Below, in pieces: positions 1 to 64,000 of a stretch of 64,000 nucleotides of DNA. Source of the DNA: Sphaerimonospora thailandensis (lineage in GTDB: Bacteria; Actinomycetota; Actinomycetes; Streptosporangiales; Streptosporangiaceae). The position numbers were made by a program, and so were the translations under genes. The first letter of the stretch is position 1. Each line of letters starts with the position of its first letter. The notes under the pieces were generated by a model. The model was not told the DNA's origin. It did not search any database and saw only the letters and a list, made by a program, of their open reading frames with translations. Where the stretch lies: positions 1 through 64,000 of the forward strand of contig NZ_BOOG01000004.1 of assembly GCF_016863115.1 (NCBI RefSeq). The letters are read 5' to 3'.

Positions 1-16
1 CCCCCCCCCCCCCCCC
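1..16. repeat. poly-C homopolymer at window edge
   Basis: The window opens with 16 consecutive C bases, and the end of the first gene follows about 40 bases later. Such a run in a GC-rich genome is prone to length error; it may be a contig edge or assembly artefact. Confidence 0.9.
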
Positions 17-55
17 ACGGGGAGAGCGGCACCGCGTGCCGGAGAAGGGATCGCG

Positions 56-1723
56 TCAGAGGCCGAAGGCCAGCAGGACTGAGCCGCGGCCGGGGTTGGG
101 GTACGGGGTGAACATGTAGCCGGACTGCACGAAGAGCATGCCGTGCGAGACGACCGCCCCGCCCGCGCCGGACACCGCACCGCCGCGTCCCGGCAGGCCG
201 TTGACGCCGTCGACCGGTGTCATCGTGTCGTAGGTCCACAGCACCTTGCCGGTGCGCGCGGAGTAGGCCCGCATCTTGCCGTCCATGCTGCCCAGCCAGA
301 CCAGACCGGGCGTCGTGGTCACCGCGGGCCCGTGGCCGAGCTGGCAGACAGCGGGGTACTGCGCCGCGCCGCCGGTGGTGCAGCCGTCCTCCGGATTGGG
401 GGTCTTCCAGATGACGTGGCCGTTGGCCGGGTCGAGGGCGAACAGCGTGCCCGGCCTGCCCATGTACGTCGAGACGTACAGCCGTCTGCCGTCGAAGCTG
501 GTGCCCCACTGGATGCCGGACAGGCCACCGCCGGGCATCGGCTCGGACAGCTGGCGCTGCCAGACGATCTCCCCGGTCCTGGCGTCGAGCACGTGGAAGA
601 CGCCGGACTTCTGCCCGATGCCGATCAGGCGTCTGCCACCCGCGCTGAAGATGTTGGGAGCGGCGCCCAGATCGAAGTCGAGCGCGGTGCCGTCCGGCAG
701 GTTCGGGCAATATTGCCGGTCCTCAGGGGTGGGGATCGAGCATTCCATCCGCCAGGTGTCGACGTCGGTCATCTTGCGGGTCCAGCGGGCTTTGCCGGTG
801 GTGATGTCCAGCGCCAGCACCGAGTCGTAGTCGCCCCCGCTTCCGGTGTAGTTCTGCCCGGTCCCGACGTACAGGGTCCGGGTGAACGGGTCGATGGCCG
901 GGGTGCTCCACACGCCCGCACCGGACGGTTCGTACCTGGGCCGGCCGTTCGGCCAGGTGCCGTTCTGCTCGGGCTCGGGCACCGTGTAGTAGCGCCAGAC
1001 CAGGTCGCCGGTCTCGGCGTCCAGGGCGTCGACATGGCCCCGGAAGGTGCAGCAGGGGAAGTCCTTGCCGATGATGTTCTGGCCGCTGGAGACGCCGACG
1101 TAGACGCGGTTCCCGTAGACGATCGGCGAGCTGGTCAGGCCGGCGGCCACCTGGTCGTCCAGCTGCTTCCACCAGACCAGCTTGCCGGTGCGCTGGCTCA
1201 GTGCGTAGAAGGAGCCCCGGCCGTCGCCGAAGTACACCTTGCCCCGCGCGACCGCGGGCCCGTCCTGCACCACGGCGCCCCGGCCGGGCGGGCCGACCGT
1301 GCTCAGGTCGAAGTCCCATTTCGCGGCGCCGGTCCGCGCGTTACGGGCGTAGAAGTGGCCGTCGGGGGCGCCGAAGTAGACGGTGTCACCGACGACGGCG
1401 GGCTGACTGTGCGGCGTGCCCGCGTTCTCGGGGTAGGCGAACGCCCACTTCAGCTTCAGCCGGCGCACGTTGCCCGGAGTGATCCGATGTTCGAAGGCGT
1501 TGAAGCGCGAGCCGCTCAGGTCCTTCTGCCAGCTGGGCCAGTCGCCTCCCGGCAGCCGGCCCGGGAAGAGCCCGGCCGTGTCGGCCACGCTGGTGTCGGC
1601 CGTGGCGGTGCTCCCGTCGCCGGGCTCGGCGGACGCGCCCGGCGTGCCCAGCAGTACGGCCAGGCACGAGGCGGCCACCACCGCGAGGGCTCTCAGCGAC
1701 TTCGTTCGCTGTTTCCGATGCAT
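56..1723 (-). CDS. secreted PQQ-type beta-propeller (quinoprotein dehydrogenase-like)
   Basis: The 555-residue product has a basic start, a hydrophobic stretch and an A-S-A cleavage site near residue 32, so it is exported. The rest is a run of propeller blades with the tryptophan-docking pattern (for example GDLVWRYY, GEIVWQR, GKVLWTYD) typical of PQQ-binding dehydrogenases and polyvinyl-alcohol dehydrogenase. A vicinal Cys-Cys pair near residue 225 (FPCCTF) matches the disulfide ring that sits over PQQ in alcohol quinoproteins. No CxxCH haem motif is visible, so electrons would have to pass to a separate acceptor. The ATG at 1723 fits the signal peptide. It lies downstream of, and on the same strand as, the secreted esterase. 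A role in oxidising an extracellular alcohol is inference; a non-enzymatic PQQ-repeat protein is possible. Confidence 0.8.
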   Translation of the reverse strand: MHRKQRTKSLRALAVVAASCLAVLLGTPGASAEPGDGSTATADTSVADTAGLFPGRLPGGDWPSWQKDLSGSRFNAFEHRITPGNVRRLKLKWAFAYPENAGTPHSQPAVVGDTVYFGAPDGHFYARNARTGAAKWDFDLSTVGPPGRGAVVQDGPAVARGKVYFGDGRGSFYALSQRTGKLVWWKQLDDQVAAGLTSSPIVYGNRVYVGVSSGQNIIGKDFPCCTFRGHVDALDAETGDLVWRYYTVPEPEQNGTWPNGRPRYEPSGAGVWSTPAIDPFTRTLYVGTGQNYTGSGGDYDSVLALDITTGKARWTRKMTDVDTWRMECSIPTPEDRQYCPNLPDGTALDFDLGAAPNIFSAGGRRLIGIGQKSGVFHVLDARTGEIVWQRQLSEPMPGGGLSGIQWGTSFDGRRLYVSTYMGRPGTLFALDPANGHVIWKTPNPEDGCTTGGAAQYPAVCQLGHGPAVTTTPGLVWLGSMDGKMRAYSARTGKVLWTYDTMTPVDGVNGLPGRGGAVSGAGGAVVSHGMLFVQSGYMFTPYPNPGRGSVLLAFGL

Positions 1724-1750
1724 TCCCGTCTCTTCTCATCGTTGGGGGGG

Positions 1751-1784
1751 AGGCCCGGACCCCCGCGTACGGGAGGCCGGGCCT
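1751..1784 (-). terminator. possible hairpin between esterase and propeller gene
   Basis: AGGCCCGG at 1751-1758 pairs perfectly with CCGGGCCT at 1777-1784 across an 18-base loop, in the 76-base gap after the esterase stop. No T-tract follows on the transcribed strand, so it could be a weak terminator or an attenuator. Confidence 0.35.
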
Positions 1785-1799
1785 GTGAGGGACGGCCGT

Positions 1800-3434
1800 T
1801 CAGCGGGTGAACGGGGCGTGCTTGTTCCAGAAACCGCAGTTGTGCTGCTTGGAGATCTCCTCCGTCAACTGGCTGTCACCCGCCGGCGCCAGCGACATGA
1901 CGGTGGGGTGGTGGCGGGTGAACCTGGGCCAGTACGGCGCGCCGTCGACCGTCGGGTCGCCGGTGCGGGCGAACCCGGTCCACTGGGTGACCAGTTGCGT
2001 GGCGAAGACCCGCTGGTTGGCGCTCACGTCGGCGCCGGGCGGCGCGAGCAGGAACGGCACCTCGTTGACGTGGTACGAGCCGTTCGGCTTGGTCGCGTCC
2101 AGGAAGAACATCGGCGGCGCGTCGGCGTTGTCGACCTGGAAGGCGTAGACGGGGATGCGGCGGGCCAGCCGTTCGTGGTTGAGCAGGGCGGGACAGACCG
2201 AGTTGGAGTCGGCCACGATGGTGCGGGAGGCGATGAACGCCGCCGGCTCGGGGAACCGGTTCAGGGGGTAGCGCCTGAACACCTCGGGGGCGAGGCGGCC
2301 GTACTGCTCCCTGACCAGGGCCTCGTACTCCTCCGGAGTGTTCGCGACCTGGAGTTGCACCTCGTCGCGGTCGACGCCGTGCATGAGGGCGACGTTGTTG
2401 ACACGCCCCCTGGCGAACGCCTCTCCGGGCGACATCGGCAGGATCTCGCCGTCGACGATCGGGGCCAGCGTGCCCTTGTCGGGGCCGATGCCGTCGCCGG
2501 CCTTCTCCAGCAGCGTCTTGACGGGCACCGCGCGCAGGCAGGCGGCCACGTCGGCGGCGCCGCCGCAGCCGACCGCCGCGGCGAAGCGGTCGCCCGTCGC
2601 CTCCGCCTCCTTCAGGGTCGGCAGGTCCGACTTGCAGTCCTGCGGCTGCCACATACTGTCCTTGCCCAGCAGCGAGTTGTACTCGCCGCTCTGGGCGATC
2701 CCCTTCTGGAACAGTCCCTTGGCGGCCGGTGAGGTGGTCTGGGCGCACACGCTGGACCCGCCGGCGGACGCGCCGTAGATGGTCACGTTCCCGGGGTCTC
2801 CGCCGAACCGGGAGATGTTGCCGCGCACCCAGCGCAGCGCCTCCTGCTGGTCGCGCAGGGCGTAGTTCCCCGAGCGCGCGCCCAACGACCGGTGCGCGAG
2901 AAACCCGAGGATGCCGAGCCGGTAGTCGACGCTGACATGCACGATGTTCCCCGTACGGGCGAGGTGCGCGCCGTCGGAGGACGCGCCGAGCCGGAAGCCG
3001 CCGCCGTGGAACTCCACCATGACCGGCAGCGCCTTGCGGCCGGTGTCCGCCGGCGCGGCGATGTTCAGCTTCAGGCAGTCCTCGTCGGTCGACTCGGGGG
3101 TGAGGAACTCCGGTTGCGGGCAGGGGGTGCCTGTCGCCGTCGCCTGGAGGAGCGTCGTCCACGGGGCGTGCGGCCTGGGCGGCGCCCAGCGCAGCTCACC
3201 CGTGGGCGGCTCGGCGTAGGGGACCGCGAGCCATGTCTTGACGCCGTCGGCCGACAGGCCGCAGACCGGGCCCTTGTCGGTCTGGATCGTCGTGCCGGGC
3301 GCGCACGCGACGGCCGTACGCGCGGCGGTGGAGGGGGATGCCACGGCCGTCGGCGCCGCCGCGGCGACCGTGGTCACGGCCATGAGGAGTGACACGATCA
3401 CGGCGAGGGTGCGTTGCCGTTTCTCCGTCTTCAT
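1800..3434 (-). CDS. secreted type-B carboxylesterase
   Basis: This is a 544-residue alpha/beta hydrolase of the carboxylesterase/lipase type-B family, exported by an N-terminal signal peptide rich in Ala and Val. The nucleophile elbow is G-A-S-A-G-G near residue 221 (family consensus GESAGG). An acid near residue 356 (VDRDEVQ) and the histidine region HVNEVPF near residue 455 complete the expected triad, and GNYALRDQQEALRWV is the usual pre-elbow block. The ATG at 3434 was chosen over an upstream in-frame ATG at 3524 because it is preceded by AAGGAAA at good spacing and begins directly with the signal peptide. It would hydrolyse extracellular esters; the substrate cannot be read from the sequence. 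Confidence 0.88.
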   Translation of the reverse strand: MKTEKRQRTLAVIVSLLMAVTTVAAAAPTAVASPSTAARTAVACAPGTTIQTDKGPVCGLSADGVKTWLAVPYAEPPTGELRWAPPRPHAPWTTLLQATATGTPCPQPEFLTPESTDEDCLKLNIAAPADTGRKALPVMVEFHGGGFRLGASSDGAHLARTGNIVHVSVDYRLGILGFLAHRSLGARSGNYALRDQQEALRWVRGNISRFGGDPGNVTIYGASAGGSSVCAQTTSPAAKGLFQKGIAQSGEYNSLLGKDSMWQPQDCKSDLPTLKEAEATGDRFAAAVGCGGAADVAACLRAVPVKTLLEKAGDGIGPDKGTLAPIVDGEILPMSPGEAFARGRVNNVALMHGVDRDEVQLQVANTPEEYEALVREQYGRLAPEVFRRYPLNRFPEPAAFIASRTIVADSNSVCPALLNHERLARRIPVYAFQVDNADAPPMFFLDATKPNGSYHVNEVPFLLAPPGADVSANQRVFATQLVTQWTGFARTGDPTVDGAPYWPRFTRHHPTVMSLAPAGDSQLTEEISKQHNCGFWNKHAPFTR

Positions 3435-3548
3435 ATGGTTTCCTTGGTGAACCGACAATAGAACGGGGTGAGCCGCCGGGGCATCCACCCGTGACCGTTC
3501 TGGGCCTGTTGGGCGATTGCGCACGAATGTACGCCCCGATGACTGATC

Positions 3549-3579
3549 GTATAAGAAATCAGTAAGGAGAATTTGTCAA
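3549..3579 (-). promoter_or_regulatory. candidate promoter for the esterase
   Basis: On the minus strand a perfect TTGACA (3574-3579) is followed 18-20 bases downstream by TTATAC/TATACG (3548-3554). Spacing is slightly long for a housekeeping sigma factor, but no better candidate is seen upstream of 3434. Confidence 0.45.
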
Positions 3580-4095
3580 GTCTTACCGGCGGAGTCGGGG
3601 GACCGTCGTTAAGCCGGACACGACTCCCCAAATGATGTCCGTCATCGATTCAGTCGTGATGCGCATACACACTTGACTTGATGGTACCGGACGTTCTGGT
3701 TTGTCCTTCGCAGGTGATTGTCGCATCACCGGTGGGCTCAAGGCCCGGCCATCGGCGGCGGCATCTTGTCAAGTTTCGAGTACGTACGTTCTACATGATC
3801 CGGACCTGCGATATGCCGACATCAGGCGGCGAGCCGGATTCGAATACACCATCCGGTAGCCACCGGAAACATCAATTACATTCCGTGACGAGTCACAGCA
3901 CGCATAACCATCAGTCATAATCAGAATTACACGCTGAAATAGGTCCTTTATCCGACAAAGCGCCCATCTTGCCGATGGACCTCGATCTTCCTCCGGTAAG
4001 CTGCCGCTCATGTTGTGCCGCAGCCTCCGATCGGGGCGGGTTACCGCTATTTCTTCCCTCATTGAGATGCGGTTTTCCCAGGACAAGGAGACGTT
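3580..4095. other. gene-free divergent intergenic region
   Basis: No convincing gene lies here. The 3820-3960 part is visibly richer in A+T than its surroundings, as expected for a promoter region reading right into the ABC importer operon. Short TTGTCAAG-like words recur (3573-3580 and 3766-3773), with CTTGACTT at about 3672; whether they are operators is unknown. Confidence 0.5.
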
Positions 4096-5085
4096 ATGAG
4101 AATCGGGACCGTCATCCGTACGTCCCTCGCCGGGCTCGCCGCGGTCGTCACGCTTGCCGCGTGCGGCGGTTCTGGAACAGATGAAGCGAGTGCCGGCGAC
4201 AGTGCCGGTGGCCTCGAGAAAACCACGCTCAACCTCGGTGTCGTGCCCGTCCCCTCGGCGGCGCCGCTGTTCCTGGCGTTGGAGAGAGGATTCTTCGAGG
4301 AAGAGGGCCTGACCATCAAGACGGAGACCATCCAGGCTCCGCAGGCGGTCATGCCCAAGATTCTGAATGGCAGCATGGACGCCTTCCTCACCACCTATGT
4401 CTCGCTGATCTCCATCCAGGACTCCGGCGCCGCCAAGTTGAAGATGCTCGTCGAGTCCCAGCAGGGAGCTCCTGGCATAAACGGCCTCTACGTCACCGAA
4501 GACTCCCCGGTGAAGTCGCTTCAGGACCTCAAGGGCAAGACGGTCGCGGTGAACGTGCTCAAGGCCCTCGGCGAGGTCACCGTCAGCGCTCACCTGAAAG
4601 TCGCCGGACTGGCTCCGACCGATGTGAAGTTCGTGCCCATCCCCTTCGACCAGCAGCTCGCCGCGCTGAAGTCGGGACAGGTCGACGCCGCCTGGCTCAG
4701 CGAGCCCTACATCTCGGCGGCGCGGAAGGACCTCGGGGCGGTCCAGCTGGTCGACACCCTGAGCGGCCCGACGGCCGACCTGCCGCTGGACGGCTGGGGC
4801 GCCACCGCCGACTGGGTCGAGAAGTACCCGAAGACCGCCGCCGCGTTCCAGCGAGCGATCGGCAAGGCCCAGCAGATCGCCGCGTCCGACCGCGAGGCGC
4901 TCAACCAGGTGATCCCGACCTTCACTCAGATCCCGGCCGAGGTGGCCTCCACCATGTCGATGGGCACCTTCTCCACCTCGCTCGACGCCACCCGGACCCA
5001 GCGTGTGGCCGACCTGATGGCGGAGTTCGGCATCACGAAGACCAAGATCGACGCCAACCAGCTCGTGGCGGCCCCGCCGCAATGA
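4096..5085 (+). CDS. ABC importer substrate-binding lipoprotein (SsuA/TauA/THI5-like)
   Basis: This is a 329-residue extracytoplasmic solute-binding protein. The signal sequence ends in a lipobox L-A-A-C with the lipidated Cys at residue 23. The mature part begins LNLGVVPVPSAAPLFLALER and continues FFEEEGLTI, the classic start of nitrate/sulfonate/taurine-type binding proteins; later SGQVDAAWLSEPY is the usual second-lobe motif. AAGGAGACGTT sits just before the ATG. It is the first gene of a three-gene operon and its stop overlaps the next start as ATGA. The ligand is not evident: sulfonates, pyrimidine thiamine precursors or other small anions are all handled by relatives. Confidence 0.88.
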   Translation: MRIGTVIRTSLAGLAAVVTLAACGGSGTDEASAGDSAGGLEKTTLNLGVVPVPSAAPLFLALERGFFEEEGLTIKTETIQAPQAVMPKILNGSMDAFLTTYVSLISIQDSGAAKLKMLVESQQGAPGINGLYVTEDSPVKSLQDLKGKTVAVNVLKALGEVTVSAHLKVAGLAPTDVKFVPIPFDQQLAALKSGQVDAAWLSEPYISAARKDLGAVQLVDTLSGPTADLPLDGWGATADWVEKYPKTAAAFQRAIGKAQQIAASDREALNQVIPTFTQIPAEVASTMSMGTFSTSLDATRTQRVADLMAEFGITKTKIDANQLVAAPPQ

Positions 5086-5864
5086 GGGCACGGACGATCC
5101 TCCGCGGCGCCATCGGCGTCGCGGGGTTTGTTCTCGTCATGGAGGCCCTCGGCAGGACCGGGGTGATCGATCCCTACACGGTGCCGCTGGCGTCGGACGT
5201 GCTGGCCAAGACGGTCGTCCTGGCGGGGGACGCCGCGTTCCTCGCCAAGGTCGGCGACACGCTGTCGGCTGCGGTCATCGGGCTGCTGCTGGCCATCGCG
5301 ATCGCCGTACCCGCCGGAGTGGTCCTGGGCACGCTGCCGAGGGTGGAGACGGCGGTGCGGCCGCTGGTGGAGTTTCTGCGGCCCATCCCCTCGGTGGCCC
5401 TGATCCCGCTGGCGTTGTTCGTGTTCACCGGCGGCGCCCAGGCGGAGATCGCGCTGATCGTGTTCACCTCGTCCTGGCCCCTGCTGATCAACACCTGGTA
5501 CGGCGTGCGGGATGTGGACCCGCTGGCCAAGGAGACCATGCGCAGCTTCGGTTTCGGCCCGGCGGCGATCGTGGCGCGGGTGCTGCTGCCCAGCGCCGCG
5601 CCGTTCATCCTCACCGGAGTGCGGATCGCCGCCTCGGTCACGTTGATCGTGGCGGTGAGCGTGGAGCTGGTCGCGGGCGGCGACAGCGGGATCGGCACGT
5701 TCCTGACCGATCAGGGCACCGCCGGGGTGAACCGGCGTGATGTGATGCTGGCGGCGGTGGCATGGACCGGAATGATCGGGTTGCTGGTCAACGTCGCGCT
5801 GGTGGCCGCCGAGCGCCGGCTGTTTCGCCGGCATCACGCCCGTACCGGGCAGGAGGCGGCATGA
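5082..5864 (+). CDS. ABC importer permease (SsuC/TauC-like), first
   Basis: This 260-residue, highly hydrophobic protein has about six membrane segments. The BPD-transporter EAA-type loop is recognisable around TMRSFGFGPAAIVARVLLP, which couples the permease to its ATPase. It starts inside the stop of the binding-protein gene (ATGA) and ends inside the start of the second permease, so translation is coupled. Importers of this family usually use a homodimer of one permease; two different permease genes suggest a heterodimer. Confidence 0.87.
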   Translation: MRARTILRGAIGVAGFVLVMEALGRTGVIDPYTVPLASDVLAKTVVLAGDAAFLAKVGDTLSAAVIGLLLAIAIAVPAGVVLGTLPRVETAVRPLVEFLRPIPSVALIPLALFVFTGGAQAEIALIVFTSSWPLLINTWYGVRDVDPLAKETMRSFGFGPAAIVARVLLPSAAPFILTGVRIAASVTLIVAVSVELVAGGDSGIGTFLTDQGTAGVNRRDVMLAAVAWTGMIGLLVNVALVAAERRLFRRHHARTGQEAA

Positions 5865-6643
5865 GGCTCCTGAGAGGTCTGGCCCGGCTGTGGGTCGTGC
5901 CGGTGGCGTTGGCGGCGTGGGAGGTGCTCACCCGCCTGGCGCAGGCTCCCTATTTTCCTCCGCCGTCGACGATCGCGGCCCGGTCGCATGAGCTGTGGTT
6001 CAGCGGGCCGGCCGCACGGTTGTTCCTCAGCGACGAGGCGGTGCGGCATCTGCTGCCGAGCCTGTGGCGGCTGGTGGTCGGCTGGGCCGGCGCCTGCCTG
6101 GCCGGTGTGCTGGTGGGCATCGCGGTGGGCAGGTCGCGGCGGCTGGCCGAGTACGTCAACCCGCTGATTCATTTCGGCCGGTCGATCCCGCCGCCGACCC
6201 TGCTGCCGATCTTTTTGGTGTTGTTCGGGGTGGGCACCCCGACCCAGCTGGCCGCGATCGTGTTCGGAGTGTTGTGGCCGGTGCTGCTGAACAGCGTGGA
6301 CGGGGCACGGGACGTGGACCGGCAGTATCTGGAGACCGCTGACGTGTTCCGCCTGTCCCGCGGCCAGCGGCTGTGGCGGATCATTTTGCCGGCCGCGGCG
6401 CCGAAGGTCTTCGCCGGGTTACGGCTGAGCGTGTCCCTGGCACTGGTCATGATGATCATCTCCGAGCTGGTCGGCAGCACCGAGGGGATCGGGTACCGGA
6501 TGCTGCAGGACGCGCTCGACATTCCCGCGATGTGGACGGCCATCGTGCTGATCGGGGTCCTGGGTTTCGTGCTCAACGCCGCGTTCGTGAGAGCCGAACG
6601 GTGGCTCCTCGCCTGGCACTACGGCGCCAGGAAATCCACATGA
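5861..6643 (+). CDS. ABC importer permease (SsuC/TauC-like), second
   Basis: This is a second 260-residue permease related to the preceding one, with the coupling loop around TADVFRLSRGQRLWRIILPA. The ATG at 5861 has AGGAGG directly upstream and overlaps the previous stop as ATGA; longer in-frame starts upstream have no such support. No ATP-binding subunit follows: the next gene is unrelated. The importer must borrow an ATPase encoded elsewhere, or the operon has lost it. Confidence 0.87.
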   Translation: MRLLRGLARLWVVPVALAAWEVLTRLAQAPYFPPPSTIAARSHELWFSGPAARLFLSDEAVRHLLPSLWRLVVGWAGACLAGVLVGIAVGRSRRLAEYVNPLIHFGRSIPPPTLLPIFLVLFGVGTPTQLAAIVFGVLWPVLLNSVDGARDVDRQYLETADVFRLSRGQRLWRIILPAAAPKVFAGLRLSVSLALVMMIISELVGSTEGIGYRMLQDALDIPAMWTAIVLIGVLGFVLNAAFVRAERWLLAWHYGARKST

Positions 6644-6674
6644 CGAAGATGCTCGCTGTGAACTTGATACACGC

Positions 6675-8435
6675 TTGACGGTGACACCTGATTGTCCTAG
6701 TTTGTCGGTTGTGCGAGATGACAGCAGGAGCGGATCACACACGTCGGATGTGATCCCCCAGAAGATCGTCGCCCGGCTGCGAGTCGGCCGGGCCTGGACC
6801 GTCGAACTGCACGGCGGGTTGGGCTTCGCCGCCGGTCGGCTCGGCACGTGGCTGGGTGTACGCGAGACGGCCGTCGGTCCGGTGCTCCGGGTCGAGGTAC
6901 GGCTCGCGCGAGGCGTCGCCGACGCCGCCCCGCTGTGGGACTTCGTCCGGGAGCGGCAGCGGCAGGAGGTCCTCCTCGGACGTTGGGTGCACGACCCGGA
7001 CACGGGTGTGCTGGCACTGGTGGCGGAGCTCCCGATCACCGGGGGCGCCTCCTGCGTGCCGACGCTCGCCCGTTGTGTCGCGGAGTTGGTCTACGAGGCC
7101 GAGGCGATGGCCGCCATCGGGGTCCCCGAACTGGAGCTCGGCGCGGCCACCGCGCTGACCGCGATCAACGGGCGCCTGCGGGACAGGCCGCACCGCATCG
7201 CCACCCACCTGCGCGTCGCGAAGAGCGGACGCACGACGGTGGAGACCGTGCTCGATGAGGCCAGGACCGCCCTTCGCGCCCGCCCCGGCGAACACACCTG
7301 CGCGATCAGGCTGGACCGTCATCCCCGCCTGGGCTGGGGGGTGCGGCTCGCGGCGGCACCCGGCGACGCCGTTTGGCGGCCCAAGGAGACGGGCGGCTGG
7401 GGGAACATCTCGACGGGAGACGGATTCGTCACCCGGCTCAACCGCCTCGACGAGCAGTTCGCGACGTTCGCACCGGGCAGATGGGCCTTCGACCAGAACG
7501 GCGTGACCTATCGGCTCTTCCTGTCCGCCGCGGTGCTGGACACCGGCGGCGCTCACGCCGTCGAAGCGGTGATCGCGCTGGCCGAGGCCGTGGCCGTACG
7601 TGCGCTGCCGCCGACGTCGGCGAGGTCGGGACCGCTGCTCGTCGCGACGAGCTGGCCCGGTGACGACACGGCCGGACAGGACACGGCCGGACAGGACGCG
7701 TGCCCCTTCGACGCCGCCGACATTCCGGAGCACCCGAATCGGCTCACCGCCTACGAGCTGTACCGGGACCGGCCGGTGGACAAGCCCGGTTCGCTGGCCG
7801 GCACCGTGGTCCTGGTCGAGGTGAGCGACGTCGACGACGACAGGCTCTATGTCATCCCCGAGTCGTGGGCGCGAGGTGAGCTGCGCGGCTACGCCACGCT
7901 GTGCCACGCCCGCACCTATCGTGACGTGCTGGTGGACGACGACGCGGTGGAGACCGTGGTAGCCGCCCTGGAACGACGCCTGGAGGACGACGAGCCCGAG
8001 GAGGGTGACGAGGCCGAGGGGGGTGTGGACGCGCGCGAGCTTTTCGCGCGGCGCGTGGCGGAGGACGCGCGCTTCGACACCGATGCGGTCTTCGGTGTCG
8101 AAGGCTGGCGGGACTGGATCCCCAGCGCCGAGGAAAGCTCGGCATGGTTCGCCGAGAGCAAGGTTCCCGTGCTGTGGAGCCGGTTCAAGCGGGTGGACGG
8201 CGCGTGGGGCATCGACTACGACCCGACCGACTATCTGCCCGCTGAAGACAGGGAGCGGATCCTCGCCGAACTGCGGGTCCTCGGTTGCGAGATCCGCGAA
8301 TGCCCGGGACTGGTCCGCCTGTACTGGGACCCCGACCCCGATCTCGTCGCCCGCATCGACGCGGGCGAATGGCCGCCCAGGCCCGAAGCACCGAAACCGG
8401 CTCCCGCGTACGACCGAAGTGAGGAACCGGCATGA
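6675..8435 (+). CDS. unknown protein A of a tandem pair (possible YbjN/TY-Chap-like fold)
   Basis: I do not recognise a named family. The product (up to 586 residues) has an N-terminal region with the pattern GRWVHDPDTGVLALVAELP, then GWGVRL and LNRLDEQFATFAPGRW blocks, and a strongly acidic segment near residue 440 (DDEPEEGDEAEGG). The same blocks appear in the next gene, so the two are diverged homologues. GRW-x-D-x2-x-G followed by an alternating strand and LP resembles YbjN/type-III-chaperone-like (TY-Chap) domains; this is inference from pattern only. The start is uncertain: a TTG at 6675 gives the longest product and GTG codons a little downstream are alternatives. The 3' end overlaps the next gene by four bases. 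Confidence 0.6.
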   Translation: MTVTPDCPSLSVVRDDSRSGSHTSDVIPQKIVARLRVGRAWTVELHGGLGFAAGRLGTWLGVRETAVGPVLRVEVRLARGVADAAPLWDFVRERQRQEVLLGRWVHDPDTGVLALVAELPITGGASCVPTLARCVAELVYEAEAMAAIGVPELELGAATALTAINGRLRDRPHRIATHLRVAKSGRTTVETVLDEARTALRARPGEHTCAIRLDRHPRLGWGVRLAAAPGDAVWRPKETGGWGNISTGDGFVTRLNRLDEQFATFAPGRWAFDQNGVTYRLFLSAAVLDTGGAHAVEAVIALAEAVAVRALPPTSARSGPLLVATSWPGDDTAGQDTAGQDACPFDAADIPEHPNRLTAYELYRDRPVDKPGSLAGTVVLVEVSDVDDDRLYVIPESWARGELRGYATLCHARTYRDVLVDDDAVETVVAALERRLEDDEPEEGDEAEGGVDARELFARRVAEDARFDTDAVFGVEGWRDWIPSAEESSAWFAESKVPVLWSRFKRVDGAWGIDYDPTDYLPAEDRERILAELRVLGCEIRECPGLVRLYWDPDPDLVARIDAGEWPPRPEAPKPAPAYDRSEEPA

Positions 8436-9673
8436 GCAGCCCGCTGCCCTGGATCGCCGATTCCCTGGGCGTTTCGCGGACGTACACCATCGAGTCGGAG
8501 GCGGGCCTGACCCTTGCCGTCGGCGGGCTCGGCCTGCGGATGGAGGACCGGGACGCGACGCTACGGGTGGAGATCCCGGTCGCGTACGGCCTCGAGCCGG
8601 GTGCGCCGACTTACCGCCTGGTGGGGCAGGCGAGCCGCGACACCACAGTCGGCCGATGGGTGTACGACTCTGTCTCCGGAGTCGTCGCCGTGGTCGCCGA
8701 CCTGCCCGGCGAGTTCTCGGCGGCCTCCCTGACCGAGGTCGTCGCCTCGATGGTGTCGGAGACGCGGAGCCGGCTGCCGATCACGGACCAGTGCATCAGG
8801 ATCTACCCGTGGATCGGTGAAGGTACGGCGACAGCCACCCAGATCCCCCGACTGACGGCCGAGCGGCGGACGATGGGCGAGAGCTCCGACCACGTGGACC
8901 AGGTGCTGGCCCTCCTGGCGCGGGAGCCCGGGGCCGAGGATATGGACACGGCCGACGGCATATCCTTCGTGGGCCCGCAGGGCTGCCGGCTGTGGGTGGT
9001 CCGGCAGCAGCGCCACGGCATCGGCTGGGGCCTGCTCCTTCAGCTGGACAGCGCTCACGGGCAGCGGTTGCGTCTCCCGACCGGGACTCCCCCGCTCAGC
9101 TACGCGACGCTGGCCAAGCTCAACCTGACGCGGCATGGCCCGGGCGCGTGGGTCAACGGGCTGCGCAACAGGTTCTTCGCCTCGACCCGGCTGCTGTGCT
9201 CGGCCCCCTCACCGGACGCGGCCGGCCGGATGGTAAGGCGGCTCGCCCAGCTGATGCTGGACGAGAGCGTCGCCGAGCCGGCCGACTCGCCGAGCGTCGC
9301 CGTCGACTTCCCGACGTGTGCGGAGAGCGTGCTGCACTGCGATCGCGACCACCCGGGCCATGTGCCGAAAGGCCCACTGTTCGGTCTGGGATGGGATCGC
9401 TGGAACCGCGTCCGCCGCGGACTGCCGGGTCGGGAGAGCGAGAAGGTCACCGACCTGGTGGTGACCGACGAGGGGACCGTCTCCTTCGCCGTGTCCGGTG
9501 AGAACGCGCGGACCGTCACCGGCTGGAACCACACCCCGCAGCGTCTGCGGGAGCACTGCCGCGGCAGCGCCAAACTTCGCTGGCACGACTCCCTGCGGCT
9601 GCTGGAAATCGGCACCCTGCGCTTCCACATCGCCACAGACGGCCCATCACCCTGCACCGCCCGGCACACGTAG
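8432..9673 (+). CDS. unknown protein B of a tandem pair
   Basis: This 413-residue protein starts within the stop of the preceding gene (ATGA) and is related to it. GRWVYDSVSGVVAVVADLP, GIGWGLLLQL and LAKLNLTRHGPGAW mirror blocks of protein A in the same order. There is no signal peptide or membrane segment, so it is cytosolic. The C-terminal part from about residue 270 has no counterpart in protein A. Translational coupling suggests the two act together, possibly as a heteromer; no catalytic motif is visible. Confidence 0.6.
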   Translation: MSSPLPWIADSLGVSRTYTIESEAGLTLAVGGLGLRMEDRDATLRVEIPVAYGLEPGAPTYRLVGQASRDTTVGRWVYDSVSGVVAVVADLPGEFSAASLTEVVASMVSETRSRLPITDQCIRIYPWIGEGTATATQIPRLTAERRTMGESSDHVDQVLALLAREPGAEDMDTADGISFVGPQGCRLWVVRQQRHGIGWGLLLQLDSAHGQRLRLPTGTPPLSYATLAKLNLTRHGPGAWVNGLRNRFFASTRLLCSAPSPDAAGRMVRRLAQLMLDESVAEPADSPSVAVDFPTCAESVLHCDRDHPGHVPKGPLFGLGWDRWNRVRRGLPGRESEKVTDLVVTDEGTVSFAVSGENARTVTGWNHTPQRLREHCRGSAKLRWHDSLRLLEIGTLRFHIATDGPSPCTARHT

Positions 9674-9847
9674 CCGCCGGGCTCTCCATCTACCTTCGAT
9701 CCTCCACCAGGAGATCTGGACATCTACCTTGATGAACGCTAGATCGGAAGATAGAGGTCAAACTTCATCTTTTCATCGCATAGATGCTGTTCCGTGACAG
9801 ATTATCGGTAACGTCGCCCACGACTAGATCGCTAGCGGAGGGGCCTG

Positions 9848-11593
9848 TTGTCTGAAGGAACCGGAGCGACGGCAGCGCAGCAGCAGGATCCGGTACCGCC
9901 CGCCAAGCAGCACAACGCACACGGACTGACTGCGTTGGACCGGTTCGACCCCACCGCGATCGGCCCGTACCGGCTCGCGGGACGTATCGGAGCCGGCGGG
10001 ATGGGAATCGTCTACGCGGGCATGGACGGCAGCGGCCGCCGCGCCGCCGTTAAGGTCATTCACCCGGAACTGTCCCGGGACCCGGAGTTTCGCACCCGAT
10101 TCAAGCGCGAGGTGGCACTTCTCCAGCGGGTAACCGGAGCGTGCACGGTGCGTGTTCTGGCGTTCGATCTCGATGCGGCACAGCCGTGGCTGGCGACGGA
10201 GTATGTGGCCGGCCCCACGCTGGCTCAGCGCGTCGATGAGAGTGGCCCGCTCTCCGAGGAGGAGATCATCGGCTTGGCAGCGGGTCTGGCCGAGGCACTT
10301 CGGTCCTTGCACGCCGCCGGAGTGGTCCACCGAGACCTGAAGCCCTCCAACGTCATCCTGTCGCCTACCGGGCCGCGCCTGGTCGACATGGGCATCGCCC
10401 GCGCCCTTGACGAAACCAGCGTCACCAGAACGGGTGTCGTGGTGGGCTCTCCAGGCTGGATCAGTCCGGAAGAATACCGCGGCGATGATGTGGGACCGGC
10501 CGCGGACGTGTACGGCTGGGCCCTGCTCGTGCTCTTCGCCGCCACCGGCCGACCGCCCTTTGGAACAGGGCGTCCGGAGGTGCTTGCGATGCGCGTGCTC
10601 GCTGAGACGCCCTCGGTGGACGGAGTCCCCGACTCGCTGGCCCCCGCGATCGGCAAAGCCTTGGCCAAGGACCCCGACACGCGGCCCTCCGCCGAGAAGA
10701 TACTGGCCCAAATAGCCCACCTCTGGGGGGAGAACCACGGCGAGCGTTCGGCGGAGACGGAAGACGTCACACAGTTCCTGAACCGAACGTGGGTCATGCC
10801 CCTTGGCCACGAATGGGAGTGGAGCGCTCCAGAACCATCAAATGAGCAGCTTGGACGCAGGTACGGCGTGACGATCACGATAGCCACAGTCGGAATCGCC
10901 GCTCTGGTCGCACTCATCCTCCTCTTTGCAGACGGGGAACCAAAGATTCGATCACAAGCTTCGCCGCCGAGGACACCAGCACCTTCTTCCACTTCTTCAG
11001 CTTTTCCTGTTGGCGTATCGGCCTCTGCGGCTCCGAGTCCTACACCGAAGGCCACGACATCACCGAAGTCCGCGAAGCCATCTGGTCGCAGAGTGAAGAT
11101 GATGGCGGGAATCTCCTTCGTCCTTCCTCCGGACTGGATGTACTTCCCCAACCTGACCAACAACCCGGATATTATGTGCCTGCGCCCCAAGAGTAAGAAG
11201 AACGCAGAATACTTCTACTGCGACCAATATGGAATGAGCATCTACCCCTGGGCGCGAAAGGAAGACGACACATACGACGACAGTGACCTGAAATCGCTTG
11301 ACGATCCTGACGAGATCACCTATAAGGGCTCGGGGTGGCCCTGCGAAACGGACACCGGACTTCTACGCAAGGGAAGAATTATAAAGAGTGGTCTACATAA
11401 GATTGGGGATCGCCGAGCTTATTACCGGAAAGCGCGCAGCTACTGCAAGGATGGATCGATAGCGGAGACCGAAGTCCTCGTTCTGCCACTCACACATCTC
11501 ACCGTCAGCATTGATATGATGCCCAAGAAGGAACGGGCTCAAGTGGAGCAGATCCTTCGGTCTTTCAAATTTCCCAACAAGCCTCCACGTTGA
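9848..11593 (+). CDS. membrane Ser/Thr protein kinase, first of tandem pair
   Basis: This 581-residue Pkn/Hanks-type kinase has a Gly-rich loop GAGGMG (48-53), catalytic Lys69, HRDLKPSN (161-168), a DMG in place of DFG (180-182) and the SPEEY activation-segment block. A Thr-rich activation loop (DETSVTRTGVV) suggests autophosphorylation. One membrane segment lies at about 341-361, then a Ser/Pro/Thr-rich linker and an extracellular domain of about 180 residues with several Cys. The TTG start at 9848 is backed by GGAGGGG just upstream; the next in-frame ATG would cut into the kinase fold. It lies six bases before a paralogous kinase. The extracellular half is noticeably AT-richer than the kinase half. 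Confidence 0.9.
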   Translation: MSEGTGATAAQQQDPVPPAKQHNAHGLTALDRFDPTAIGPYRLAGRIGAGGMGIVYAGMDGSGRRAAVKVIHPELSRDPEFRTRFKREVALLQRVTGACTVRVLAFDLDAAQPWLATEYVAGPTLAQRVDESGPLSEEEIIGLAAGLAEALRSLHAAGVVHRDLKPSNVILSPTGPRLVDMGIARALDETSVTRTGVVVGSPGWISPEEYRGDDVGPAADVYGWALLVLFAATGRPPFGTGRPEVLAMRVLAETPSVDGVPDSLAPAIGKALAKDPDTRPSAEKILAQIAHLWGENHGERSAETEDVTQFLNRTWVMPLGHEWEWSAPEPSNEQLGRRYGVTITIATVGIAALVALILLFADGEPKIRSQASPPRTPAPSSTSSAFPVGVSASAAPSPTPKATTSPKSAKPSGRRVKMMAGISFVLPPDWMYFPNLTNNPDIMCLRPKSKKNAEYFYCDQYGMSIYPWARKEDDTYDDSDLKSLDDPDEITYKGSGWPCETDTGLLRKGRIIKSGLHKIGDRRAYYRKARSYCKDGSIAETEVLVLPLTHLTVSIDMMPKKERAQVEQILRSFKFPNKPPR

Positions 11594-11599
11594 TTTGCG

Positions 11600-13255
11600 A
11601 TGAGAAATGACAAAGATGGTTTCGCGCTGACGAACAAAGACCCAGACCACATCGGCCCCTATCGTCTGGTTGGCAAACTGGGCGCCGGTGGCATGGGAAC
11701 CGTTTACGCAGGGATCGACTCGAATAGCGAACGAGTCGCGATCAAAGTAATCCATCGCGAATTGGCTCGCGACCCAGAGTTCCGTCTACGCTTTTCGCGA
11801 GAGGTCGAGCTACTCAACCGTGTACACGGTAAATATACAACTCGCGTCTTGGCTTTCGATGTGGAGACCGCACAACCGTGGCTGGCGACCGAATACGTTC
11901 CCGGCCCAACGCTCGCTGAACGAATAGGACTCGACGGCCCACTCTACGGCCAAGGAATCGTAGGCCTCGCCGCCGGCCTCTGCGAGGCACTGCACGCCCT
12001 GCATGCGGCGAACATCGTGCACAGGGACCTGAAGCCTTCCAACGTCATCTTGTCGCCGAAAGGTCCGCGCGTGATCGACATGGGCATCGCTCGGGCACTG
12101 GACGAAACGAGTGTGACTCGCACCGGAGTGCTCGTCGGCTCCCCTGGCTGGATAAGTCCAGAAGAATACAGTGGCGACGATGTGGGTCTCCCTTCAGATA
12201 TTTATGGCTGGGCGTTGCTTCTGGTCTTCGCGTCAACCGGCCGCCAGCCATTCGGAACGGGTCGACCTGAAGTAATAGCCACACGGATCATGACCAGCGA
12301 TCCGGAAACCGACGCACTGCCCGAGGACCTTCAAGCACTGGTTCGGCAAGCACTTTCCAAGGATCCCGGGAAGAGGCCCCATGCCGATCACCTCCTCAAG
12401 GCCATGGCGGAAATCTGCCGGCAATCAGGATTGTGCTCTGCCGCTCCGGCCGAGGAGGTCACCAAATTTTTGGATCGGACATGGGCCGTAGAACCGACTA
12501 CCGAGCCGAACTGGAGCTCATCTGAGCCTGCGGCGGCCCCCAAACGATTCAACGCTCGGTTTTGGGTCGCCGCGTCTGTCGCAGCCACTTTGGTTGGAGC
12601 GCTCTTCGCCACTACTCTTACGATGCGATCCGCCGAATCCAGACCACCAACCATTTCTGGTGATGCATCTCAGACTCCGATCTCCGCCGAGAAGAAAGCA
12701 AACCATACTCCTAAGAGCGCAGCGCCGCCGGCGAGCAGACCTTCTCCTTCCAAAAGGCCTATCGAGATCCGGCGGACGACACCCGACGGCTCCTACTCAT
12801 ACCTTATTCCCGCAGGCTGGGAATCGATAGTCGACATGGGCGCAAGCGGTGGTTCGACATGCATTCGCCCGAAGGGGTCGAAGTCCTGCGATGAGGGCGT
12901 GGAGATAACCTACGGAGGCCGCATCACTGGAGACCTGCAAGATTACGACAATCTCGTGACCCTCGAACTCCCCGACCCCGCGATGTTCGGCTGCTACAAG
13001 GAGGATGCAGGCGCATCGCTCGTCGAGCGCGAATTACGCCGAGTCGGAGGCGATGACGCCCAATATCGCAAGTTCATCGTCAGCTGCGCTGGGAGGAAAG
13101 ACTACTCTGGATACATGTGGGTGCTGCCCAACGAATGCGGACAGGGCACCAACACAATTCGCGCGCACGGAGCAGTCGACAGAAATAAACTCGATTCGAT
13201 CATCCGCTCCCTGTCTCCATGTCCCGATTACTCGAATCACAAACAGCGATCATGA
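11600..13255 (+). CDS. membrane Ser/Thr protein kinase, second of tandem pair
   Basis: This 551-residue kinase is closely similar to its neighbour through the whole kinase domain: GAGGMG (28-33), Lys49, HRDLKPSN (141-148), DMG (160-162) and an identical DETSVTRTGV activation loop. A single membrane segment lies at about 321-342, followed by a Pro/Ser linker and an extracellular domain that has diverged almost completely from that of the first kinase apart from Cys-containing patches. The pattern is a duplicated catalytic half with different sensor halves, as in receptor kinases that listen to different ligands. AT-richer codon use than the flanking genes suggests acquisition. Confidence 0.9.
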   Translation: MRNDKDGFALTNKDPDHIGPYRLVGKLGAGGMGTVYAGIDSNSERVAIKVIHRELARDPEFRLRFSREVELLNRVHGKYTTRVLAFDVETAQPWLATEYVPGPTLAERIGLDGPLYGQGIVGLAAGLCEALHALHAANIVHRDLKPSNVILSPKGPRVIDMGIARALDETSVTRTGVLVGSPGWISPEEYSGDDVGLPSDIYGWALLLVFASTGRQPFGTGRPEVIATRIMTSDPETDALPEDLQALVRQALSKDPGKRPHADHLLKAMAEICRQSGLCSAAPAEEVTKFLDRTWAVEPTTEPNWSSSEPAAAPKRFNARFWVAASVAATLVGALFATTLTMRSAESRPPTISGDASQTPISAEKKANHTPKSAAPPASRPSPSKRPIEIRRTTPDGSYSYLIPAGWESIVDMGASGGSTCIRPKGSKSCDEGVEITYGGRITGDLQDYDNLVTLELPDPAMFGCYKEDAGASLVERELRRVGGDDAQYRKFIVSCAGRKDYSGYMWVLPNECGQGTNTIRAHGAVDRNKLDSIIRSLSPCPDYSNHKQRS

Positions 13256-13303
13256 TGCCGAAATCGGCACCCCAGTTTCGCGATCACCGTCGTTGTACAG
13301 GGA

Positions 13304-14197
13304 TCAGCGTCGGCTCGGTCCTGCCGAATGGTTGAGGAACCGCTTCAGCGCCTCACGGACGGCCTGGTCGGCCAGCGTGAACGTGGTCGTGAGGTGCTGC
13401 GTCAGAGGCTCTGCCTCAACTCCTCGGCCGCCATCGTCGGCCTCACCGGTCCTCTTCTTCGGCTCGTGCGGCCAGCGACTGGCGGTCGGAGTGGCGGAGG
13501 CGCTGGGAGAAGGCGGCGTGGGCGTGGCGGTACTCGGCCTCCCGGTCGGCCTTGTGGAACGGCGCGGCGTACCCCTCGGGACGGGGCCGTTGGTCTCAGG
13601 GTCGAGGTGGGCCGTGAGCTGCTCGAAGTGCTGCCTGGTCTGACCGTACCCATAGGTGTTGTGGTTACCCGCGATCTTCCGGCCGTCGGCGTCGAACCAG
13701 ATCCGCGCCTCATAGTCGCACAGGACCGGATAGCCCGCTCGGTATCGAAGGGAATCATTTTCCGCCAGGCCAGCCGATAGGACTCGGTGTGCCGGCGGAC
13801 CACGCCGTCTCCGCCCACCCACCGGTCCTGGGCGGCGAGGTAGGTCTCCTCGTCGCAGGCCCGCCCGTAGTTCGTCACGGGAACGGCGTCTTCGGGGAGG
13901 GCTGTCAGGTCCCAGGTGGACCAGTCGCGGTTGGTCCTGCACGGAATGTTCGGCGCCGTCGCTCAGCCGCTCGGCCGTGCTCGCCTGGTGCGGCAGGTCC
14001 GCGAAGTAGGGCCGGTCGGCGAAGTACGGCTTGGCGAGAGCGCGCAGCCCCTTGCGCGGGGTGAGGCGACCGGCCTTCTCCTGCTCGTTCCAGCGGGCGA
14101 ACAGGCCGTCCTTCTTCTTCAGGTCCTTGGGCAGCACCTCGGCCAGATAGTGTGCCGAGAAGTAGTCACCACGGTTGACCAGCGAGTCGAAGCCCAT
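13304..14197 (-). pseudogene. remnant of a large Eco57I-type DNA methyltransferase
   Basis: Coherent protein pieces lie in different frames. The N-terminal piece (about 14197-13985) reads MGFDSLVNRGDYFSAHYL and AEVLPKDLKKKDGLFARWNE. A second frame (13935-13745) carries RDWSTWDLTALPED and RHTESYRLAWRKMIPF. The first frame resumes with PVLCDYEARIWFDADGRKIA and NTYGYGQTRQHFEQL (13750-13575), and a third frame carries GYAAPFHKADREAEYRHAHA (13575-13445). From memory of the family, these are the first and last parts of methyltransferases of roughly 1,500 residues (Eco57I/class I SAM-dependent type); the catalytic middle with motifs I and NPPY is missing. The gene has thus suffered an internal deletion of perhaps 1,200 codons plus frameshifts. 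A short in-frame duplication (PYFADR/PYFADL) is also visible. Confidence 0.65.
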
Positions 14198-14257
14198 CGG
14201 TGGTTCCAGTTCCCGAAGCCACGTAGGAACCTCTTGCCGATTCCGAGCTTCGACATC

Positions 14258-15889
14258 TCAGCGTTCACCGTCCAAGCTGCCCAGGACCTCAACGATTTTC
14301 AGCACGTTGGGGTGGCTGCCGCCGTATTCACGCTTGAGATCAGGCAGCAGATCCGTCAGAGTCCTCCTCGCCCGGATCTGATCACCCGCGCCGAGTTCGA
14401 GCAGCCCGATTTGGCGTCGCAACTCCAGCACCCGGTCCTCGTCGACCCCGAACCGCTTTTCGTCCTCAAGCAAACGATTGAGCTGCGCGAGTGCGATGGT
14501 GACCTCGCCCACGGCGGCATGGCAGTTCGCCTCCATCAAGCGCAGGCGCAGAACGAGATCGTCGTCAGGCCCGTCCCGCCGCGTCAGCTGGGCGACGAGT
14601 CCGGCGAACTCTGGGACCGCCCGGCGATAGTCGCCGGCCAGGAACAGCATGTCCGCCAACTCGAGGCGCAACGAGATCACGTCGGGGTTGTCCGCGCCGA
14701 GCTCATGTGCCGCGGGCTCCACGACCCTGGCGAGCAGCTCCGCGGCCTGCGTGAAACGCGTCTCGGCCTTGAGCTCGCGCGCGTCCATTCGCGCCATCTC
14801 GATATCGCTCGGTCTGAAGCGCTCGGGGTCGCTCGGCCTGAGGGGTTCGGTCGCGGCGGCAGGCACATCGGGTGCGGCAGCAGGCAGATCGGACGTGGCG
14901 CGCACGGGCTCGGCCCTGCCCGTTTCCGCCTTCGGCGAGGCGCCGATCCGGCCCACGACGCCTGCGTACATCCGGACCGGATGACGTGCGACGGCGTCCA
15001 CGTAGCCGGGGAACGAGGGCAGGTCACGGCAGAAATCCAGGAGGCGCTCGTAGACCACGGTGGCCGACGCGGGCCTGTTGTCCGGCGACTTCTCCAGCAG
15101 CCACAGGACCAGCCGTTCCAGGCCTTCGGGCACGTCGCGCCGCCGTCGGCGCAACGGCCGCGGCGCTCGGGCCACATGGTTCTGCACGGACGCCAGGGGC
15201 GTCGCGCCACAGAACTGGTTCTCCCCCGACAGCATTTCGTCCAGCACCACGCCGAGGGCGTACAGATCGCTCTGTGGACTCGTCGAACCGGCCATCGCCT
15301 GCTCAGGTGCCACGTACTCGGGGGTGCCGACCATGACACCGGTCTGGGTGAGCCTGGTCGCGGTGGGCGAGAGCGCGGCGGCGATTCCGAAGTCCAGCAC
15401 CTTGACCGTGCCATCGGGACTCAGCATGAGGTTGCTCGGCTTCAGGTCCCGGTGGACCAGGGAGTTGTCATGGGCCACAGTGAGCACCGAGCACACCTGC
15501 GCGGCGATCGCCGCGGCCCAGGCGACCGGGATCTCGGTCTCGTCGAGCAGTGTGGCGATCGGGCAGCCGTTGATCAGCTGCATGACCAGGTAGAGCTCTT
15601 CCCCGTGGGTGCCGCAGTCGTAGACGGCGGGGACGCCCGGGTGTTCCAGACGTGCCGTGATCCGTGACTCGCGGACGAAGCGCTGCGTGAGCTCCCTGTC
15701 CGGTTTGCCGTCCGGCAGCCGATCGACACGGATGAACTTGATCGCTATCCGCCGGTCCAGACGCTTGTCGTAGCCGAACCAGACCTCGCCCATGCCACCG
15801 CCGCGTCGCGACAGGGGATCCAGCTCGTAGCGATCGTCGATAATCCGCCTGCTCAACCCGGCTGCCTTCCGCGAAGCCACCCTGTTCAT
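14258..15889 (-). CDS. soluble Ser/Thr protein kinase with TPR-like tail, DISARM-associated
   Basis: This 543-residue kinase has GGGMGEVW (30-37), Lys51, HRDLKPSN (146-153), an intact DFG (166-168) and GTPEYVAPEQ. Unlike the two kinases to its left it has no membrane segment. After a Pro/Ala linker, the last 170 residues (from about 370) are alpha-helical repeats of TPR style (ARVVEPAAHELGADNPDVIS, LADMLFLAGDYRRAVPEF), suited to protein contacts. It is the most downstream gene of the leftward defence block, 100 bases after the methylase-specificity fusion. A role in phosphorylating or regulating the DISARM proteins is inference, by analogy with PglW of the Pgl/BREX-2 system. Confidence 0.87.
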   Translation of the reverse strand: MNRVASRKAAGLSRRIIDDRYELDPLSRRGGGMGEVWFGYDKRLDRRIAIKFIRVDRLPDGKPDRELTQRFVRESRITARLEHPGVPAVYDCGTHGEELYLVMQLINGCPIATLLDETEIPVAWAAAIAAQVCSVLTVAHDNSLVHRDLKPSNLMLSPDGTVKVLDFGIAAALSPTATRLTQTGVMVGTPEYVAPEQAMAGSTSPQSDLYALGVVLDEMLSGENQFCGATPLASVQNHVARAPRPLRRRRRDVPEGLERLVLWLLEKSPDNRPASATVVYERLLDFCRDLPSFPGYVDAVARHPVRMYAGVVGRIGASPKAETGRAEPVRATSDLPAAAPDVPAAATEPLRPSDPERFRPSDIEMARMDARELKAETRFTQAAELLARVVEPAAHELGADNPDVISLRLELADMLFLAGDYRRAVPEFAGLVAQLTRRDGPDDDLVLRLRLMEANCHAAVGEVTIALAQLNRLLEDEKRFGVDEDRVLELRRQIGLLELGAGDQIRARRTLTDLLPDLKREYGGSHPNVLKIVEVLGSLDGER

Positions 15890-15989
15890 CGGAGAAATTA
15901 CCCGATCGGCGATGAGTGCGCAGGTGACTGGCGCAGCTCATGGCAGCCATCGCCAGGCCGTCGCCAGGCCGTCGCACGGTCATCGCCCG

Positions 15990-17876
15990 CTAACCGGCGG
16001 GTTCGAGCTCGCCGTCGGTGAGCCCTTGCAGGACCTGTCTCGCGAGCAGGCCACCCATCTGGGCGGTCTGGCGCACAGCGCTTTCGAAAGCGTCCAACCG
16101 GCGAAACGCCTCGCCGTACCGTCGCTGTTCCGTGATCGGCAGGCGGGGCAGTTTCGCGCGCCGCACGTCGACCCGATAGGTGCCCGACGACGTGACCGCG
16201 GCCCGCTCGGCGGACAGACGCAGGAAGCCGGCCACGAAGAGCGGGTCGAGCACCTCCTGGTCCACCCGGATGACGAAAAGGTGCGGGCCGAGCACCACCT
16301 CTTCTGTCATGACTCGGGCCATCACGTCGTGGGTGACCGCCGGGATCACGATGTCGCCGGGCCCGGCGGTCACGGTCTCCTGCCCTACCCGTCCGCGACC
16401 TGTCGGTCCGCGGCCCAGCACGACGTCCTTCGCGGTGAGCAGCGGCACGTCCCCCGACTCCGTCGCCATCCGCATCGGGGTCTGCTCCAGCTGGACGGCG
16501 CCCGCCCGGGCCAGCTCACCGAGCGTCGTCATCGTCAGGTCCCTGGTCTGCCGGCGCACGGCGGGCAGCAGCCCGGTCAGCGCCGAAGCCACCTCGTGGA
16601 GGTCGTCACGGGCCTTGTCCAGGTCTTCCACCCGTACGGCCGTCGCCTTCGGCAGGTGGCGCGACGGCGTGAGGTCCACCTCGTCGTCCAGCAGCTCCAT
16701 GATCGGTACGGCGCGGCCGACCGCCTCCACGCCCTCGCGGAACGCCTCGACCGGGCCATCGGCCATCAGCACATGCGTGGGCACGACGTCCCTGTCTTCA
16801 GGGCGCCGCGGCAACCCCGGCCGCCGCAGCAACCACAGGTGAGGCGGCAACGACGACTGCGGGGCTGAGCCGGCGGGCAGCCCGATCACCGCCTGCAGCG
16901 TCCCCGTCCGCAGGAGCTGCGACCGGATCCGACGTCCCGAACGGCGGTTGGCCGCGGCCGGAGGCATCAGCACCACCACCCGGCCGCCCGGCCGCACCCG
17001 GGCGAGGCAGTGCTGCACCCAGGCCAGCTCCGATTCGCCCCGTGGCGGCAGTCCGTACTGCCAGCGCGGGTCGGTGGTCAGCTCCTCGTACCCCCAGCCC
17101 CGTTCGTTGAACGGCGGAACGCACAACGCGCCGTCCGCCTCGCAGTCGGGAAAGGCGTCGGCGAGCAGCGCGTCACCGCAGCGAGTTTCGGCGTCGGTTT
17201 CCCGTACCGCCAGGCGTGCCGCGGCGAGCCGAGCCGTCGCGGCGTCCCGTTCCTGGCCGAGGAGACGCTTCGCGTACGGCTGGGCGGCCAGCAGCAGGGT
17301 CCCGAAACCGCAGAGGGGATCGAGCACCGCGTCACACGGCCCGAGCAGCCTGGCCATCAGGGCGGCGACGTCGTCGGAAACGAGCTGGACCCGGCGTGAG
17401 TGGGTCTCGATGTAGCGGCGGAACAGGAACTCCACCGTGTCACCGGTGCCGCGTGCGGCGGCCAGTCCTGTCAGGGCTTCCAGCAGGGCCGCGGGCACGT
17501 CCGCCCCTGCGCCGTCCGGTCGCTTCAGCGCGCGGTCCCGGTCGGGTCGGACGAGGAACGCCGCCATGGCGCTCACCAGCGGAGCGAGCTGCAGATCATC
17601 CGCGGCGTTGCGGAGCTGCTGCCACACTCGCTCGTCTTCCGGCAACTCCTCCAGCTTCCCCTGGTCGCGCAGCCACGCTTCGACCTCGGCCAGCGAGAAC
17701 AGCGGGTTCGACGAGGTGCCCGCGACCGGTTCCGGGAAGTCCTGAAACCTTCGGCGCCAGTTGCTGACGGCCGCCCGGCCCACTCCGGCCAGGCGTGCGA
17801 TGTCGCCCGCCGCCACCCTGGCGTCGTCGTGCGTCAACTGCCCTCTCCCATTCCCCAGAGTTTCAAGATCCAGCAC
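15990..17876 (-). CDS. HTH + N6-DNA methylase + HsdS-like specificity fusion
   Basis: The product (628 residues from the GTG at 17876; a TTG at 17837 is an alternative) opens with a helix-turn-helix (DIARLAGVGRAAVSNWRRR). An HsdM-like methylase follows, with motif I DPLCGFGTLL near residue 189. From about residue 460 comes a target-recognition-like region (VPLLTAKDVVLGRG, GDIVIPAV, YRVDVRRAKLPRLPITEQ) as in type I specificity subunits. Motif IV reads V-P-P-F near residue 252 where N/D/S-PP-Y/F is expected, which casts doubt on catalysis. It starts 12 bases after the drmC stop on the same strand. It may mark host DNA with the system's specificity, or act as a DNA-binding adaptor if inactive. 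Confidence 0.8.
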   Translation of the reverse strand: MLDLETLGNGRGQLTHDDARVAAGDIARLAGVGRAAVSNWRRRFQDFPEPVAGTSSNPLFSLAEVEAWLRDQGKLEELPEDERVWQQLRNAADDLQLAPLVSAMAAFLVRPDRDRALKRPDGAGADVPAALLEALTGLAAARGTGDTVEFLFRRYIETHSRRVQLVSDDVAALMARLLGPCDAVLDPLCGFGTLLLAAQPYAKRLLGQERDAATARLAAARLAVRETDAETRCGDALLADAFPDCEADGALCVPPFNERGWGYEELTTDPRWQYGLPPRGESELAWVQHCLARVRPGGRVVVLMPPAAANRRSGRRIRSQLLRTGTLQAVIGLPAGSAPQSSLPPHLWLLRRPGLPRRPEDRDVVPTHVLMADGPVEAFREGVEAVGRAVPIMELLDDEVDLTPSRHLPKATAVRVEDLDKARDDLHEVASALTGLLPAVRRQTRDLTMTTLGELARAGAVQLEQTPMRMATESGDVPLLTAKDVVLGRGPTGRGRVGQETVTAGPGDIVIPAVTHDVMARVMTEEVVLGPHLFVIRVDQEVLDPLFVAGFLRLSAERAAVTSSGTYRVDVRRAKLPRLPITEQRRYGEAFRRLDAFESAVRQTAQMGGLLARQVLQGLTDGELEPAG

Positions 17877-17888
17877 AGTTTCAAGATC
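17859..17888. repeat. 12-bp direct repeat spanning the drmC/methylase junction
   Basis: AGTTTCAAGATC occurs at 17859-17870 and again at 17877-17888, six bases apart. The second copy abuts the drmC stop codon and the pair surrounds the probable GTG start of the methylase, so a slip here would change the spacing or start of that gene. Confidence 0.85.
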
Positions 17889-18712
17889 TAGCGCAGGCGT
17901 TCGAGCAGGCCCTTCGCGCGCAGCTCGGCGATGTGCTCGGCTGCCCGTTGCGGAGCCGTTCCGCCGTGGATGAGCAACCCGGCCTCGATGTTGCCGGCCA
18001 CGCCCGACTGGGTCAGGTTGGCGCTGGACACCAGGAGCACCCGCCGGTCCGCCACGGCGAGCTTCGCGTGCATCTTCGCGTGCTGTTCCGTCCGTTTGCC
18101 GATCGGCCAGTGCCACAACTCGAGACCGGAGACCGACGTGAACGCCGCCGCGGGCTCGGCGCCGGCCAGGGCGGAACCCGCGCCCTGGAGGGTCTCGACA
18201 ACCGCCATCGCCGCGACGCCGCGCTCGACGGCCGCGCCGAGCGCCTCCAGCAGCGGGCCGTACGGCCTGGCCGAATAGGTCATCAGCACGAGCTCATGGG
18301 CCGCCTCCGACACGAGATCCACCAGCACCTGGCCGGTCGTTCGTACGGGCACGGCATGGGTGCTCGGCCCGCTCCACACGGATTCGACCCGGACCTCACG
18401 CGCGTGCTGGGCGTGCCCGTCGGCCACGCCGCGAAGGTATGCGACCGCCTCGGCGTCGGGCACCCTCTCCGCGTCCTGCGCCTCTAGCACCGCGTGGGCC
18501 GCCTCGGCGAAACCCGGCACCGGCACCGCCCCCGGGATCGCGCTCCGCGGCCACCCGTCGCCGATCCGCTGGGCGAGGGCGCGGACCCGGGAAGGCCCGA
18601 GCTGGGCGGCGGCCTGCGCCACCGCCCGTTCGAACGCCGTCCGTTCGAACGCCGTCTGTTCTAACGCCGCCCGTTCTAACGCCGCCCGTTCGAAGCGCTG
18701 CCGCGACGTCAT
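17888..18712 (-). CDS. drmC: DISARM DrmC, phospholipase D-fold protein
   Basis: This 274-residue protein has one clear HKD motif, MHAKLAVADRRVLLVSSANL, the signature of the phospholipase D/nuclease superfamily; the preceding block LVLMTYSARPYGPLLEAL fits the same fold. One HKD per chain implies a dimer forms the active site, as in PLD nucleases. The ATG at 18712 overlaps the drmB stop (ATGA). The first 30 residues are a pentapeptide repeat (FERAA/LEQTA) encoded by a 15-bp tandem repeat. Order after drmA and drmB identifies it as DrmC of class 1 DISARM, known to be dispensable for protection in some DISARM systems. Confidence 0.88.
   Translation of the reverse strand: MTSRQRFERAALERAALEQTAFERTAFERAVAQAAAQLGPSRVRALAQRIGDGWPRSAIPGAVPVPGFAEAAHAVLEAQDAERVPDAEAVAYLRGVADGHAQHAREVRVESVWSGPSTHAVPVRTTGQVLVDLVSEAAHELVLMTYSARPYGPLLEALGAAVERGVAAMAVVETLQGAGSALAGAEPAAAFTSVSGLELWHWPIGKRTEQHAKMHAKLAVADRRVLLVSSANLTQSGVAGNIEAGLLIHGGTAPQRAAEHIAELRAKGLLERLR
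18626..18695. repeat. 15-bp tandem repeat in the 5' end of drmC
   Basis: About five units of the form CGTTCGAACGCCGTC/CGTTCTAACGCCGCC lie head to tail. They encode the repeated pentapeptide at the DrmC N-terminus and are multiples of three, so changes in copy number keep the frame. Confidence 0.85.
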
Positions 18713-20610
18713 GGCAGCTCGGGATAGAGCGCGAGGTCGGGGTCGTCGATGGGCACCACGAACCGGCGGTCGAGGAACCGGTTGCCCCGCTCGCAGGTCG
18801 TCTCCGAGACGAAGAGGCACACGTGGCAGGCGGCGCCGTGCAGGAAGTCGGCGGGCGCCTGCGGGAGGCGTTCCGAGCACAACGGATCGGACGAGCAGTG
18901 CATCGCGTCATGCAGTGCCCGGCGTGTCAGCCGTACCAGGTTCGCGGGCTCGGCCAGCGAGACCAGGCCGCCGAGGGTTCCTTCGGCGTCGGGCACCGCC
19001 GTGTAGATGAGGATGCCGCTGCGCGGATCGTCGTCGCCGCCGGCGTAGACGCGTTCGGAGAGGCTGGCGGAGCTGTATCCGCATTCCAGCGAGATGGTGC
19101 GGATGAGCAGGTGAGACAGGGTGTGCAGGGCGTAGAAGCGAGCTCCCGGCCAGTGCTGCATCTTGTCGAACTGGCCGCGGACGCGGTCGCTGTAGCGGTG
19201 CGTCCGGAAACGTCCGTACGCCTCCTTGTGTTCACGCAACGCGAGCGTGTTCTCGACCCGCTTCTCCCAGTTGGCGAGCAGATCTTCGGGCAGTCTGAGG
19301 AAGATGCCCTCTCCCCGCACCTCGCTGGCCGGCACCCACGTCGCCCGGTCTCTGGCCAGCGGGGCTCGGGTCACCAGCTCCGGGTCCTCGGGGTCCGGCG
19401 CGTCCAAACGGGTGAAGCCGATCAGCGCGCGGACCTCCCGGAGGCGTTCGGCCTGGACCACGTCGGCGAAGACCCCGCGCAGCGGCTCGGGGACTCCCTC
19501 GGGGTCGCGGCGCAGCGCGAAGTCCTCGTCGGGCTCGGGCAGCTCGGGCGCGGACAGCACCTCCCACTCGGCGGTCCGCAGGTCGGGATAGCCCTCGGCC
19601 GCCGCTGCCTCCACCCCGTCGAGCTTGGCGCGGTGCCGCTCGACCGCGTCCCACACCGCCTGGTCGTCCCACTTGTCGAACTCTCTGAGCGCGGGTATGG
19701 CTCCGCGCAGGTAGGGCAGCATGTTCGGGCCGGGAATGCCGTACAGCGAGTTCCAGTGCTGGGCGACCTTGGCGTCCAGCACGCCGGCCCCCATCTCCGG
19801 CACCCACAGCGAGGACAGCGTCTGCGCGAACCACTGGTTGGAGGCGCCGACGACGAGAACGCGCACGGGGCGCGGGCACGAATCGAACGTGGACAGGTGC
19901 GGATGGCGGCCACGGCAGGCCGGGAGGCTGCGTTCGCCACGCCGGCCCATGGCCTCGGTGATGTTGCGCCGCATCCCGCACCGGTCACATTTGATCTCGA
20001 CGTTGGCGCCCATGTTCCCGCCCCGGTCGTCCATGCTCAGGGGCGGGAAGTCCACCTCGCAGGCGCCCCCTCGATGCACGAACCGCACGTACGGAAAGTC
20101 GTCCATATGGCCCTGCGGGCACGCGAGAACGAAACGGGCGGCCACCGCCAGGGGACGCGGGCCGGACTTCTTGCGCGGGCAGTTCTTGTGGAAGAACCGG
20201 GCCTCGTGCGGGGCGTGCTGCTTCGGGTTCTCGAAGCCGAAGACGACCTGCGACTCGATGGGCGCGAGCGTGTTGCAGGCCGTGCATCTCATCCAGGCGG
20301 GAAAGGGGATGGTGGGCACGCCCACGCGCGCGGCCATGCCGCTCTGGTCGTTGTCCGGCATCCAGGGAGCGGGACGCAGCCGCTCGACCTGCTTGCCGAG
20401 CAGGGTCTGCACGGCGGCCAGGAGCCGCGGCTCGGCCAGCGGCTCCCAGTCGGGAATCGGCCGGTAATCCCAGTCGTCCAGCCCTCTGACCAGCACGGAG
20501 AAGTTCGGCAGGTCCACCAGCGCACCGACGCCGCCGGTGAACATCAGGTGGCTGGGACGGACCGCGCCGACCCTGCGACGGTGCCCTTCGGGCTTGCGGG
20601 TCGCCATCAC
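18709..20610 (-). CDS. drmB: DISARM DrmB, DUF1998 helicase-associated protein
   Basis: This 633-residue protein has several zinc-binding-type clusters: CTACNT (near 107), CPQGH (near 170), CDRCGM (near 209) and a C-terminal DUF1998 block running from CSSDPLC through GAACHVCLFVSETTCERGN to FLDRRF. DUF1998 proteins act with a DEAD/DEAH partner; in DISARM, DrmA and DrmB form the core complex that engages phage DNA. The gene begins at GTG 20610 or ATG 20607, overlapping the drmA stop, and its own stop overlaps drmC, so drmA-drmB-drmC are translationally coupled. Length and order match the family. Confidence 0.92.
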   Translation of the reverse strand: MMATRKPEGHRRRVGAVRPSHLMFTGGVGALVDLPNFSVLVRGLDDWDYRPIPDWEPLAEPRLLAAVQTLLGKQVERLRPAPWMPDNDQSGMAARVGVPTIPFPAWMRCTACNTLAPIESQVVFGFENPKQHAPHEARFFHKNCPRKKSGPRPLAVAARFVLACPQGHMDDFPYVRFVHRGGACEVDFPPLSMDDRGGNMGANVEIKCDRCGMRRNITEAMGRRGERSLPACRGRHPHLSTFDSCPRPVRVLVVGASNQWFAQTLSSLWVPEMGAGVLDAKVAQHWNSLYGIPGPNMLPYLRGAIPALREFDKWDDQAVWDAVERHRAKLDGVEAAAAEGYPDLRTAEWEVLSAPELPEPDEDFALRRDPEGVPEPLRGVFADVVQAERLREVRALIGFTRLDAPDPEDPELVTRAPLARDRATWVPASEVRGEGIFLRLPEDLLANWEKRVENTLALREHKEAYGRFRTHRYSDRVRGQFDKMQHWPGARFYALHTLSHLLIRTISLECGYSSASLSERVYAGGDDDPRSGILIYTAVPDAEGTLGGLVSLAEPANLVRLTRRALHDAMHCSSDPLCSERLPQAPADFLHGAACHVCLFVSETTCERGNRFLDRRFVVPIDDPDLALYPELP

Positions 20611-23600
20611 TTGCCCTTTCCGGTCATCAGCGTGCTCTCACCGAGCTCGTCCCCTTCGGGGGTGTCGGCATCGTCGTCGTCGGCATCGGTGGCGGTGAAG
20701 GCCCAGTCGGGCGCGCCGTACGCCGGAGCGAACATCTCCTCCAGGCGGGGAACCAGGAGGTTGATCTCGTTCTCGGTCTCCCGCATGGACTGGCCGACGG
20801 TCATCGTGTCCCAGGCGCCCTCCCCCGCCGACCGCAGCAGCGGTGCCAGCGGCTGCTTGGTGGAGGAGCTCCCCTGGTAGCCCAGCCTGATCTCCCCGGT
20901 GCGCATCCTGAGCCACGTGTCGGTCACCACGTCGAGGCGTTCGCCCAGGTAGTCGCGGCCGCGTTCGCCCGCGACGGCCTCGGCCCTGGCCAGGAAGCGC
21001 TCCCGGATCCGTGCGGCGACCGGGCCGTCCAGCTCCACCGTGTGGGCGTCGGCGTTGCGGGAGAAGGTCTCCTCCGCGTTGCGCAGCGCGGCGACGAAGG
21101 CCGCCGTGACGCCCCGGTCCAGTGCCCGCCGGGTGTACGGGGTGACCGACAGCGCCTCCACCTGACGGTAGAAGGTGGCGTGGTAGTGCTCGAAGTCCTC
21201 GAAATGCGCGAGGTCACGCGGGCGGGACCAGTTGTACAGCGTGACCACCAGCCCCGGCCGTTCGGCATCACGGCCGACGCGGGAGGAGGCCTGGATGTAC
21301 TCGGCCGTGTTCTTCGGCTGCCCGGTCACCACCATGAGGCCGAACCTGGACACGTCGACGCCGACCTGGAGCATCGAGGTCGCCAGGACGACGTCGACCG
21401 GCAGCCGCTGCCGCGCCAGCCACTGGTCGACCAGCGGATGCTCGGGGCGTTTGTCCCGGTAGGCGAAGGCCCGTTCGGCGCTGAGGTCGTACTTCCGCTT
21501 CGAGGTGTCGAACTCGGGATCGAAGCCGACCTCCAGGTTCCTGAGCACCTCGCTGATGTCGGTGGAGGAGATCCGCGAGGTGAGCTCCTGGACCGTGAGC
21601 ATCTCCAGCCGGGTCGCCAGCCGGTTGGACAGGCCCTTGCGCTTCCCATGGGTGCGGATGCGGGTCGTCACGTCGTCGTCGACGTAGCGGCGCATGCCGG
21701 CCAGCTCGCGGGTGGCGTTGAAGTAGCCGACGAGCGTCATGTACGGATCGGCGGCCTTGCCGTACCTGTCGAAGACGGTCTGCCCGGCGATGAGCAGGAT
21801 CTCCGCGAGCCGGATCTCGGCGGACTTGAGACGGACACCGTGCGCGCAGACGCCCAGATAGCGCCGCCCGGGGTTGTCCGGCGTGATCGGCACCTGACGT
21901 GAGAAGAAGGTGTCGGCCACGTCGATGACCTGCGGCGGGAAGATGGCCAGCTCACGCGCGAAGACGCCGAGCACCTGCGCGTCGGCCCGCTTGGTCGTCG
22001 CCGTCGAGGCGACGATCTTCGGGCCGAATCCGTCTCCCCAGGTGCACAGCTCGTCCACGGCCGCCTCGAAAAGGCCGACGGTGGTGCCGAGCGCGCCGGA
22101 GATGAGGTGCAGCTCGTCCTGGATGATCAGGTCCGGCGGGCGCAGCCGGGTGACCGGCTGGCTCTGGACGGCCGGCAGCGCGCCCTTCGCGTTGTGCCTG
22201 GACGTGCATCCGGTCTTGGCGTTCAGGTCCTCGTGCCGGTAGCCGTGCCGTGGGCACCATTCGCGGACCCGGCCGAACAGATGGCCGGCGAACCCGCGCC
22301 ACGGAAGCTGGGCCAGCTTGTCGACGGTCGCGATGACCAGGCTCGGGGTGAGGCGGTAGATCTCCTCGTCCACGGTGAGGATCGGCAGCCCCTCGCCGGG
22401 GGACATCCTGCGGGAGAACGGGCAGGCGTTCAGCCCCTCACCGTTGGCGCAGTAGAGCACGACGCGGCGGCGGTCGTCGTCGATCTGCAGGTCCTCGTGC
22501 CCGCGCAGCGTCTGCCCGCACCACGGGCAGGACAGGGTCTGCAGGACGTTCGGCCGCTTGCCCTCGGGGGCCGCCCGCGCGTCGCTCACCTCCTTGGCCG
22601 CGCCCTCGAACCAGTTCGGGGAGACGGCACTGCCGACCCAGAGCCCGATGCGGAACGGCGTGCCGCCCCAGGTCTCCTCGTCACGCCGACGGAGCATCTC
22701 GGCGGCGCACACCAGGGCCGCGGCCCGCTGGAACTGCTGGGCGGTGAGCAGCCGCAGGGTGTAGCGCATGAGAACGGCCACGCCGTCCAGGCCGCTGCGC
22801 GCCTGCTCGGCCGTGCCCACCACCTTCTGCAGTCGCCTGATCGCGAAGGTGTACGCGGTCAGCCCGAGATATGCCTCGGTCTTGCCGCCACCGGTCGGGA
22901 AGAACAGCAGGTCGGTGGTGGCGGTGTGGTCGGCCGCCCGTTCGGGGTGTGCGGGATCGGTCAGCGACGGCAGGTTGAGCAGCACGAACGCCAACTGGAA
23001 CGGACGCCAGGACGCGGCTTTCGCCCCCTCCTGCGCGACGACCTCGGACGCGGCCTCGAAGGTGAGGCCCCGCTCCTGCCGGAGTTTGGCGATCGCGGTG
23101 TGCCGCCGCTGCAGCGCCATCGCCTCGTTGGCGAACCGGAACGCCTTGAGCGCGTCCCCGTCGGAGAGCAGCAGGTCGATCCCGGCACGGATGCGATCGG
23201 CCGCGCGGCGTGCCTTGAACACGGCGCTCTCGGCCGTGGCACGCAGCGCCGCCGGCAGCGTCGGGATCTCGGCCGCGCGCTTGTCCAGCCAGGCCGAGTA
23301 GCCGTCGGCCAGCGGCGCCAGCCCGGCACGCAGCCTCTCGGCGTCGGCCTCGGCGGCCTCCGCCAGGGCGTCCATCGACAGCTCCATGTCGCCGAGCCCG
23401 GTAGTGGGCGCGATGGTCGCGGGCACGTCGTAGACCGGCAGCCAGGTCGTTCGCAGCTCGTGGGCACGCCGTTCGTTGTCACGGATGACGGCGTGCACCG
23501 CGACGTTGCGCCCGGAGGCGTACCGCCGCTCGTTCCGGTAGAGGAGCCGCAGGTGGGCGTCCTCGTCGTCGTATCCCGCTCCCCCGTCGCCGTCGAGGGG

Positions 23601-24419
23601 ATCGTCGATCGGCAGGAAGATCGCCGCGTGCCCGTCAAGCGCCCTGACCAGCAGCTCGGTCTGGAAGAGCCACGCCGTGTCCTTGTTGCTCTCCGGCTCC
23701 CGCTGCGTGTTGATCAGCGACAGCTCCACCACCCGGTGTCCGTCCCGGGGCCGTACGGCCACCGCGAGCAGCACGCCGGGGGCATCAATTGCGGTGCCGG
23801 TGAGCGGGATCCGGTAGTTCGACTCCCGGTCGAGCCGGACCTCCCTGGCGTACGCCACCGGCTCCCGTGACCAGGTCCGGACCGTCCTGCCGTCCTCACG
23901 CTCGATCTCGCTCTTGCCGTACCGGCCCCACGCGGCGGTGACGGCGATCACGTCGACGTCGGCGGGCACGGCGAAGGACAACCCCATCGAGGAGGCCCAT
24001 AACCGCCCGAGGTTCTGCGACGTGAGCACGTCGGCCGGATCGGCCTCGGCGGCGTCGCCGTGGACACCGGTCTCGGTGTCGGGCACCTCGTCGGCCTGAT
24101 CCCGGGAGGAGGTCGGCGAATGCTTCGGGCCGAGCATGCCCACGAGGTAACGCTCGCGCGGTCCCATCGCCCGCGGCGGGAACTCCTCCAGGTCACCGTC
24201 CCACGGCCCGAGCAGGTCACGGCAGACGAACTCCTGGAACTCGTCCCGCACCTCATGCGACGACGCCTCCCCGAACACCTGCGGCGCGTCCAACGGGGGG
24301 ACGGCCTTTTCCAGCACGGCCGGTACGGCCTCCGCCGGCTTCGCGGACCCCGAGCCGGTCAGGTCCAGAGCCTGCTGCCTGTCCCCCAACTCGGGAAACA
24401 GATCCTCCTGCTCATTCAT
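20607..24419 (-). CDS. drmA: DISARM DrmA, SF2 helicase
   Basis: This is a 1,270-residue superfamily 2 helicase. Motif I is FPTGGGKTEAYLG near residue 510, motif II is DELH near 767, and motif III is STATTKR. The C-terminal RecA lobe carries GVDVSRFGLMVVTG near 1025 and the arginine-finger block ASSRVGRDAERPG near 1046. A zinc cluster CPWCG...CANGEGLNACPF lies between motifs I and II. The acidic N-terminal 450 residues have no recognisable motif. The ATG at 24419 follows a weak GGAG. It is the largest subunit of the DISARM core complex. Between it and the next DISARM gene upstream (drmMI) an ATPase gene and a repeat-rich spacer intervene. Confidence 0.93.
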   Translation of the reverse strand: MNEQEDLFPELGDRQQALDLTGSGSAKPAEAVPAVLEKAVPPLDAPQVFGEASSHEVRDEFQEFVCRDLLGPWDGDLEEFPPRAMGPRERYLVGMLGPKHSPTSSRDQADEVPDTETGVHGDAAEADPADVLTSQNLGRLWASSMGLSFAVPADVDVIAVTAAWGRYGKSEIEREDGRTVRTWSREPVAYAREVRLDRESNYRIPLTGTAIDAPGVLLAVAVRPRDGHRVVELSLINTQREPESNKDTAWLFQTELLVRALDGHAAIFLPIDDPLDGDGGAGYDDEDAHLRLLYRNERRYASGRNVAVHAVIRDNERRAHELRTTWLPVYDVPATIAPTTGLGDMELSMDALAEAAEADAERLRAGLAPLADGYSAWLDKRAAEIPTLPAALRATAESAVFKARRAADRIRAGIDLLLSDGDALKAFRFANEAMALQRRHTAIAKLRQERGLTFEAASEVVAQEGAKAASWRPFQLAFVLLNLPSLTDPAHPERAADHTATTDLLFFPTGGGKTEAYLGLTAYTFAIRRLQKVVGTAEQARSGLDGVAVLMRYTLRLLTAQQFQRAAALVCAAEMLRRRDEETWGGTPFRIGLWVGSAVSPNWFEGAAKEVSDARAAPEGKRPNVLQTLSCPWCGQTLRGHEDLQIDDDRRRVVLYCANGEGLNACPFSRRMSPGEGLPILTVDEEIYRLTPSLVIATVDKLAQLPWRGFAGHLFGRVREWCPRHGYRHEDLNAKTGCTSRHNAKGALPAVQSQPVTRLRPPDLIIQDELHLISGALGTTVGLFEAAVDELCTWGDGFGPKIVASTATTKRADAQVLGVFARELAIFPPQVIDVADTFFSRQVPITPDNPGRRYLGVCAHGVRLKSAEIRLAEILLIAGQTVFDRYGKAADPYMTLVGYFNATRELAGMRRYVDDDVTTRIRTHGKRKGLSNRLATRLEMLTVQELTSRISSTDISEVLRNLEVGFDPEFDTSKRKYDLSAERAFAYRDKRPEHPLVDQWLARQRLPVDVVLATSMLQVGVDVSRFGLMVVTGQPKNTAEYIQASSRVGRDAERPGLVVTLYNWSRPRDLAHFEDFEHYHATFYRQVEALSVTPYTRRALDRGVTAAFVAALRNAEETFSRNADAHTVELDGPVAARIRERFLARAEAVAGERGRDYLGERLDVVTDTWLRMRTGEIRLGYQGSSSTKQPLAPLLRSAGEGAWDTMTVGQSMRETENEINLLVPRLEEMFAPAYGAPDWAFTATDADDDDADTPEGDELGESTLMTGKGK

Positions 24420-24524
24420 TGTTACGCTCCACCTCGTTCACGTCGAAATATGCTCGGAGCAGCAAAGCTCGGCATCGTCACAGAGTTGAGTCCACGATCG
24501 GTCAATCCCGCCGACAGGAATGCT

Positions 24525-24852
24525 CGTAAGTATTCAACCCAAGCACATTCCGGCGTCGAATGCTTACCATGTGTGATCGCGCGCGGGTGTCCCCGATCAG
24601 TGGACCCGCTGCAGATCGTTCCGGTTTGTGCGTTTTGCCGGAGGCGTTGCACCCTCAGGAGTGCGACTCCGCCATCGATCATGACGTTATTGCTGGAAAA
24701 ACGCGGGTTTCGCAGCAACAACGTCATGATCGATTGATTGTCGATGCATTTGATCTTCTGAAGGAGCCCGCTGAGCGGATCAGCGGGGCTGGGGCGGAGA
24801 TGACACATGGTGGTTACTCGACGCCACAATGCGCTCGGCCTGAATACTTACG
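24525..24852. repeat. imperfect 50-bp inverted repeat framing the drmA-ATPase spacer
   Basis: The segment 24525-24574 is complementary to 24803-24852 with about 39 of 50 bases matching, including an exact CGACGCC and GAATACTTACG. The right arm encodes the last residues of the ATPase gene (RKYSGRAHCGVE); read the other way, the left arm would encode RKYSTQAHSGVE. Several differences fall at third codon positions, so the left arm may be a fragment of an inverted second copy of the ATPase 3' end. Terminal inverted repeats of a small mobile element are the alternative. Confidence 0.7.
24672..24736. repeat. 65-bp palindromic element, copy 1
   Basis: A 21-base arm (24675-24695) pairs with 24713-24733 with one mismatch around a 17-base loop. 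The reverse complement of this 65-bp unit matches 40950-41014 almost base for base, loop included. It lies in the non-coding spacer between drmA and the ATPase gene. No T-tract follows on either side, so it is not a typical intrinsic terminator. Confidence 0.9.
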
Positions 24853-25968
24853 GATGCTCGACGAACCATCATCTTGTCGTTCGCAGACGATCAGTTCTTC
24901 TGGCCTCAACCGGTCGGCCAGAGTCGGGGAATGCGTGGCGATGAGGAACTGCGTGCGCTCGCTCGCCTCGCGGATCCGCGCTACGAGCAGTTCGAGAGCT
25001 TGCGGATGGAGACCGTGATCGATCTCCTCGACACAGGTGAGCGCTGGCGGGTGGGGATCGTAGAGCAGCGCGAGCAGGCCGAGGAGCCGGATCGTGCCAT
25101 AGGAGGCGTCGGCCAACTGGGTTGTCCGGCGCAGCCCGCGCTCGCGCAGCGCAACGACCACCTCACGGGCCGGCCCGGAGGGATAGTCGAATTCGATGGC
25201 GTCGAGCTGGGGCAGGGCGGCCTTGGCGTCTGCTTCCAGCCGCTGCCACGATTTCTCGTCGCTGCGGTGGAGGGCCAGCAGGAACGCCGCCAGGTTCGCG
25301 GCATTGTCGTTGAGGACCTCGCGGCCGTTCCGGGGAACCTTCGACGGACGACGGGCGGCGTCGACGCTCACATCGAAGACCCTGAATGCGCTGAGCTGTT
25401 CGGCCAGCGCACGCACCTCCCGCGCGCCGGCCTCATCCGAAAGACGGGGAAGGGTGGACAACCCGCTGCTGACACTGCTGATCCCGGTCGCACGCACACC
25501 GGTGTTCGGCGGGATCAGATCAGGCGAGGTGGCCGTGAATATCTCCACCATGTTGTTGCTGACGACGATCTGCTGCCAACCTGGCGGGTTCGGAAATCGA
25601 AATCGCTCATCCCGGACCAGGAAGGGCTGTCCGTTAGCGCTCTCCAAACTGACCTTCAGGGAATATTCATCAGGTGTGTCGAGAGAGCTTGCCTCGGTCC
25701 ATGCCGCCACCAGTCCGATCCGGAAATAGCCAGGGGTCCTGTCTCCGCCTCTGAACAGAATCTCGTCGAGCCCGCCCCGCTCTTCCAACGCCGGCACAAG
25801 GTCGGTCTGGACCATGTCCGCGAGGAAGCGGAAGACCTCGAGCACGTTGGTCTTGCCGGCGCCGTTGGGCCCGACGAGCACGTTCACCGGACCCAACGGC
25901 AGGGAGATCTTCCGCAGGCTACGGAAGTTCTCCACCTCAAGCTTGATCAGCCGTTTCTCCACGACCAC
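24814..25968 (-). CDS. ABC/AAA-type ATPase (RecF/AAA_21-like) inside the DISARM operon
   Basis: This roughly 384-residue ATPase begins LIKLEVENFRSLRKISLPLG, the standard start of RecF/SMC-like single-chain ATPases. Walker A is GPNGAGKTN, a degenerate signature is ADASYGTIRLLGL, Walker B is TCVEEIDHGLHP and the H-loop is IATHSPTLAD. GTG 25968 follows GGGAGG; nearby GTG codons are alternatives. There is no TOPRIM or nuclease domain after the ATPase core, so it differs from OLD proteins. It lies between drmMI and drmA on the same strand. Such ATPases are recurrent partners in anti-phage systems, often as sensors; its role with DISARM is inference. Its last dozen residues are encoded by an inverted-repeat arm. 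Confidence 0.85.
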   Translation of the reverse strand: MVVEKRLIKLEVENFRSLRKISLPLGPVNVLVGPNGAGKTNVLEVFRFLADMVQTDLVPALEERGGLDEILFRGGDRTPGYFRIGLVAAWTEASSLDTPDEYSLKVSLESANGQPFLVRDERFRFPNPPGWQQIVVSNNMVEIFTATSPDLIPPNTGVRATGISSVSSGLSTLPRLSDEAGAREVRALAEQLSAFRVFDVSVDAARRPSKVPRNGREVLNDNAANLAAFLLALHRSDEKSWQRLEADAKAALPQLDAIEFDYPSGPAREVVVALRERGLRRTTQLADASYGTIRLLGLLALLYDPHPPALTCVEEIDHGLHPQALELLVARIREASERTQFLIATHSPTLADRLRPEELIVCERQDDGSSSIRKYSGRAHCGVE

Positions 25969-26129
25969 ACCTCCCTCCCCCCGATCTTCGCACCGGCACA
26001 CCGCTCACCTACGCCAATCCGCTGCTGACGCCCGGCCGGCCAGTGCCGGGAGCAAGCGTTGCCGGGTCGGCCCAGCGTCTGTGAGCCCAGTTCCGAAGCG
26101 TGGAAGCGAGTAGTCGGGATGGCGCCTCA

Positions 26130-29100
26130 TCACCACAGGGTGCCTTTCTCGTCGCCGGCCTTCGGCTTCCCACGGCCGGCCTTCTTGCCGGGCTTGTCGT
26201 GGAGGCCCTTCGCGACCTCTTCGGCGTAGCGCTCGTGGTTGAGCTCAAGGAGCCGGTCGACAAGCTCGCGTTGCACGGCAGGGCCGACCGTGTAGCGGAT
26301 CTCGCGCCCGACGGGATGATGGCCGTGGTCGAGTTCGTCGATCAGATCGTCCCAGCCATAGGCCCGGCAGACCGCCTCATCGATCGCCTTGTGGATCGCG
26401 CGTAGCGTGACGATGTCCTCGTCGGTGTTCGCCGGATCGTTGACCATGTTGTAGGTCGCGGTGAGCCCCGCCTCCCGCGACAGCATGAGCTCCCGCCGGA
26501 ACCTGTCCAGCCGCTCCCCCAGCTCCCGCATCCCCTGCGTCAGCTCCGGCAGCGAAAGCGTCTCGAACACATCCGAGGGCGTGTACCGAAGATCGGCCTT
26601 CATCGAAGACGCCCGCGCACGCGCCCACCAGTAATGCGGCGCACTCGACAGCAGCGCCAGCACCGCCGTGTCATCCGTCGCGAACACTCCAAGCGCGTGT
26701 GAGAAGACCTGACCGGTCGGCACCATGACCGGCATCACGACCTTGCTGACAAGCGTGATCACAACGACCCGCTCCAGCCCTGCGATGGCCTCGTAGAGCT
26801 TCGGCGCTCGTTCCGCAAACTGCCACCAGCGTTCGCGGCGAACCTTGCGGTTGTTGCTGTCTCGCTCGGGCTTCACTAGACGCAGTACCTGATCGTACGG
26901 CTCTGTATAGGTCTTGGCCTGCCACTCCTCCATATCGTAAAAGTTGATGACCCAGCGACTTCCTGAGTAATCCGGCCGGGAGTTCAGATCCTGTCCGTTC
27001 AGGTATGGATAGAGCACTTCTTCGTTCCGCGATTCGCTCGCGATCATCGCCTTCGCAACCTCGGGATTCATCGTGAAACCTAGACCGAGGATGTTCGAGC
27101 CCTGGAACGACCGCCCTCCGTTAGCCATTAATCGGTAAGGATTACCGGCAACCCTAGACGCCGGATCCAGAGACGGGGTGATGGCTGTAACCGCGACTCC
27201 GTCCGCAATTCTCTCGGCCTTTTCACTGACCACGGATCGGCTGGACCAGACGGCGCAGTACTCCAAGACTGCGCTCTTCGAGGGCCACGGCTTGCTCTTC
27301 ACCGCTTGGCGAATCGTCACACCACTTGCCACGAGCTGGTCAAGGCCTACTTCGCGGGTGTCACCCTGAGCGAGGGTGTTGGTGGCGATCAGACCAGTCT
27401 GACCCGCTGGATTGAGCAGGTTGTGCGCGCGCAACACGAAGTACGCCACCAGGTCGGCACTGCCGCGTGCCCCTCTCCCGATCGCCTCGACCAGGTACTC
27501 GCGGTAGGCCACGCCCATCGTGCCGGTGAGCTTCTGCCCGCCAAGAAAGGGTGGGTTGCCGATAACCGCGTCGAAGCCGGGGCCGTGGGGGCGCTTCTGC
27601 TTGTCGTCTTCGAAGACCTCGGGGAAGACGAGCGGCCAGTGGATGGGCTGGCGGTCGAAGGAGCCGGGCACGTGGTCTTTGTTCAGCCACTCCTTGCGCT
27701 GCTCGCGGGCCTCGACCTCGGCGCCGGCCAATCCCTCGGTGATGCGGCGGACGTAGTCGGCGGCGGCGATCGAGCCGTCGCGCAGGCCGGTGTCTCCCCT
27801 GCCCGCGCACGCAAGAGCCGCGCCCACGGCGAGGTCGGCGAACAGCCGAGCCTGGGACGTCTTCAGTTCGGCGTCGGCCAGCACGCTGCGCTTCTCCGCC
27901 AGGGCGGCCATCGGGTCCTTGCCGAGCTTGATGTCGGCGAGCGCACGGCGTTGGGTGGCGACCTCGCGCACCAGGTCACGGGCGCCCACGGCGAAGTTCC
28001 GCAGGGCACGCTTCTCGTGGATCTCGCGGCCCCGCTTGGGGTTCATGTGCATCACTTCGAACTGGTCGAGCGAGGTGATGCCGAGCAGCGAATCACCGCA
28101 GACGAGCCGGTCGTCAAGGAACGTGAACGGGCGTTCGTTGTCCATCGAGACGAGCCAGAGCGACAGCTTGGCCATCTCGACCGCCATCGGGTTGATGTCC
28201 GCGCCATAGAGACAGCGCTCGATGATCTGCCGGGTCGCCTCGACGACCACCGGGTCCTGGTCGGTGTCGGCCGTACGGGCCGCGGCCGCGTCGCCGGCCA
28301 GGTAGGCCGCCGCCCGCTCGTCGCCTTCGCGTGACCAGGCCTCGACGAGATGGCGGGCGAGATACCGAGCTGCGGCGACCAGGAAGGCGGCCGAGCCCAT
28401 GGCGATGTCGGCGACCTTGAGCCGCAGGATCTCCGCGCTCGACTTCGGCTGCCACTGGGAGCGGTCCGCCGTCTGGAGCGGCCCGACCCGGTAGACCAGC
28501 GGCTCCAGCGCTCCCTCCACGACCTGCTCGGCGAGGAACCGCGGGGTGTAGTGGGTGCCGGTGTTCTTGCGCAGCGCCGACTCCGTGACGTACAGCGCGC
28601 CGGGCAGGATGACCATGGGCAGCTCGCGCAGGTCGAAGCGGATGATCCCGTAGAACGGCAGCAGCCGCTCGGCCAGGTCGCGGTCGCCGCCGGTCACGGC
28701 CAGCAGCTTCCGGAGCGCCGCGTCGCTGTCCGCCTCGGCCCTGCCCGCCTCAGCCATCGGGGCGAGCCGCTTCGCGATGGCGGCGGCCGTACCGATGCCG
28801 GAGGGCTTGTACAGCTCGGCCAGCTTCGCCGCGAGGCCGTTCCCCGCTGAGGCCCCCGCTGAGGCCCCGGCCGAGGCGGCGAGCCGTTCCAGGTGGGTGA
28901 GCTCGACCTCCTCCTCCAGGCCGGGCTTGCCGACGAGGCCGACCACGGTGTCGGTCGCCCGGTGTCCGTCGAAGGAGAGCAGGCCCTCGTAGACGTACCC
29001 GATCTGCTCGACGTCCAGGGCGCGGAAGCTCAGCCTGCGCCGCTCGCGGGCCCTGCCCGAGCCGATCTGGACGTACTGCACGGCCTTGAGCATGTGCAGC

Positions 29101-30266
29101 ACGGTCCGGTCGTCGATGGAGAGCGGCAGCCAGGCGTGGACGTCGGGGTCGAACATCGAGCCGTCGTGGGCGTGCATCCTCAGGCGGGGGTGGTCGACGC
29201 CCGCGTAGACCACGTTGAAGAGCGCGAGCAGCCGGTGCCAGGCGGCCTGGGTCTGCTCCAGGTCGTTCTCGCTGCCTTCGATGACCATCTGCTCCAGCTC
29301 GGCGCACAGGCCCCCGGCGGAGTAGGCGGCGGCGTAGAGCTCGTTGTCGGCAGGCAGCAGACCGCGTTCCTCGGCGAAGAGCAGGAACACGATCCGCATC
29401 ATGACGGTGACCGCGCCGCGGTAGACCTCGTGCGCGGCGACGTCGCCGATGCCCGCACCGCCGGCCGCGCGGTCACGGGCGTCGGCGCGGCCGATGGCGG
29501 CGACGAGCAGCTCGACGGCCTGACGCACCTGGACGCCCAGCGCCTCGGTGATGTCCTCCTGGCTGTCCAGGCTGGCCCGCAGCAGCGCGGGCGGCGTCTC
29601 CTCTTCGGGCACGGAGAAGAAGCGGGCGCGCTTGAGCAGCGAGACGAACGCCCGGACCACGTCGCGCTCGGCCGCCTCCGGCCACGAGATGGCGTCGAAG
29701 ACGGCGGTCGTGGTGACGCCGCCCCGGGGTGCCCAGATGAGGGTCCACCAACGGCCGTCGGTGACCAGGCCGAGCTCGACGCCGTGGTGCCGGCAGAGCT
29801 GGGCCAGCCGGTCGGCCGGGGTGGCGGCCCAGGCGTCCCCCTTGATCCGGGCCGTCGGCCGGCCTTCGCAGATCATGCCGATCAGCCGTACGCTGTCCGG
29901 CTTGATCTCTTCACCCGACTCGCTGGGGTCGACCAGGGCGAAGTCGGGGACGAGCTGGGTGTCGTGCTGCGGCACGTCGACGGCCAGCGCGTCGAGGCCG
30001 CGGATGTGCAGCGCGTCCTGCCAGCCGAGCAGGTCGCGCAGGCCGTACAGGATCCAGTCGTCGACGAGGCCCCCGGCCTGCCACGTCCCGTGTTCGAGGC
30101 GCAGCCGCTCGCGGGCCTCCCTGTCGAGCGGATCGAGCGACGGCCAGGTGCGGCGCAGGACCGGGAGCGACAGGAACGGCCCGGACACCTCGACGAGACT
30201 CAGCCAGTCCTGGTGCACGCGGTTCGCGTCGGGCTGCTTGCGCCGGCCGGTCGCCTGGCTGCTCAT
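26130..30266 (-). CDS. drmMI: DISARM DrmMI, Eco57I-type N6-adenine DNA methyltransferase
   Basis: This 1,378-residue methylase has motif I as DIAMGSAAFLVAAARYL near residue 624, then YGADINPMAVEMAKLSLWLV, and catalytic NPPFLGGQKLTG near residue 905, all intact. The N-terminal 580 residues are typical of the large class that combines a recognition/regulatory region with the methylase. The C-terminus is Lys/Gly rich (KPGKKAGRGKPKAGDEKG). The ATG overlaps the drmD stop (ATGA). In class 1 DISARM this enzyme marks host DNA so that it is spared. Position between drmD and drmA and the presence of NPPF support the name. Confidence 0.9.
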   Translation of the reverse strand: MSSQATGRRKQPDANRVHQDWLSLVEVSGPFLSLPVLRRTWPSLDPLDREARERLRLEHGTWQAGGLVDDWILYGLRDLLGWQDALHIRGLDALAVDVPQHDTQLVPDFALVDPSESGEEIKPDSVRLIGMICEGRPTARIKGDAWAATPADRLAQLCRHHGVELGLVTDGRWWTLIWAPRGGVTTTAVFDAISWPEAAERDVVRAFVSLLKRARFFSVPEEETPPALLRASLDSQEDITEALGVQVRQAVELLVAAIGRADARDRAAGGAGIGDVAAHEVYRGAVTVMMRIVFLLFAEERGLLPADNELYAAAYSAGGLCAELEQMVIEGSENDLEQTQAAWHRLLALFNVVYAGVDHPRLRMHAHDGSMFDPDVHAWLPLSIDDRTVLHMLKAVQYVQIGSGRARERRRLSFRALDVEQIGYVYEGLLSFDGHRATDTVVGLVGKPGLEEEVELTHLERLAASAGASAGASAGNGLAAKLAELYKPSGIGTAAAIAKRLAPMAEAGRAEADSDAALRKLLAVTGGDRDLAERLLPFYGIIRFDLRELPMVILPGALYVTESALRKNTGTHYTPRFLAEQVVEGALEPLVYRVGPLQTADRSQWQPKSSAEILRLKVADIAMGSAAFLVAAARYLARHLVEAWSREGDERAAAYLAGDAAAARTADTDQDPVVVEATRQIIERCLYGADINPMAVEMAKLSLWLVSMDNERPFTFLDDRLVCGDSLLGITSLDQFEVMHMNPKRGREIHEKRALRNFAVGARDLVREVATQRRALADIKLGKDPMAALAEKRSVLADAELKTSQARLFADLAVGAALACAGRGDTGLRDGSIAAADYVRRITEGLAGAEVEAREQRKEWLNKDHVPGSFDRQPIHWPLVFPEVFEDDKQKRPHGPGFDAVIGNPPFLGGQKLTGTMGVAYREYLVEAIGRGARGSADLVAYFVLRAHNLLNPAGQTGLIATNTLAQGDTREVGLDQLVASGVTIRQAVKSKPWPSKSAVLEYCAVWSSRSVVSEKAERIADGVAVTAITPSLDPASRVAGNPYRLMANGGRSFQGSNILGLGFTMNPEVAKAMIASESRNEEVLYPYLNGQDLNSRPDYSGSRWVINFYDMEEWQAKTYTEPYDQVLRLVKPERDSNNRKVRRERWWQFAERAPKLYEAIAGLERVVVITLVSKVVMPVMVPTGQVFSHALGVFATDDTAVLALLSSAPHYWWARARASSMKADLRYTPSDVFETLSLPELTQGMRELGERLDRFRRELMLSREAGLTATYNMVNDPANTDEDIVTLRAIHKAIDEAVCRAYGWDDLIDELDHGHHPVGREIRYTVGPAVQRELVDRLLELNHERYAEEVAKGLHDKPGKKAGRGKPKAGDEKGTLW

Positions 30267-33200
30267 CGGGAGGCCTCCTGCCTGGGGACGACGAAGATCA
30301 CGGCTACGGGGAAGATGTGCTCCTGGGGGTCGCGGTAGCGGGCCGCGATGGCCTCCTGCTCCCGCCGGCGCTCCTCGGACAGCCGGTCGAGGCGCGCCCG
30401 CCAGGATTCACGGTCGCGCCGGTACTGCTTGAGCTCCTGCTCGTCCTTGGTGGCCTCGATGCGGCTGAACAGCGCGTCGTCTTCTGCGTTCTCGGCGAGC
30501 TTGGCGCGCAGCGTGGCCGCGAACCGGTCGAGGTTGGCGGCGATGCGGCTCTGCTCGGCCTCCTGCCGCTTGGCGAGCAGGTTCTCCAGCGACTCGCGGC
30601 GGGTCTTCACCCGGGCGTCGATGGCGTCGATGAGGCCGGGCCGCATCCTCTGCCAGCTGTCGGCCAAGTGCCGGTGGAGGTGCGGGGAGGCGGGCAGCCC
30701 CTGGGTGAGGGCCCGGTCGAGGATGCCGCGGAGCGTGCCCAGGGTGTCGAGCCTGCGGAACCGGCCGCTCTGCTGCGCCCAGCCCCCGGCGTAAAGCACC
30801 TCCTCGTGCAGCCGGACGCCGTCGCCGCCGACGAGGACGTACCGCGCGTAGGCGCCGATGAGCGTCGTCTCCAGTGCGGGGTCGTCGCTGACCACGGCGG
30901 TCACCCGGTGCAGGCCGATGTCCGGGTTCGACACGGCGGCGCGCAGCAGCCGGGTCGACATGGCGACCAGCGGGTGGTTGAGATGGGCCAGCACGACGTC
31001 GTCGCGCAGCTCCCCGACCACCGCGGGGTCGAACGTGATCGGACGCTGCCGGGGCGGCTCGCCGACCTTGGAGATCTTCTCGAGGAGCCCGGCGGCCGCC
31101 CGTTCCCACGAGCCGGTCAGCGGAGGGACCTCGAAGAGCCCCTCGGTGAGGTGCCTCTCATCCAGGTGCGGCTTCAGCGGCTGCTGGCGGGCGAGATCCA
31201 GCGCGGTGTCCACGACCCGCTTGACGCTCCGCGGGGTGATCCTCAGCTCGCTGATCGTCTCGTCGAGGTTGGCCCGCAGCTTCCTGACCTGCTCACCGAC
31301 GTTGGCCTCGACCGGGACGTCCTCCTTGGGCGCGACCCGGTCGATGTCGTCGATGCCGACGTCCTCGCCGAGCATCCGGCGCTGGACGCGCTCGGAGATG
31401 ACGACGTTGACCGGGCCCAGGTCCTTCTGCTGCTGGGCGACCTTCTCGGCGATCCGGGCGAGGAACTCCAGGTCGGCCTCGTAGGAGTCGACGGCCGTGT
31501 CCCAGCCGGTGCCGACGAAGTGCCGGATGTCCGGGGTGTGCTGCTGGCCGTACCGGTCGACCCGGCCGATGCGCTGCTCAAGTTTGTTGGGGTTGAACGG
31601 GATGTCGTAGTTGATCAGCCGGTGGCAGTGGTTCTGCAGGTCGATGCCTTCGCCGGCCGCGTCGGTGGCGAGCAGGATCCGCACCTCGTACTCTGTGGGG
31701 TCCTTCTGGAAGGCCTGCCGTACGTGCTCGCGATCATCGGCGGCCATGCCCCCGTGGAGGAGGGCGAGGCGGTCGCCGCCGAGGCCCTCCTGATGGAGGA
31801 GGTCGGCCAGCCAGGTCTGGGTGTCGCGATATTCGGTGAAGACCACGACGCGCTCGTTGGTCCAGTGCCGGTCGGGCCGGCAGACGGCCTTCAGGTAGTT
31901 GATGAGCTCCTGGGCCTTGGCGTCCGGCCGCACGGCGTGCTTCTGCGCCCAGCGCCGCATCTTCTCCAGCAGCTCGATCTCCTGCTCCGTGGCGCCCTCC
32001 TGGAGGGGATGCGCCCGGTTGACCGCGTCGTCCTCGGCCTCCGCGAGGGACTCGTCGTCGAGGGTGGCGGTGTAGTCGGCGAACTCCTCGACCCACTCGG
32101 GAACCTCGTCTGATTCGTCGGCCATGGCGGCCACGGCGGACACGGCCGCCGCTTTGGCGCTGACCGTGTCGAGGTAGACGCCGACGGTGTGGAGGAAGGC
32201 CGCCGGGCTGGAGAAGAGCCGCTTCTTCAGCAGCAGGGTGACGAGGTCGGCGGCCCTGCGTCCCTTGGTCCTGGTGAGGCGCTTCTTGCGGGCCGCGGCG
32301 AACTGCTTGAGCAGTTCGTGGATCTCCCGCTCGTCCTGGGGATAGAGCACCGGGATGGCCCGTGCGCCGCGTTCCTTGAACCGCTTGGAGCCGTCGCCGT
32401 TGACGATGTCACGCTTGAGCCGCCGGACGACGGTGTCCGTCACCGCGGCCGCGTCGGGGTCGACACCCCGGGCGAACCGCTGGTCGTCGAGCGTCTCCAG
32501 CAGTGCCGTGAACGACGCCTGGTAGCCGTTGTGCGGCGTGGCCGACAGGAAGAGCCGGTGGGTGAAGTGCGGTGCGAGCCGACGGATGAGCTTGGTCTGC
32601 TGGGAGTCGACCGCGTAGACCTGCTTGGGCGCGGCCGGGGCGACATGGTGCGCCTCATCGAGGATGAGCAGGTCGAACTCGCGCCTGTCTCCGGACGGGT
32701 CGAGCACCTCGTCGAGGAGCCGCTGCGCCTTCTGCCCCCGCAACCAGGGCAGGCTGACGATGGTCAGCGGGTAGACCTCGAAGGGATTGGCCGCGCTTCC
32801 GTGGCTGCGGCGGACGACCGCGCAGCGTTCGGCGTCGATGATCGTGAAGTCGAGGCCGAACTTCTCGGCCATCTCGTCCTTCCACTTGAGCGTGAGCCCC
32901 GCCGGACACACGATCATGATGCGTCTGGCCCGGTGCCTGAGCAGCAGCTCCTGGGCGACCAGGCCCGCTTCGATGGTCTTTCCCAGGCCGACGTCGTCGG
33001 CGAGCAGGAGGTTCACCCGAGGCGCGTCGACCGCCCGGGCGACCGGCTCAAGCTGGTAGTCCTCGATGGCGACGCCGGAGCGGAACGGCGCCTGCAGCGT
33101 CCTGACGTCCGCCGAGGTGACCGCCGACCAGCGGATCGCGTCAAGAAAGGCCGCGAGACGCGCAGGCGGGTCGAAGTCCGTCACTTCCGGCAGCGAGCCG

Positions 33201-33397
33201 CTCGGCAGGATGCGCCTGCCGGGCTCGGCCTCCCAGATGACCTCGAGAGTGTGGCCGTAACGTCCGTCCTCGACGCTCTGCAGGCTCACCAGGCTGCTGC
33301 TCTCGCCGGCCTCGACCTCGCTGACCACCCACCGCTGACCACGGACGGCGACCAGCGCCCCGATGGTCGGCTTCTCCGACGTCACGCTCGTCACCAT
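30263..33397 (-). CDS. drmD: DISARM DrmD, SNF2-family helicase
   Basis: This 1,044-residue Swi2/Snf2-like ATPase has motif I DDVGLGKTIEAGL near residue 137, motif II DEAH near 245, motif III FLSATPHNG, motif V DAAGEGIDLQ near 582 and motif VI EQRIGRVDRYGQ near 612. A coiled, charged tail (EERRREQEAIAARYRDPQEH) closes the protein. DrmD together with DrmMI defines class 1 DISARM. The ATG at 33397 is preceded by GAGGAG. It is the first gene of the leftward operon; transcription presumably starts in the 33398-33646 gap, which also contains a palindrome. Confidence 0.92.
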   Translation of the reverse strand: MVTSVTSEKPTIGALVAVRGQRWVVSEVEAGESSSLVSLQSVEDGRYGHTLEVIWEAEPGRRILPSGSLPEVTDFDPPARLAAFLDAIRWSAVTSADVRTLQAPFRSGVAIEDYQLEPVARAVDAPRVNLLLADDVGLGKTIEAGLVAQELLLRHRARRIMIVCPAGLTLKWKDEMAEKFGLDFTIIDAERCAVVRRSHGSAANPFEVYPLTIVSLPWLRGQKAQRLLDEVLDPSGDRREFDLLILDEAHHVAPAAPKQVYAVDSQQTKLIRRLAPHFTHRLFLSATPHNGYQASFTALLETLDDQRFARGVDPDAAAVTDTVVRRLKRDIVNGDGSKRFKERGARAIPVLYPQDEREIHELLKQFAAARKKRLTRTKGRRAADLVTLLLKKRLFSSPAAFLHTVGVYLDTVSAKAAAVSAVAAMADESDEVPEWVEEFADYTATLDDESLAEAEDDAVNRAHPLQEGATEQEIELLEKMRRWAQKHAVRPDAKAQELINYLKAVCRPDRHWTNERVVVFTEYRDTQTWLADLLHQEGLGGDRLALLHGGMAADDREHVRQAFQKDPTEYEVRILLATDAAGEGIDLQNHCHRLINYDIPFNPNKLEQRIGRVDRYGQQHTPDIRHFVGTGWDTAVDSYEADLEFLARIAEKVAQQQKDLGPVNVVISERVQRRMLGEDVGIDDIDRVAPKEDVPVEANVGEQVRKLRANLDETISELRITPRSVKRVVDTALDLARQQPLKPHLDERHLTEGLFEVPPLTGSWERAAAGLLEKISKVGEPPRQRPITFDPAVVGELRDDVVLAHLNHPLVAMSTRLLRAAVSNPDIGLHRVTAVVSDDPALETTLIGAYARYVLVGGDGVRLHEEVLYAGGWAQQSGRFRRLDTLGTLRGILDRALTQGLPASPHLHRHLADSWQRMRPGLIDAIDARVKTRRESLENLLAKRQEAEQSRIAANLDRFAATLRAKLAENAEDDALFSRIEATKDEQELKQYRRDRESWRARLDRLSEERRREQEAIAARYRDPQEHIFPVAVIFVVPRQEASR

Positions 33398-33470
33398 TCA
33401 GCTCCTCGCCAAGGGCCCGATCCAGATCAGGCTGCTCGGGAACGGTCCCCAAAGTTTGTGCGCTGGAATC

Positions 33471-33487
33471 TACGGCACTTTGCCGTA
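33471..33487. promoter_or_regulatory. perfect palindrome upstream of drmD (candidate operator)
   Basis: TACGGCA-CTT-TGCCGTA is an exact 7+3+7 inverted repeat, 74 bases upstream of the drmD start and 160 bases before the divergent 690-residue gene. It is well placed for a repressor controlling either side; the HTH-methylase fusion is one possible binder. Confidence 0.5.
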
Positions 33488-33511
33488 CGCTGTCCACAGT
33501 TTCAACTTAAC

Positions 33512-33541
33512 TTGTGCACCGGCTTCACAATTTGATCTAAT
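33512..33541 (+). promoter_or_regulatory. weak promoter candidate for the 690-residue gene
   Basis: TTGTGC (33512-33517) and TCTAAT (33536-33541) are separated by 18 bases. The -10 hexamer is one base from consensus but the -35 is poor. The surrounding 33490-33545 is AT-rich for this genome. Confidence 0.3.
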
Positions 33542-33646
33542 TGGGGTCCCTGCACCAAGTCGCGCGACGGCACCCCGTCCGGTTAACTCCCAGCACGAGA
33601 CGCCCGCCGTGCCCGGACGTACCAACCGACGCCCCAGTGACGATAG

Positions 33647-35719
33647 GTGAAAGTGACCTCTGCCATGCCCTCCGATGCGACCAGGCTCTATCAGGCCGTC
33701 CTGCGCGACGTACGCGCCCCGATCTCGATCCGGCTGCGCCGCGCGTTCTCCGAGTGGACGGTCGGCAAAGGGTTTCCGCCCGCCAACCCCGGAAGCGCTC
33801 TGGTGGAGCACGAGGCGAACGGCGCCCGCCTTCGGATGGAGCGGCGCGTCGACTGCGGGCGGTACGTGCTGGACGAGCCGTGCGACGGCGGCACGCTCCG
33901 CACCAGGGTCACCTACACCGAGTCGGTGCCGGGCATGACCGGCTGGGTCCTGGTCACCGTCGACCAGCACGGCGGCGACAACACGATGAACGGGGCTGCG
34001 CAGGGATCGACCCAGGGATCCGAACAGGGACCAGAACAGGGCTTCGCCCCGGGGTTCGTACCGGCCTACCTGCGGACCTCGAGGATCACCGACGGCGGGG
34101 TGCACCTGGAGGACAGCCCCGCCGTGGTCGACGAGCACGAGGTCCAGCGCCTCGTACACGCGCTGACCGAGCACCGGCGGCGGGTGCCCGTCGTGGTGGT
34201 GTCGGTCGACGCCAAAGACACCGACGCCGCCCGTTCCCGTGCGCGTTATCTGTCCACGGCGACGGCGGGCGCCGCGGTCGTGGCGCTGCTCGCCGACCTG
34301 CGGGCGCAGGACCGGTTCAACCAGGCCATGGGCGCCGGTCTCGGTGTGTTCGGCGGAGGCATCCGCACCTATGTCGCGCCGTTCGATCCAGCCGAGGAGC
34401 GGTATCCGTACCGCCATCTGCCGATGGGTGGGGCGCTGATCCGCGGCGAGGGTGAGCGGGCGCTGGACCGGGCGATCGACGGGATCATCGGCGAGACCGC
34501 ACGGCGCACCCCTCCGGAGGACGTGCAGAAGACGTTACGCGTGGTGAATCGGGTGCTGGCCGGCCGGGCGGAGCTGCGCGAGATCGCGGAAGCGGTCACG
34601 GCCCGCGGGCCGGCCGGCGATCCGGCCAAGGACGAGCTTTTCCGCCGGATGATGGCCAAGACGGTGCGGCCCGCGCCTCCGACCGCGGCGAAGGAACAGG
34701 CGACCAAGAACGGCGCCCCGCCCGAAGGTACGGAAACCTCGAAGCCGAGCGACCAGCCGCCGCTGAGCCCGTTGCCGAGCCCGTCGCCGGGTTCGGCGCC
34801 CTCTATGGTCTTCGACCCTGCGGGGCTCGCGCAGAGCGTGGCGGACACGGTCGTCAAGGAGCTGCGCACGGAACTGGAGTCGGCGCTGTCGCTCGCCCTC
34901 ACCTCAGGCAACTCGGGTGAGGAGTCGCGCGGCCTGTCCCGCGAGATCCGCACGCTCGCCGCCCACGTCGCCGGGCTGCGCGACCTGGTGATCGAGCGGC
35001 ACGGCGACGACGAACTACTCGACCAGGCCGAGGACGACGCCGACCGCCTCGCCCATGACATGGAGACACTGCGCGACGAACACCACCTCCTCCTCGAGGA
35101 ATACGCGGAGGCGGTCATCGACGTGCACCGGCTCACGGAACGCGTCCGCCACCTGGAACGCAAGCTCGCCGAGGCCGGGCGGCCGATGTACGGCGTGGCG
35201 GTGGAAGACGACCGCTTCGAACCCGCCAGCCTCGCGGAGACGCTGATCGAGGCCAGGCAGCGGCTGACCCACCTCGTCATCCTGGACACCGACGCCGCCG
35301 CCACCCGGCTCGATGTGCATCATCCGGCGCTGGCCCGCACCTGGGCCGTCAAGGCCTGGGACGCGCTTCGCGCTCTCGACGACTTCGCCGGGGCCCGATC
35401 GGCGGGCCGTTTCGCCGGGGGCTTCTACGAATGGTGCGCGAACGGCTCCCCCGGAAGGCACGTCATCCCCGTCGGAATGCTCTCCATGCGCGAGTCACAG
35501 TCCGTGACCAACCGGCCCAAGTTCAGCGATCCACGGACTTTCGACGTGCCGACGACGGTGGACCCCAGCGGCAGACTCCTCATGGAGGCGCACGTGAAGT
35601 TGCGCCCCGTGGGTTATCCGGCACCCCGGATGTACTTCCACGACGACGCGGGCGGCGCCACGGGCAAGATCTGGATCGGCTACCTCGGCGACCACCTCCC
35701 CAACACCCGGACCAACTGA
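33647..35719 (+). CDS. defence-island protein of unknown function with coiled coil
   Basis: I recognise the layout but no function. Residues 1-130 form an N-terminal domain; 165-275 form an alpha/beta domain (RRVPVVVVSVDAKD, GLGVFGGGIRTYVAPFDP, YPYRHLPM). A Pro/Ser linker lies near 370-385, a coiled coil at about 425-510, and a C-terminal domain ends with PAPRMYFHDDAGGATGKIWI and GYLGDHLPN. The last domain could have a RelE/HigB-like toxin fold; this is a low-confidence guess. The start may be GTG 33647 or ATG 33665. The extreme 3' end has a four-base deletion relative to a fragment near 40.25 kb, so the native C-terminus may have been longer. It is divergent from drmD. Confidence 0.7.
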   Translation: MKVTSAMPSDATRLYQAVLRDVRAPISIRLRRAFSEWTVGKGFPPANPGSALVEHEANGARLRMERRVDCGRYVLDEPCDGGTLRTRVTYTESVPGMTGWVLVTVDQHGGDNTMNGAAQGSTQGSEQGPEQGFAPGFVPAYLRTSRITDGGVHLEDSPAVVDEHEVQRLVHALTEHRRRVPVVVVSVDAKDTDAARSRARYLSTATAGAAVVALLADLRAQDRFNQAMGAGLGVFGGGIRTYVAPFDPAEERYPYRHLPMGGALIRGEGERALDRAIDGIIGETARRTPPEDVQKTLRVVNRVLAGRAELREIAEAVTARGPAGDPAKDELFRRMMAKTVRPAPPTAAKEQATKNGAPPEGTETSKPSDQPPLSPLPSPSPGSAPSMVFDPAGLAQSVADTVVKELRTELESALSLALTSGNSGEESRGLSREIRTLAAHVAGLRDLVIERHGDDELLDQAEDDADRLAHDMETLRDEHHLLLEEYAEAVIDVHRLTERVRHLERKLAEAGRPMYGVAVEDDRFEPASLAETLIEARQRLTHLVILDTDAAATRLDVHHPALARTWAVKAWDALRALDDFAGARSAGRFAGGFYEWCANGSPGRHVIPVGMLSMRESQSVTNRPKFSDPRTFDVPTTVDPSGRLLMEAHVKLRPVGYPAPRMYFHDDAGGATGKIWIGYLGDHLPNTRTN

Positions 35720-36007
35720 AACGCCGTCAGTCGAGTAGCCGGCGTGAAGGAAGGTAGCGGCCGCATGCAGCCTTCGACGACGAACACGTGACCGGTCTGG
35801 CCGGGCAGACCCTCGCCTTCACCCAGCCGTCGGGAGGCTCGGGCATTACAACCAACGAGAGAACATGCCTCTCAGCACCCGACTGCTCCTGACCGCGAGC
35901 GACCGCTGGCCGTGCTGCCATTGGCCTCATGAAGAACCCCAAGGCGCGGCCATAGACGCGTGGCCTGCTCGCTCACTTCCGTCTACCGGTGCCATACGGC
36001 ATGGCGC

Positions 36008-36310
36008 TCAGCCGAGGTCGTCGAACTCCCCGTCTTTGACTCCGCCGATGAAGGCGTCCCACTCAGCAGGGGTGAAGGCGAGCACCGGGCCGTCGAGGTC
36101 CTTGGAGTCGCGCACCAGGAAGAGCCGCTCAGCGTCCGCCTTGTGTCCGATCCCCGCCTGACCGGCATCAACGGTCGTGACCTCCACGCAGCTGCCGCCG
36201 TTTCCGCCGCTACGGGTGCTCTTGCTCCAGACACCGACCTCGACGCATTGGCCGCCTTGCGCGTTACTCCGGCTGGCCTTGCGCCAGCGCATCTGCGACA
36301 GGTCCAGCAT
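36008..36310 (-). CDS. DUF397 protein (partner of WhiJ-type regulators)
   Basis: This roughly 100-residue protein has the DUF397 signature (WRKASRSNAQGGQCVEV at the start, VRDSKDLDGPVLAFTPAEWD in the middle, KDGEFDDL at the end). The first half contains a second, partial copy of the S-R-S-x3-GG-x-CVEV segment (STRSGGNGGSCVEV), making it longer than usual. In Streptomyces, DUF397 proteins sit beside WhiJ-like DNA-binding proteins and tune them during development. It lies 19 bases after the XRE gene on the same strand. ATG 36310 aligns with the family start. Confidence 0.88.
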   Translation of the reverse strand: MLDLSQMRWRKASRSNAQGGQCVEVGVWSKSTRSGGNGGSCVEVTTVDAGQAGIGHKADAERLFLVRDSKDLDGPVLAFTPAEWDAFIGGVKDGEFDDLG

Positions 36311-36329
36311 GGCAGGCCTCTCCATCCGC

Positions 36330-37187
36330 TCACATTTCCCGCGCTACCTGAGCGATCAAGCTCCGGGTCTCGTCCGGCCCCAGGGCTCGCGCTTGGAGGC
36401 TGTCGAACAGCAGGACGTATGCGTCGACTTCGGATTGATCTTCCAGATACACGCTTCCCTGCCAATATTCGACGTAAACGGTCTCGGGATCGGAAGGTTT
36501 CGGGAATCTCAGGAGGGTGAACCCTCCGTCCATCGCCGGATGCAGCCCGGCGGCGAAGGGCAGCACCTGTAGTGTGACGTGCTCAGTCTCCGACAGCTCG
36601 ACCAACCTGCGCAGTTGCTCGCGCATAGGCGCGGGACCTCCGGCGGGGCGTCGGATGACCGCTTCGTTCAGGACGAAGTGCATCCGTGGCGGGTCCTGCC
36701 GTGCCAGCACCCGTTCTTGGCGCTCCATGCGGATCGCAAGCCGCCGCTCCAGTTCCTCCTCCGCGTGGGGCACCGGTGCGGAGGTCAGGACGGCTCGTGC
36801 GTAGCCTTCGGTCTGGAGCACTCCGGGCACGAACTCCGGCTGGTACTCCCGGAAGGTCGCCGCCTCTTCTTCCAGCCCGACGTAGCTTTGGAACCACTCC
36901 GGGATCGCCTCGGACTGCTTGTACCACCACCCCCGCTTACGCGCATCTCGTGCGAGCTGGAGTAATGCCTCGCGGCGTTCGGGGGTGATCCCGTACAGGT
37001 CGAGCATCATGGCCACCAGGGCGACCGCAGGGGCGGTCGTGGCGGCTTCGATGCGCGTGACGGTGACCGGCGAACAGCCGGCATGCTCGGCCACCTGATC
37101 CCGGGTCAGTCCAGCGCTCTTGCGCAGGCGTTGCAGTTCTGCCGCCAGGCGGCGTCGACGAACCGACGGGCTGCGCTGCGCGCTCAT
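36330..37187 (-). CDS. WhiJ-like XRE-HTH regulator with DUF5753 domain
   Basis: This 285-residue regulator has an N-terminal helix-turn-helix (LRKSAGLTRDQVAEHAGCSP then VTVTRIEAA) and a C-terminal DUF5753 domain (IPEWFQSYVGLEEEAATFRE, FVPGVLQTEGYARAV, VQVLPFAAG-like TLQVLPFAAGLH, VYVEYWQGSVYLED). This is the standard architecture of the abundant actinomycete WhiJ family. ATG 37187 is preceded by AGAGGAG; an upstream in-frame ATG lacks support. The divergent gap to 37396 contains AACAT-N5-ATGTT (about 37243) and TGTTGCAACA (37270-37279), either of which could be its operator. Confidence 0.9.
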   Translation of the reverse strand: MSAQRSPSVRRRRLAAELQRLRKSAGLTRDQVAEHAGCSPVTVTRIEAATTAPAVALVAMMLDLYGITPERREALLQLARDARKRGWWYKQSEAIPEWFQSYVGLEEEAATFREYQPEFVPGVLQTEGYARAVLTSAPVPHAEEELERRLAIRMERQERVLARQDPPRMHFVLNEAVIRRPAGGPAPMREQLRRLVELSETEHVTLQVLPFAAGLHPAMDGGFTLLRFPKPSDPETVYVEYWQGSVYLEDQSEVDAYVLLFDSLQARALGPDETRSLIAQVAREM

Positions 37188-37395
37188 GTCACTCCTCTGC
37201 GTATCCGGTGGCGCCAGTCTGCCGCAGCGATCTCCACACATCAACATGCACGATGTTCATTTCGATTCTTGTTGCAACAGGCCCATCGATCACACACACT
37301 GAGCACAAGGAGCAACCGATCAGTTATTCAAAGTGACATCGCTTGCCTGTGAGCCCAAGGAACCGGGCCACGGCGAAGCGAGGTGGTGAGGGGAG

Positions 37396-37836
37396 ATGCG
37401 CATGCGTGACGTTGGAGCGGAGGCCGGCCATCTGATCCGGCTGGCCGGGGAGTTGCATGATCTCGGGCTGGACTCGGTCGTACGGCTTCCACCGCACCAC
37501 GAGCCGAGCATGGAGATCCCCCTCGCCGACGACACGGCAACCGGGCCGGCCACGGAACGGATGCGGATCACGGCCACGCGGCGACGCCGTACCTGGATGT
37601 TCACCTGGGGCCGCGGCCGCCGCAGGCGCGTCCCGGCCACGACACCCGACGCCGCCCGGCTGATCGCCGCCGCCGTCCACGCCACCCGGACCGCTCACGC
37701 CACCCAGCGCGCCGTCACCACCGAGGCCGCGCAGGTCGCGAGGGCGGCAAAGCCCCTGTCGGACGCCGGTGACGTGCAGATCGCCCACGCCACTCAGGCC
37801 GTACCGGGCGCCCGGGTCTTCTGGAGGGCCCGATGA
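37396..37836 (+). CDS. small hypothetical protein, first of two-gene operon
   Basis: This 146-residue protein has no recognised family. The middle is very Arg-rich (ATRRRRTWMFTWGRGRRRR) and the second half is an Ala/Thr-rich helix (AAAVHATRTAHATQRAVTTE). No signal peptide is seen. GAGGGGAG precedes the ATG. Its stop overlaps the start of the anti-sigma-type ATPase gene (ATGA), so the two are co-translated and probably work together. Confidence 0.65.
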   Translation: MRMRDVGAEAGHLIRLAGELHDLGLDSVVRLPPHHEPSMEIPLADDTATGPATERMRITATRRRRTWMFTWGRGRRRRVPATTPDAARLIAAAVHATRTAHATQRAVTTEAAQVARAAKPLSDAGDVQIAHATQAVPGARVFWRAR

Positions 37837-38261
37837 AGGCCCTGGGACTACTGGGACAGATCGACCTGCCCGGCGAGACCGCCTCCGTGCCCAAGGCGCG
37901 GCACTACCTGCGCGTCCTGCTGGCCGGCACCGGGCACCCCCACTGTGACGACGCCCTGCTGCTCACCACCGAACTGGTCGCCAACGCCGTGAGGCATACC
38001 GACTCCGCCAGGCCCGGCGGCCGGGTCACCATCGCCGCCGCACTCCGTGATGGAACGCTCCACATCGATGTCATCGACGCCGGCTCAGCCGTCAACAAAC
38101 CCGAGATCCATCCCGGCGACGACATCGGCATGAGCATCGACGTCGACCAGACGGGCGACGGAGGGCGCGGGCTGTGGCTGGTGCGGGAACTGGCCACCAC
38201 CTGGGGCTGGCACGACACCGGCATCGGCCGCGTGGTCTGGTTCCAGCTCGCGACCGATTGA
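37833..38261 (+). CDS. anti-sigma-factor-type ATP-binding protein (HATPase_c, RsbW-like)
   Basis: This 142-residue GHKL ATPase has the N box ELVANAVRHT near residue 48, G1 box DVIDAGSA near 79 and G2 box GDGGRGLWLVREL near 110; nothing else is attached. Such single-domain kinases bind sigma factors or phosphorylate antagonists in actinomycetes and are often encoded next to WhiJ-like/DUF397 pairs, as here. A hairpin with a pyrimidine-rich tail lies about 150 bases downstream. Confidence 0.88.
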   Translation: MKALGLLGQIDLPGETASVPKARHYLRVLLAGTGHPHCDDALLLTTELVANAVRHTDSARPGGRVTIAAALRDGTLHIDVIDAGSAVNKPEIHPGDDIGMSIDVDQTGDGGRGLWLVRELATTWGWHDTGIGRVVWFQLATD

Positions 38262-38413
38262 GCACAGTTTGCCCCGCCCACGGCCCGCGAACCGCCGCGA
38301 TCTCCGAGTTTCCCCGACTTCAGCTTCGCGAAATCCCGGTGCGGCGGCCGCTGATCTGGGTATCCTTAGGTCATCGCGCAAGCGACACAAGCTAGCCCGG
38401 GGCAATAGCCCCC

Positions 38414-38450
38414 GAGGGCGCGGTCCACGGACCGCGCCCTCTTCCTTTCC
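38414..38450 (+). terminator. strong intrinsic-type terminator hairpin
   Basis: A perfect 13-bp stem (38414-38426 with 38429-38441) is followed by CTTCCTTTCC. A second small hairpin, CGGGGC-AATA-GCCCC, lies just before it. Together they separate the ATPase operon from the next gene. Confidence 0.75.
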
Positions 38451-38492
38451 TCAGTTTCGTTCACACCCCCAAACCTCTGAGGTTGCGTCAGC

Positions 38493-40124
38493 ATGCGTGC
38501 TATCCCGGCCGGCCGTGTCCCCCGGTCGCCCTACTCCCGGCACATCACCACCCGTCTGCTCGACTTCACCAGCACCGCCACTCCGTGGCCGCGACGACTG
38601 TGGGACGTCGGTTCCTTCCTGGCCTTGGAGGAACTGCACGAGGCGGGCACATGGGTCGACCGCAGGGTCCTGTCACAGCCCGCAGTGGACTGGCAGCGCC
38701 ACGCCCTGGAGCGCCTGCTGGGCGACGACCCCGCACTGGGCACCTCTGCCTACCGGCGGGAGCTGCGTGAGGTGCTGAAGACCACGTTGACCTTGGCCAG
38801 CGACGGCCGCCGCAAGCTTCGGCATCTCATCGACATCGCCCACCCCGGCTACCTGGACCGATGGGCCTCCTGCGTCGCCGTCGAAGATCCGCCCCGACCC
38901 GAACGGGTGGCGCGCGCCGTCGCCGCGCACCTGCTCGACAGCGGGCACAGCCCCGCCGGGCTGCAACGGTGGCTACGCGAGGGGCGGCTGAACCTCGCGG
39001 CCACCGACCTGATCAGCGAAGCCGCCGCCCTGCTCACCCAAGCCCCTCGCCAGTGGGAGGTCGTCGTTCCCTTCCACGCCTTGAGCAAGCACGAGGAACT
39101 GGCCGGCTCCCTCCCTAACTGGTTGCCCGCAGACCAGATCAGGTCCCTGCTCGTGAACGCGGAGGTCAAACCACACCGCCAACTCGTGGGCGGACTGCGA
39201 TATCACGTCGAGGCAAGAGACGCCGAACGTGCCGTAGAGATCGCGTCCGACCTGGTTGAGCGCCTGCAGGCACGCGCCCGGTTCGTCGCCTCCGGCGCGG
39301 TGGCCCCGCTGGGCGACGCCTACATCCCGACCGAAGGGCGGGCCTTCCCCCTGCATGTCCCCGCCCGCGGCGCCCAGGTCCTCTCACTCGCCGCAGAGCG
39401 CCAGCTCTACGCGATCGGCCAGGAGCTGCAGCGCTTCGGCGAGCAGACCAGGAGCACGGTGGACGAGGCGCTGGAGATCGCCTCAGCGCTCAATCAGGGA
39501 CCGCTCGCCCCCGCCATCGCGGGAGGCTGGACGGCACTGGAGTCCCTGCTCACCGAGGCCCGCGACCCCGACGAGCGGGAGAAGGTGGTGGCCGCCACGC
39601 GCGCCGCCGCTCTGGTGGCCTGCTCCTGGCCACGCGCCGAGCTCACCGCCCTGTCCTACCGCATCCGTCAAGTGCCCGGCGGCTCCCTCACCGAGAAGCT
39701 CGCCGCCTGCGGCTCGAACCGGGAACGTTCCACACTCATCGCCACCGAACTCGAACATCAAGGTGGGCTTCCACTTATCCGATCCTGGCGCACCGCCAAC
39801 GATGTCGCCTCGGTCTTCCGAATGCGTGAGCTGCTCTCGGACCGCAGACGGGTGCTTGAGCGCGTGCGAGGCTACCTGGAGATTTCGCTGCGACGGCTGT
39901 ACCGGTGCCGCAACATCGTGCTGCACGGCGGCTCCACCGGCGGTGTCGCCCTTCCCGCCACGCTCCGCGTCACCGCCCCACTGGTCGGCGCGGCCCTGGA
40001 CCGTATCGCACACGCGCACCTGGTCGCCGGCGTGCCACCCCTCGCCCTCGCCTCCCGAGCCGAGACCGCGCTCCGGATGGTGGACGACGACCTCGGCCCC
40101 GGCCTCTGCGACCTGATCGACTGA
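38493..40124 (+). CDS. large protein with C-terminal HEPN-type R-x4-H motif
   Basis: This 543-residue, mostly helical protein has no membrane segment and no named family that I recognise. Near the C-terminus RLYRCRNIVLHGG contains Arg473-Asn-x3-His478, the RN-x3-H core found in HEPN ribonucleases of toxin and anti-phage systems, placed on a predicted helix as expected. The ATG at 38493 has GAGG upstream at a somewhat long distance. It sits in the same neighbourhood as DISARM, a toxin-antitoxin remnant and a fragment of another island gene. An RNase effector role is inference; the motif could be fortuitous in an Arg-rich protein. Confidence 0.6.
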   Translation: MRAIPAGRVPRSPYSRHITTRLLDFTSTATPWPRRLWDVGSFLALEELHEAGTWVDRRVLSQPAVDWQRHALERLLGDDPALGTSAYRRELREVLKTTLTLASDGRRKLRHLIDIAHPGYLDRWASCVAVEDPPRPERVARAVAAHLLDSGHSPAGLQRWLREGRLNLAATDLISEAAALLTQAPRQWEVVVPFHALSKHEELAGSLPNWLPADQIRSLLVNAEVKPHRQLVGGLRYHVEARDAERAVEIASDLVERLQARARFVASGAVAPLGDAYIPTEGRAFPLHVPARGAQVLSLAAERQLYAIGQELQRFGEQTRSTVDEALEIASALNQGPLAPAIAGGWTALESLLTEARDPDEREKVVAATRAAALVACSWPRAELTALSYRIRQVPGGSLTEKLAACGSNRERSTLIATELEHQGGLPLIRSWRTANDVASVFRMRELLSDRRRVLERVRGYLEISLRRLYRCRNIVLHGGSTGGVALPATLRVTAPLVGAALDRIAHAHLVAGVPPLALASRAETALRMVDDDLGPGLCDLID

Positions 40125-40228
40125 CCGCGAGCCGAAAGCCCCTGGCTCGAATGGCGGGCCAATCGTCTGCCTCGGCATTACGACGCCGCCTGGCGTGGGT
40201 GCTGGGCGAGCCAGGCGGGTGACACTTG

Positions 40229-40312
40229 TACGGCGCCGAGCGCACGATCTGGGTCGGCTACCTCGGCGACCATCTCCCGAATGAACACCCGGACCAGCTG
40301 AATCACCGTCAA
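40229..40312 (+). pseudogene. fragment of a second copy of the 690-residue island gene (3' end)
   Basis: The reading RTIWVGYLGDHLPNEHPDQL matches KIWIGYLGDHLPN at the end of the 33647-35719 gene. At DNA level 40248-40312 aligns to 35669-35729, apart from a four-base gap and scattered substitutions. Only the last 20-odd codons survive; a stop lies just upstream. Confidence 0.75.
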
Positions 40313-40390
40313 GGACAGGTGGGCGGGCTCGGCGAGGAAACCTCCGAGATGGCGAAAACGGTAGGAACACTTTCCTACTACGGTGGCGCC

Positions 40391-40663
40391 ATGACCGCAC
40401 GGAAGCTGTCGATCTCGGTGCCTCCGGAGGTCGAGAGGACGATCAAGGCGGCGGCTACGGAAGAGGGCAGGCCGGTCTCCGCGTTGCCGGCCGAGGCCGC
40501 CATCGAGAAAGCCCATGTCGCCGCGCTTCAGGCTGCGGGCCGCGCCGCCGCTCGGGAGCTGATGGCGGAGTATGAGAGCGGGCACGGCAAGCTGCCCCAG
40601 GAGTCCCGGCAGCGCGCCCGGGAGTTCCTGGTGGAGGCCGGGCTGCTCGACGACGAGCCGTGA
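40391..40663 (+). CDS. VapB/CopG-type antitoxin
   Basis: This 90-residue protein begins MTARKLSISVPPEVERTIKA, a ribbon-helix-helix-type strand and helix, followed by a charged helical tail (ARELMAEYESGHGKLPQE) that would wrap a toxin. Its stop overlaps the start of a PIN-domain toxin gene by the GTGA arrangement typical of toxin-antitoxin operons. The toxin is broken, so this is probably an orphan antitoxin. Longer in-frame starts exist upstream, but the ATG at 40391 fits the family. Confidence 0.75.
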   Translation: MTARKLSISVPPEVERTIKAAATEEGRPVSALPAEAAIEKAHVAALQAAGRAAARELMAEYESGHGKLPQESRQRAREFLVEAGLLDDEP

Positions 40664-40965
40664 CGGGTAACCGGGTAGCGCGCGTGATCGTCTACGACAC
40701 CGGCGCCCCGCGCTGGCCGCGGAGCGGCACAACCCGGACTTCCTCGCACTGCACGACGAACTGACCGCCGCCCGCATCCGCCCGATCGTCCCTGTAGCTG
40801 TCTTGACCCAAGCCTGGCCCGGCGGCGGCCGACGCCGTGGACGCGATCGTCGTCGCCACCGCGGTCCAGCACCAGGCCGCAGTGGTCACCAGCAACCCCG
40901 AGGACCTGACCCACCTCGCCAACTCGATCGGCATCAAGCTCGTGTTCGGCCATCGATCATGACGT
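40660..40965 (+). pseudogene. broken PIN-domain (VapC-like) toxin
   Basis: The start reads RVARVIVYDTGA (first catalytic Asp). A frameshift then leads to ALAAERHNPDFLALHDEL, and after a second shift and apparent loss of some 30 codons comes DAVDAIVVATAVQHQAAVVT and SNPEDLTHLANSIG, the conserved end of PIN toxins. The last codons run into the palindromic element at 40950. The toxin cannot be made as a single chain. Confidence 0.75.
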
Positions 40966-41014
40966 TGTTGCTGCGAATTCCGCGTTTTTCCAGCAACAAC
41001 GTCATGATCGATGG
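40950..41014. repeat. 65-bp palindromic element, copy 2
   Basis: This is a perfect 24-bp inverted repeat (40950-40973 with 40991-41014) around a 17-base loop. It matches the element at 24672-24736 in the opposite orientation. It sits exactly at the 3' end of the broken PIN toxin, suggesting insertion there. Confidence 0.92.
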
Positions 41015-41097
41015 TGACGATCGCCCGCCAGGAGGCGATGATCGCGCGGCCGCCCGTGATCGCCGCCGCGGAAGAGATCATGAACTCACCGGTCATC

Positions 41098-41377
41098 GAG
41101 GTGTGCGTACCGACTGCGTCCGGAAGCACCTGGACCAACGCGGTCGTCCACGCGAAGTCGCCGGTGACCCCTCTCCCTGTTCCGGTACGGCCGGAGCGTA
41201 CGGGGCGAGGTGACCGACCACAGCACCGTATGGCCCGCTCCTCTCCAGGCTGACCCCGATGAAGAGCACGGCCGCGGGCTGGCGATCGTCGCGGCCTACA
41301 CCGACCGGTGGGGCGTCGACCCCGCACCGGAAGGCAAGACCGTCTGGTTCATCTGCACCGAGCGGGAACCTTCGTGA
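41098..41377 (+). pseudogene. remnant of an anti-sigma-type HATPase gene
   Basis: An N-box-like piece TWTNAVVHAKS appears in one frame near 41128-41160. After a shift, RGEVTDHSTVWPAPLQADP and HGRGLAIVAAYTDRWGV, with TVWFICTE before a stop at 41375-41377, give the G1/G2 boxes of a GHKL ATPase. The upstream half is missing or overwritten by the palindromic element. Confidence 0.7.
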
Positions 41378-41407
41378 GATCCCGGAGCCGGGTGCGTGCG
41401 CCTGGTT

Positions 41408-42313
41408 TTACTTTTCGGTCCACTTCTCGTACGAACTGTCTCCCGGGAGGACCCAGACCTTCACATCGGGCCTGGCGATCGTCCGGAGCGGCGTCACCTT
41501 GCCGCTCGCCTTCGAGACCCGGTAGATCGCCACGCCGGTCCGGGTCTTCGACCGGACGATCAGGCGTCCTGTCTGGTCGAAGTCGAGGTCGTCGATGTAC
41601 TGCCCGCGCGGCAGCCGTACGGTCACCGTGCGGCTCGCATGGCCGGTACGCACGTTGAGCAGGCGCAGCTTGCGATACTTCTCCCACTTTCCGACAGGCA
41701 CGGCGGCCGTGTGGTAGTCATTCGCCAGCGCCGTCGGATACAGCCCCGTCTTCAGCCGCGTCCGGGCGCGCAGCCCTCGATCGAACACGGTCAGTCGATC
41801 CCCTGACAGCAGCAGCCGCTTGCCGTCCGGGCTGAATCCGTTGAAGCCCCACGCGTCCGTCTTTCCCGGAAGCGGCAGCGTCTTGCCTTTCCGCAGGTCC
41901 ACGAAGACCCCCAGCCCCGGCGCCGAGGTCGACACGACGATGTAACTGCCGTCGTCCGACACCAACGGCCACTCCTCGTTGATCGCGAACGCCGTGATCC
42001 GCCGTGACACCACCCTTTCCGTACTGTTCAGGGTCCGCTCGACGAACAGCCCATCCGATTTCCGGTAATAAAAGAAATGCCGTCCGTCCCCGCTGACCAG
42101 GAACGGCGCCTGCGCACCGGCGTTGGCCGCATCGGCGGGTGCCTTGGTGAGCGCCTCGGGCACCTCCACCACGTCTCCGTTGGTCAGCACCAGTTCCCAG
42201 GTCTGGGTTCGCTGCGCGTACGCGATCGTGACCGGCGTGGCGGCGGCCGCAGGCTGTCCAGCCAGGATCAGGGGCGTCAGGAGGAGCGTCGCGAGAGTCG
42301 TACGGAATCTCAT
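41408..42313 (-). CDS. secreted beta-propeller protein (TolB/YncE-like)
   Basis: This 301-residue protein has a signal peptide ending near A-A-A-A-T (residue 25). The rest is made of short repeated beta-blades of the form FSPDGKRLLLSGD, SDDGSYIVVST, FDQTGRLIVRSK, as in TolB and other WD40-like propellers. It has no catalytic motif and is probably a binding or scaffold protein outside the membrane. The ATG lies in a lone leftward gene; the 238-base gap to the next gene shows nothing else. Confidence 0.72.
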   Translation of the reverse strand: MRFRTTLATLLLTPLILAGQPAAAATPVTIAYAQRTQTWELVLTNGDVVEVPEALTKAPADAANAGAQAPFLVSGDGRHFFYYRKSDGLFVERTLNSTERVVSRRITAFAINEEWPLVSDDGSYIVVSTSAPGLGVFVDLRKGKTLPLPGKTDAWGFNGFSPDGKRLLLSGDRLTVFDRGLRARTRLKTGLYPTALANDYHTAAVPVGKWEKYRKLRLLNVRTGHASRTVTVRLPRGQYIDDLDFDQTGRLIVRSKTRTGVAIYRVSKASGKVTPLRTIARPDVKVWVLPGDSSYEKWTEK

Positions 42314-42551
42314 GTTTCATGAGATGCCGGAAATCTCCAGAAAGTTGCCGGTTCGGGAGCGCGTCAACGCCGCAGGAACGTCGCGACCGACGTCACGAAC
42401 CGGTGGGCGTCGTCGAACGCGCGGCCGCGGCCTCCTCGGCGGTTGGCAGAATTGTCGGACCGCACCGACCCGGGCGCGGCCACGGCGGACGGCCACGGCG
42501 CGCGGCGGCGGTCCTACCGGAAGGAGTAGCGGCGAGGCGCCGCACACGACC

Positions 42552-43652
42552 ATGAAGATCACTGGAATCGAGCTGCGGCGGATCGCGATGCCGCTGGTCG
42601 CACCGTTCCGCACCTCGTTCGGCACCGAGACCGCGCGTGACGTGCTGCTCGTACGGGTGGTCACGCCGGAGGCCGAGGGGTGGGGCGAGTGCGTGGCCAT
42701 GTCGGAGCCCCTCTACTCCCCCGAATACGTCGACGGCGCCGCCGAGGCCATGCGCCGTTTCCTCATCCCGGCGCTGCCCGACCAGGCCGACGCCCAGGCC
42801 GCCGGCCGCGCGCTGGCGCCGTTCAAGGGCCACCGGATGGCCAAGGCCGCGCTGGAGACGGCGGTCCTGGATGCCCAGTTGCGTGCCCGCGGCGAGTCCC
42901 TCGCCGCGTATCTCGGCGCCGTCGCCGACCGCGTCCCCTGCGGGGTGTCGATCGGCATCATGGGCTCAATTCCCGAACTGCTCGACACCGTCGAGGGCTA
43001 CCTGGCCCAGGGTTACATCCGGATCAAACTGAAGATCCAGCCCGGCTGGGACGTGGCGCCCGTCCGCGCCGTTCGCGAGCGGTTCGGACCCGAGTTGCCG
43101 CTCCAGGTCGACGCCAACGCCGCCTACACCCTGGCCGACGCCCCTCACCTGGCCAGGCTCGACGCCTTCGACCTGCTGCTCATCGAGCAGCCCCTGGCCG
43201 ACGACGACATCGTCCAGCACGCCGCCCTCGCCCGCCGGATCACCACCCCGATCTGCCTGGACGAGTCGATCGAGTCGGCCGAGCACGCGGCCGCCGCCAT
43301 CACCCTGGGCGCGTGCTCGATCATCAACGTCAAGCCGGGCCGCGTCGGCGGCTACCTGGAGGCCCGCCGCATCCACGACCTGGCCCGCGCCCACGGCGTC
43401 GCCCTGTGGTGCGGCGGCATGCTGGAGACGGGCATCGGCCGCGCCGCCAACGTCGCCCTGGCCGCCCTGCCCGGCTTCACCCTGCCGGGCGACACCTCCG
43501 CCTCGCGCCGCTACTTCGCGACCGACATCACCCCGCCGTTCGAGCTGAACGACGGCCACCTGGACGTGCCCACCGGTCCCGGCATCGGCGTGGACCCGGT
43601 CCCGGACATCCTGGACGAGGTCACGACCTCCGTCGAGTGGATCACCCGTTAG
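42552..43652 (+). CDS. menC: enolase-superfamily enzyme, MenC type 2 / N-acylamino acid racemase
   Basis: This 366-residue enzyme has the muconate-cycloisomerase-like fold. The acid/base motif is K-L-K (IRIKLKIQPG) near residue 159, metal ligands lie in QVDANAAY, LIEQPL and CLDESI, and the second catalytic Lys is in INVKPGRVGGYLEA. This combination is that of o-succinylbenzoate synthases of the Bacillus/Amycolatopsis type, which also racemise N-acylamino acids. No other menaquinone gene is nearby, so the racemase role is as likely. The ATG at 42552 matches the family start; upstream in-frame codons read like non-coding sequence. Its last 11 bases overlap the convergent MFS gene. Confidence 0.85.
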   Translation: MKITGIELRRIAMPLVAPFRTSFGTETARDVLLVRVVTPEAEGWGECVAMSEPLYSPEYVDGAAEAMRRFLIPALPDQADAQAAGRALAPFKGHRMAKAALETAVLDAQLRARGESLAAYLGAVADRVPCGVSIGIMGSIPELLDTVEGYLAQGYIRIKLKIQPGWDVAPVRAVRERFGPELPLQVDANAAYTLADAPHLARLDAFDLLLIEQPLADDDIVQHAALARRITTPICLDESIESAEHAAAAITLGACSIINVKPGRVGGYLEARRIHDLARAHGVALWCGGMLETGIGRAANVALAALPGFTLPGDTSASRRYFATDITPPFELNDGHLDVPTGPGIGVDPVPDILDEVTTSVEWITR

Positions 43653-45096
43653 ACACCGCCGGTACGGCTCGGCCGAGCCAGAACGCCACCACCGCCGCGA
43701 GGCCCGACACGCCGGCGGCGGACAGGGCGGCGGCGGTGAACCCGCCGTCGGTGAGCGCCCCGGACGGGGCTGAGAACAGCTCGAGGATCGTCAGCACCAG
43801 CGTGCTTCCCGTGGAGAAGCCCAGGTAGCGCAGGATCATGTTGAAGCTCATCGCGCTGCCGGTCTCCTTCGGCGGTACGAAGCGGACGATCAGCCCCGGC
43901 ATCGCCGCGAAGGAGCATCCGCTGCCGAACCCGGAGATCAGCATGCTCAGCAGCAGCTGCCACAGCTGTGTACGGAAGCAGGCCATGGACAGGGCTCCGA
44001 GCATGAACCACAGGCACCCGAGGGGCAGCAGCTGGTCCGGGCTGATGAACCGCAACAGCCAGGGGCTCGCCTTGGACCCGAGCACGCTCGCGATGGAGTA
44101 CGGAACCAGCATCATGCCGGCCATGACCACCGAGTAGCCGAGGCCGTACCCGGTGCCGGTCGGCGCCTGCACGAGCAGCACCGCGATGGTCACCATCATG
44201 TACATGCCGCAGCCCGCCAGCAGCGCGGTGACGTTCGCGCCGAGGACGCCGGGCCGCAGCGCGAGACGCAGGTCGACCAGCGGCCGGCCGACGACTCTCA
44301 GGGTCCACCAGGCCCAGACGCCCAGCAGCAGTACGGCTGCCGCGGTCATGGCCGGCGTGAGCGCGCTCCGCACGCCCCAGTCGTGCACCTGGCTGATGAC
44401 GAGCAGCAGCGTGCCGGCGCCGCCGCCGAGCAGCGCGGCGCCGAGCAGGTCCAGCCGGCCGTCCTCACGCTCGTCGTGACGCGGGATCATGAGGGCGCAC
44501 GCGAGCAGCGTGAGCGCGCTCAGCAGCGCTCCGCACCAGTAGGCCGCGGCCACGCCGAAGTGGCTGACGATCAGGGAGGCGATCGGGTAGCCCAGTCCGG
44601 CGCCCGTCACGGTGGTCAGCGAGAGCGTGGCGATGGCGGCCTCCCGCCGACCGGCCGGGAGGATGTCTCTGGCGATGGCGATCGCGAGCGGGGTCAGGCT
44701 CAGGCCCAGGCCCTGCATCACCCGCCCCAGCAGCATGATCCCGAAGCCGAGCGGGAGCGCCGCCAGGACGGAGCCGAGCACGACCACGGCCAGCCCCGCC
44801 AGGATCACCGGGCGGCGGTGCCGTCCCGAGCCGGCCCGGCCGATCAGCGGCGCGGTGACCGCGCCGGCCAGGAAGGTGACCGTGAGGACCCACTGGGCGC
44901 TTCCGAGGGAGACGCCCTCGGCCTCGGCGATGCGGGGCACGAGAGGCGCGCCCAGGCTTGCCACGACCGCGGTCGAGGACGCCAGCATGATCAACGCCGC
45001 GAGCACCGCCCGCTCATGCCATCGCCCAGAACGCCCAGAACGCTCGGTTCGGAGCGGCGTCCTTACTCCCGTCGCGTCGTGCGGCGCCTCAGTCAC
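43642..45096 (-). CDS. MFS multidrug-type exporter (EmrB/QacA-like, about 14 segments)
   Basis: This 484-residue hydrophobic protein carries MFS signatures: GAVTAPLIGRAGSGRHRRPV in loop 2-3 and LPAGRREAAIATLSLTTVTG, typical of the 14-helix drug:proton antiporter group. GTG 45096 was chosen because GGAG lies just upstream and the preceding in-frame sequence is Arg-rich antisense of the neighbouring kinase gene. It may export a product of the sulfur-ester genes next to it. It reads in the same direction as the APS kinase gene, 23 bases after it, so they likely form an operon. Confidence 0.88.
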   Translation of the reverse strand: MTEAPHDATGVRTPLRTERSGRSGRWHERAVLAALIMLASSTAVVASLGAPLVPRIAEAEGVSLGSAQWVLTVTFLAGAVTAPLIGRAGSGRHRRPVILAGLAVVVLGSVLAALPLGFGIMLLGRVMQGLGLSLTPLAIAIARDILPAGRREAAIATLSLTTVTGAGLGYPIASLIVSHFGVAAAYWCGALLSALTLLACALMIPRHDEREDGRLDLLGAALLGGGAGTLLLVISQVHDWGVRSALTPAMTAAAVLLLGVWAWWTLRVVGRPLVDLRLALRPGVLGANVTALLAGCGMYMMVTIAVLLVQAPTGTGYGLGYSVVMAGMMLVPYSIASVLGSKASPWLLRFISPDQLLPLGCLWFMLGALSMACFRTQLWQLLLSMLISGFGSGCSFAAMPGLIVRFVPPKETGSAMSFNMILRYLGFSTGSTLVLTILELFSAPSGALTDGGFTAAALSAAGVSGLAAVVAFWLGRAVPAVSNG

Positions 45097-45119
45097 GGCG
45101 TTCCACTCCGTGCATCGTC

Positions 45120-46412
45120 TCACCGCCGCAGGAGACCACGGTCGTGAAGCACCGCGAGCACGTCGTCGAGGGCGCCGCCGACGCTGCGCCCGGTGGTGTC
45201 CACCCGTACGTCGGGATCCGCGGGCTCTTCGTACGGGGAGGAGATCCCGGTGAAGTCGGGGATCTGCCCGCGACGGGCCTTGGCGTACAGTCCCTTGCGG
45301 TCGCGGCGCTCGCATTCCTCCAGCGGGGTGGCGACGTGCACCAGGAAGAAGGTGCCTCCGGCCTGCTCGACCGTGGCGCGGACCTGCCGCCGGGTCGACT
45401 CGAACGGGGCGATCGGGCTGCAGATCGCGACGCCGCCGTGGCGGCTCACCTCCGCGGCCACCCAGCCGATCCTGAGGATGTTGGTCTCGCGGTCGGCCCG
45501 GGAGAACGTCAACCCGGCCGAGAGGTTCCGCCGGACGACGTCGCCGTCCAGGCTGGTGACGGTGCGTTCGCCTCGTTCGAGGATCAGGTCGTGCAGGGCA
45601 CGGGCCAAGGTGGACTTGCCGCTCCCCGACAGCCCGGTGAAGAAGACGACCAGGCCGCCCGCGCGTTCGAACTCGATGACGCGGGCGACCTCATCGGGGT
45701 AGGCGTCGCTCCCTCCGGCGAGGGACGCGGTCTCGCCGGGGGCGTACGCCGCAACGACGCGCTCGCGGAGGGCCCGGTCGAGTGCCGGGTCACCACGGGA
45801 CGCCAGGGGAACGGCGACCACGTGCGCGTCGGGGATCGCCCCGGCCGCCGCCGACGTGGCCCGGATCAGGCCGACCGCGGAGAGCCCCCGGGGAGTCCCG
45901 TGGCCCGCGAGTGCGAGCAGAACGACGGGACGGCCGCGGGCAACGTCCGTTATGTGCTCGATGTCCCCGACGGTGAGCGGCCCGGCGACCGGCACGGTGA
46001 CCGCGCGTTCGCCGTACCGGTCCCTGACCTGCCCGGGCGAGAGATGGAACCGGCGGAACGGGCCGTATGCGCGCTCGCTGAGCGGGGACACCTCTCCTTC
46101 GATCCCGGTCAGTTCCCCGGCCGGGTAGGTGGACCGCACCGTGAGACGCGCCAGGGGCAGGCCCTCGGGGTCGACCAGCTCCAACTCACCCGCCGCGATC
46201 CCGTCGGCGGCGACCTCCGGGGGCACCCGCAGCGTGACCAGACCCTCCGGGCCCTCGAAGCCGGGCGCGAGCGCGCCGTTGCTCAGCAACTCCAGGTCGT
46301 CCAACACCCGTGCCGAGGGGCAGTACTGCATCGCCGTACGTCGCTCGGACGTCACCGTACGTCGCTCGGCACCGGCCGTCTCGGACAGGCCGGCGCTGCT
46401 CTGTGTTGTCAT
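45120..46412 (-). CDS. cysC: adenylylsulfate kinase with degenerate ATP-sulfurylase-like N-terminus
   Basis: The C-terminal half (from about residue 255) is a complete APS kinase: P-loop FTGLSGSGKSTLARAL, DGDVVRRNLSAGLTFSRADR, then FESTRRQVR and PDFTGISSPYEEP. It makes PAPS from APS and ATP. The N-terminal 230 residues follow the PUA and catalytic-domain pattern of ATP sulfurylase (LDDLELLSNGALAPGF, LTVGDIEHI, GLIRATSAAAGAIPDAHVVA) but the QxRNP and HxxH nucleotide-binding motifs are absent, so it is probably not a working sulfurylase. The ATG at 46412 is the start nearest the family N-terminus. PAPS is the donor for the sulfotransferase encoded at 60 kb. Confidence 0.88.
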   Translation of the reverse strand: MTTQSSAGLSETAGAERRTVTSERRTAMQYCPSARVLDDLELLSNGALAPGFEGPEGLVTLRVPPEVAADGIAAGELELVDPEGLPLARLTVRSTYPAGELTGIEGEVSPLSERAYGPFRRFHLSPGQVRDRYGERAVTVPVAGPLTVGDIEHITDVARGRPVVLLALAGHGTPRGLSAVGLIRATSAAAGAIPDAHVVAVPLASRGDPALDRALRERVVAAYAPGETASLAGGSDAYPDEVARVIEFERAGGLVVFFTGLSGSGKSTLARALHDLILERGERTVTSLDGDVVRRNLSAGLTFSRADRETNILRIGWVAAEVSRHGGVAICSPIAPFESTRRQVRATVEQAGGTFFLVHVATPLEECERRDRKGLYAKARRGQIPDFTGISSPYEEPADPDVRVDTTGRSVGGALDDVLAVLHDRGLLRR

Positions 46413-46574
46413 GTCACAAGCCCCCGATATGAAATGCGGCAGGTCCGGCCAGCATGACAGGACCATCCGGCCATGCGATCGCCCGCGTCACTCAGTGGGA
46501 CCGCCGGCGGTCGTCGCATCCTGGACAGTGAGACCGGATCGGATCGCCGGCCGGGTTGCCGCGAACATGGGCCC

Positions 46575-48929
46575 ATGGCACTCGATGCTCGCGGTATCCC
46601 CGAAGAACTCCCCGCCTCGTCACGGGCGTACGCCGGTTTCCAGGGCCGGATCAGCCGGACCATGGCCGGCTCCCAGCCGTGGTGGCCCCCGCGAGGTCAG
46701 GCGGCGGAGGGCGCTCCGAACGTCGTGGTGATCCTCTGCGACGACATGGGATATTCCGACATCGGCTGCTTCGGGTCGGAGATCGCCACCCCGAACATCG
46801 ACAGGCTCGCGGCCGAGGGCGTCCGCTACACCAACTTCCACGTCACCCCGATGTGCTCGCCCACCCGGGCCGCCCTGCTCACCGGGCGGAACTCGCACGC
46901 CGCGGGGATCGGCTACGTCGCCCACGCCGACCCGGGATTCCCCGGGCTGGCGATGGAGCTCGCCGACGACGTCACCACGGTCGCCGAGGTGCTGCGCGAC
47001 AACGGCTACGCCACCTTCATGGTCGGCAAGTGGCACCTGTGCAAGGACGCCGACATCACCGACACCGGCTCCCGGAAGTCCTGGCCGTTGCAGCGCGGGT
47101 TCGACCGCTTCTACGGGATCATGGACGGGATGACGGACATGTTCCACCCGCATGCCCTGTACTGCGACAACACCAGGATCACCCCGGACGCCTTCCCCGA
47201 GGACTACTACTTCACCGACGACATCACCGACCGCGCGATCGGGATGGTCCGGTCGGCCAAGGCGTCCGACCCCGCCAAGCCGTTCTTCCTCTACTTCGCG
47301 CACGGCGCCGTACACGCCCCGCTGAACGCGCCGGCCGAGGACATCGAACGGCACCGCGGCGCCTACGAGAAGGGGTGGGACCGGATCCGCGAGGAGCGTC
47401 TCGAGCGGCAGCAGCGGCTCGGCATCGTGGCTCCCGGCACCGTGCTCGCCCCGCGCAACAGCGAGCCCGGCGACGACGTGCCCGCCTGGGACGAGCTGAC
47501 CGACGACCAGAAGAAGGTCTTCGCCCGCTACATGGAGGTCTACGCGGCCATGGTGCAGACCGTGGACACCTCCCTGGGCCGGCTGCGCGAAACCCTCGAG
47601 GAGCTCGGCGAGTGGGACAACACCTTCGTGCTGTTCACCTCCGACAACGGCGCCTCCCGGGAAGGCGAGTCGCAGGGCACCAGCCAGTACTTCGACGTGC
47701 TGCGGCACTACCACGGCGGCGGCGATCTCGACGGGGCCTTCGACCGGGACCTGGCGGCGTTCGACCAGATCGGCGGCCCGCGCTCGCTGCCGCACTACCC
47801 GCGCGGATGGGCGATGGCCTCGAACACGCCGTTCCGCCTCTACAAGATCAACACGCATGCCGGCGGTCACACCGTACCGGCGGTCGTCTCCTGGCCGCGC
47901 GGGCTGACCGGCGTCGCCGGGCAGATCCGGCGCCAGTACGTCCACGCCACCGACCTCTACCCGACGATCCTCGAGATCACGGAGGCGGCCGACGCGGACC
48001 ACCGCCACGGAGTGCCGCTCAAGCCGCTGGCCGGGCACAGCTTCCTGGGTTCGCTGACCGACGCCGAGGCGCCCGAGGCCCACCGGGAGCAGTACTTCGA
48101 GATGGTGGGCCACCGCGGCTACTACCGCGACGGCTGGGAGATCGTGACCCGGCACGCGCCGCGGACCCGTTTCGACGACGGCGAATGGCAGCTCTACGAC
48201 CTGCGGACCGACCCGACCCAGACCCGTGACCTTGCCGCGGACCATCCGGAGATCGTCGCCGACCTGGCCTCGCGGTGGGAGCGGGCCGCCTGGGAGAACC
48301 AGGTGTTCCCGCTCAACGAAGGATCCGGGCTGCTGCGGACGCAGCGGCCCGAACGGGAGGACGCCTACGCCCGGCCGGTGCGGCTGGTCCCGGGAACCCC
48401 CACCCTGGAGCGGTACCGCTCGCTGATGCTGGTCTACCGGCGATCGTTCCGGGTGCTGGTCGAACTCGACTTCGCCCCCGGAGACCGCGGCGTGCTGTTC
48501 GCCCACGGGTGCAAGAGCGGCGGCTACTCGATGTCGGTCGACGACGACCAGCTGACCTACTTCCACAACCATTCCGGCGAGATGAGCGAGCTCGCCTGTG
48601 GCGCGCTCAAACCCGGGCCGCGGCAGATCGTGCTGGAGGCGACCGCGCTGCGGGGCGGGCTCCATGTCGACGTTCGGGTCGAGGTCGACGGCGAGGAGCG
48701 TGGCCGGCTCGACGGCCTGCCGATGCCCATGGGACAGGCGATGTTCCAGGGCATCGACATCGGCATCGACCGCGGATCGCCGGTGTCGTGGCAGCGGTTC
48801 GACGCCGAGGGGACGTTCCCGTACGTCGGAACCCTGCACGCGGTGACCTGGACCCCCGGTGAGCACGCCCCCGGCGCCGGACCGGAGACCCTGGCGAAAC
48901 TACGAGAGATCGGAACGACCTTCGAATGA
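46575..48929 (+). CDS. arylsulfatase (formylglycine type)
   Basis: This 784-residue sulfatase opens after a short leader with PNVVVILCDDMGYSDIGCFG (metal-binding Asp pair). Its active site is C-S-P-T-R-A-A-L-L-T-G-R with Cys94, which maturation converts to formylglycine. MVGKWHL and the FTSDNGASREGE block complete the metal and sulfate sites. About 230 extra C-terminal residues form the beta-rich domain usual in the large actinomycete/Pseudomonas-type arylsulfatases. There is no signal peptide, so it is cytosolic. ATG 46575 has no clear ribosome site; it starts divergently from the APS kinase. Its stop overlaps the next gene (ATGA). Confidence 0.9.
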   Translation: MALDARGIPEELPASSRAYAGFQGRISRTMAGSQPWWPPRGQAAEGAPNVVVILCDDMGYSDIGCFGSEIATPNIDRLAAEGVRYTNFHVTPMCSPTRAALLTGRNSHAAGIGYVAHADPGFPGLAMELADDVTTVAEVLRDNGYATFMVGKWHLCKDADITDTGSRKSWPLQRGFDRFYGIMDGMTDMFHPHALYCDNTRITPDAFPEDYYFTDDITDRAIGMVRSAKASDPAKPFFLYFAHGAVHAPLNAPAEDIERHRGAYEKGWDRIREERLERQQRLGIVAPGTVLAPRNSEPGDDVPAWDELTDDQKKVFARYMEVYAAMVQTVDTSLGRLRETLEELGEWDNTFVLFTSDNGASREGESQGTSQYFDVLRHYHGGGDLDGAFDRDLAAFDQIGGPRSLPHYPRGWAMASNTPFRLYKINTHAGGHTVPAVVSWPRGLTGVAGQIRRQYVHATDLYPTILEITEAADADHRHGVPLKPLAGHSFLGSLTDAEAPEAHREQYFEMVGHRGYYRDGWEIVTRHAPRTRFDDGEWQLYDLRTDPTQTRDLAADHPEIVADLASRWERAAWENQVFPLNEGSGLLRTQRPEREDAYARPVRLVPGTPTLERYRSLMLVYRRSFRVLVELDFAPGDRGVLFAHGCKSGGYSMSVDDDQLTYFHNHSGEMSELACGALKPGPRQIVLEATALRGGLHVDVRVEVDGEERGRLDGLPMPMGQAMFQGIDIGIDRGSPVSWQRFDAEGTFPYVGTLHAVTWTPGEHAPGAGPETLAKLREIGTTFE

Positions 48930-50518
48930 GTGCGGAACAGATCTGGGACGACGAGTGCGACGTGCTGGTGGTCGGCTCCGGCGGCGGCGCGCTGACCGGT
49001 GCCTACACCGCGGCCCGCGAGGGTCTCTCGGTGATCCTCGTGGAGGCGACCGACAAGTTCGGCGGCACCACCGCCTACTCCGGCGGCGGCATGTGGTTCC
49101 CGTGCAACGCCGCACTCAGGAAGGCCGGCGACGACGACACCCTCGATGACGCCAAGACCTACTACTACTCGGTGGTGGGCGACCGCACCCCGCGGGAGCT
49201 GCAGGACGCCTTCCTCGACAACGGGGCGCCCCTCGTCGACTACCTGGAGTCCGACGACGACTTCGAGTTCATGGTCTACCCGTGGCCGGACTACTTCGGC
49301 TCGGCGCCCAAGGCCAAGGCCACCGGCCGGCACATCATGATGATGCCGCTGCGGCCGGAACAGCTCGGCTCGCTGCGTGACACCCTGCGTCCCCCGCTGC
49401 CCGCCGACCGGGGCGGCCAGCCGCTGCCCGACCTGATCGTCGGCGGGCAGGCGCTGATCGGCCGGCTCCTGCTGGCGCTGTCGAAGCAGGACAGGGCCGA
49501 CCTACGGCTCAACACGGTCTGCGACGAACTCGTCCGCGACGGCGACACGGTGGACGGCGCGGTGGACGGCGCGGTGGACGGCGCGGTGGTCGGGGCGGTG
49601 GTCGGGGCGGTGGTCACCCAGGACGGCGTGCGGCGCCGCATCCGGGCCCGGCGTGGCGTGCTGATCGCCTCGGGCGGCTTCGAGCGCAACCAGGAGATGC
49701 GCGCGAAGTACGGCGTTCCCGGCGATGCCCGCGACGCGATGGGGCCGGCCGGCAACCTCGGCAAGGCCATCCAGGCGGGCATCGACGTCGGCGCCGACGT
49801 CGACCTGATGTCGGAGGCCTGGTGGTCGCCGGGCATCACCCACCCGGACGGCACCTCCACCTTCTCCCTGTGGTTCACCGGCGGCATCTTCGTCGACGAC
49901 TCCGGCGAGCGCTTCGTCAACGAGTCGTGGGCCTACGACCGGCTCGGCCGGGTGGTCATCGAGAAGATCGAGGAGGGCCGGGTGACCCTCCCGTTCTGGA
50001 TGATCTACGACGACCGCGCCGGCGAGCGGCCGCCGGTGCGGTCGACCAGCGTCCCCCTCGGCGAGACCCGCGACTACCAGGAGGCCGGGCTGTGGGTGAG
50101 CGCGCCGACGCTCGCCGAGCTGGCCGAGAAGATCGGCGTCCCGGCCGAGAACCTGGAGCGGACCGTGGCCAGGTTCAACGACTTCGCCAAGCGCGACAAG
50201 GACGACGACTTCCAGCGCGGCGACGAGCCGTACGACCGGGCGTTCGCCGAGGGCGGCTCGCCGCTGGTCCCGATCGAGAACGCCCCCTTCCACGCGGTCG
50301 CGTTCGGGATCTCCGACCTGGGCACCAAGGGCGGGCTGCGCACCGACACCCGGGCCCGGGTGCTGGACGCCTCGGGCCAGGTGATCAAGGGCCTGTACGC
50401 CGCGGGCAACTCGATGGCCGCGGCCAGCGGCACCGTCTACCCCGGCGGCGGCAACCCGATCGGGTCCTGCATGGTGTTCAGCCACCTCGCCGCCCTGGAC
50501 ATGGCAGCCGGGCGCTGA
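48926..50518 (+). CDS. FAD-dependent 3-ketosteroid-dehydrogenase-like oxidoreductase
   Basis: This 530-residue flavoprotein has a dinucleotide fold CDVLVVGSGGGALTGAYTAA, the KFGGTTAYSGGGMW block and a C-terminal GLYAAGNSMAAASGTVYPGG and GNPIGSCMVFSHLAA. These are hallmarks of the fumarate-reductase/3-ketosteroid delta1-dehydrogenase family. It is coupled by ATGA to the sulfatase, which suggests that desulfated product is then dehydrogenated. Residues near 209-230 are a V-D-G-A/V-V-G-A repeat encoded by a 12-bp tandem repeat, an unusual insertion between fold elements. Substrate (steroid or other cyclic ketone) is inferred from family only. Confidence 0.85.
   Translation: MSAEQIWDDECDVLVVGSGGGALTGAYTAAREGLSVILVEATDKFGGTTAYSGGGMWFPCNAALRKAGDDDTLDDAKTYYYSVVGDRTPRELQDAFLDNGAPLVDYLESDDDFEFMVYPWPDYFGSAPKAKATGRHIMMMPLRPEQLGSLRDTLRPPLPADRGGQPLPDLIVGGQALIGRLLLALSKQDRADLRLNTVCDELVRDGDTVDGAVDGAVDGAVVGAVVGAVVTQDGVRRRIRARRGVLIASGGFERNQEMRAKYGVPGDARDAMGPAGNLGKAIQAGIDVGADVDLMSEAWWSPGITHPDGTSTFSLWFTGGIFVDDSGERFVNESWAYDRLGRVVIEKIEEGRVTLPFWMIYDDRAGERPPVRSTSVPLGETRDYQEAGLWVSAPTLAELAEKIGVPAENLERTVARFNDFAKRDKDDDFQRGDEPYDRAFAEGGSPLVPIENAPFHAVAFGISDLGTKGGLRTDTRARVLDASGQVIKGLYAAGNSMAAASGTVYPGGGNPIGSCMVFSHLAALDMAAGR
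49550..49615. repeat. 12-bp tandem repeat inside the flavoprotein gene
   Basis: Three units of GTGGACGGCGCG are followed by two of GTGGTCGGGGCG and a half unit. They encode (VDGA)3(VVGA)2. Copy changes would stay in frame. Confidence 0.9.
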
Positions 50519-50578
50519 TCCCCGGAATGGACCGGCTCGACGCAAGCACTTCACTCCGTGACCTGAGGAGGTGGCGCT

Positions 50579-51445
50579 GTGTTTCTGGGACACGTGGCCG
50601 AACTGTGGAGACATCCGGTCAAGTCCATGCGAGGCGACCGGTTGCCTCAGGTGGCGGTCACCGAGGGCTTCGGCGTGCCCGGCGACCGTGGCTGGGCACT
50701 CCGGGATGAGAAGGCCGGCGAGATCCGGGGCGCCAAGAAGATCACCTCGCTGCTGCGGTTCCACGCCCGCTACCTCACCGAGCCCGCGGGCGCCTCGACG
50801 CCACCCGTGGAGATCACGTTCCCGGACGGCACCACCATGACCAGCGACGACGAGAGGATCGACGAGGCGCTGTCGGAAGCGCTCGGCCGTCAGGTGAGCC
50901 TGTGGCCCAGACGGCCCGCCGACGACCACGACCACTACCGCCGGGCGTCCCGCCTCAATGAGCAGGAGTTGCGGGAGCAGCTCGGCCTGGACCCCGACGA
51001 GCCGATCCCGGACTACTCGAAGCTCCCGGCGAGCGTGATGTCGCAGCTGCGCGGATACGCCACGCCGCGGGGCACCTACTTCGACGCGCTGCCGCTCTCG
51101 CTGCTGACCACGACGTCCATGGGCAGCCTGGGTGAGATGACCCCGGACGCGGTGATCGACTCGCGGCGCTTCCGCAAGAACATCATCGTCGAGGGTGCCC
51201 CCGCCCTGGCCGGGTTCCCCGAGTTCGACTGGGTCGGTCGCCGGTTGCGCATCGGGACGGTGCTCGTCGAGGTGGTGATGCCGATCTCGCGCTGCGTCAT
51301 GGTGGTGCTTCCACAGGCGGACCTACCCCATGACCGGCCGATCCTCAGGTCGCTGGTGAAGCACACCGACATGAACTTCGGCGTCTACCTGCGCGTCATC
51401 GAGCCCGGAGAGATCTCCGAGGGGGACCCCGTCGAACTGTGCTGA
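50579..51445 (+). CDS. MOSC-domain protein
   Basis: This 288-residue protein has an N-terminal MOSC beta-barrel segment (ELWRHPVKSMRGDRL, GVPGDRGWALRD) and the C-terminal MOSC core (RRFRKNIIVEG, RLRIGTVLVEVVMPISRCVM) with the conserved Cys that accepts sulfur. MOSC proteins move molybdenum cofactor or handle sulfur and N-hydroxylated compounds, as in the mitochondrial amidoxime-reducing component. GAGGAGG precedes the GTG start. It follows the flavoprotein by 60 bases on the same strand. Its stop codon lies inside a tandem repeat. Confidence 0.87.
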   Translation: MFLGHVAELWRHPVKSMRGDRLPQVAVTEGFGVPGDRGWALRDEKAGEIRGAKKITSLLRFHARYLTEPAGASTPPVEITFPDGTTMTSDDERIDEALSEALGRQVSLWPRRPADDHDHYRRASRLNEQELREQLGLDPDEPIPDYSKLPASVMSQLRGYATPRGTYFDALPLSLLTTTSMGSLGEMTPDAVIDSRRFRKNIIVEGAPALAGFPEFDWVGRRLRIGTVLVEVVMPISRCVMVVLPQADLPHDRPILRSLVKHTDMNFGVYLRVIEPGEISEGDPVELC

Positions 51446-51521
51446 CCCGGCGCCGGGTCACCCGGCTGTGCTGACCGGCGTCGGGTCACCCGGCTGTGCT
51501 GACCGGCGTCGGGTCACCCGG
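51437..51521. repeat. three 28-bp tandem repeats over the MOSC stop codon
   Basis: Units at 51437-51465, 51466-51493 and 51494-51521 share the form CTGTGCTGACCGGCGTCGGG followed by TCACCCGG. The first includes the MOSC stop and a 14-bp perfect palindrome ACCCGGCGCCGGGT; the others lie in the 3' untranslated gap. Confidence 0.92.
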
Positions 51522-51553
51522 TGATTTCCATCTGACGACACCAAGGAGCACCC

Positions 51554-51958
51554 ATGAGGATCGAACGGTTCAACCCGCCGGGGCTGCAACCGACTCGGGG
51601 CGTCACCCACGTGGTGCGCACCACCGGGGGCAGCACCCTCCACCTGTCGGGGCAGGGGGCCTACAACGCGGAGAACAGGCTGGTGGGCCCGGGGGACTAC
51701 TACGCCCAGTGCACCCAGGCGTTCGCCAACGTGGTCACGGCGTTGGAGGCGGCCGGAGCGACCTTCGCCGATGTGGTGAAGGCGACCTACTACGTCGTCG
51801 GTCTGAACCAGGAGTCGCTGCGCCAGTTCTCCCGGGCGCTGCACGAGGTCCCCGGCTACTCGCCGGATCGGCCGCCGGCCTCGACCATGATCGGGGTGGC
51901 CGCTCTGGCGTACGACGAGATGCTGGTCGAGTTCGACGTGACCGCCGTGCTGCCCTGA
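51554..51958 (+). CDS. RidA/YjgF-family enamine/imine deaminase
   Basis: This 134-residue protein has the RidA pattern: THVVRTTGGSTLHLSGQGAY, then YYAQCTQAFANVVTALEAAG, DVVKATYYVV and ASTMIGVAALAYDEMLVEFD near the end. The Arg that anchors substrate carboxylate in true RidA sits in the P-x-R-S/A segment, but here the equivalent is PPASTM, so it is probably an Rid subfamily member with another substrate. AAGGAGCACCC precedes the ATG. It would hydrolyse reactive imines made by neighbouring flavin enzymes, by inference. Confidence 0.85.
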   Translation: MRIERFNPPGLQPTRGVTHVVRTTGGSTLHLSGQGAYNAENRLVGPGDYYAQCTQAFANVVTALEAAGATFADVVKATYYVVGLNQESLRQFSRALHEVPGYSPDRPPASTMIGVAALAYDEMLVEFDVTAVLP

Positions 51959-52124
51959 CCTACTTACGCGGAATCCGAAGATCATCATTTCGAGCCTGCG
52001 GCTCGGTGACCCGAAGTGATCTCGCTCACCGGGACCCGGTCTTGTGAGGCGGGTCACCGGGCAGCAGGCTGATCGGCCCAGCCGGCACCGCTGACGCGGC
52101 GTCGGCGGCAGTTAAGGAGGCCCG

Positions 52125-52568
52125 GTGCTGGACGTGCGGCAGATTTCCGACCGGATCGAGATCGCCGACCTGGTGACCGCCTACACCCGGGCGATCGACA
52201 CCGGCGAGTGGGATCGTCTCGACGCGGTCTTCACTCCCGACGCGTGGATCGACTACACGTCGGCCGGCGGTGAGAAGGGGACCTTCCCCGAGATCAAGGC
52301 GTGGCTGGCGAGCGTTCTGCCCAGGTTCGCCCGTCGCCAGCACGTGATCGGCCAGCTCGCCGTCGACCTCGGGGGCGACCTCCGGGGCGACCCCGGCGGC
52401 GACACGGCACGTGTCACGGCGTACTTCACCAACCCCATGGTCTCCTGCGCCGAGGACGGCCGCGAACGGCTCTTCGAGTGCGGCGGCTATTACCACCACG
52501 AGCTGGTCCGTACCCCACAGGGCTGGCGATCGAGACAGCTGATCGAGGAGACCGTGTGGACCCGTTGA
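52125..52568 (+). CDS. SnoaL-like / NTF2-fold protein
   Basis: This 147-residue protein begins ISDRIEIADLVTAYTRAIDT then GEWDRLDAVFTPDAWIDYTS, the usual first helices of the SnoaL_4 group, with GGYYHHELVRTPQGWRSRQL as the final strands. These folds serve as dehydratases, isomerases or hydroxylases in steroid and aromatic pathways. AAGGAGG sits ahead of the GTG start. Its 3' end overlaps the next gene's start by 13 bases. A short GGDLRGDPGGD insertion lies between strands. Confidence 0.82.
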   Translation: MLDVRQISDRIEIADLVTAYTRAIDTGEWDRLDAVFTPDAWIDYTSAGGEKGTFPEIKAWLASVLPRFARRQHVIGQLAVDLGGDLRGDPGGDTARVTAYFTNPMVSCAEDGRERLFECGGYYHHELVRTPQGWRSRQLIEETVWTR

Positions 52569-53527
52569 ACGCCGCCTCGCGCACCGTCGACGTCGGCGGC
52601 CTGCGGATGCACGTCCTCGACCAGGGCACCGGTCCCGCCGTCGTGATGTGCCACGGGTTCCCCGGGCTGGCCTACAGCTGGCGCCACCAGATGCCGGTGC
52701 TGGCCGCGAACGGCTTCCGCGCCGTCGCGCCCGACATGCGCGGGTACGGCGGCACCGGCCGGCCGGCCGACCCCCGTGACTACGCCCGCGGCGCCACCGT
52801 CGCCGACATGGTCGGCCTGCTCGACGCCCTCGAGATCGAGGACGCGGTGTTCGTCGGGCACGATTTCGGCGCCGCCCTGGTCTGGGACCTGCCGCAGTGG
52901 GCGCCGGGCCGGGTCCGGGCGTTGATCCAGCTCAGCGTGCCGCGCAGGGGCGATTCACCGGTGTTGCCGAGCACGGCGAACGCGGCGCAGGCCGAGAAGC
53001 ACTTCTTCCACCTGCACTACTTCCAGCAGCCCGGCGTCGCCGACGCCGAGCTCGACGCCGACCCGGCCGGCTTCCTGCGCCGGGTGTTCTGGGCGCTCAG
53101 CGGCGAGTACCGGTACCTGGACATCTTCCGCCACCCCAGTGAGGGCAACGGCTATCTCGACGTGCTGCCCGAGGCGCCCCCGCTGCCCTGGCCGTGGCTG
53201 TCGGAGGCGGAGTTCGACCACTACGTCGAGGTGTTCACGCGGACCGGTTTCACCGGGGGGCTGAACTGGTACCGCGCCGCCGACCACATCTGGCGGGAGA
53301 AGCGGCAGCGGCCCGACGAGCCGGTCACCCTCCCGGTCTGCTTCGTGACCGGCGACCGCGACCCGGTGCGGCAGATCGTCGGGGCGGACTCGATGAACGA
53401 GATGCGGGCCTCGGTGCCCGGCCTCGCCGAGGTGCACGTCATCCCGGGCGCCGGGCACTTCGTACAGATGGAGGCGGCCGATCAGGTCAACCAGATCATG
53501 CTGGGCTTCCTCACCGGCCTGGCCTGA
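52556..53527 (+). CDS. alpha/beta hydrolase, epoxide-hydrolase-like (first)
   Basis: This 323-residue hydrolase has the oxyanion motif HGFPG, nucleophile elbow VGHDFGA (Asp nucleophile, as in epoxide hydrolases and haloalkane dehalogenases), lid segment FTGGLNWYRA, acid in GDRDPV and catalytic His in GAGHFVQME. The GTG at 52556, preceded by GAGGAG, lies inside the end of the SnoaL gene. It is a paralogue of the enzyme encoded at 53957-54922 (both contain PPLPWPWL and FTGGLNWYR). It likely opens an epoxide or hydrolyses an ester in a ring-cleavage pathway. Confidence 0.87.
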   Translation: MDPLNAASRTVDVGGLRMHVLDQGTGPAVVMCHGFPGLAYSWRHQMPVLAANGFRAVAPDMRGYGGTGRPADPRDYARGATVADMVGLLDALEIEDAVFVGHDFGAALVWDLPQWAPGRVRALIQLSVPRRGDSPVLPSTANAAQAEKHFFHLHYFQQPGVADAELDADPAGFLRRVFWALSGEYRYLDIFRHPSEGNGYLDVLPEAPPLPWPWLSEAEFDHYVEVFTRTGFTGGLNWYRAADHIWREKRQRPDEPVTLPVCFVTGDRDPVRQIVGADSMNEMRASVPGLAEVHVIPGAGHFVQMEAADQVNQIMLGFLTGLA

Positions 53528-53532
53528 GCGAT

Positions 53533-53907
53533 CTACTCGGGGACGGCCTGGGCGTCGGGGAGCACCACGATGCCCGAGATCAGGCCGTCGTCACCGACCG
53601 TGATCATGTCCGTGGCGGTCACGGCGCGGGTGCCGTCCGGGGTGGGAATGTCGACACGCACCTGGAAGGCGCCCCGGTTGCCCACCACGGTCACCGGCCC
53701 CATCCTGGTCAGCGTGAACCCCATATGGGTGTGCTTCGCCACGAAGGCGCGGATCTCGTCGTGGCCGTGCCGTACGGGGGTGTCGATCGGCTCCTCATGG
53801 GTGGCCGTCGGGGAGAACAACGCGACGATCCGGTCCGCGTCGTGGGAGGACATCGCCGCGATGTAGGCGTCGCAGACCTCGACGACCTTGTCTCGGTTCA
53901 GGGGCAT
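53533..53907 (-). CDS. ketosteroid-isomerase-like NTF2 protein
   Basis: This 124-residue NTF2-fold protein (CDAYIAAMSSHDADRIVALF, FTLTRMGPVTVVGNRGAFQV, TATDMITVGDDGLI) is closely related to the one at 61293-61697. A Tyr in DAYIAA and an Asp in TATD fall where ketosteroid isomerases have catalytic residues. ATG 53907 aligns with the paralogue's start. It converges on the upstream hydrolase gene with five bases between stops, and lies downstream of the second epoxide-hydrolase-like gene on the same strand. Confidence 0.8.
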   Translation of the reverse strand: MPLNRDKVVEVCDAYIAAMSSHDADRIVALFSPTATHEEPIDTPVRHGHDEIRAFVAKHTHMGFTLTRMGPVTVVGNRGAFQVRVDIPTPDGTRAVTATDMITVGDDGLISGIVVLPDAQAVPE

Positions 53908-53956
53908 CGTAGGAACCTTTCGTTCACCGGCGGACACCGCCGAGCGTGGGGGATCT

Positions 53957-54922
53957 TCAGCGGAGGGTGTCGAGGAACTCCAGCATGACCTCGTTGACCG
54001 CGCCGGGCCGTTCCATCTGCATCATGTGGCCGACTCCTTCGAGAACGCGCACGCCGCGGATGTCGGCGTAGAACTGGCCGAAGCGTTCGAGCGGGTCGCG
54101 GCCGTGGAAGACGGCGAGGTCGATGTCGTTCTCGCTGCCGATGAAGAAGTACGGCACCGTGATCTTCCGTCCCTCGAACGCCTTGCGCTGCCGCCAGCGC
54201 AGGTCCCCCACGCGGTACCAGTTCAGCCCGCCGGTGAAGCCGCTCGCGCTGTAGTTCTCGACGTAGAACTCCAGCTCCGTCTCGGTGAGCCACGGCCACG
54301 GCAGGGGCGGCGGCTCCTCCATGGCGTCGATGTAGGTCGCGCCGGGCGGATGGTCCCAGGTGCGAAGGTAGTCGCCGGCGCCGGACAGGGTGTGGAAGAC
54401 CTTGGTGAGGAACCGGCGCGGGGCCGCGTCCAGGTCGCGGTCGGCGACGCCCGGCTCGCTGAAGTAGTGGATGTGGTGGAAGTGCTCGCGTCCCGCCTCG
54501 GCGGCCAGCGTGAGCGGCGGTTTCTCCGTCCAGTTGATGAACGGGTTCTGCAGGCCGATGAGGGCCGCCACCCGCTCGGGGTGCAGGTGGGCCAGGTCGT
54601 AGGCGGAGAACATGCCGAAGTCCAGCCCGCTGAAGATGGCCTTCTCCGCCCCGAGGTGGTCCAGCAGGCCGAGGAGATCGCCGGTGATCGACGGCACGTC
54701 GTACTGCCGGAAGTCGCGCGGCGCCGAGGTGCGTCCCATCCCGCGCATGTCCGGGGCGACCACCCGGAACCCGGCGTCGGCGATCGGGCCGATCTGGTGG
54801 CGCCAGCTGAACCACAGGTGCGGGAAGCCGTGCAGCAGCACCACGAGCGGCCCGCTGCCCTGCTCCACGTAGTGCACGTCGATCCCGTTGATCCGGGAGA
54901 ACCGGTGCGTCCACTCGCTCAT
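53957..54922 (-). CDS. alpha/beta hydrolase, epoxide-hydrolase-like (second)
   Basis: This 321-residue protein has HGFPHLWFSWRHQ (oxyanion hole), the elbow SGLDFGM with the Asp nucleophile, a lid with FTGGLNWYR, and GVGHMMQME for the His. It resembles soluble epoxide hydrolases. The elbow departs from G-x-D-x-G-G by ending F-G-M. The ATG is 72 bases from a TTGAAC-N3-GTTCAA operator shared with the divergent monooxygenase gene, so it is probably TetR-regulated. An NTF2 gene follows 49 bases later. Confidence 0.87.
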   Translation of the reverse strand: MSEWTHRFSRINGIDVHYVEQGSGPLVVLLHGFPHLWFSWRHQIGPIADAGFRVVAPDMRGMGRTSAPRDFRQYDVPSITGDLLGLLDHLGAEKAIFSGLDFGMFSAYDLAHLHPERVAALIGLQNPFINWTEKPPLTLAAEAGREHFHHIHYFSEPGVADRDLDAAPRRFLTKVFHTLSGAGDYLRTWDHPPGATYIDAMEEPPPLPWPWLTETELEFYVENYSASGFTGGLNWYRVGDLRWRQRKAFEGRKITVPYFFIGSENDIDLAVFHGRDPLERFGQFYADIRGVRVLEGVGHMMQMERPGAVNEVMLEFLDTLR

Positions 54923-54993
54923 GACCGGAACCTAGAGCGGCGTGTCGAACACCACAGGGATCATCCCATCCACCGGGATCACCGGGAGGCGGG

Positions 54994-55008
54994 TTGAACA
55001 TCGTTCAA
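54994..55008. promoter_or_regulatory. TetR-type operator, copy 1
   Basis: TTGAAC-ATC-GTTCAA is a perfect 6+3+6 palindrome in the divergent gap between the epoxide hydrolase and the LLM gene. The same half-sites occur twice in front of the tetR gene at 62.3 kb. Confidence 0.8.
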
Positions 55009-55049
55009 TAATGGGTTCTCTCCCCTGAGCGGCACCCCCAGGAGGCCCC

Positions 55050-56057
55050 GTGAGCAGCATCCGACTGCGATTCACCTTCGCCCTTCCCGATCCCGATCCC
55101 TCCCGGCAGTCCAAGGTCTTCCGCGCCGCCCTGGAGATGGCCCGCTGGGGGGACGACAAGGGCGTCGATCTGGTCAGCCTGGACGAGCACCACGCCAGCG
55201 GCTTCGGCTGGAGCTGCAACCCGATCCTCGAGGGCGGCATGATCCTGGCGGCCACCAGCCGGATCCGGGTCGGCGTCGCCGCCGCGCTCGGCCCGCTGTG
55301 GCACCCGATCCGGCTGGCCGAGGACCTCGCGGTCGTCGACCAGATGAGCGGCGGCCGCATGACGGTCACCCTCGGCCTGGGTTACCGGCCGATCGAGTAC
55401 GCCGCGATGGGCAAGGACTACACCCGGCGCGGCCGGCTCATGGACGAGCTGCTGGACACGCTGCTGAAGGCCTGGACCGGCGAGCCCTTCGAGTACAACG
55501 GCGCCACCGTCGCGATCACCCCGCGGCCGCTGACCCGGCCCCACCCGATGATCCTTGTCGGAGGTTCGGCGAAGGCCACCGCCCGCCGCGCGGTGCGGTT
55601 CCGGCTCCCGCTGCAGATCCCCGAGTACCTGCCGGAGCTGAAGGCCTACTACGAGGAGCTGTGCCGCGAGGAGGGCATCGAGCCGGTCGTGGACATGGTG
55701 GGCGAGCACCGCCCCGGCATGGTGATCCTGCACGAGGACCCCGACAAGGCCTGGGCCGAGCTCGGCGAGCACCTGATGTGGGAGGCCGTGGAGTACGGCG
55801 CCTGGGCGGCCGCCGACATGCGGTCGGTCATGCACGTCAGGGGCGTCACCACGATCGAGGATGTCAGGGCCTCCGGCCGCTACCGGGTGCTCACCCCGGA
55901 CCAGCTCGTCGACGAACTGATCGCGCGGGGGCCGGCCTCGTCGGTCACCCTGCACCCGCTGGTCGGCGGCATGCCGATCGACGAGGCGTGGAAGTGCGTG
56001 CACCTGCTCACCGATCAGGTGGTGCCGAAACTGCGGGAACGCCAGGCCAGGTCATGA
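55050..56057 (+). CDS. LLM-class flavin-dependent oxidoreductase (luciferase-like)
   Basis: This 335-residue TIM-barrel protein starts IRLRFTFALPDPDPSRQSKV, with WGDDKGVDLVSLDEHHASGF, VGVAAALGPLWHPIRLAEDL and GRMTVTLGLGYRPIEYAAMG, typical of the bacterial luciferase-like family that uses reduced flavin or F420. A GGSAKATARRAV block binds the cofactor phosphate. The GTG at 55050 has CCAGGAGG upstream. The stop overlaps the next start (ATGA). Regulation by the operator at 54994-55008 is likely. Confidence 0.87.
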   Translation: MSSIRLRFTFALPDPDPSRQSKVFRAALEMARWGDDKGVDLVSLDEHHASGFGWSCNPILEGGMILAATSRIRVGVAAALGPLWHPIRLAEDLAVVDQMSGGRMTVTLGLGYRPIEYAAMGKDYTRRGRLMDELLDTLLKAWTGEPFEYNGATVAITPRPLTRPHPMILVGGSAKATARRAVRFRLPLQIPEYLPELKAYYEELCREEGIEPVVDMVGEHRPGMVILHEDPDKAWAELGEHLMWEAVEYGAWAAADMRSVMHVRGVTTIEDVRASGRYRVLTPDQLVDELIARGPASSVTLHPLVGGMPIDEAWKCVHLLTDQVVPKLRERQARS

Positions 56058-56896
56058 AGGCTCAAGACGATCTGGTGCTGTGCGCCGGGACGGTCCAGGG
56101 CAGTGGCTTCAGGGAGCGGGTCGAGGCCGCCGCGGCGGCCGGCTTCCGGGGCATCGGGCTGCAACGACGGGACTGCCTGCGAGCCCGCGCCGAGGGATGG
56201 ACCCCGGCCGGGATGCGGACGATCCTCGACGACCACGGTCTGGAGATCGGCGAGCTCGAAGCGGTCACCCACTGGTCGGCCCACCATGGCGAGCCGGAGC
56301 CCCACTCGGCCGAACGGGCAGGCACGGAGGCGCTGTGGGTGCTCGCCGCCGATGCCGGTGCCAGGGCGATCGTCGTGGTGGAGATGGGCAGGGAGGAGGC
56401 GCCGCCGGAGATGCTCGCCGAGGGGTTCGCCGCGCTGTGCGACCGCGCCGCCGGCCTCGGGCTGCTGGTGTGCCTGGAGGCGCTGCCCTGGTCGGCGATC
56501 CCCGACCTGGCCACCGCGGCGGCCATCACCCGGCTCGCCGGCCGCCCCAACGGAGGCGTGCTCTTCGACACCTGGCACCACTTCCGCGCCGGCGGCGGGC
56601 TCGACACACTCGTTCCGGAGGTCACCGGCAGCATCATGGGCGTCCAGGTCAACGACGCCCCCGCCGTACCCGGTGGCGACCTGCTCGACGAGGCGCTGCA
56701 CCACCGGCTGCTGCCCGGGCACGGCGACGCCCGAGTCGCCGACACGCTGCGGGCGCTGCGGACCGCCGGCGTCGACGCCCCGGTCGGCGTGGAGGTGTGG
56801 TCCGACACACTGGCCGCACTGCCGACCACCGAGGCCGCCACGCTCGCCGCCCGGGCGGCCCACACTGTGATCACGGCGGCGCGCCCAGTCACCTGA
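56054..56896 (+). CDS. sugar-phosphate isomerase/epimerase-like TIM barrel
   Basis: This 280-residue AP-endonuclease-2/xylose-isomerase-like barrel has AAAAGFRGIGLQRRD, LDDHGLEIGELEAVTHW, a metal-ligand Glu in VCLEALPW, Asp/His in GGVLFDTWHHFRAGG and a final Glu in VGVEVWSD, which together form the usual divalent-metal site. It is coupled by ATGA to the LLM gene. Family members isomerise or epimerise sugars, inositols and related hydroxy-ketones; no substrate can be named. Confidence 0.82.
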   Translation: MKAQDDLVLCAGTVQGSGFRERVEAAAAAGFRGIGLQRRDCLRARAEGWTPAGMRTILDDHGLEIGELEAVTHWSAHHGEPEPHSAERAGTEALWVLAADAGARAIVVVEMGREEAPPEMLAEGFAALCDRAAGLGLLVCLEALPWSAIPDLATAAAITRLAGRPNGGVLFDTWHHFRAGGGLDTLVPEVTGSIMGVQVNDAPAVPGGDLLDEALHHRLLPGHGDARVADTLRALRTAGVDAPVGVEVWSDTLAALPTTEAATLAARAAHTVITAARPVT

Positions 56897-56968
56897 GCGC
56901 GAGGATTAGTGGGTATTTCCTGGGCATGATACTGGGCATTTAGTGGGCTTCTCTGCGACACTGGCCTC

Positions 56969-57907
56969 ATGCGGGTTGAAGGAGGGGCTGACGCGACGGC
57001 CGACGCGTTGTTGAAGGAGCTCCGCGCGCTCTTACGCAGCGGGCTGCCAGTGCGACCGGAGTTGTGCGGGCTGACTCTGCTGGGGTTGCGTGGGGTGAAG
57101 GCTCGGGCCCTGCGTCCGGGGGATCCTGAGAGCCGGGCTCGAGCGCTGGACGGGCTGCTGCGGGAGCAGCTTGATCGGTTCGAGAACGCAGAGCTGGCTC
57201 CTGCCGCCCGGCTGTTGTTCGGGGCGGAGACTACGACGTCCGGGGCGACGTTGATGACACGCCGGGAGGCAGCCGCTCAGGTCTGCGGCTATGAGAAGCA
57301 TCACTTCCGGAAGCGGATCGAGCCAAAGGTGCTGGACCTCGTGGCCTGGCAGCTGCGCCGGGACAGCGAGGAGTTCACCACCCGGCACGCGACCGCGCCG
57401 GAGCTGCATGCTGCCTCGGGCCCGCTGGTGCTTCCGGCGGACGTGTTCGCGTGGGAGGCGGCTGAACACCAGCACGCCATGGCGGCGTTGTGGGGTGCGG
57501 TCTACCTACTGCGGGCCGAACTGCTGACGGTCGCTCGGCTGATCAGCATGGAGGCCTCCGAGTCCGAGGTCGACCAGGCGGCCATGGTGGCGCTGTGGCG
57601 TCATGCCCTGGTTTTGGAGGCCGCTGCCCGCTACCGTGCCGCCTACGGCGCCGCTCTACTGCACGCGGCGGCAGATCTTGGACCGCAGGAGATCGCCACC
57701 TACGCCGGGTGGACGCCGCCGCTCACCCCGATCCAGGAACTCCTCCTGGCCGAGCTCGCCGACCCGGCCGAGGGTCTTGCTGACTTCTCCGCGCGACTGG
57801 GAGCAGCCGCCGACGGTGCCGAGCTCGCCGGCGCCTGGCGCCGGGCACTGTCCAGTCGCCCGCCCAAGCAGCAGGGCGGCCCCGAGAAAGAAGGTGACAT
57901 GCCATGA
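56969..57907 (+). CDS. unknown helical protein, first gene of the aaRS-ASCH operon
   Basis: I do not recognise this 312-residue protein. It is almost entirely helical. Residues 95-125 (MTRREAAAQVCGYEKHHFRK then RIEPKVLDLVAWQLRR) look like a helix-turn-helix followed by a longer helix, which could bind nucleic acid. No signal peptide or membrane segment is clear. The ATG at 56969 lacks an obvious ribosome site, so the transcript may be leaderless. Its stop overlaps the next start by ATGA, so production is coupled to the P-loop protein. Confidence 0.65.
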   Translation: MRVEGGADATADALLKELRALLRSGLPVRPELCGLTLLGLRGVKARALRPGDPESRARALDGLLREQLDRFENAELAPAARLLFGAETTTSGATLMTRREAAAQVCGYEKHHFRKRIEPKVLDLVAWQLRRDSEEFTTRHATAPELHAASGPLVLPADVFAWEAAEHQHAMAALWGAVYLLRAELLTVARLISMEASESEVDQAAMVALWRHALVLEAAARYRAAYGAALLHAAADLGPQEIATYAGWTPPLTPIQELLLAELADPAEGLADFSARLGAAADGAELAGAWRRALSSRPPKQQGGPEKEGDMP

Positions 57908-58476
57908 GCCTCGATGTTCTGCTCAACCCGACCACCCCTCCGCGACGATACGTCGTGACGGGTGGCCCGTCCGCTGGTAAGGAGGCCGTGCTTGCCGAGC
58001 TGCACGCGCACGGCATTCCGGCCACCGAGGGTGAACCGGCGCGGGAGATCTACCGCAAGCACCGCGACCGGCTCGGCAGACACCTGCAGGTCGGTGACCG
58101 CCGCGCCTACTCCCGTGATGTGCTGGAGGCGTTCATCGCCGAGTACTGCGACCACAAATTCGGGCTGCGCTTCTACAACCGCGGCATCCCGGACGGATAT
58201 GGCTGGGACGCTTTCTTCGGCCTGGGCCCCTACCCCGAGTTGGAAGAGGCCGCCCGCGTCTATCGCTACGACGCGGTGTTCGTGCTCGATCCGCTGGATG
58301 ACTTCGATTCCGAGGATGACCTGGTGTGGGCGAAGGAACGCGAGATCCGCCGTGTTCATGAGCTGATCATCCAGGGCTACTACGACGCCGGTTACCGGCC
58401 CATCTTCATCCCCGCGGACGAGCCGGGCCGTCGCGTGGACTTCATGCTCGCCCAGCTTCCCGTGCCGACCACCTGA
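57904..58476 (+). CDS. small P-loop ATPase/kinase-like protein (AAA_28/NadR-like)
   Basis: This 190-residue protein starts with a P-loop RRYVVTGGPSAGKEAVLAEL near residue 20. It has no lid-type arginine cluster that I can define, but a Walker-B-like hydrophobic strand (DAVFVLDPLDDF) lies near residue 118. The arrangement resembles the AAA_28 group (NadR kinase, Ttd14). The residue after the invariant Lys is Glu, where Ser/Thr is expected to hold magnesium. It is central in a three-gene operon, between an unknown helical protein and the synthetase-ASCH fusion, and may phosphorylate a nucleotide or act as an ATP switch; this is inference. Confidence 0.72.
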   Translation: MSLDVLLNPTTPPRRYVVTGGPSAGKEAVLAELHAHGIPATEGEPAREIYRKHRDRLGRHLQVGDRRAYSRDVLEAFIAEYCDHKFGLRFYNRGIPDGYGWDAFFGLGPYPELEEAARVYRYDAVFVLDPLDDFDSEDDLVWAKEREIRRVHELIIQGYYDAGYRPIFIPADEPGRRVDFMLAQLPVPTT

Positions 58477-58491
58477 CCCCGGAGAGGTGTG

Positions 58492-59946
58492 ATGAACGGC
58501 CGTAGTGACCGTATGGAGATCATCAGCCCGAACAACGTGCTGGCCAACGCGATGCTGCGCAGCGTCGACATGGTCCGGCCCCGGCTGCAGGCAGCCAACC
58601 CGGACCGAGTTGCCTTCTGCGTCGGCACTCAGATCAACGGCGCCCCGCACCTGGGCACCTCCCTGGTGCAGACGGCGGCATTCCTGCTGGCGAAGGCGAC
58701 CAAGCGGACCTTCAATGTGGACGCCGTGGTGCGGTTCGGCGCCTTGGACAACGCGCCGTACGACATCCAACTCGACCCCGAGACCCACCACGCCTACCAG
58801 CAGACCTACTTCCACGCCTTGGGCGAGCAAGCGGTCGGCGACCTGATCGGCAAGTACTACCGGGCCATGTTCGACTCCCTTGCGGACGCGACAGGCGTCG
58901 ACTACGAGATCGAGACCTACTCGGCCCAGCAGGCCGACCCGGCATTCCGGTACGAGTTCCTCGCCACCCTCGGGCGGCTCGACCAGATCCGCTGGCCACT
59001 GGCGCCCTCGCACGGCCAGGTCCATATCCGGCTGCCTTGCCCGGCCTGCGGCTGGGCCGAGAAACGTGCCGAGCGGACAAGGCTGCTGCGCGCTGGCTCC
59101 GGCGGCGCGGACTTCGCCGCGGTCTGCACCGACCACGGCGACTACGAGGTCGCGATCACTGCCGATACCAGCGCCTACCTCGACCTGGCGACGTTGTACC
59201 GGAACCTGGTCAAGGAGCGTCTGGCCGTCCGCGACAACGTCACACTGTCGGTGATGGTCAAAGGCGGCGACTGGGCCTACGGCTGCCAACTGGTCGACGA
59301 GGCATTCGCCCAGCTTCCCGGGCCGCCGCCACCGCCACGGGTGTTCACCCCGATGGTGCTCACCGACACCGGTGCCAAGCTGTCCAAGTCGCTCATCCGC
59401 GAAGGGAAGGTCCCGCCGCCGCCCGGCACCCATCCGTGGATGCTGGACGTCTCCGAATGGCCCAGTGACATCGACTCCTACGTCGATGCCATGGTCTGGC
59501 TGGTCGGCAAGATGCTCGCCGATCCCAAGCACTTCTACCGCTCCTACACCACCGCCGAACTCGATAGGATCATGACCGCCCGCCCGACAACGAAGGCGGG
59601 CGTGCGCGCCCGCGAGATGAACCTCTACCGCCGCTACTTCGACCTGGTTGCCGACGGCAGCAAGACCATCGAGGTCCGCGTCCAATACCCCAACCTGCGC
59701 AACCTCGCTGCCGGTGACCACATCAGGTTCGTGTGCGGCCGTGACGACGCCCTCACCAGAGTCAAGCGCGTCGCCCGCTACCGCAGCTTTGAGGAGATGC
59801 TGGACGCCGAGGGCCCCGAGAAGGTCAACCCGACCAGCCCCCGTGACCAGCAGCTCGCCAACATCCGCCGCATCTACGGCCCGGAGAAGGAAGCCCTCGG
59901 CGTCCTGGCCATCGAAATCGAACTGGTCGACGAACCCGCCTCCTGA
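58492..59946 (+). CDS. class I aminoacyl-tRNA-synthetase-like core fused to ASCH domain
   Basis: This is a 484-residue fusion. The HIGH-type motif is APHLGT (53-56, with Thr for the last His), and the KMSKS-type loop is GAKLSKSL near residue 296. Between them are WAYGCQLVDEAF and a zinc-type cluster CPACGW...CTDHGD (about 183-214). This matches the Rossmann core of class I synthetases, most like class I LysRS. No anticodon-binding domain follows. Instead residues 363-484 (REMNLYRRYFDLVADGSKTI, EVRVQYPNLRNLAAGDHIRF) form an ASCH domain, an RNA-binding/RNase-associated fold. GGAGAGG precedes ATG 58492; GTG 58489 is possible. It may activate an amino acid or modify tRNA; nothing similar is known to me by function. 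Confidence 0.82.
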   Translation: MNGRSDRMEIISPNNVLANAMLRSVDMVRPRLQAANPDRVAFCVGTQINGAPHLGTSLVQTAAFLLAKATKRTFNVDAVVRFGALDNAPYDIQLDPETHHAYQQTYFHALGEQAVGDLIGKYYRAMFDSLADATGVDYEIETYSAQQADPAFRYEFLATLGRLDQIRWPLAPSHGQVHIRLPCPACGWAEKRAERTRLLRAGSGGADFAAVCTDHGDYEVAITADTSAYLDLATLYRNLVKERLAVRDNVTLSVMVKGGDWAYGCQLVDEAFAQLPGPPPPPRVFTPMVLTDTGAKLSKSLIREGKVPPPPGTHPWMLDVSEWPSDIDSYVDAMVWLVGKMLADPKHFYRSYTTAELDRIMTARPTTKAGVRAREMNLYRRYFDLVADGSKTIEVRVQYPNLRNLAAGDHIRFVCGRDDALTRVKRVARYRSFEEMLDAEGPEKVNPTSPRDQQLANIRRIYGPEKEALGVLAIEIELVDEPAS

Positions 59947-60015
59947 CCGACGTGCAGTCCCCGCCCCGGCCACAAAGGCCCACAGGCGTGACCGACTCGG
60001 TGCACCGAACCCGGC

Positions 60016-61296
60016 TCAGCGGACCTCGATGGGGACAGGGTGCCGCCGTAGGTAGAAGGCGAACCGGTCGCGGAGCCGTTCCGGGGTGATGCCGAAGTCG
60101 GCGCGCAGGTCGTAGGTCATCGACCCGTGCTTGTCGCGCGGGTGCGCGTCGACGTACGCGGTGATCTCGGCGCGGGCCCGCTCGGTCAGCTCCATCCCGG
60201 CATGGCGGTAGACCTGCTCGACCGTGCCCATGGTGTCGGCCATGAACCGGTCGAAGTACACGTCGAGGATCCCGCCTTCGGGCACCAGGTGCCGGTCGTC
60301 GACGCCGGCGCGCAGCAGCCGTTCCATCAGGTCGGTCCAGTATTCGAGGATCTCGGCGACGTCGAACCTGCGGTAGACCGTGCGGGAGCCGTACGCGCGC
60401 ATGGTCGCGGCCGACTGGACGGCGCCGACCGGGTCCCGGTGGGTCATCACCACGGTCGCGTCGGGGAACACCTCCATCAGCGGGCCCAGGTTCTCCAGGT
60501 GCTGCGGGCACTTGAGCAGCCACCGCTCCCCCGGCCGGTACCACTGCAGCACCTTCAGCACGGTCTTCAGATAGCGGTAGTGGGAGGTCTGGTCGTGGGC
60601 CAGGTAGTGCTCGCGCCAGCGGGGCGCCATCTGGAAGATCCACTCGATGTTGTAGCCCGCGAAGTCGTTGGCCCACAGCTCGATGTCCTCGTGGATCGAG
60701 TCCGGGTTCATCGGGTGCCACGCGGCCAGGTACGGGTTGCCGGCCCGCATCCGCTGCCACGCCCTGTCGCAGCGCGCGTAGCGGGGATCCACGCCCTCGG
60801 CCCCGGGACCCTCGCCGCGGTCGGGCACCGGCTGGTCGGCCTCCCACAGCGGCAGCGAACGGAACCGGGCGTCGGCGGCCAGCAGGTTCACCAGGTGCGT
60901 CGTGCCGGTGCGCGGCAGCCCGGTGATGAACAGCGGCGCGACGATCTCCTGGTCGTGGATCTCGGGACGGCGAGCCAGGAGCCCCGTGATCCGCAGCCGG
61001 TTCGCGGCGTACTTCACGCACAGGTCGAACATGATCCGCCCGGCCAGGGCCGTACGGTTCGGGTCCAGCCGGATCTCGTCCAGCCAGACCCGCAGCCGTT
61101 CGACGAAGTCGTCGGGGCCGAAGTCGTCGAGCCCCGTGATGGTCCGCGCCCGCGCGAGCACCGCGTCGACGGTGAGGTCCGCGGGATGCCGCTCGGCATG
61201 GGCCAGCGCGGTCCGCTGGGCGTCGGTGAGGACGGGGTCGCGGAGGTCCTCGATGCGCAGCTTCGCGGCACTGGCATTCAGGAGACTGGCGTTCAC
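60016..61296 (-). CDS. PAPS-dependent sulfotransferase
   Basis: This 426-residue protein has the 5'-phosphosulfate loop PLFITGLPRTGTTHLVNLL near residue 125 and the 3'-phosphate-binding segment TVVMTHRDPVGAVQSAATMR near 285, both diagnostic of the Sulfotransfer_3-type family common in actinomycetes. LLKCPQHLENL and the C-terminal DLRADFGITPERLRDRF are typical. It would transfer sulfate from PAPS to a hydroxyl group. The GTG at 61296 overlaps the stop of the NTF2 gene (GTGA). It is the last gene of the tetR-NTF2-sulfotransferase leftward unit; PAPS could come from the APS kinase at 45-46 kb. Confidence 0.87.
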   Translation of the reverse strand: MNASLLNASAAKLRIEDLRDPVLTDAQRTALAHAERHPADLTVDAVLARARTITGLDDFGPDDFVERLRVWLDEIRLDPNRTALAGRIMFDLCVKYAANRLRITGLLARRPEIHDQEIVAPLFITGLPRTGTTHLVNLLAADARFRSLPLWEADQPVPDRGEGPGAEGVDPRYARCDRAWQRMRAGNPYLAAWHPMNPDSIHEDIELWANDFAGYNIEWIFQMAPRWREHYLAHDQTSHYRYLKTVLKVLQWYRPGERWLLKCPQHLENLGPLMEVFPDATVVMTHRDPVGAVQSAATMRAYGSRTVYRRFDVAEILEYWTDLMERLLRAGVDDRHLVPEGGILDVYFDRFMADTMGTVEQVYRHAGMELTERARAEITAYVDAHPRDKHGSMTYDLRADFGITPERLRDRFAFYLRRHPVPIEVR

Positions 61297-61697
61297 TTGG
61301 CGAACACCAGCCTCGCCCCGGGCGCGTCGTCCGGGCTCGCCTCGCGGTCGGGGAAGGCGAGGATCTCGGTGATCCGGCAGTTCTCGTCCACCCTGATCAC
61401 ATCGGTCGTGGTCATCGCGAACGGCCCGTTCGGGGTGTCCATGGCCACGTGGACCTGGAAGGCGGCCCGGTCGCCGACCACGGTGACCGGCCCGAACCGG
61501 GTCAGGGTGAACGGAACGTCGTTGCTCGCGCGGAAGAAGCCGAGGATCGCCGCACGCCCGACGTTGGGCGGGCTGCCGACCGGCTCATGCTGGACGGCGT
61601 CCTCGGCGAACAACGCGATGACCGCGTCGAGATCGTGCGCCGAGACGGCGGCTATGTAGGCGTCGCACAACCGGCGGATATCGTCCCGGGTGGGCAT
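61293..61697 (-). CDS. ketosteroid-isomerase-like NTF2 protein, second copy
   Basis: This 134-residue paralogue of the 53533-53907 product shares CDAYIAAVSAHD, FTLTRFGPVTVVGDRAAFQV and the TTTD motif. It has a longer, Ala/Pro-rich C-terminus. GAGAGGAG precedes the ATG at 61697. It lies between tetR and the sulfotransferase on the same strand, with a four-base overlap to the latter. Likely enzymes of this kind isomerise or dehydrate ring ketones. Confidence 0.8.
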   Translation of the reverse strand: MPTRDDIRRLCDAYIAAVSAHDLDAVIALFAEDAVQHEPVGSPPNVGRAAILGFFRASNDVPFTLTRFGPVTVVGDRAAFQVHVAMDTPNGPFAMTTTDVIRVDENCRITEILAFPDREASPDDAPGARLVFAK

Positions 61698-61708
61698 CGG
61701 AACTCCTC

Positions 61709-62314
61709 TCACGGAGTGTCGAGGATCTGGTTCACGAGTGAGGTGACGGTGAGCTCGGTGAGGCGGTCGAAGTCGATCTCGCCGACCCAGCCCTGCGCGT
61801 GCAGGTCGGCCAGGCCCATCAGCCCGGCCCACACGAACGGCACGATCTCGGGATCGGGGCGCACCGTACGGCCCTCCGCGGCGGCGGCCTGATCCAGGGC
61901 ACGACGCAGGGCGTCGAACTGGGCCACGGCGACGCCCACACGCTGCTCACGAAGCTCGGCCGAGTTGTCCGTACGCTCAGTCCGCCACACGGCCACCATC
62001 CGGCCGACGTGCAGCCACTGCCGCGTCGCCACCGGAACCGCGGCACGCAGCAGCGCGGCCACTCCCCCGGTGCGCGGGCACTCATCGAGGAAGGCGGTCA
62101 TCCGGCGCTGGTGATCCCGCATCAGCGCCTCGAACACCGCGTGCTTGTCGGCGAAGTAGTAGTAGACCAGCCCCAGGCTGATCTTGGCACGCGCCGCGAG
62201 AGAGCGGATGGACAGCGCCGCGTAGCCACCCTCGGCGAGCAGGGCGGCGGCCGCCGCCAGGATCTCGCTCCTGCGGTCGTCCGCTGTGTCGCCTGCGACG
62301 TGTTGTTCTGCCAC
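61709..62314 (-). CDS. TetR-family transcriptional regulator
   Basis: This 201-residue repressor has an N-terminal HTH (RRSEILAAAAALLAEGGYAA then SIRSLAARAKISLGLVYYYF and ADKHAVFEALM). The C-terminal ligand domain is helical (TGGVAALLRAAVPVATRQWL). It is divergent from the SDR gene. Two palindromes TTGAAC-N3-GTTCAA lie 22-59 bases upstream of its GTG start, and a third at 55 kb. Autoregulation together with control of the SDR and LLM/hydrolase promoters is the natural reading. No ribosome site is evident. Confidence 0.88.
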   Translation of the reverse strand: MAEQHVAGDTADDRRSEILAAAAALLAEGGYAALSIRSLAARAKISLGLVYYYFADKHAVFEALMRDHQRRMTAFLDECPRTGGVAALLRAAVPVATRQWLHVGRMVAVWRTERTDNSAELREQRVGVAVAQFDALRRALDQAAAAEGRTVRPDPEIVPFVWAGLMGLADLHAQGWVGEIDFDRLTELTVTSLVNQILDTP

Positions 62315-62335
62315 GTCGGCAAGCTATCGCACCTC

Positions 62336-62350
62336 TTGAACGTTGTTCAA
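62336..62350. promoter_or_regulatory. TetR-type operator, copy 2
   Basis: TTGAAC-GTT-GTTCAA, a 6+3+6 palindrome, lies 22 bases upstream of the tetR start. Confidence 0.8.
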
Positions 62351-62358
62351 GGAGCCTC

Positions 62359-62373
62359 TTGAACAACGTTCAA
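62359..62373. promoter_or_regulatory. TetR-type operator, copy 3
   Basis: TTGAAC-AAC-GTTCAA lies 23 bases centre-to-centre from copy 2, about two helical turns, which would let two dimers bind side by side. The SDR start is 52 bases to the right. Confidence 0.8.
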
Positions 62374-62424
62374 GGCTTTGTTACGTTCGCCGGAGTCTCC
62401 AGCAGACGAAGGCAGGAAACCCCG

Positions 62425-63162
62425 ATGACAGTGACCTTCGACTTCCACGACCGGCACGTACTGGTGACCGGCGGGTCGAACGGCCTCGGACTGGCCATGG
62501 CACGCGGCTTCCACACGGCAGGAGCCCAGGTGACCATCACCGGCAGACGCGAGTCCGCCGAGCAGTACGACGAAGACCTCTCCGGCTTCCGCTACGTGCG
62601 GTGCGAGATGACGGACCGGGCGATGATCTCCGACCTGGCGAGCGGGCTCGACCGGCTCGACGTCCTGGTCAACAACGCCGGCCAGAACCTCGTCGGCCGG
62701 GGCGAATGGGACCCCGACGTGTTCGAGGAGGCCCTGACGATCAACCTCTCCGGCGCCTTCCGGCTGTCCACCGCGTGCCACGACCTGCTCGCGGCATCCC
62801 CCGGCGGCGGATCGGTGATCAACCTGGGCTCGATGACCAGCTTCCTGGCCGTCGACCTCGTCCCCGGGTACGGCGCCGCGAAGGCCGGCGTGGTGCAGCT
62901 GACCAAGACCCTCGCCACCGCCTGGGCCAAGGACGGCATCCGGGTCAACGCGGTCGCGCCCGGCCTGATCGAGACCAGCATGACCGCGAAGATGGTGGCC
63001 AACGACGCCGCGGTCGCGCCCACCATCGCCCGCACCCCGATGCGCCGCGTCGGCACCCCCGAGGACATCGCCCCGGTGGTGATGTTCCTCGCCAGCGGCG
63101 CCGCGCCGTTCCTCACCGGCCAGACGATCGCCGTCGACGGCGGCTTCCTCATCCAAGGATGA
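62425..63162 (+). CDS. short-chain dehydrogenase/reductase
   Basis: This 245-residue SDR has the NAD(P)-binding loop VTGGSNGLGLAMARGF, the NNAG motif (LDVLVNNAGQN), catalytic Ser in VINLGSMTS and Y-x3-K in YGAAKAGVVQLTK, then APGLIETSMT. Classical family, oxidising or reducing a hydroxyl/keto group. GCAGGAAACC precedes the ATG at 62425; an earlier in-frame ATG would lie within the operator. It starts an operon with the metallo-beta-lactamase gene two bases after its stop. Confidence 0.92.
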   Translation: MTVTFDFHDRHVLVTGGSNGLGLAMARGFHTAGAQVTITGRRESAEQYDEDLSGFRYVRCEMTDRAMISDLASGLDRLDVLVNNAGQNLVGRGEWDPDVFEEALTINLSGAFRLSTACHDLLAASPGGGSVINLGSMTSFLAVDLVPGYGAAKAGVVQLTKTLATAWAKDGIRVNAVAPGLIETSMTAKMVANDAAVAPTIARTPMRRVGTPEDIAPVVMFLASGAAPFLTGQTIAVDGGFLIQG

Positions 63163-63164
63163 TC

Positions 63165-64000
63165 ATGAGCGAAACCCTCTCCGACCAGGTCGACAAGCTC
63201 ATCGACGACCGCCCGGGCAAAGATCTGCTCACTCCCGCGTACGACGACGCCGCGGTCGCCCTGAACGACTTCGTCTACAGCTCCGGCGGCCATACGAACG
63301 CCTACGTGATCGTCACCGACGCCGGCCGGGTCATCGTCAACACCGGGCTGGGCTACGAGGCGCCCCACCACCGCCACCTGTTCGACCAGGTCTGCGCCGG
63401 CCCCACGCCGTACATCATCACCACCCAGGGGCACACCGACCACGTCGGCGGCGTGGCCGCGTTCCGCGCACCGGAGACCGTCTACGTCGCACAGCGGAAC
63501 AACCAGTTCGCCCAGCACCAGGACGCCCGCATCCGCGGCCGGATGCGGCTGTGGTCGGCGGCCTGGTTCGACCTCGCCCCGACCGAGCGGATCGCCACGT
63601 TCGCGCGGGAGCGGCCCGACGTGCCCATGCGCCAGGACGCGCCGACCCCGGACCTCACCTTCGACGAGCGGCTCTCGTTCTCCGTGGGCGGCGTCGACTT
63701 CGAGCTGTGGCACGGCACCGGCGAGACCACGGACGGCGCCATCGTGTGGCTGCCGCGGCACCGCGTCGCCCTGATCAGCAACATGCTCGGCCCGCTCTTC
63801 TGCCACTTCCCCAACCTGAACACGCTCCGCGGGCACAGCTACCGCTTCGTCGAGCCCTACCTCGCCACCATCCGGCGGATTCGCGAGCTGCAGCCCGAGA
63901 TGCTCGTCACCGGCCGCGGCGAGCCGATCGTCGGCGCCGAACTGATCGATGCCTGCCTGCAGCGGATGCACGACGCCGTGGACTTCGTGCACCGGGAGAC
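63165..64000 (+). CDS. metallo-beta-lactamase-fold protein, alkylsulfatase-related (partial)
   Basis: The reading frame is open from ATG 63165 to the window edge (278 residues seen). The pattern YSSGGHTNAYVIVTDAGRVI, TTQGHTDHVGG, FELWHGTGETTDGAIVWLPR and FPNLNTLRGHSYRFVEPY followed by IRELQPEMLVTGRGEPIVG matches SDS hydrolase/alkylsulfatase-like members. The metal motif is Q-G-H-T-D-H (Gln88 where the first His is expected), and the later G-H-G-x-P site is G-R-G-E-P. The two losses suggest altered metal binding or another reaction. It is coupled to the SDR and probably TetR-regulated. Confidence 0.82.
   Translation, partial: MSETLSDQVDKLIDDRPGKDLLTPAYDDAAVALNDFVYSSGGHTNAYVIVTDAGRVIVNTGLGYEAPHHRHLFDQVCAGPTPYIITTQGHTDHVGGVAAFRAPETVYVAQRNNQFAQHQDARIRGRMRLWSAAWFDLAPTERIATFARERPDVPMRQDAPTPDLTFDERLSFSVGGVDFELWHGTGETTDGAIVWLPRHRVALISNMLGPLFCHFPNLNTLRGHSYRFVEPYLATIRRIRELQPEMLVTGRGEPIVGAELIDACLQRMHDAVDFVHRE

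What the first reader, a model, noticed from the sequence alone, without database searches (positions are those of the whole stretch)
14258..33397. Complete class 1 DISARM locus with three additional genes woven in
drmD, drmMI, drmA, drmB and drmC are all present, intact and in overlapping frames on one strand. Between drmMI and drmA lies an ABC-type ATPase. After drmC come an HTH-methylase-specificity fusion and a soluble kinase with a TPR-like tail. Standard class 1 DISARM is known as the five core genes; the kinase and second methylase recall BREX-2/Pgl. A hybrid in which phosphorylation and an ATPase sensor gate DISARM is plausible but is inference.
Basis: partly seen in the sequence, partly recalled or inferred. 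Interest (0 to 1): 0.85.

Follow-up and report, generated by a model that had tools for sequence, protein, structure and literature searches.

The report
DISARM phage-defence locus with built-in kinase
This is an intact class 1 DISARM phage-defence operon whose trailing protein-kinase gene, and a methylase-like neighbour that has lost its key catalytic residue, are inherited with it in related actinomycetes and probably control it, whereas the ATPase gene inside it is a broken leftover of another element.

Summary
The five class 1 DISARM genes are real, intact and collinear. The three 'extra' genes are three different things. (1) The ATPase is the truncated A gene of a two-gene element, PADLOC candidate HEC-01. 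Its partner survives as about 27 codons. It sits in a hypervariable cargo slot between drmMI and drmA (gap over 1 kb in 18 of 39 loci), so it is not a DISARM part. (2) The TPR-tailed kinase follows drmC in 25 of 25 loci of the window's DISARM lineage and 0 of 15 of the sister class 1 lineage. It co-evolves with the drm genes beyond species history, so it behaves as a sixth DISARM gene. (3) The HTH-methylase-S protein is in 17 of 25. In the window's sublineage it has lost the catalytic N/D of motif IV (VPPF), yet stays under purifying selection. It is near-identical between two species whose DrmMI target-recognition domains differ, so it is probably not a second self-marking methylase. The same pair also sits beside type I restriction operons and, rarely, BREX type 2. 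Best reading: a portable kinase plus DNA-binding (pseudo)methylase control module, attached to this DISARM lineage. The signalling direction is inference. Not BREX/Pgl, not MADS.

The parts
30263..33397 (-). drmD (SNF2/BrxHII-like helicase, 1044 aa)
   Evidence: PADLOC DrmD 1398 bits; GLGKT and DEAH present
26130..30266 (-). drmMI (MmeI/Eco57I-like adenine methyltransferase with its own TRD, 1378 aa)
   Evidence: PADLOC DrmMI 1744 bits; NPPF kept, TRD about 1060-1245
24814..26001 (-). truncated HEC-01A-type AAA_21 ATPase (cargo remnant); its conserved C-terminus is missing
   Evidence: HEC-01A 1e-157; comparison with G090, G085, G076
24444..24524 (-). about 27-codon remnant of the C-terminus of the HEC-01B partner
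   Evidence: tblastn 52% identity, E 0.003 over the 64-kb window, at the place expected from relatives; intact partner in G085 = HEC-01B 4.7e-82
24420..26129 (-). drmMI-drmA cargo slot (1710 bp here)
   Evidence: gap over 1 kb in 18 of 39 loci, against 0 of 120 at the three other junctions between core genes
20607..24419 (-). drmA (YprA-family helicase, short DrmA form, 1270 aa)
   Evidence: NCBIfam DISARM_DrmAS 1432 bits, cut-off 950
18709..20607 (-). drmB (DUF1998/MZB protein, 632 aa)
   Evidence: NCBIfam DrmB_fam 708 bits, cut-off 240
17888..18712 (-). drmC (PLD nuclease, 274 aa)
   Evidence: PADLOC DrmC 6e-111; HAKLAVAD motif
15990..17837 (-). 'MTS': HTH + N6-methylase-fold + S-like TRD + long helix; predicted catalytically dead (motif IV VPPF); start uncertain, 17816 (GTG) or 17837 (TTG)
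14258..15889 (-). 'KIN': soluble PknA/PknB-like Ser/Thr kinase + disordered linker + TPR-like tail (543 aa)
   Evidence: K51, HRD146-148 and DFG166-168 intact

Best explanation
A class 1 DISARM operon of an actinomycete lineage in which a soluble TPR-tailed Ser/Thr kinase is a lineage-specific sixth core gene, usually paired with an HTH-methylase-S protein (MTS). DrmMI marks self DNA. DrmD, DrmA, DrmB and DrmC handle unmarked DNA. MTS, whose methylase fold in the window's sublineage has lost its motif IV catalytic residue, serves as a DNA-binding sensor or scaffold rather than as a marking enzyme. The kinase reads partner proteins through its TPR tail and phosphorylates MTS and/or Drm proteins, so that restriction is licensed only on infection. 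Shown here by sequence: intact core, conserved kinase, co-inheritance, dead motif IV under purifying selection, and the ATPase as a broken unrelated insert. Inferred: DNA sensing by MTS, phosphorylation of DISARM parts, and its sign (activating).
For: KIN follows drmC in 25 of 25 lineage loci that reach drmC (4 of 29 lineage loci do not) and in 0 of 15 sister-lineage loci. KIN and MTS distances track drm distances: r 0.76-0.81 and 0.85-0.91; after removing rpoB distance, KIN-drm 0.72-0.79, MTS-drm 0.89-0.92, core-core 0.82-0.90. Kinase Lys, HRD and DFG are invariant in the 22-row alignment; the TPR tail is modelled. MTS motif IV is V/I/A in one monophyletic group of 9 rows (probably 8 genomes) including the window; NPPF or DPPF in all four paralogues of the same genome examined; DPPF in 12 of 12 PP2C-linked MTS. 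dN/dS of MTS against four relatives is 0.17-0.38, like drmB 0.10-0.37. Between G034 and G108 the DrmMI TRD windows are 40-68% identical while MTS is 97-100% in every window. A kinase domain is fused to a YprA/DruE-like helicase in the same genome. Precedent: the kinase activity of PglW is essential for Pgl resistance (PMC4365076, passages).
Against: No experiment shows that this kinase affects DISARM. The same KIN-MTS pair also lives without DISARM: of the 17 closest full-length KIN loci in the GTDB scan, 8 have DISARM, 1 a drmC remnant, 1 BREX-2, 3 type I RM, and 4 an antisense RelE/UvrD gene only. Eight of 25 DISARM loci with KIN lack MTS, so MTS is not required. Loss of the first motif IV residue is a strong sign of inactivity, not proof.
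Confidence: 0.58

Rival explanations
1. KIN, alone or with MTS, is a separate defence unit, for example an abortive kinase of the PD-T4-6/Stk2 or KKP type, that travels next to DISARM as a passenger and kills or arrests the cell by promiscuous phosphorylation when DISARM fails.
For: KIN matches PD-T4-6 kinase models. The pair exists without DISARM. A kinase-kinase-phosphatase module can act as a toxin-antitoxin in phage defence (PMC11341870, passages). A short-kinase/MTS/PP2C locus is conserved in several genera.
Against: Strict position and co-inheritance in 25 of 25 lineage loci; absent from the sister lineage. No phosphatase was seen beside it in the window.
Confidence: 0.22
2. MTS is an active second adenine methylase that marks self DNA alongside DrmMI (a double-lock hybrid restriction system), and the kinase regulates it as proposed for Pgl.
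For: The best structural matches are complete type I and PacII methylases. Nine of 17 DISARM-linked MTS keep DPPF.
Against: In the window motif IV is VPPF, and V/I/A across its whole sublineage. MTS does not vary with the DrmMI TRD.
Confidence: 0.1
3. MTS is mainly a transcriptional autoregulator (HTH plus SAM-binding body) of the operon and the kinase switches it off, so the pair sets expression level rather than gating the nuclease complex.
For: N-terminal HTH. It is attached to unrelated restriction operons and to solitary loci, as expected of a generic regulator. Kinase control of immune-operon repressors is reported in the title and abstract of PMC13373217 (search listing only).
Against: The gene sits near the 3' end of the operon. 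No operator was looked for. The TRD-like domain and long S-type helix suggest more than a repressor.
Confidence: 0.22
4. One reading: the ATPase is an infection sensor and part of a combined ATPase-kinase hybrid gate on DISARM.
For: It lies inside the operon on the same strand.
Against: C-terminus lost, partner gene deleted, found in few loci, and located in a hypervariable cargo slot.
Confidence: 0.03

Closest known systems
Class 1 DISARM (drmD, drmMI, drmA, drmB, drmC)
   Same: All five core genes, in order, with intact motifs
   Different: Adds a lineage-conserved TPR kinase and usually MTS after drmC. The papers read or searched name core drm genes and none was seen to mention this kinase. 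The 2018 founding paper was not held.
BREX type 2 / Pgl
   Same: Kinase plus methylase in one restriction locus; in Pgl the kinase activity is essential (PMC4365076, passages)
   Different: No PglW (NERD), PglY or PglZ called here. KIN is a short PknA/B-like kinase with TPRs. The MTS-KIN pair does adjoin a real BREX-2 in L120.
MADS (methylation-associated defense system)
   Same: HTH, methylase, ATPase and kinase parts all show weak or generic similarity to mad1, mad2, mad3 and mad6
   Different: Far below the NCBIfam cut-offs: MAD2 18.5/720, MAD3 121.7/420, MAD6 116.3/460. No hit to other mad models in the listed rows for the window proteins scanned.
ARMADA type II
   Same: Shares the DrmD/BrxHII-like, PglX-like and YprA-like set; 16 of 25 relatives also carry a UvrD-type helicase with a RelE-like N-terminus after KIN, as described for ArmD. 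The UvrD part is confirmed by Pfam; the RelE-like part is my reading of the N-terminus.
   Different: Here DrmA is the DISARM short form, with separate DrmB and DrmC. The window itself lacks the RelE-UvrD gene.
KKP kinase-kinase-phosphatase
   Same: Kinase-based defence module
   Different: No phosphatase seen in the window; the associated protein is a methylase-like DNA binder and the partner is a restriction system

Membership tests
Class 1 DISARM | drmD, drmMI, drmA, drmB and drmC all present and no drmE (PADLOC rule, PMC9252829) | tested here: met
   all five called, no drmE hit in the listed rows for the window proteins scanned
Class 1 DISARM | Intact catalytic motifs in helicases, nuclease and methylase | tested here: met
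Class 1 DISARM | Methylation-dependent phage restriction | not testable with these tools
   Needs phage assays
BREX type 2 / Pgl | PglZ and PglW/PglX/PglY | tested here: not met
   No PglZ, PglW or PglY calls in the listed rows for the locus proteins; DrmMI scores only weakly with PglX; KIN 38.5 bits against a PglW cut-off of 990
MADS | Eight mad genes (recalled); family cut-offs for MAD2, MAD3 and MAD6 reached | tested here: not met
   all three far below cut-off; no other mad genes listed
ARMADA type II | YprA helicase with C-terminal nuclease, without the separate DrmB/DrmC of DISARM, followed by RelE-UvrD (PMC12458937) | tested here: not met
   DrmA hits DISARM_DrmAS over its length and DrmB, DrmC are separate genes; no RelE-UvrD after KIN in the window
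HEC-01 (PADLOC candidate, two genes) | Complete HEC-01A ATPase plus HEC-01B | tested here: not met
   A is truncated and B is reduced to a 27-codon remnant in the window
Active N6-adenine methylase (MTS) | Motif IV [N/D/S]PP[Y/F/W] (pattern recalled) | tested here: not met
   VPPF in the window; motif I is kept

The most novel reading that the evidence does not exclude
MTS plus KIN is a portable signalling cassette: a DNA reader built from a (often dead) type I-like methylase, wired to a TPR Ser/Thr kinase, that actinomycetes attach to mechanistically unrelated restriction systems (class 1 DISARM, type I RM, occasionally BREX-2, and ARMADA-like loci where a kinase is fused to the helicase) to license restriction by phosphorylation. 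In this DISARM lineage the kinase has become a sixth core subunit.
Probability: 0.4. Interest if true: 0.85.

Novelty: new variant of a known kind. Interest (0 to 1): 0.62.

Why it matters
How large restriction systems such as DISARM avoid destroying their own cell is an open question, usually answered with methylation alone. A kinase fixed in one DISARM lineage, with a methylase-like partner that no longer marks DNA, would mean a second, signal-based lock. Because the same pair adjoins type I and BREX-2 loci, one set of experiments could test a control layer shared by several defence systems. It also warns that genes lying inside a defence operon may be decayed cargo.

Tried and rejected
Rejected: ATPase as a DISARM part. 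Rejected: MADS or BREX-2 membership. Considered: BREX-2 as a usual home of the pair; a check of the 30 pglW loci delivered (of 56 listed matches) found KIN beside 1 (L249, divergent), so it is rare. Considered: MTS as a co-specificity factor for DrmMI; against it, MTS stays constant where the DrmMI TRD changes. The 297-aa ORF after KIN (u297) matched no library used and no other called protein; left unexplained. A first rpoB control picked antisense frames in some genomes and was discarded; three of the 25 genomes (G143, G081, G005) had no usable rpoB and were left out there, and G106 has an odd, long rpoB that was kept. Foldseek and VIA-align rows for the KIN model cover only the kinase domain, so the TPR tail rests on the predicted helices and weak TPR_12/FxSxx_TPR matches. 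Part failed on a script error and was rerun. Papers: PMC12458937 abstract, sections 5, 8, 26 and passages; PMC4365076, PMC11341870, PMC9142583, PMC9252829 and PMC12904381 passages only; PMC13373217 title and start of abstract in a search listing only; the Maestri 2024 MADS paper and the Ofir 2018 DISARM paper were not held, and what is said of them is recalled. The statement that this kinase was not found described with DISARM rests on searches and on those readings.

Full report
WHAT IS THERE. The minus strand of 33397-14258 carries drmD, drmMI, an ATPase ORF, drmA, drmB, drmC, an HTH-methylase-S gene (here MTS) and a kinase gene (KIN). PADLOC and NCBIfam call the DISARM core genes with very strong scores, and their catalytic motifs are present. 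It is therefore a complete class 1 DISARM by PADLOC's rule (PMC9252829, passage). Overlaps exist at drmD/drmMI, drmA/drmB and drmB/drmC only.

COMPARISON SET. DrmMI was searched in 297 related genomes; 45 had a match at 1e-100 or better. I fetched regions round 44 matches, plus a second partial copy in the window's own genome. Two contig-edge matches of G181 were not fetched. Sorted by DrmMI identity there are 29 loci of the window's lineage, window included (58% or more); 4 of them do not reach drmC. In the sister class 1 lineage (51% or less) 15 loci reach drmB/drmC; one more is truncated (G226) and one match is not a DISARM locus (G139b).

KINASE. KIN follows drmC, directly or after MTS or other short genes, in 25 of 25 lineage loci that reach drmC and in 0 of 15 sister loci (Fisher p 2.5e-11; this p treats related loci as independent). 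Catalytic Lys, HRD and DFG are invariant in the 22-row alignment. The model shows a PknA/PknB-like kinase (VIA-align Z 31.6 to PknA over 266 residues, 2.1 A), a disordered linker at about 303-354 and nine helices at 361-541. KIN distances correlate with drm distances (r 0.76-0.81), also after removal of rpoB distance (partial r 0.72-0.79; core-core pairs 0.82-0.90; 21-22 genomes).

MTS. Present in 17 of 25 loci. It has an N-terminal HTH, a methylase fold, an S-like target-recognition domain and a long helix (AlphaFold2 mean pLDDT 87), closest to complete type I and PacII methylases. Motif I is kept. Nine of the 17 keep DPPF; one reads GPPS. All four paralogues examined elsewhere in the window's genome keep NPPF or DPPF, and so do 12 of 12 MTS linked to a PP2C phosphatase. 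Motif IV also departs from the canonical form in L120 (NLPF), L124 (TPPF), L126 (APPF), L130 and L137 (DPPV). Despite this, dN/dS of the window MTS against four relatives is 0.17-0.38, as for KIN (0.16-0.31) and drmB (0.10-0.37) (synonymous sites are fairly diverged, so these are rough). Between G034 and G108, DrmMI windows across the TRD fall to 40-68% identity while the N-terminal part is 94-100%, yet MTS is 97-100% in every window. The enzyme that sets specificity changes; MTS does not.

ATPASE. The ORF matches HEC-01A at 1e-157. Intact relatives (G090, G085, G076) are 400-417 aa, end in a conserved IVEASEGLPLGELWFSGSLGGDL-type tail, and are followed by a 186-211 aa partner; the G085 partner is HEC-01B at 4.7e-82. 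In the window the tail is missing and only about 27 codons of the partner remain just upstream of drmA. The gap between drmMI and drmA exceeds 1 kb in 18 of 39 loci, against 0 of 42, 0 of 40 and 0 of 38 at the other core junctions. The ATPase is thus a broken guest in a cargo slot.

BEYOND THE KINASE. In 16 of 25 loci a UvrD-type helicase gene with a RelE-like N-terminus (the architecture described for ArmD of ARMADA type II), and in 8 a GmrSD_N/DUF262 gene, follow KIN within three genes; some loci end too early, so these are lower bounds. The window has neither.

OTHER HOMES OF THE PAIR. Among the 17 closest full-length KIN loci (L114-L130): DISARM 8, drmC remnant with MTS 1, BREX-2 1 (L120: PglW, PglX, PglY at E from 0 to 3e-265), type I RM 3 (L126, L129, L130), antisense RelE-UvrD without DISARM 4. 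L142, more distant, is a type I locus too. MTS homologues are present in 28 of 33 of L114-L146 but in 1 of 47 of the remaining, more generic kinases. The short-kinase loci next to MTS carry a divergent PP2C phosphatase in 11 of the loci L131-L146. In the window's own genome a kinase domain is fused to a YprA/DruE-like helicase next to a drmD-like gene and an MTS paralogue. BREX-2 association is rare: KIN beside 1 of 30 pglW loci inspected out of 56 listed matches.

MECHANISM. Most likely the kinase licenses or tunes DISARM, with MTS as DNA-binding reader or scaffold; in Pgl, PglW kinase activity is essential and is proposed to transduce the infection signal (PMC4365076, passages). That phosphorylation hits DISARM parts, and that it activates, is inference. 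The main rivals are a stand-alone abortive kinase and a purely transcriptional regulator.

VERDICT. New variant of a known kind: class 1 DISARM with a lineage-fixed kinase. The bold reading, a portable kinase/pseudo-methylase control cassette shared by several restriction systems, is not excluded.

Noticed in passing
L007 (G000:C1:1-20000), drmD 7223-10429 and drmMI 3059-7226, minus strand: A second, partial class 1 DISARM (drmD plus drmMI, about 70% identical) in the same genome; the contig ends about 3 kb past drmMI, so the rest is unseen.
   Followed up: partly
window 9848-11593 and 11600-13255 (+): Two tandem kinases (45% identical to each other) facing the operon, without a TPR match; relation to KIN unclear.
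   Followed up: no
L046, L047, L049, L050 and L115, between MTS (or drmC) and KIN: An antisense single-domain kinase gene (K2/K3-like; 205 aa in L115) lies just before KIN in five loci.
   Followed up: partly
L092:13107-19397 (+): 2096-aa fusion of a Ser/Thr kinase domain to a YprA/DruE-like helicase, next to a drmD-like gene, a PD-DExK gene and an MTS paralogue: a possible ARMADA-like system with built-in kinase.
   Followed up: partly
L131-L136, L139, L141, L143, L144, L146; own genome L093: Conserved PP2C phosphatase / MTS / short-kinase locus with no restriction operon recognised beside it in several actinomycete genera; MTS always keeps DPPF there.
   Followed up: partly
L054, L056, L059, L070, L084 and others, between drmMI and drmA: The drmMI-drmA junction is a hypervariable cargo slot holding 1-22 kb of varying genes; in G179 and G266 no drmA was found within the roughly 32 kb read after drmMI.
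   Followed up: partly
L047 against L049 (G034, G108); also L065/L066 and L063/L067: Apparent TRD exchange in drmMI between close relatives with near-identical flanks: a natural specificity swap.
   Followed up: partly
window 13304-14197 (-): 297-aa ORF after KIN with no match in any library used and none among the loci held; possibly a decayed gene.
   Followed up: partly
L145 (Streptomyces aureus NRRL B-2808), 5152-19181: A different layout: three kinase genes and an MTS upstream of drmD (61%) and drmMI (53%); the rest of the operon was not fetched.
   Followed up: no

Follow-up and report, generated by a model that had tools for sequence, protein, structure and literature searches.

A mobile three-gene locus of actinobacteria encoding a class I lysyl-tRNA synthetase-like core fused to an ASCH domain and preceded by operator-like repeats

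Class I aminoacyl-tRNA synthetase cores freed from tRNA decoding have given rise both to tRNA-modifying enzymes and to natural-product ligases. GluQ-RS, MshC and the PyrN/hydrazine synthetase type are class I adenylating cores of this kind without an anticodon-binding domain, GluQ-RS being one that modifies tRNA. We know of no ligase of these types that carries an ASCH domain or is encoded in an operon such as the one described here. With regard to the ASCH domain, some relatives bind or cut RNA (PMC5615036), for others, encoded in toxin-antitoxin-like operons, binding of modified bases has been predicted, and PUA/ASCH domains are often tied to RNA modification (PMC7641849). PH0355/PF0455, the ZmASCH ribonuclease and YqfB all have the ASCH fold, but in the protein studied here this domain is fused to a synthetase core. 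The (PIN)-GNAT-EVE operons, predicted toxin-antitoxin systems (PMC7641849), likewise bring ASCH and a small P-loop protein together in a predicted conflict system, but they have GNAT, EVE and PIN where our locus has a class I synthetase core, and an AAA_17 ATPase where it has an AAA_28 protein. Genes of the same synthetase and ASCH family, about 50–55% identical, are found in the Streptomyces phages Picard and Mojorita (phrog_35625, phrog_19935), but there they are two overlapping genes partnered by a HATPase-like and a ~160-aa protein, and the helical gene, the P-loop gene and the TGGGCAT operator are absent. Among the papers searched there was none on a synthetase-ASCH pair, and none of the three proteins matched a PADLOC model at E ≤ 10 or an NCBIfam model at the curated cut-off; a known anti-phage defence system was rejected on the absence of PADLOC matches, and the view of the initial annotation that the locus corresponds to nothing described still holds.

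The locus lies at 56969–59946 of the window (the whole stretch of 64,000 nucleotides that was analysed) and consists of three co-directional head-to-tail genes, hereafter the triad, encoding a helical protein (gene 1), an AAA_28 P-loop protein (gene 2) and a synthetase-ASCH fusion (gene 3). Genes 1 and 2 share a 4-nt ATGA overlap and 15 nt separate gene 2 from gene 3. The open reading frames exist as initially described, coupled or near-coupled; with Pfam and PHROG matches and more than 100 relatives, they are not chance reading frames. For the fusion, the ATG at 58492 was preferred over the GTG at 58489 because of the Shine-Dalgarno sequence at 58481–58487. The features are as follows.

56910–56927, + strand: operator-like tandem repeat pair 1 (TGGGTATTTCC TGGGCAT, 11-bp spacing); with pair 2, the only matches in the genome
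56933–56950, + strand: operator-like tandem repeat pair 2 (TGGGCATTTAG TGGGCTT), 23 bp after pair 1
56957–56962, + strand: -10-like GACACT, 6 nt before the ATG; a GAYACT-like hexamer is similarly placed in many relatives
56969–57907, + strand: helical protein gene (312 aa); an N-terminal module common to other actinobacterial proteins plus a C-terminal helical part; probable autoregulator
57904–58476, + strand: AAA_28-type P-loop protein gene (190 aa), with degenerate active site, overlapping the helical gene by 4 nt
57961–57984, + strand: altered Walker A GGPSAGKE, the Ser/Thr after Lys being lost
58481–58487, + strand: Shine-Dalgarno GGAGAGG of the fusion gene, read from the sequence
58492–59946, + strand: class I LysRS-like synthetase core fused to ASCH (484 aa)
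58648–58659, + strand: HIGH-type motif HLGT, residues 53–56; H, G and T invariant
59038–59136, + strand: zinc ligands C183, C186, C212 and H215, invariant
59377–59391, + strand: KMSKS-type motif KLSKS, residues 296–300, from the alignment of relatives
59617–59928, + strand: ASCH domain, residues 376–479 (Pfam PF04266, 3.7e-9; PH0355 2z0t, TMt 0.83)
59656–59679, + strand: ASCH signature GxKxxExR (G389, K391, E394, R396), in 72/72 aligned ASCH domains

Conservation in gene 3 was judged from 80 loci retained of 111 matches in species genomes, together with plasmid and phage relatives. Down to 24% identity, H53, G55 and T56 of HLGT and K296, K299 and S300 of KLSKS were invariant, as were G258 and D260 of a GGDW stretch and the zinc set of three cysteines and one histidine; HLGT and KLSKS taken whole were invariant or nearly so. 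An AlphaFold2 model of the fusion, built from 26 sequences (pLDDT 85.6), shows the core, which extends to about residue 362, running directly into the ASCH domain; the anticodon-binding domain is absent. Thus the earlier reading of a class I synthetase-like core with HLGT, KLSKS and a zinc cluster, having ASCH in place of an anticodon-binding domain, was borne out, and the identity of the core could be narrowed to the class I LysRS type. The top PDB match in Foldseek was class I LysRS (1irx, 1.2e-8); as regards the GluRS-type core of GluQ-RS-like enzymes, also examined here, GluRS structures ranked just below LysRS-I, and the PyrN C-terminal domain (9l8v) was also among the fold matches. In Pfam, the window protein matched no synthetase family, tRNA-synt_1f included; a relative from Macrococcus matched tRNA-synt_1f at 9.4e-5 and 21.9 bits, under the cut-off of 27. 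When profiles were compared with genuine LysRS-I, the HIGH half aligned, weakly, and in PHROGs the two halves of the fusion matched 'tRNA synthetase' (5.8e-116) and 'RNA-binding protein' (1.7e-33). The core thus resembles class I LysRS in fold, in having HIGH and KMSKS motifs and in its internal cluster of zinc ligands, but identity over the structural match is about 10–12%. Taken together, the evidence makes it LysRS-I-like and not LysRS; its intact motifs make adenylating activity likely. Like GluQ-RS, MshC and the PyrN/hydrazine synthetase type, it has a class I core of the adenylating kind that is no longer tied to tRNA decoding, but by fold ranking it belongs to a different class I branch.

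The C-terminal part of the fusion matched ASCH in Pfam (E = 3.7e-9, 37.7 bits against a cut-off of 21.2) and, in the structural comparison by Foldseek, the ASCH protein PH0355 (2z0t) at 36–37% identity; the signature G389-x-K391-x-x-E394-x-R396 was kept throughout the aligned domains. Catalysis by the YqfB amidohydrolase requires K21, T24, R26 and E74 (PMC9599836). Since the position of T24 in K-x-x-T-x-R is Glu394 in all members (K391-x-x-E394-x-R396), YqfB chemistry is not expected of the fused domain, and a YqfB-type ac4C hydrolase was rejected.

Whether the three genes always travel together, a check proposed at the outset, was examined in 36 distinct loci with the helical gene (same-genome duplicates were removed and only stretches long enough were counted). 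In every one of them the P-loop and synthetase genes followed downstream in the same order. In an order-level survey, the full-length helical gene was present in 8/151 genomes, all eight of which also had the synthetase, and across the phylum the family is rare (3/397 genomes). The triads form one clade (SH-aLRT 96), at the edge of which lies L024, a non-actinobacterial-looking locus with P-loop and fusion genes but no helical gene. In the loci called type B (Streptomyces and the two phages), separate synthetase and ASCH genes follow HATPase-like and ~158-aa genes, and type C adds HTH, DUF218 and WbqC genes. In both types the synthetase and ASCH genes overlap by 4 nt, so that, fused or split, the two parts that go together are the same.

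Upstream of the helical gene lies a tandem element consisting of TGGGCAT(TTTC) repeats, with TGGGY pairs 11 bp apart and usually two pairs 23 bp apart. It was present in 32/36 triads, and among the four that lack it L091 and L092 are truncated within the upstream stretch; at L022, GTGGTGA repeats at the same period replace TGGGCAT. None of 70 loci without the helical gene had the element upstream, and 9 stray pairs were found in their 1.06 Mb, whereas the triad loci, 497 kb in all, contained 58 pairs, 54 of them within the upstream stretch. In a scan of the 6.18-Mb genome the extended pattern occurred twice only, at 56910–56927 and 56933–56950, and shuffles of the window gave a mean of 0.05 pattern matches. 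A general host site was rejected, both genomic matches being at this locus, and the exact operator sequence was not found in viral contigs. A scan for the sigma-70 consensus found nothing; the position of GACACT, 6 nt from the ATG, suggests a leaderless transcript. The protein most likely to bind the repeats is that of gene 1, as judged from gene content, because types B and C and L024 have neither the helical gene nor the operator. It should be underlined that helical gene and operator are confined to one clade, so that their link amounts to about one evolutionary event, plus possibly the changed L022 repeat.

The helical protein was modelled as all-helical (pLDDT 83.9), and neither profile nor fold searches found relatives of it in the PDB; Pfam gave nothing credible. 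Residues R98, R99, A102, A103, H112–K115 and E118 are invariant; they sit in two neighbouring helices that might form a helix-turn-helix. Other actinobacterial proteins share the stretch of about residues 2–140 as their N-terminal part, and several of these, on a sequence impression, appear to end in a macrodomain. Upstream of these other proteins no tandem repeats comparable to the triad operator were found, so that they lend no independent support to DNA binding by gene 1.

The gene 2 protein matched Pfam AAA_28 (PF13521) with E = 1.6e-23 and 84.2 bits against a cut-off of 27. In an alignment of 33 sequences the GGP, G and K of the P-loop were invariant, but the residue after the Walker A lysine is not the usual S/T (the rows read have E, D or R). 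Where AAA_28 kin have DRG, moreover, the aligned proteins have NRG, with loss of the aspartate, whereas AAA_28 relatives from Klebsiella and Azospirillum retain GGPGSGKS and DRG. Ordinary Mg-NTP kinase chemistry is doubtful because Walker A has lost its Ser/Thr and DRG its aspartate; the protein may still bind nucleotide. The suggestion that the synthetase has its own small kinase was hence not supported, and such a kinase was rejected as regards ordinary P-loop chemistry on the combination of GGPxxGK[EDR] and NRG.

It is also evident that the triad is mobile. In Actinomadura violacea the triad is cargo of an 8,097-bp Tn3-type transposon, present in two copies that are 99.99% identical; it has inverted ends of about 96 bp and flanking genes for a resolvase and a Tn3-type transposase. 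L001, a close relative, has a similar transposon end 25 bp after the triad, another lies near that of L018, and triads also occur on plasmids and viral (actinophage) contigs. Within the family of the window copy, homology to the window comprises the triad alone, from ~56909–57131 to ~59924–59941, with differing flanks. A search of the window revealed no transposon end, and an empty insertion site for its copy was not found either, the flanks not being conserved in relatives. The synthetase gene is broken by frameshift, stop or internal deletion in 6/36 triads (L014, L020, L025, L026, L030 and L169), although some of these may be draft-assembly errors, whereas genes 1 and 2 are broken in none; the chance of all six breaks falling in gene 3 by length alone is about 0.49^6 = 0.014. 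L010 has a second, deleted copy, and in types B and C a stop was seen in 1/66 synthetase genes. Recurrent loss of gene 3 alone would fit a costly effector.

With regard to context, the initial annotation had raised placement in defence islands, and this was not borne out: 31 PADLOC families were counted among 141 triad neighbours and 48 among 122 random-locus proteins (E ≤ 1e-5, both samples being small), so that no defence enrichment was seen. This counts against an effector cassette. Of the traits of toxin-antitoxin systems, the triad has obligate linkage and its own operator-like repeats; the sole hint of toxicity is indirect, namely that gene 3 alone is recurrently broken.

The anatomy, linkage, operator-like repeats and mobility of the triad are firm. 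The reading that we place first, and hold only tentatively, is that it is an autoregulated, horizontally mobile three-gene accessory cassette in which gene 3 is an adenylate-forming effector acting on an acceptor bound by ASCH. Its sequence-level support consists of the catalytic motifs, the fold class, the ASCH domain, the linkage, the operator-like repeats, the mobility, the degenerate P-loop and the loss of gene 3; from these we infer adenylation, an acceptor, the parts played by genes 1 and 2, a cost and a biological role. The zinc-binding LysRS-like core would use ATP to form an adenylate of an amino or carboxylic acid and would pass it to the ASCH-bound acceptor, most likely a nucleotide, modified nucleoside or RNA. 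The P-loop protein, probably lacking ordinary Mg-NTP kinase chemistry, may respond to nucleotide and act as a partner or switch for gene 3, and the helical protein would bind the tandem TGGGCAT repeats that overlie the promoter of its gene and hold expression low. The whole might be an element-borne system that limits or answers other elements or stress, gene 3 being costly to the cell. The family appears as a large, mostly unstudied branch of the freed class I cores, usually paired with ASCH and carried on transposons, plasmids and phages, one clade of which has in addition an operator of its own and a P-loop partner that looks altered; the identity of the substrate would reveal a new effector class or a new route of amino-acid-to-nucleotide transfer.

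A second reading, a serious possibility although not the one we prefer, is that the fusion is the ligase of a small-molecule pathway, coupling a small acceptor with an amino acid (perhaps a lysine-like one) to give an intracellular or exported metabolite, with ASCH sensing, binding or hydrolysing the product and the P-loop and helical proteins tuning the process. Distant kin are indeed found within metabolic operons, mostly with an ASCH-like partner close by. The relatives of type D, at ~30% identity and from four genomes, occupy a conserved operon of AlaDh_PNT, two methyltransferase-like proteins, synthetase and AdoMet decarboxylase, beside which are encoded an M20 peptidase, an HTH protein and a further protein containing GxKxxExR. 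On Macrococcus plasmids the synthetase stands with two ATP-grasp genes, an MFS transporter gene and a small protein that is ASCH-like by eye, with no Pfam match; relatives of this type were not found in viral contigs. A Pantoea plasmid relative has methyltransferase, LOG-type, DMT transporter and Ham1 genes alongside. Such metabolic operons with exporters suggest ordinary small-molecule ligases, which speaks against an effector cassette. The triad itself, however, includes no transporter and no other clear enzyme; the P-loop partner appears to be altered in its catalytic residues, and the spreading unit, 3 kb long, has varied neighbours. The element-borne effector and the small-molecule ligase, our two leading readings, are close, and of the roles proposed at first, toxin/immunity and small-molecule chemistry divide the evidence between them.

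A bolder form of the effector reading, which we regard as rather speculative, is a mobile conflict system of a new kind: the core would aminoacylate whichever nucleic acid or nucleotide the ASCH domain selects, and would be checked by the operator-binding protein and the P-loop pseudo-kinase. If so, toxicity or protection would come from aminoacylating a target that is wrong or is not a tRNA. An RNA modifier resembling GluQ-RS, placing an aminoacyl group on a modified base of a tRNA or other RNA recognised by ASCH, is unlikely. The precedent of an anticodon-domain-free class I core and the ties of PUA/ASCH to RNA modification favour it, but the very patchy occurrence in the phylum, the mobility and the self-regulation are unlike housekeeping tRNA modification, and the best fold match is LysRS-I, not a GluRS-type enzyme. 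A resistance or spare lysyl-tRNA synthetase charging tRNA-Lys is very improbable: the LysRS-I-type fold and intact motifs would suit it, but the anticodon-binding domain is absent, the sequence link to LysRS-I is weak, and the source genome encodes a separate, complete class I LysRS (381.7 bits; L104, full length, 593-aa ORF), so that a genuine or spare LysRS was rejected. Least credible of all is a remnant with no selected function, which the broken synthetase genes might suggest; against it stand the catalytic, zinc and ASCH residues, which do not vary even between widely diverged relatives, and the conservation of gene order and operator.

In five type D loci of distant synthetase relatives (L162, L163, L164, L165 and L166), the LysRS-like ligase belongs to a conserved operon together with an AlaDh_PNT dehydrogenase, two methyltransferase-like proteins and an AdoMet decarboxylase, and divergent from this operon are genes for an M20 peptidase, an HTH protein and a protein carrying the ASCH signature (GxKxxExR). 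One genome (G503) contains the operon in two copies. To our knowledge such a gene set has not been described, and it looks like a new small-molecule pathway. On Macrococcus plasmids (L087 and L088), the genes for a LysRS-like ligase and two ATP-grasp enzymes occur together with those for an MFS transporter and a small ASCH-like protein, possibly a locus for a peptide-like product.

In Actinomadura violacea, the triad is the cargo of two near-identical 8.1-kb transposons:

L008 and L009, 4652-12748: Tn3-type transposon with the triad

A clear 5-bp target duplication was not seen in the short flanks of these elements. At another locus, the P-loop and synthetase genes are present again in internally deleted form (L010:14771-15810), close to the intact triad.

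Other actinobacterial proteins (L132-L137, L139 and L141) share the helical protein's N-terminal module, but in them it is fused to a C-terminal part that, judged from sequence, looks like a macrodomain.

The window's genome also encodes a genuine lysyl-tRNA synthetase, apart from the triad:

G000:C16:109428-110555 (L104): class I lysyl-tRNA synthetase

Within the window, two related alpha/beta hydrolase genes lie in opposite orientation (52556-53527 versus 53957-54922), with a DNA identity of about 69% in parts. A sulfotransferase-like gene (60016-61296) has a second copy, 69% identical, about 17 kb away (G000:C4:78035-79083).
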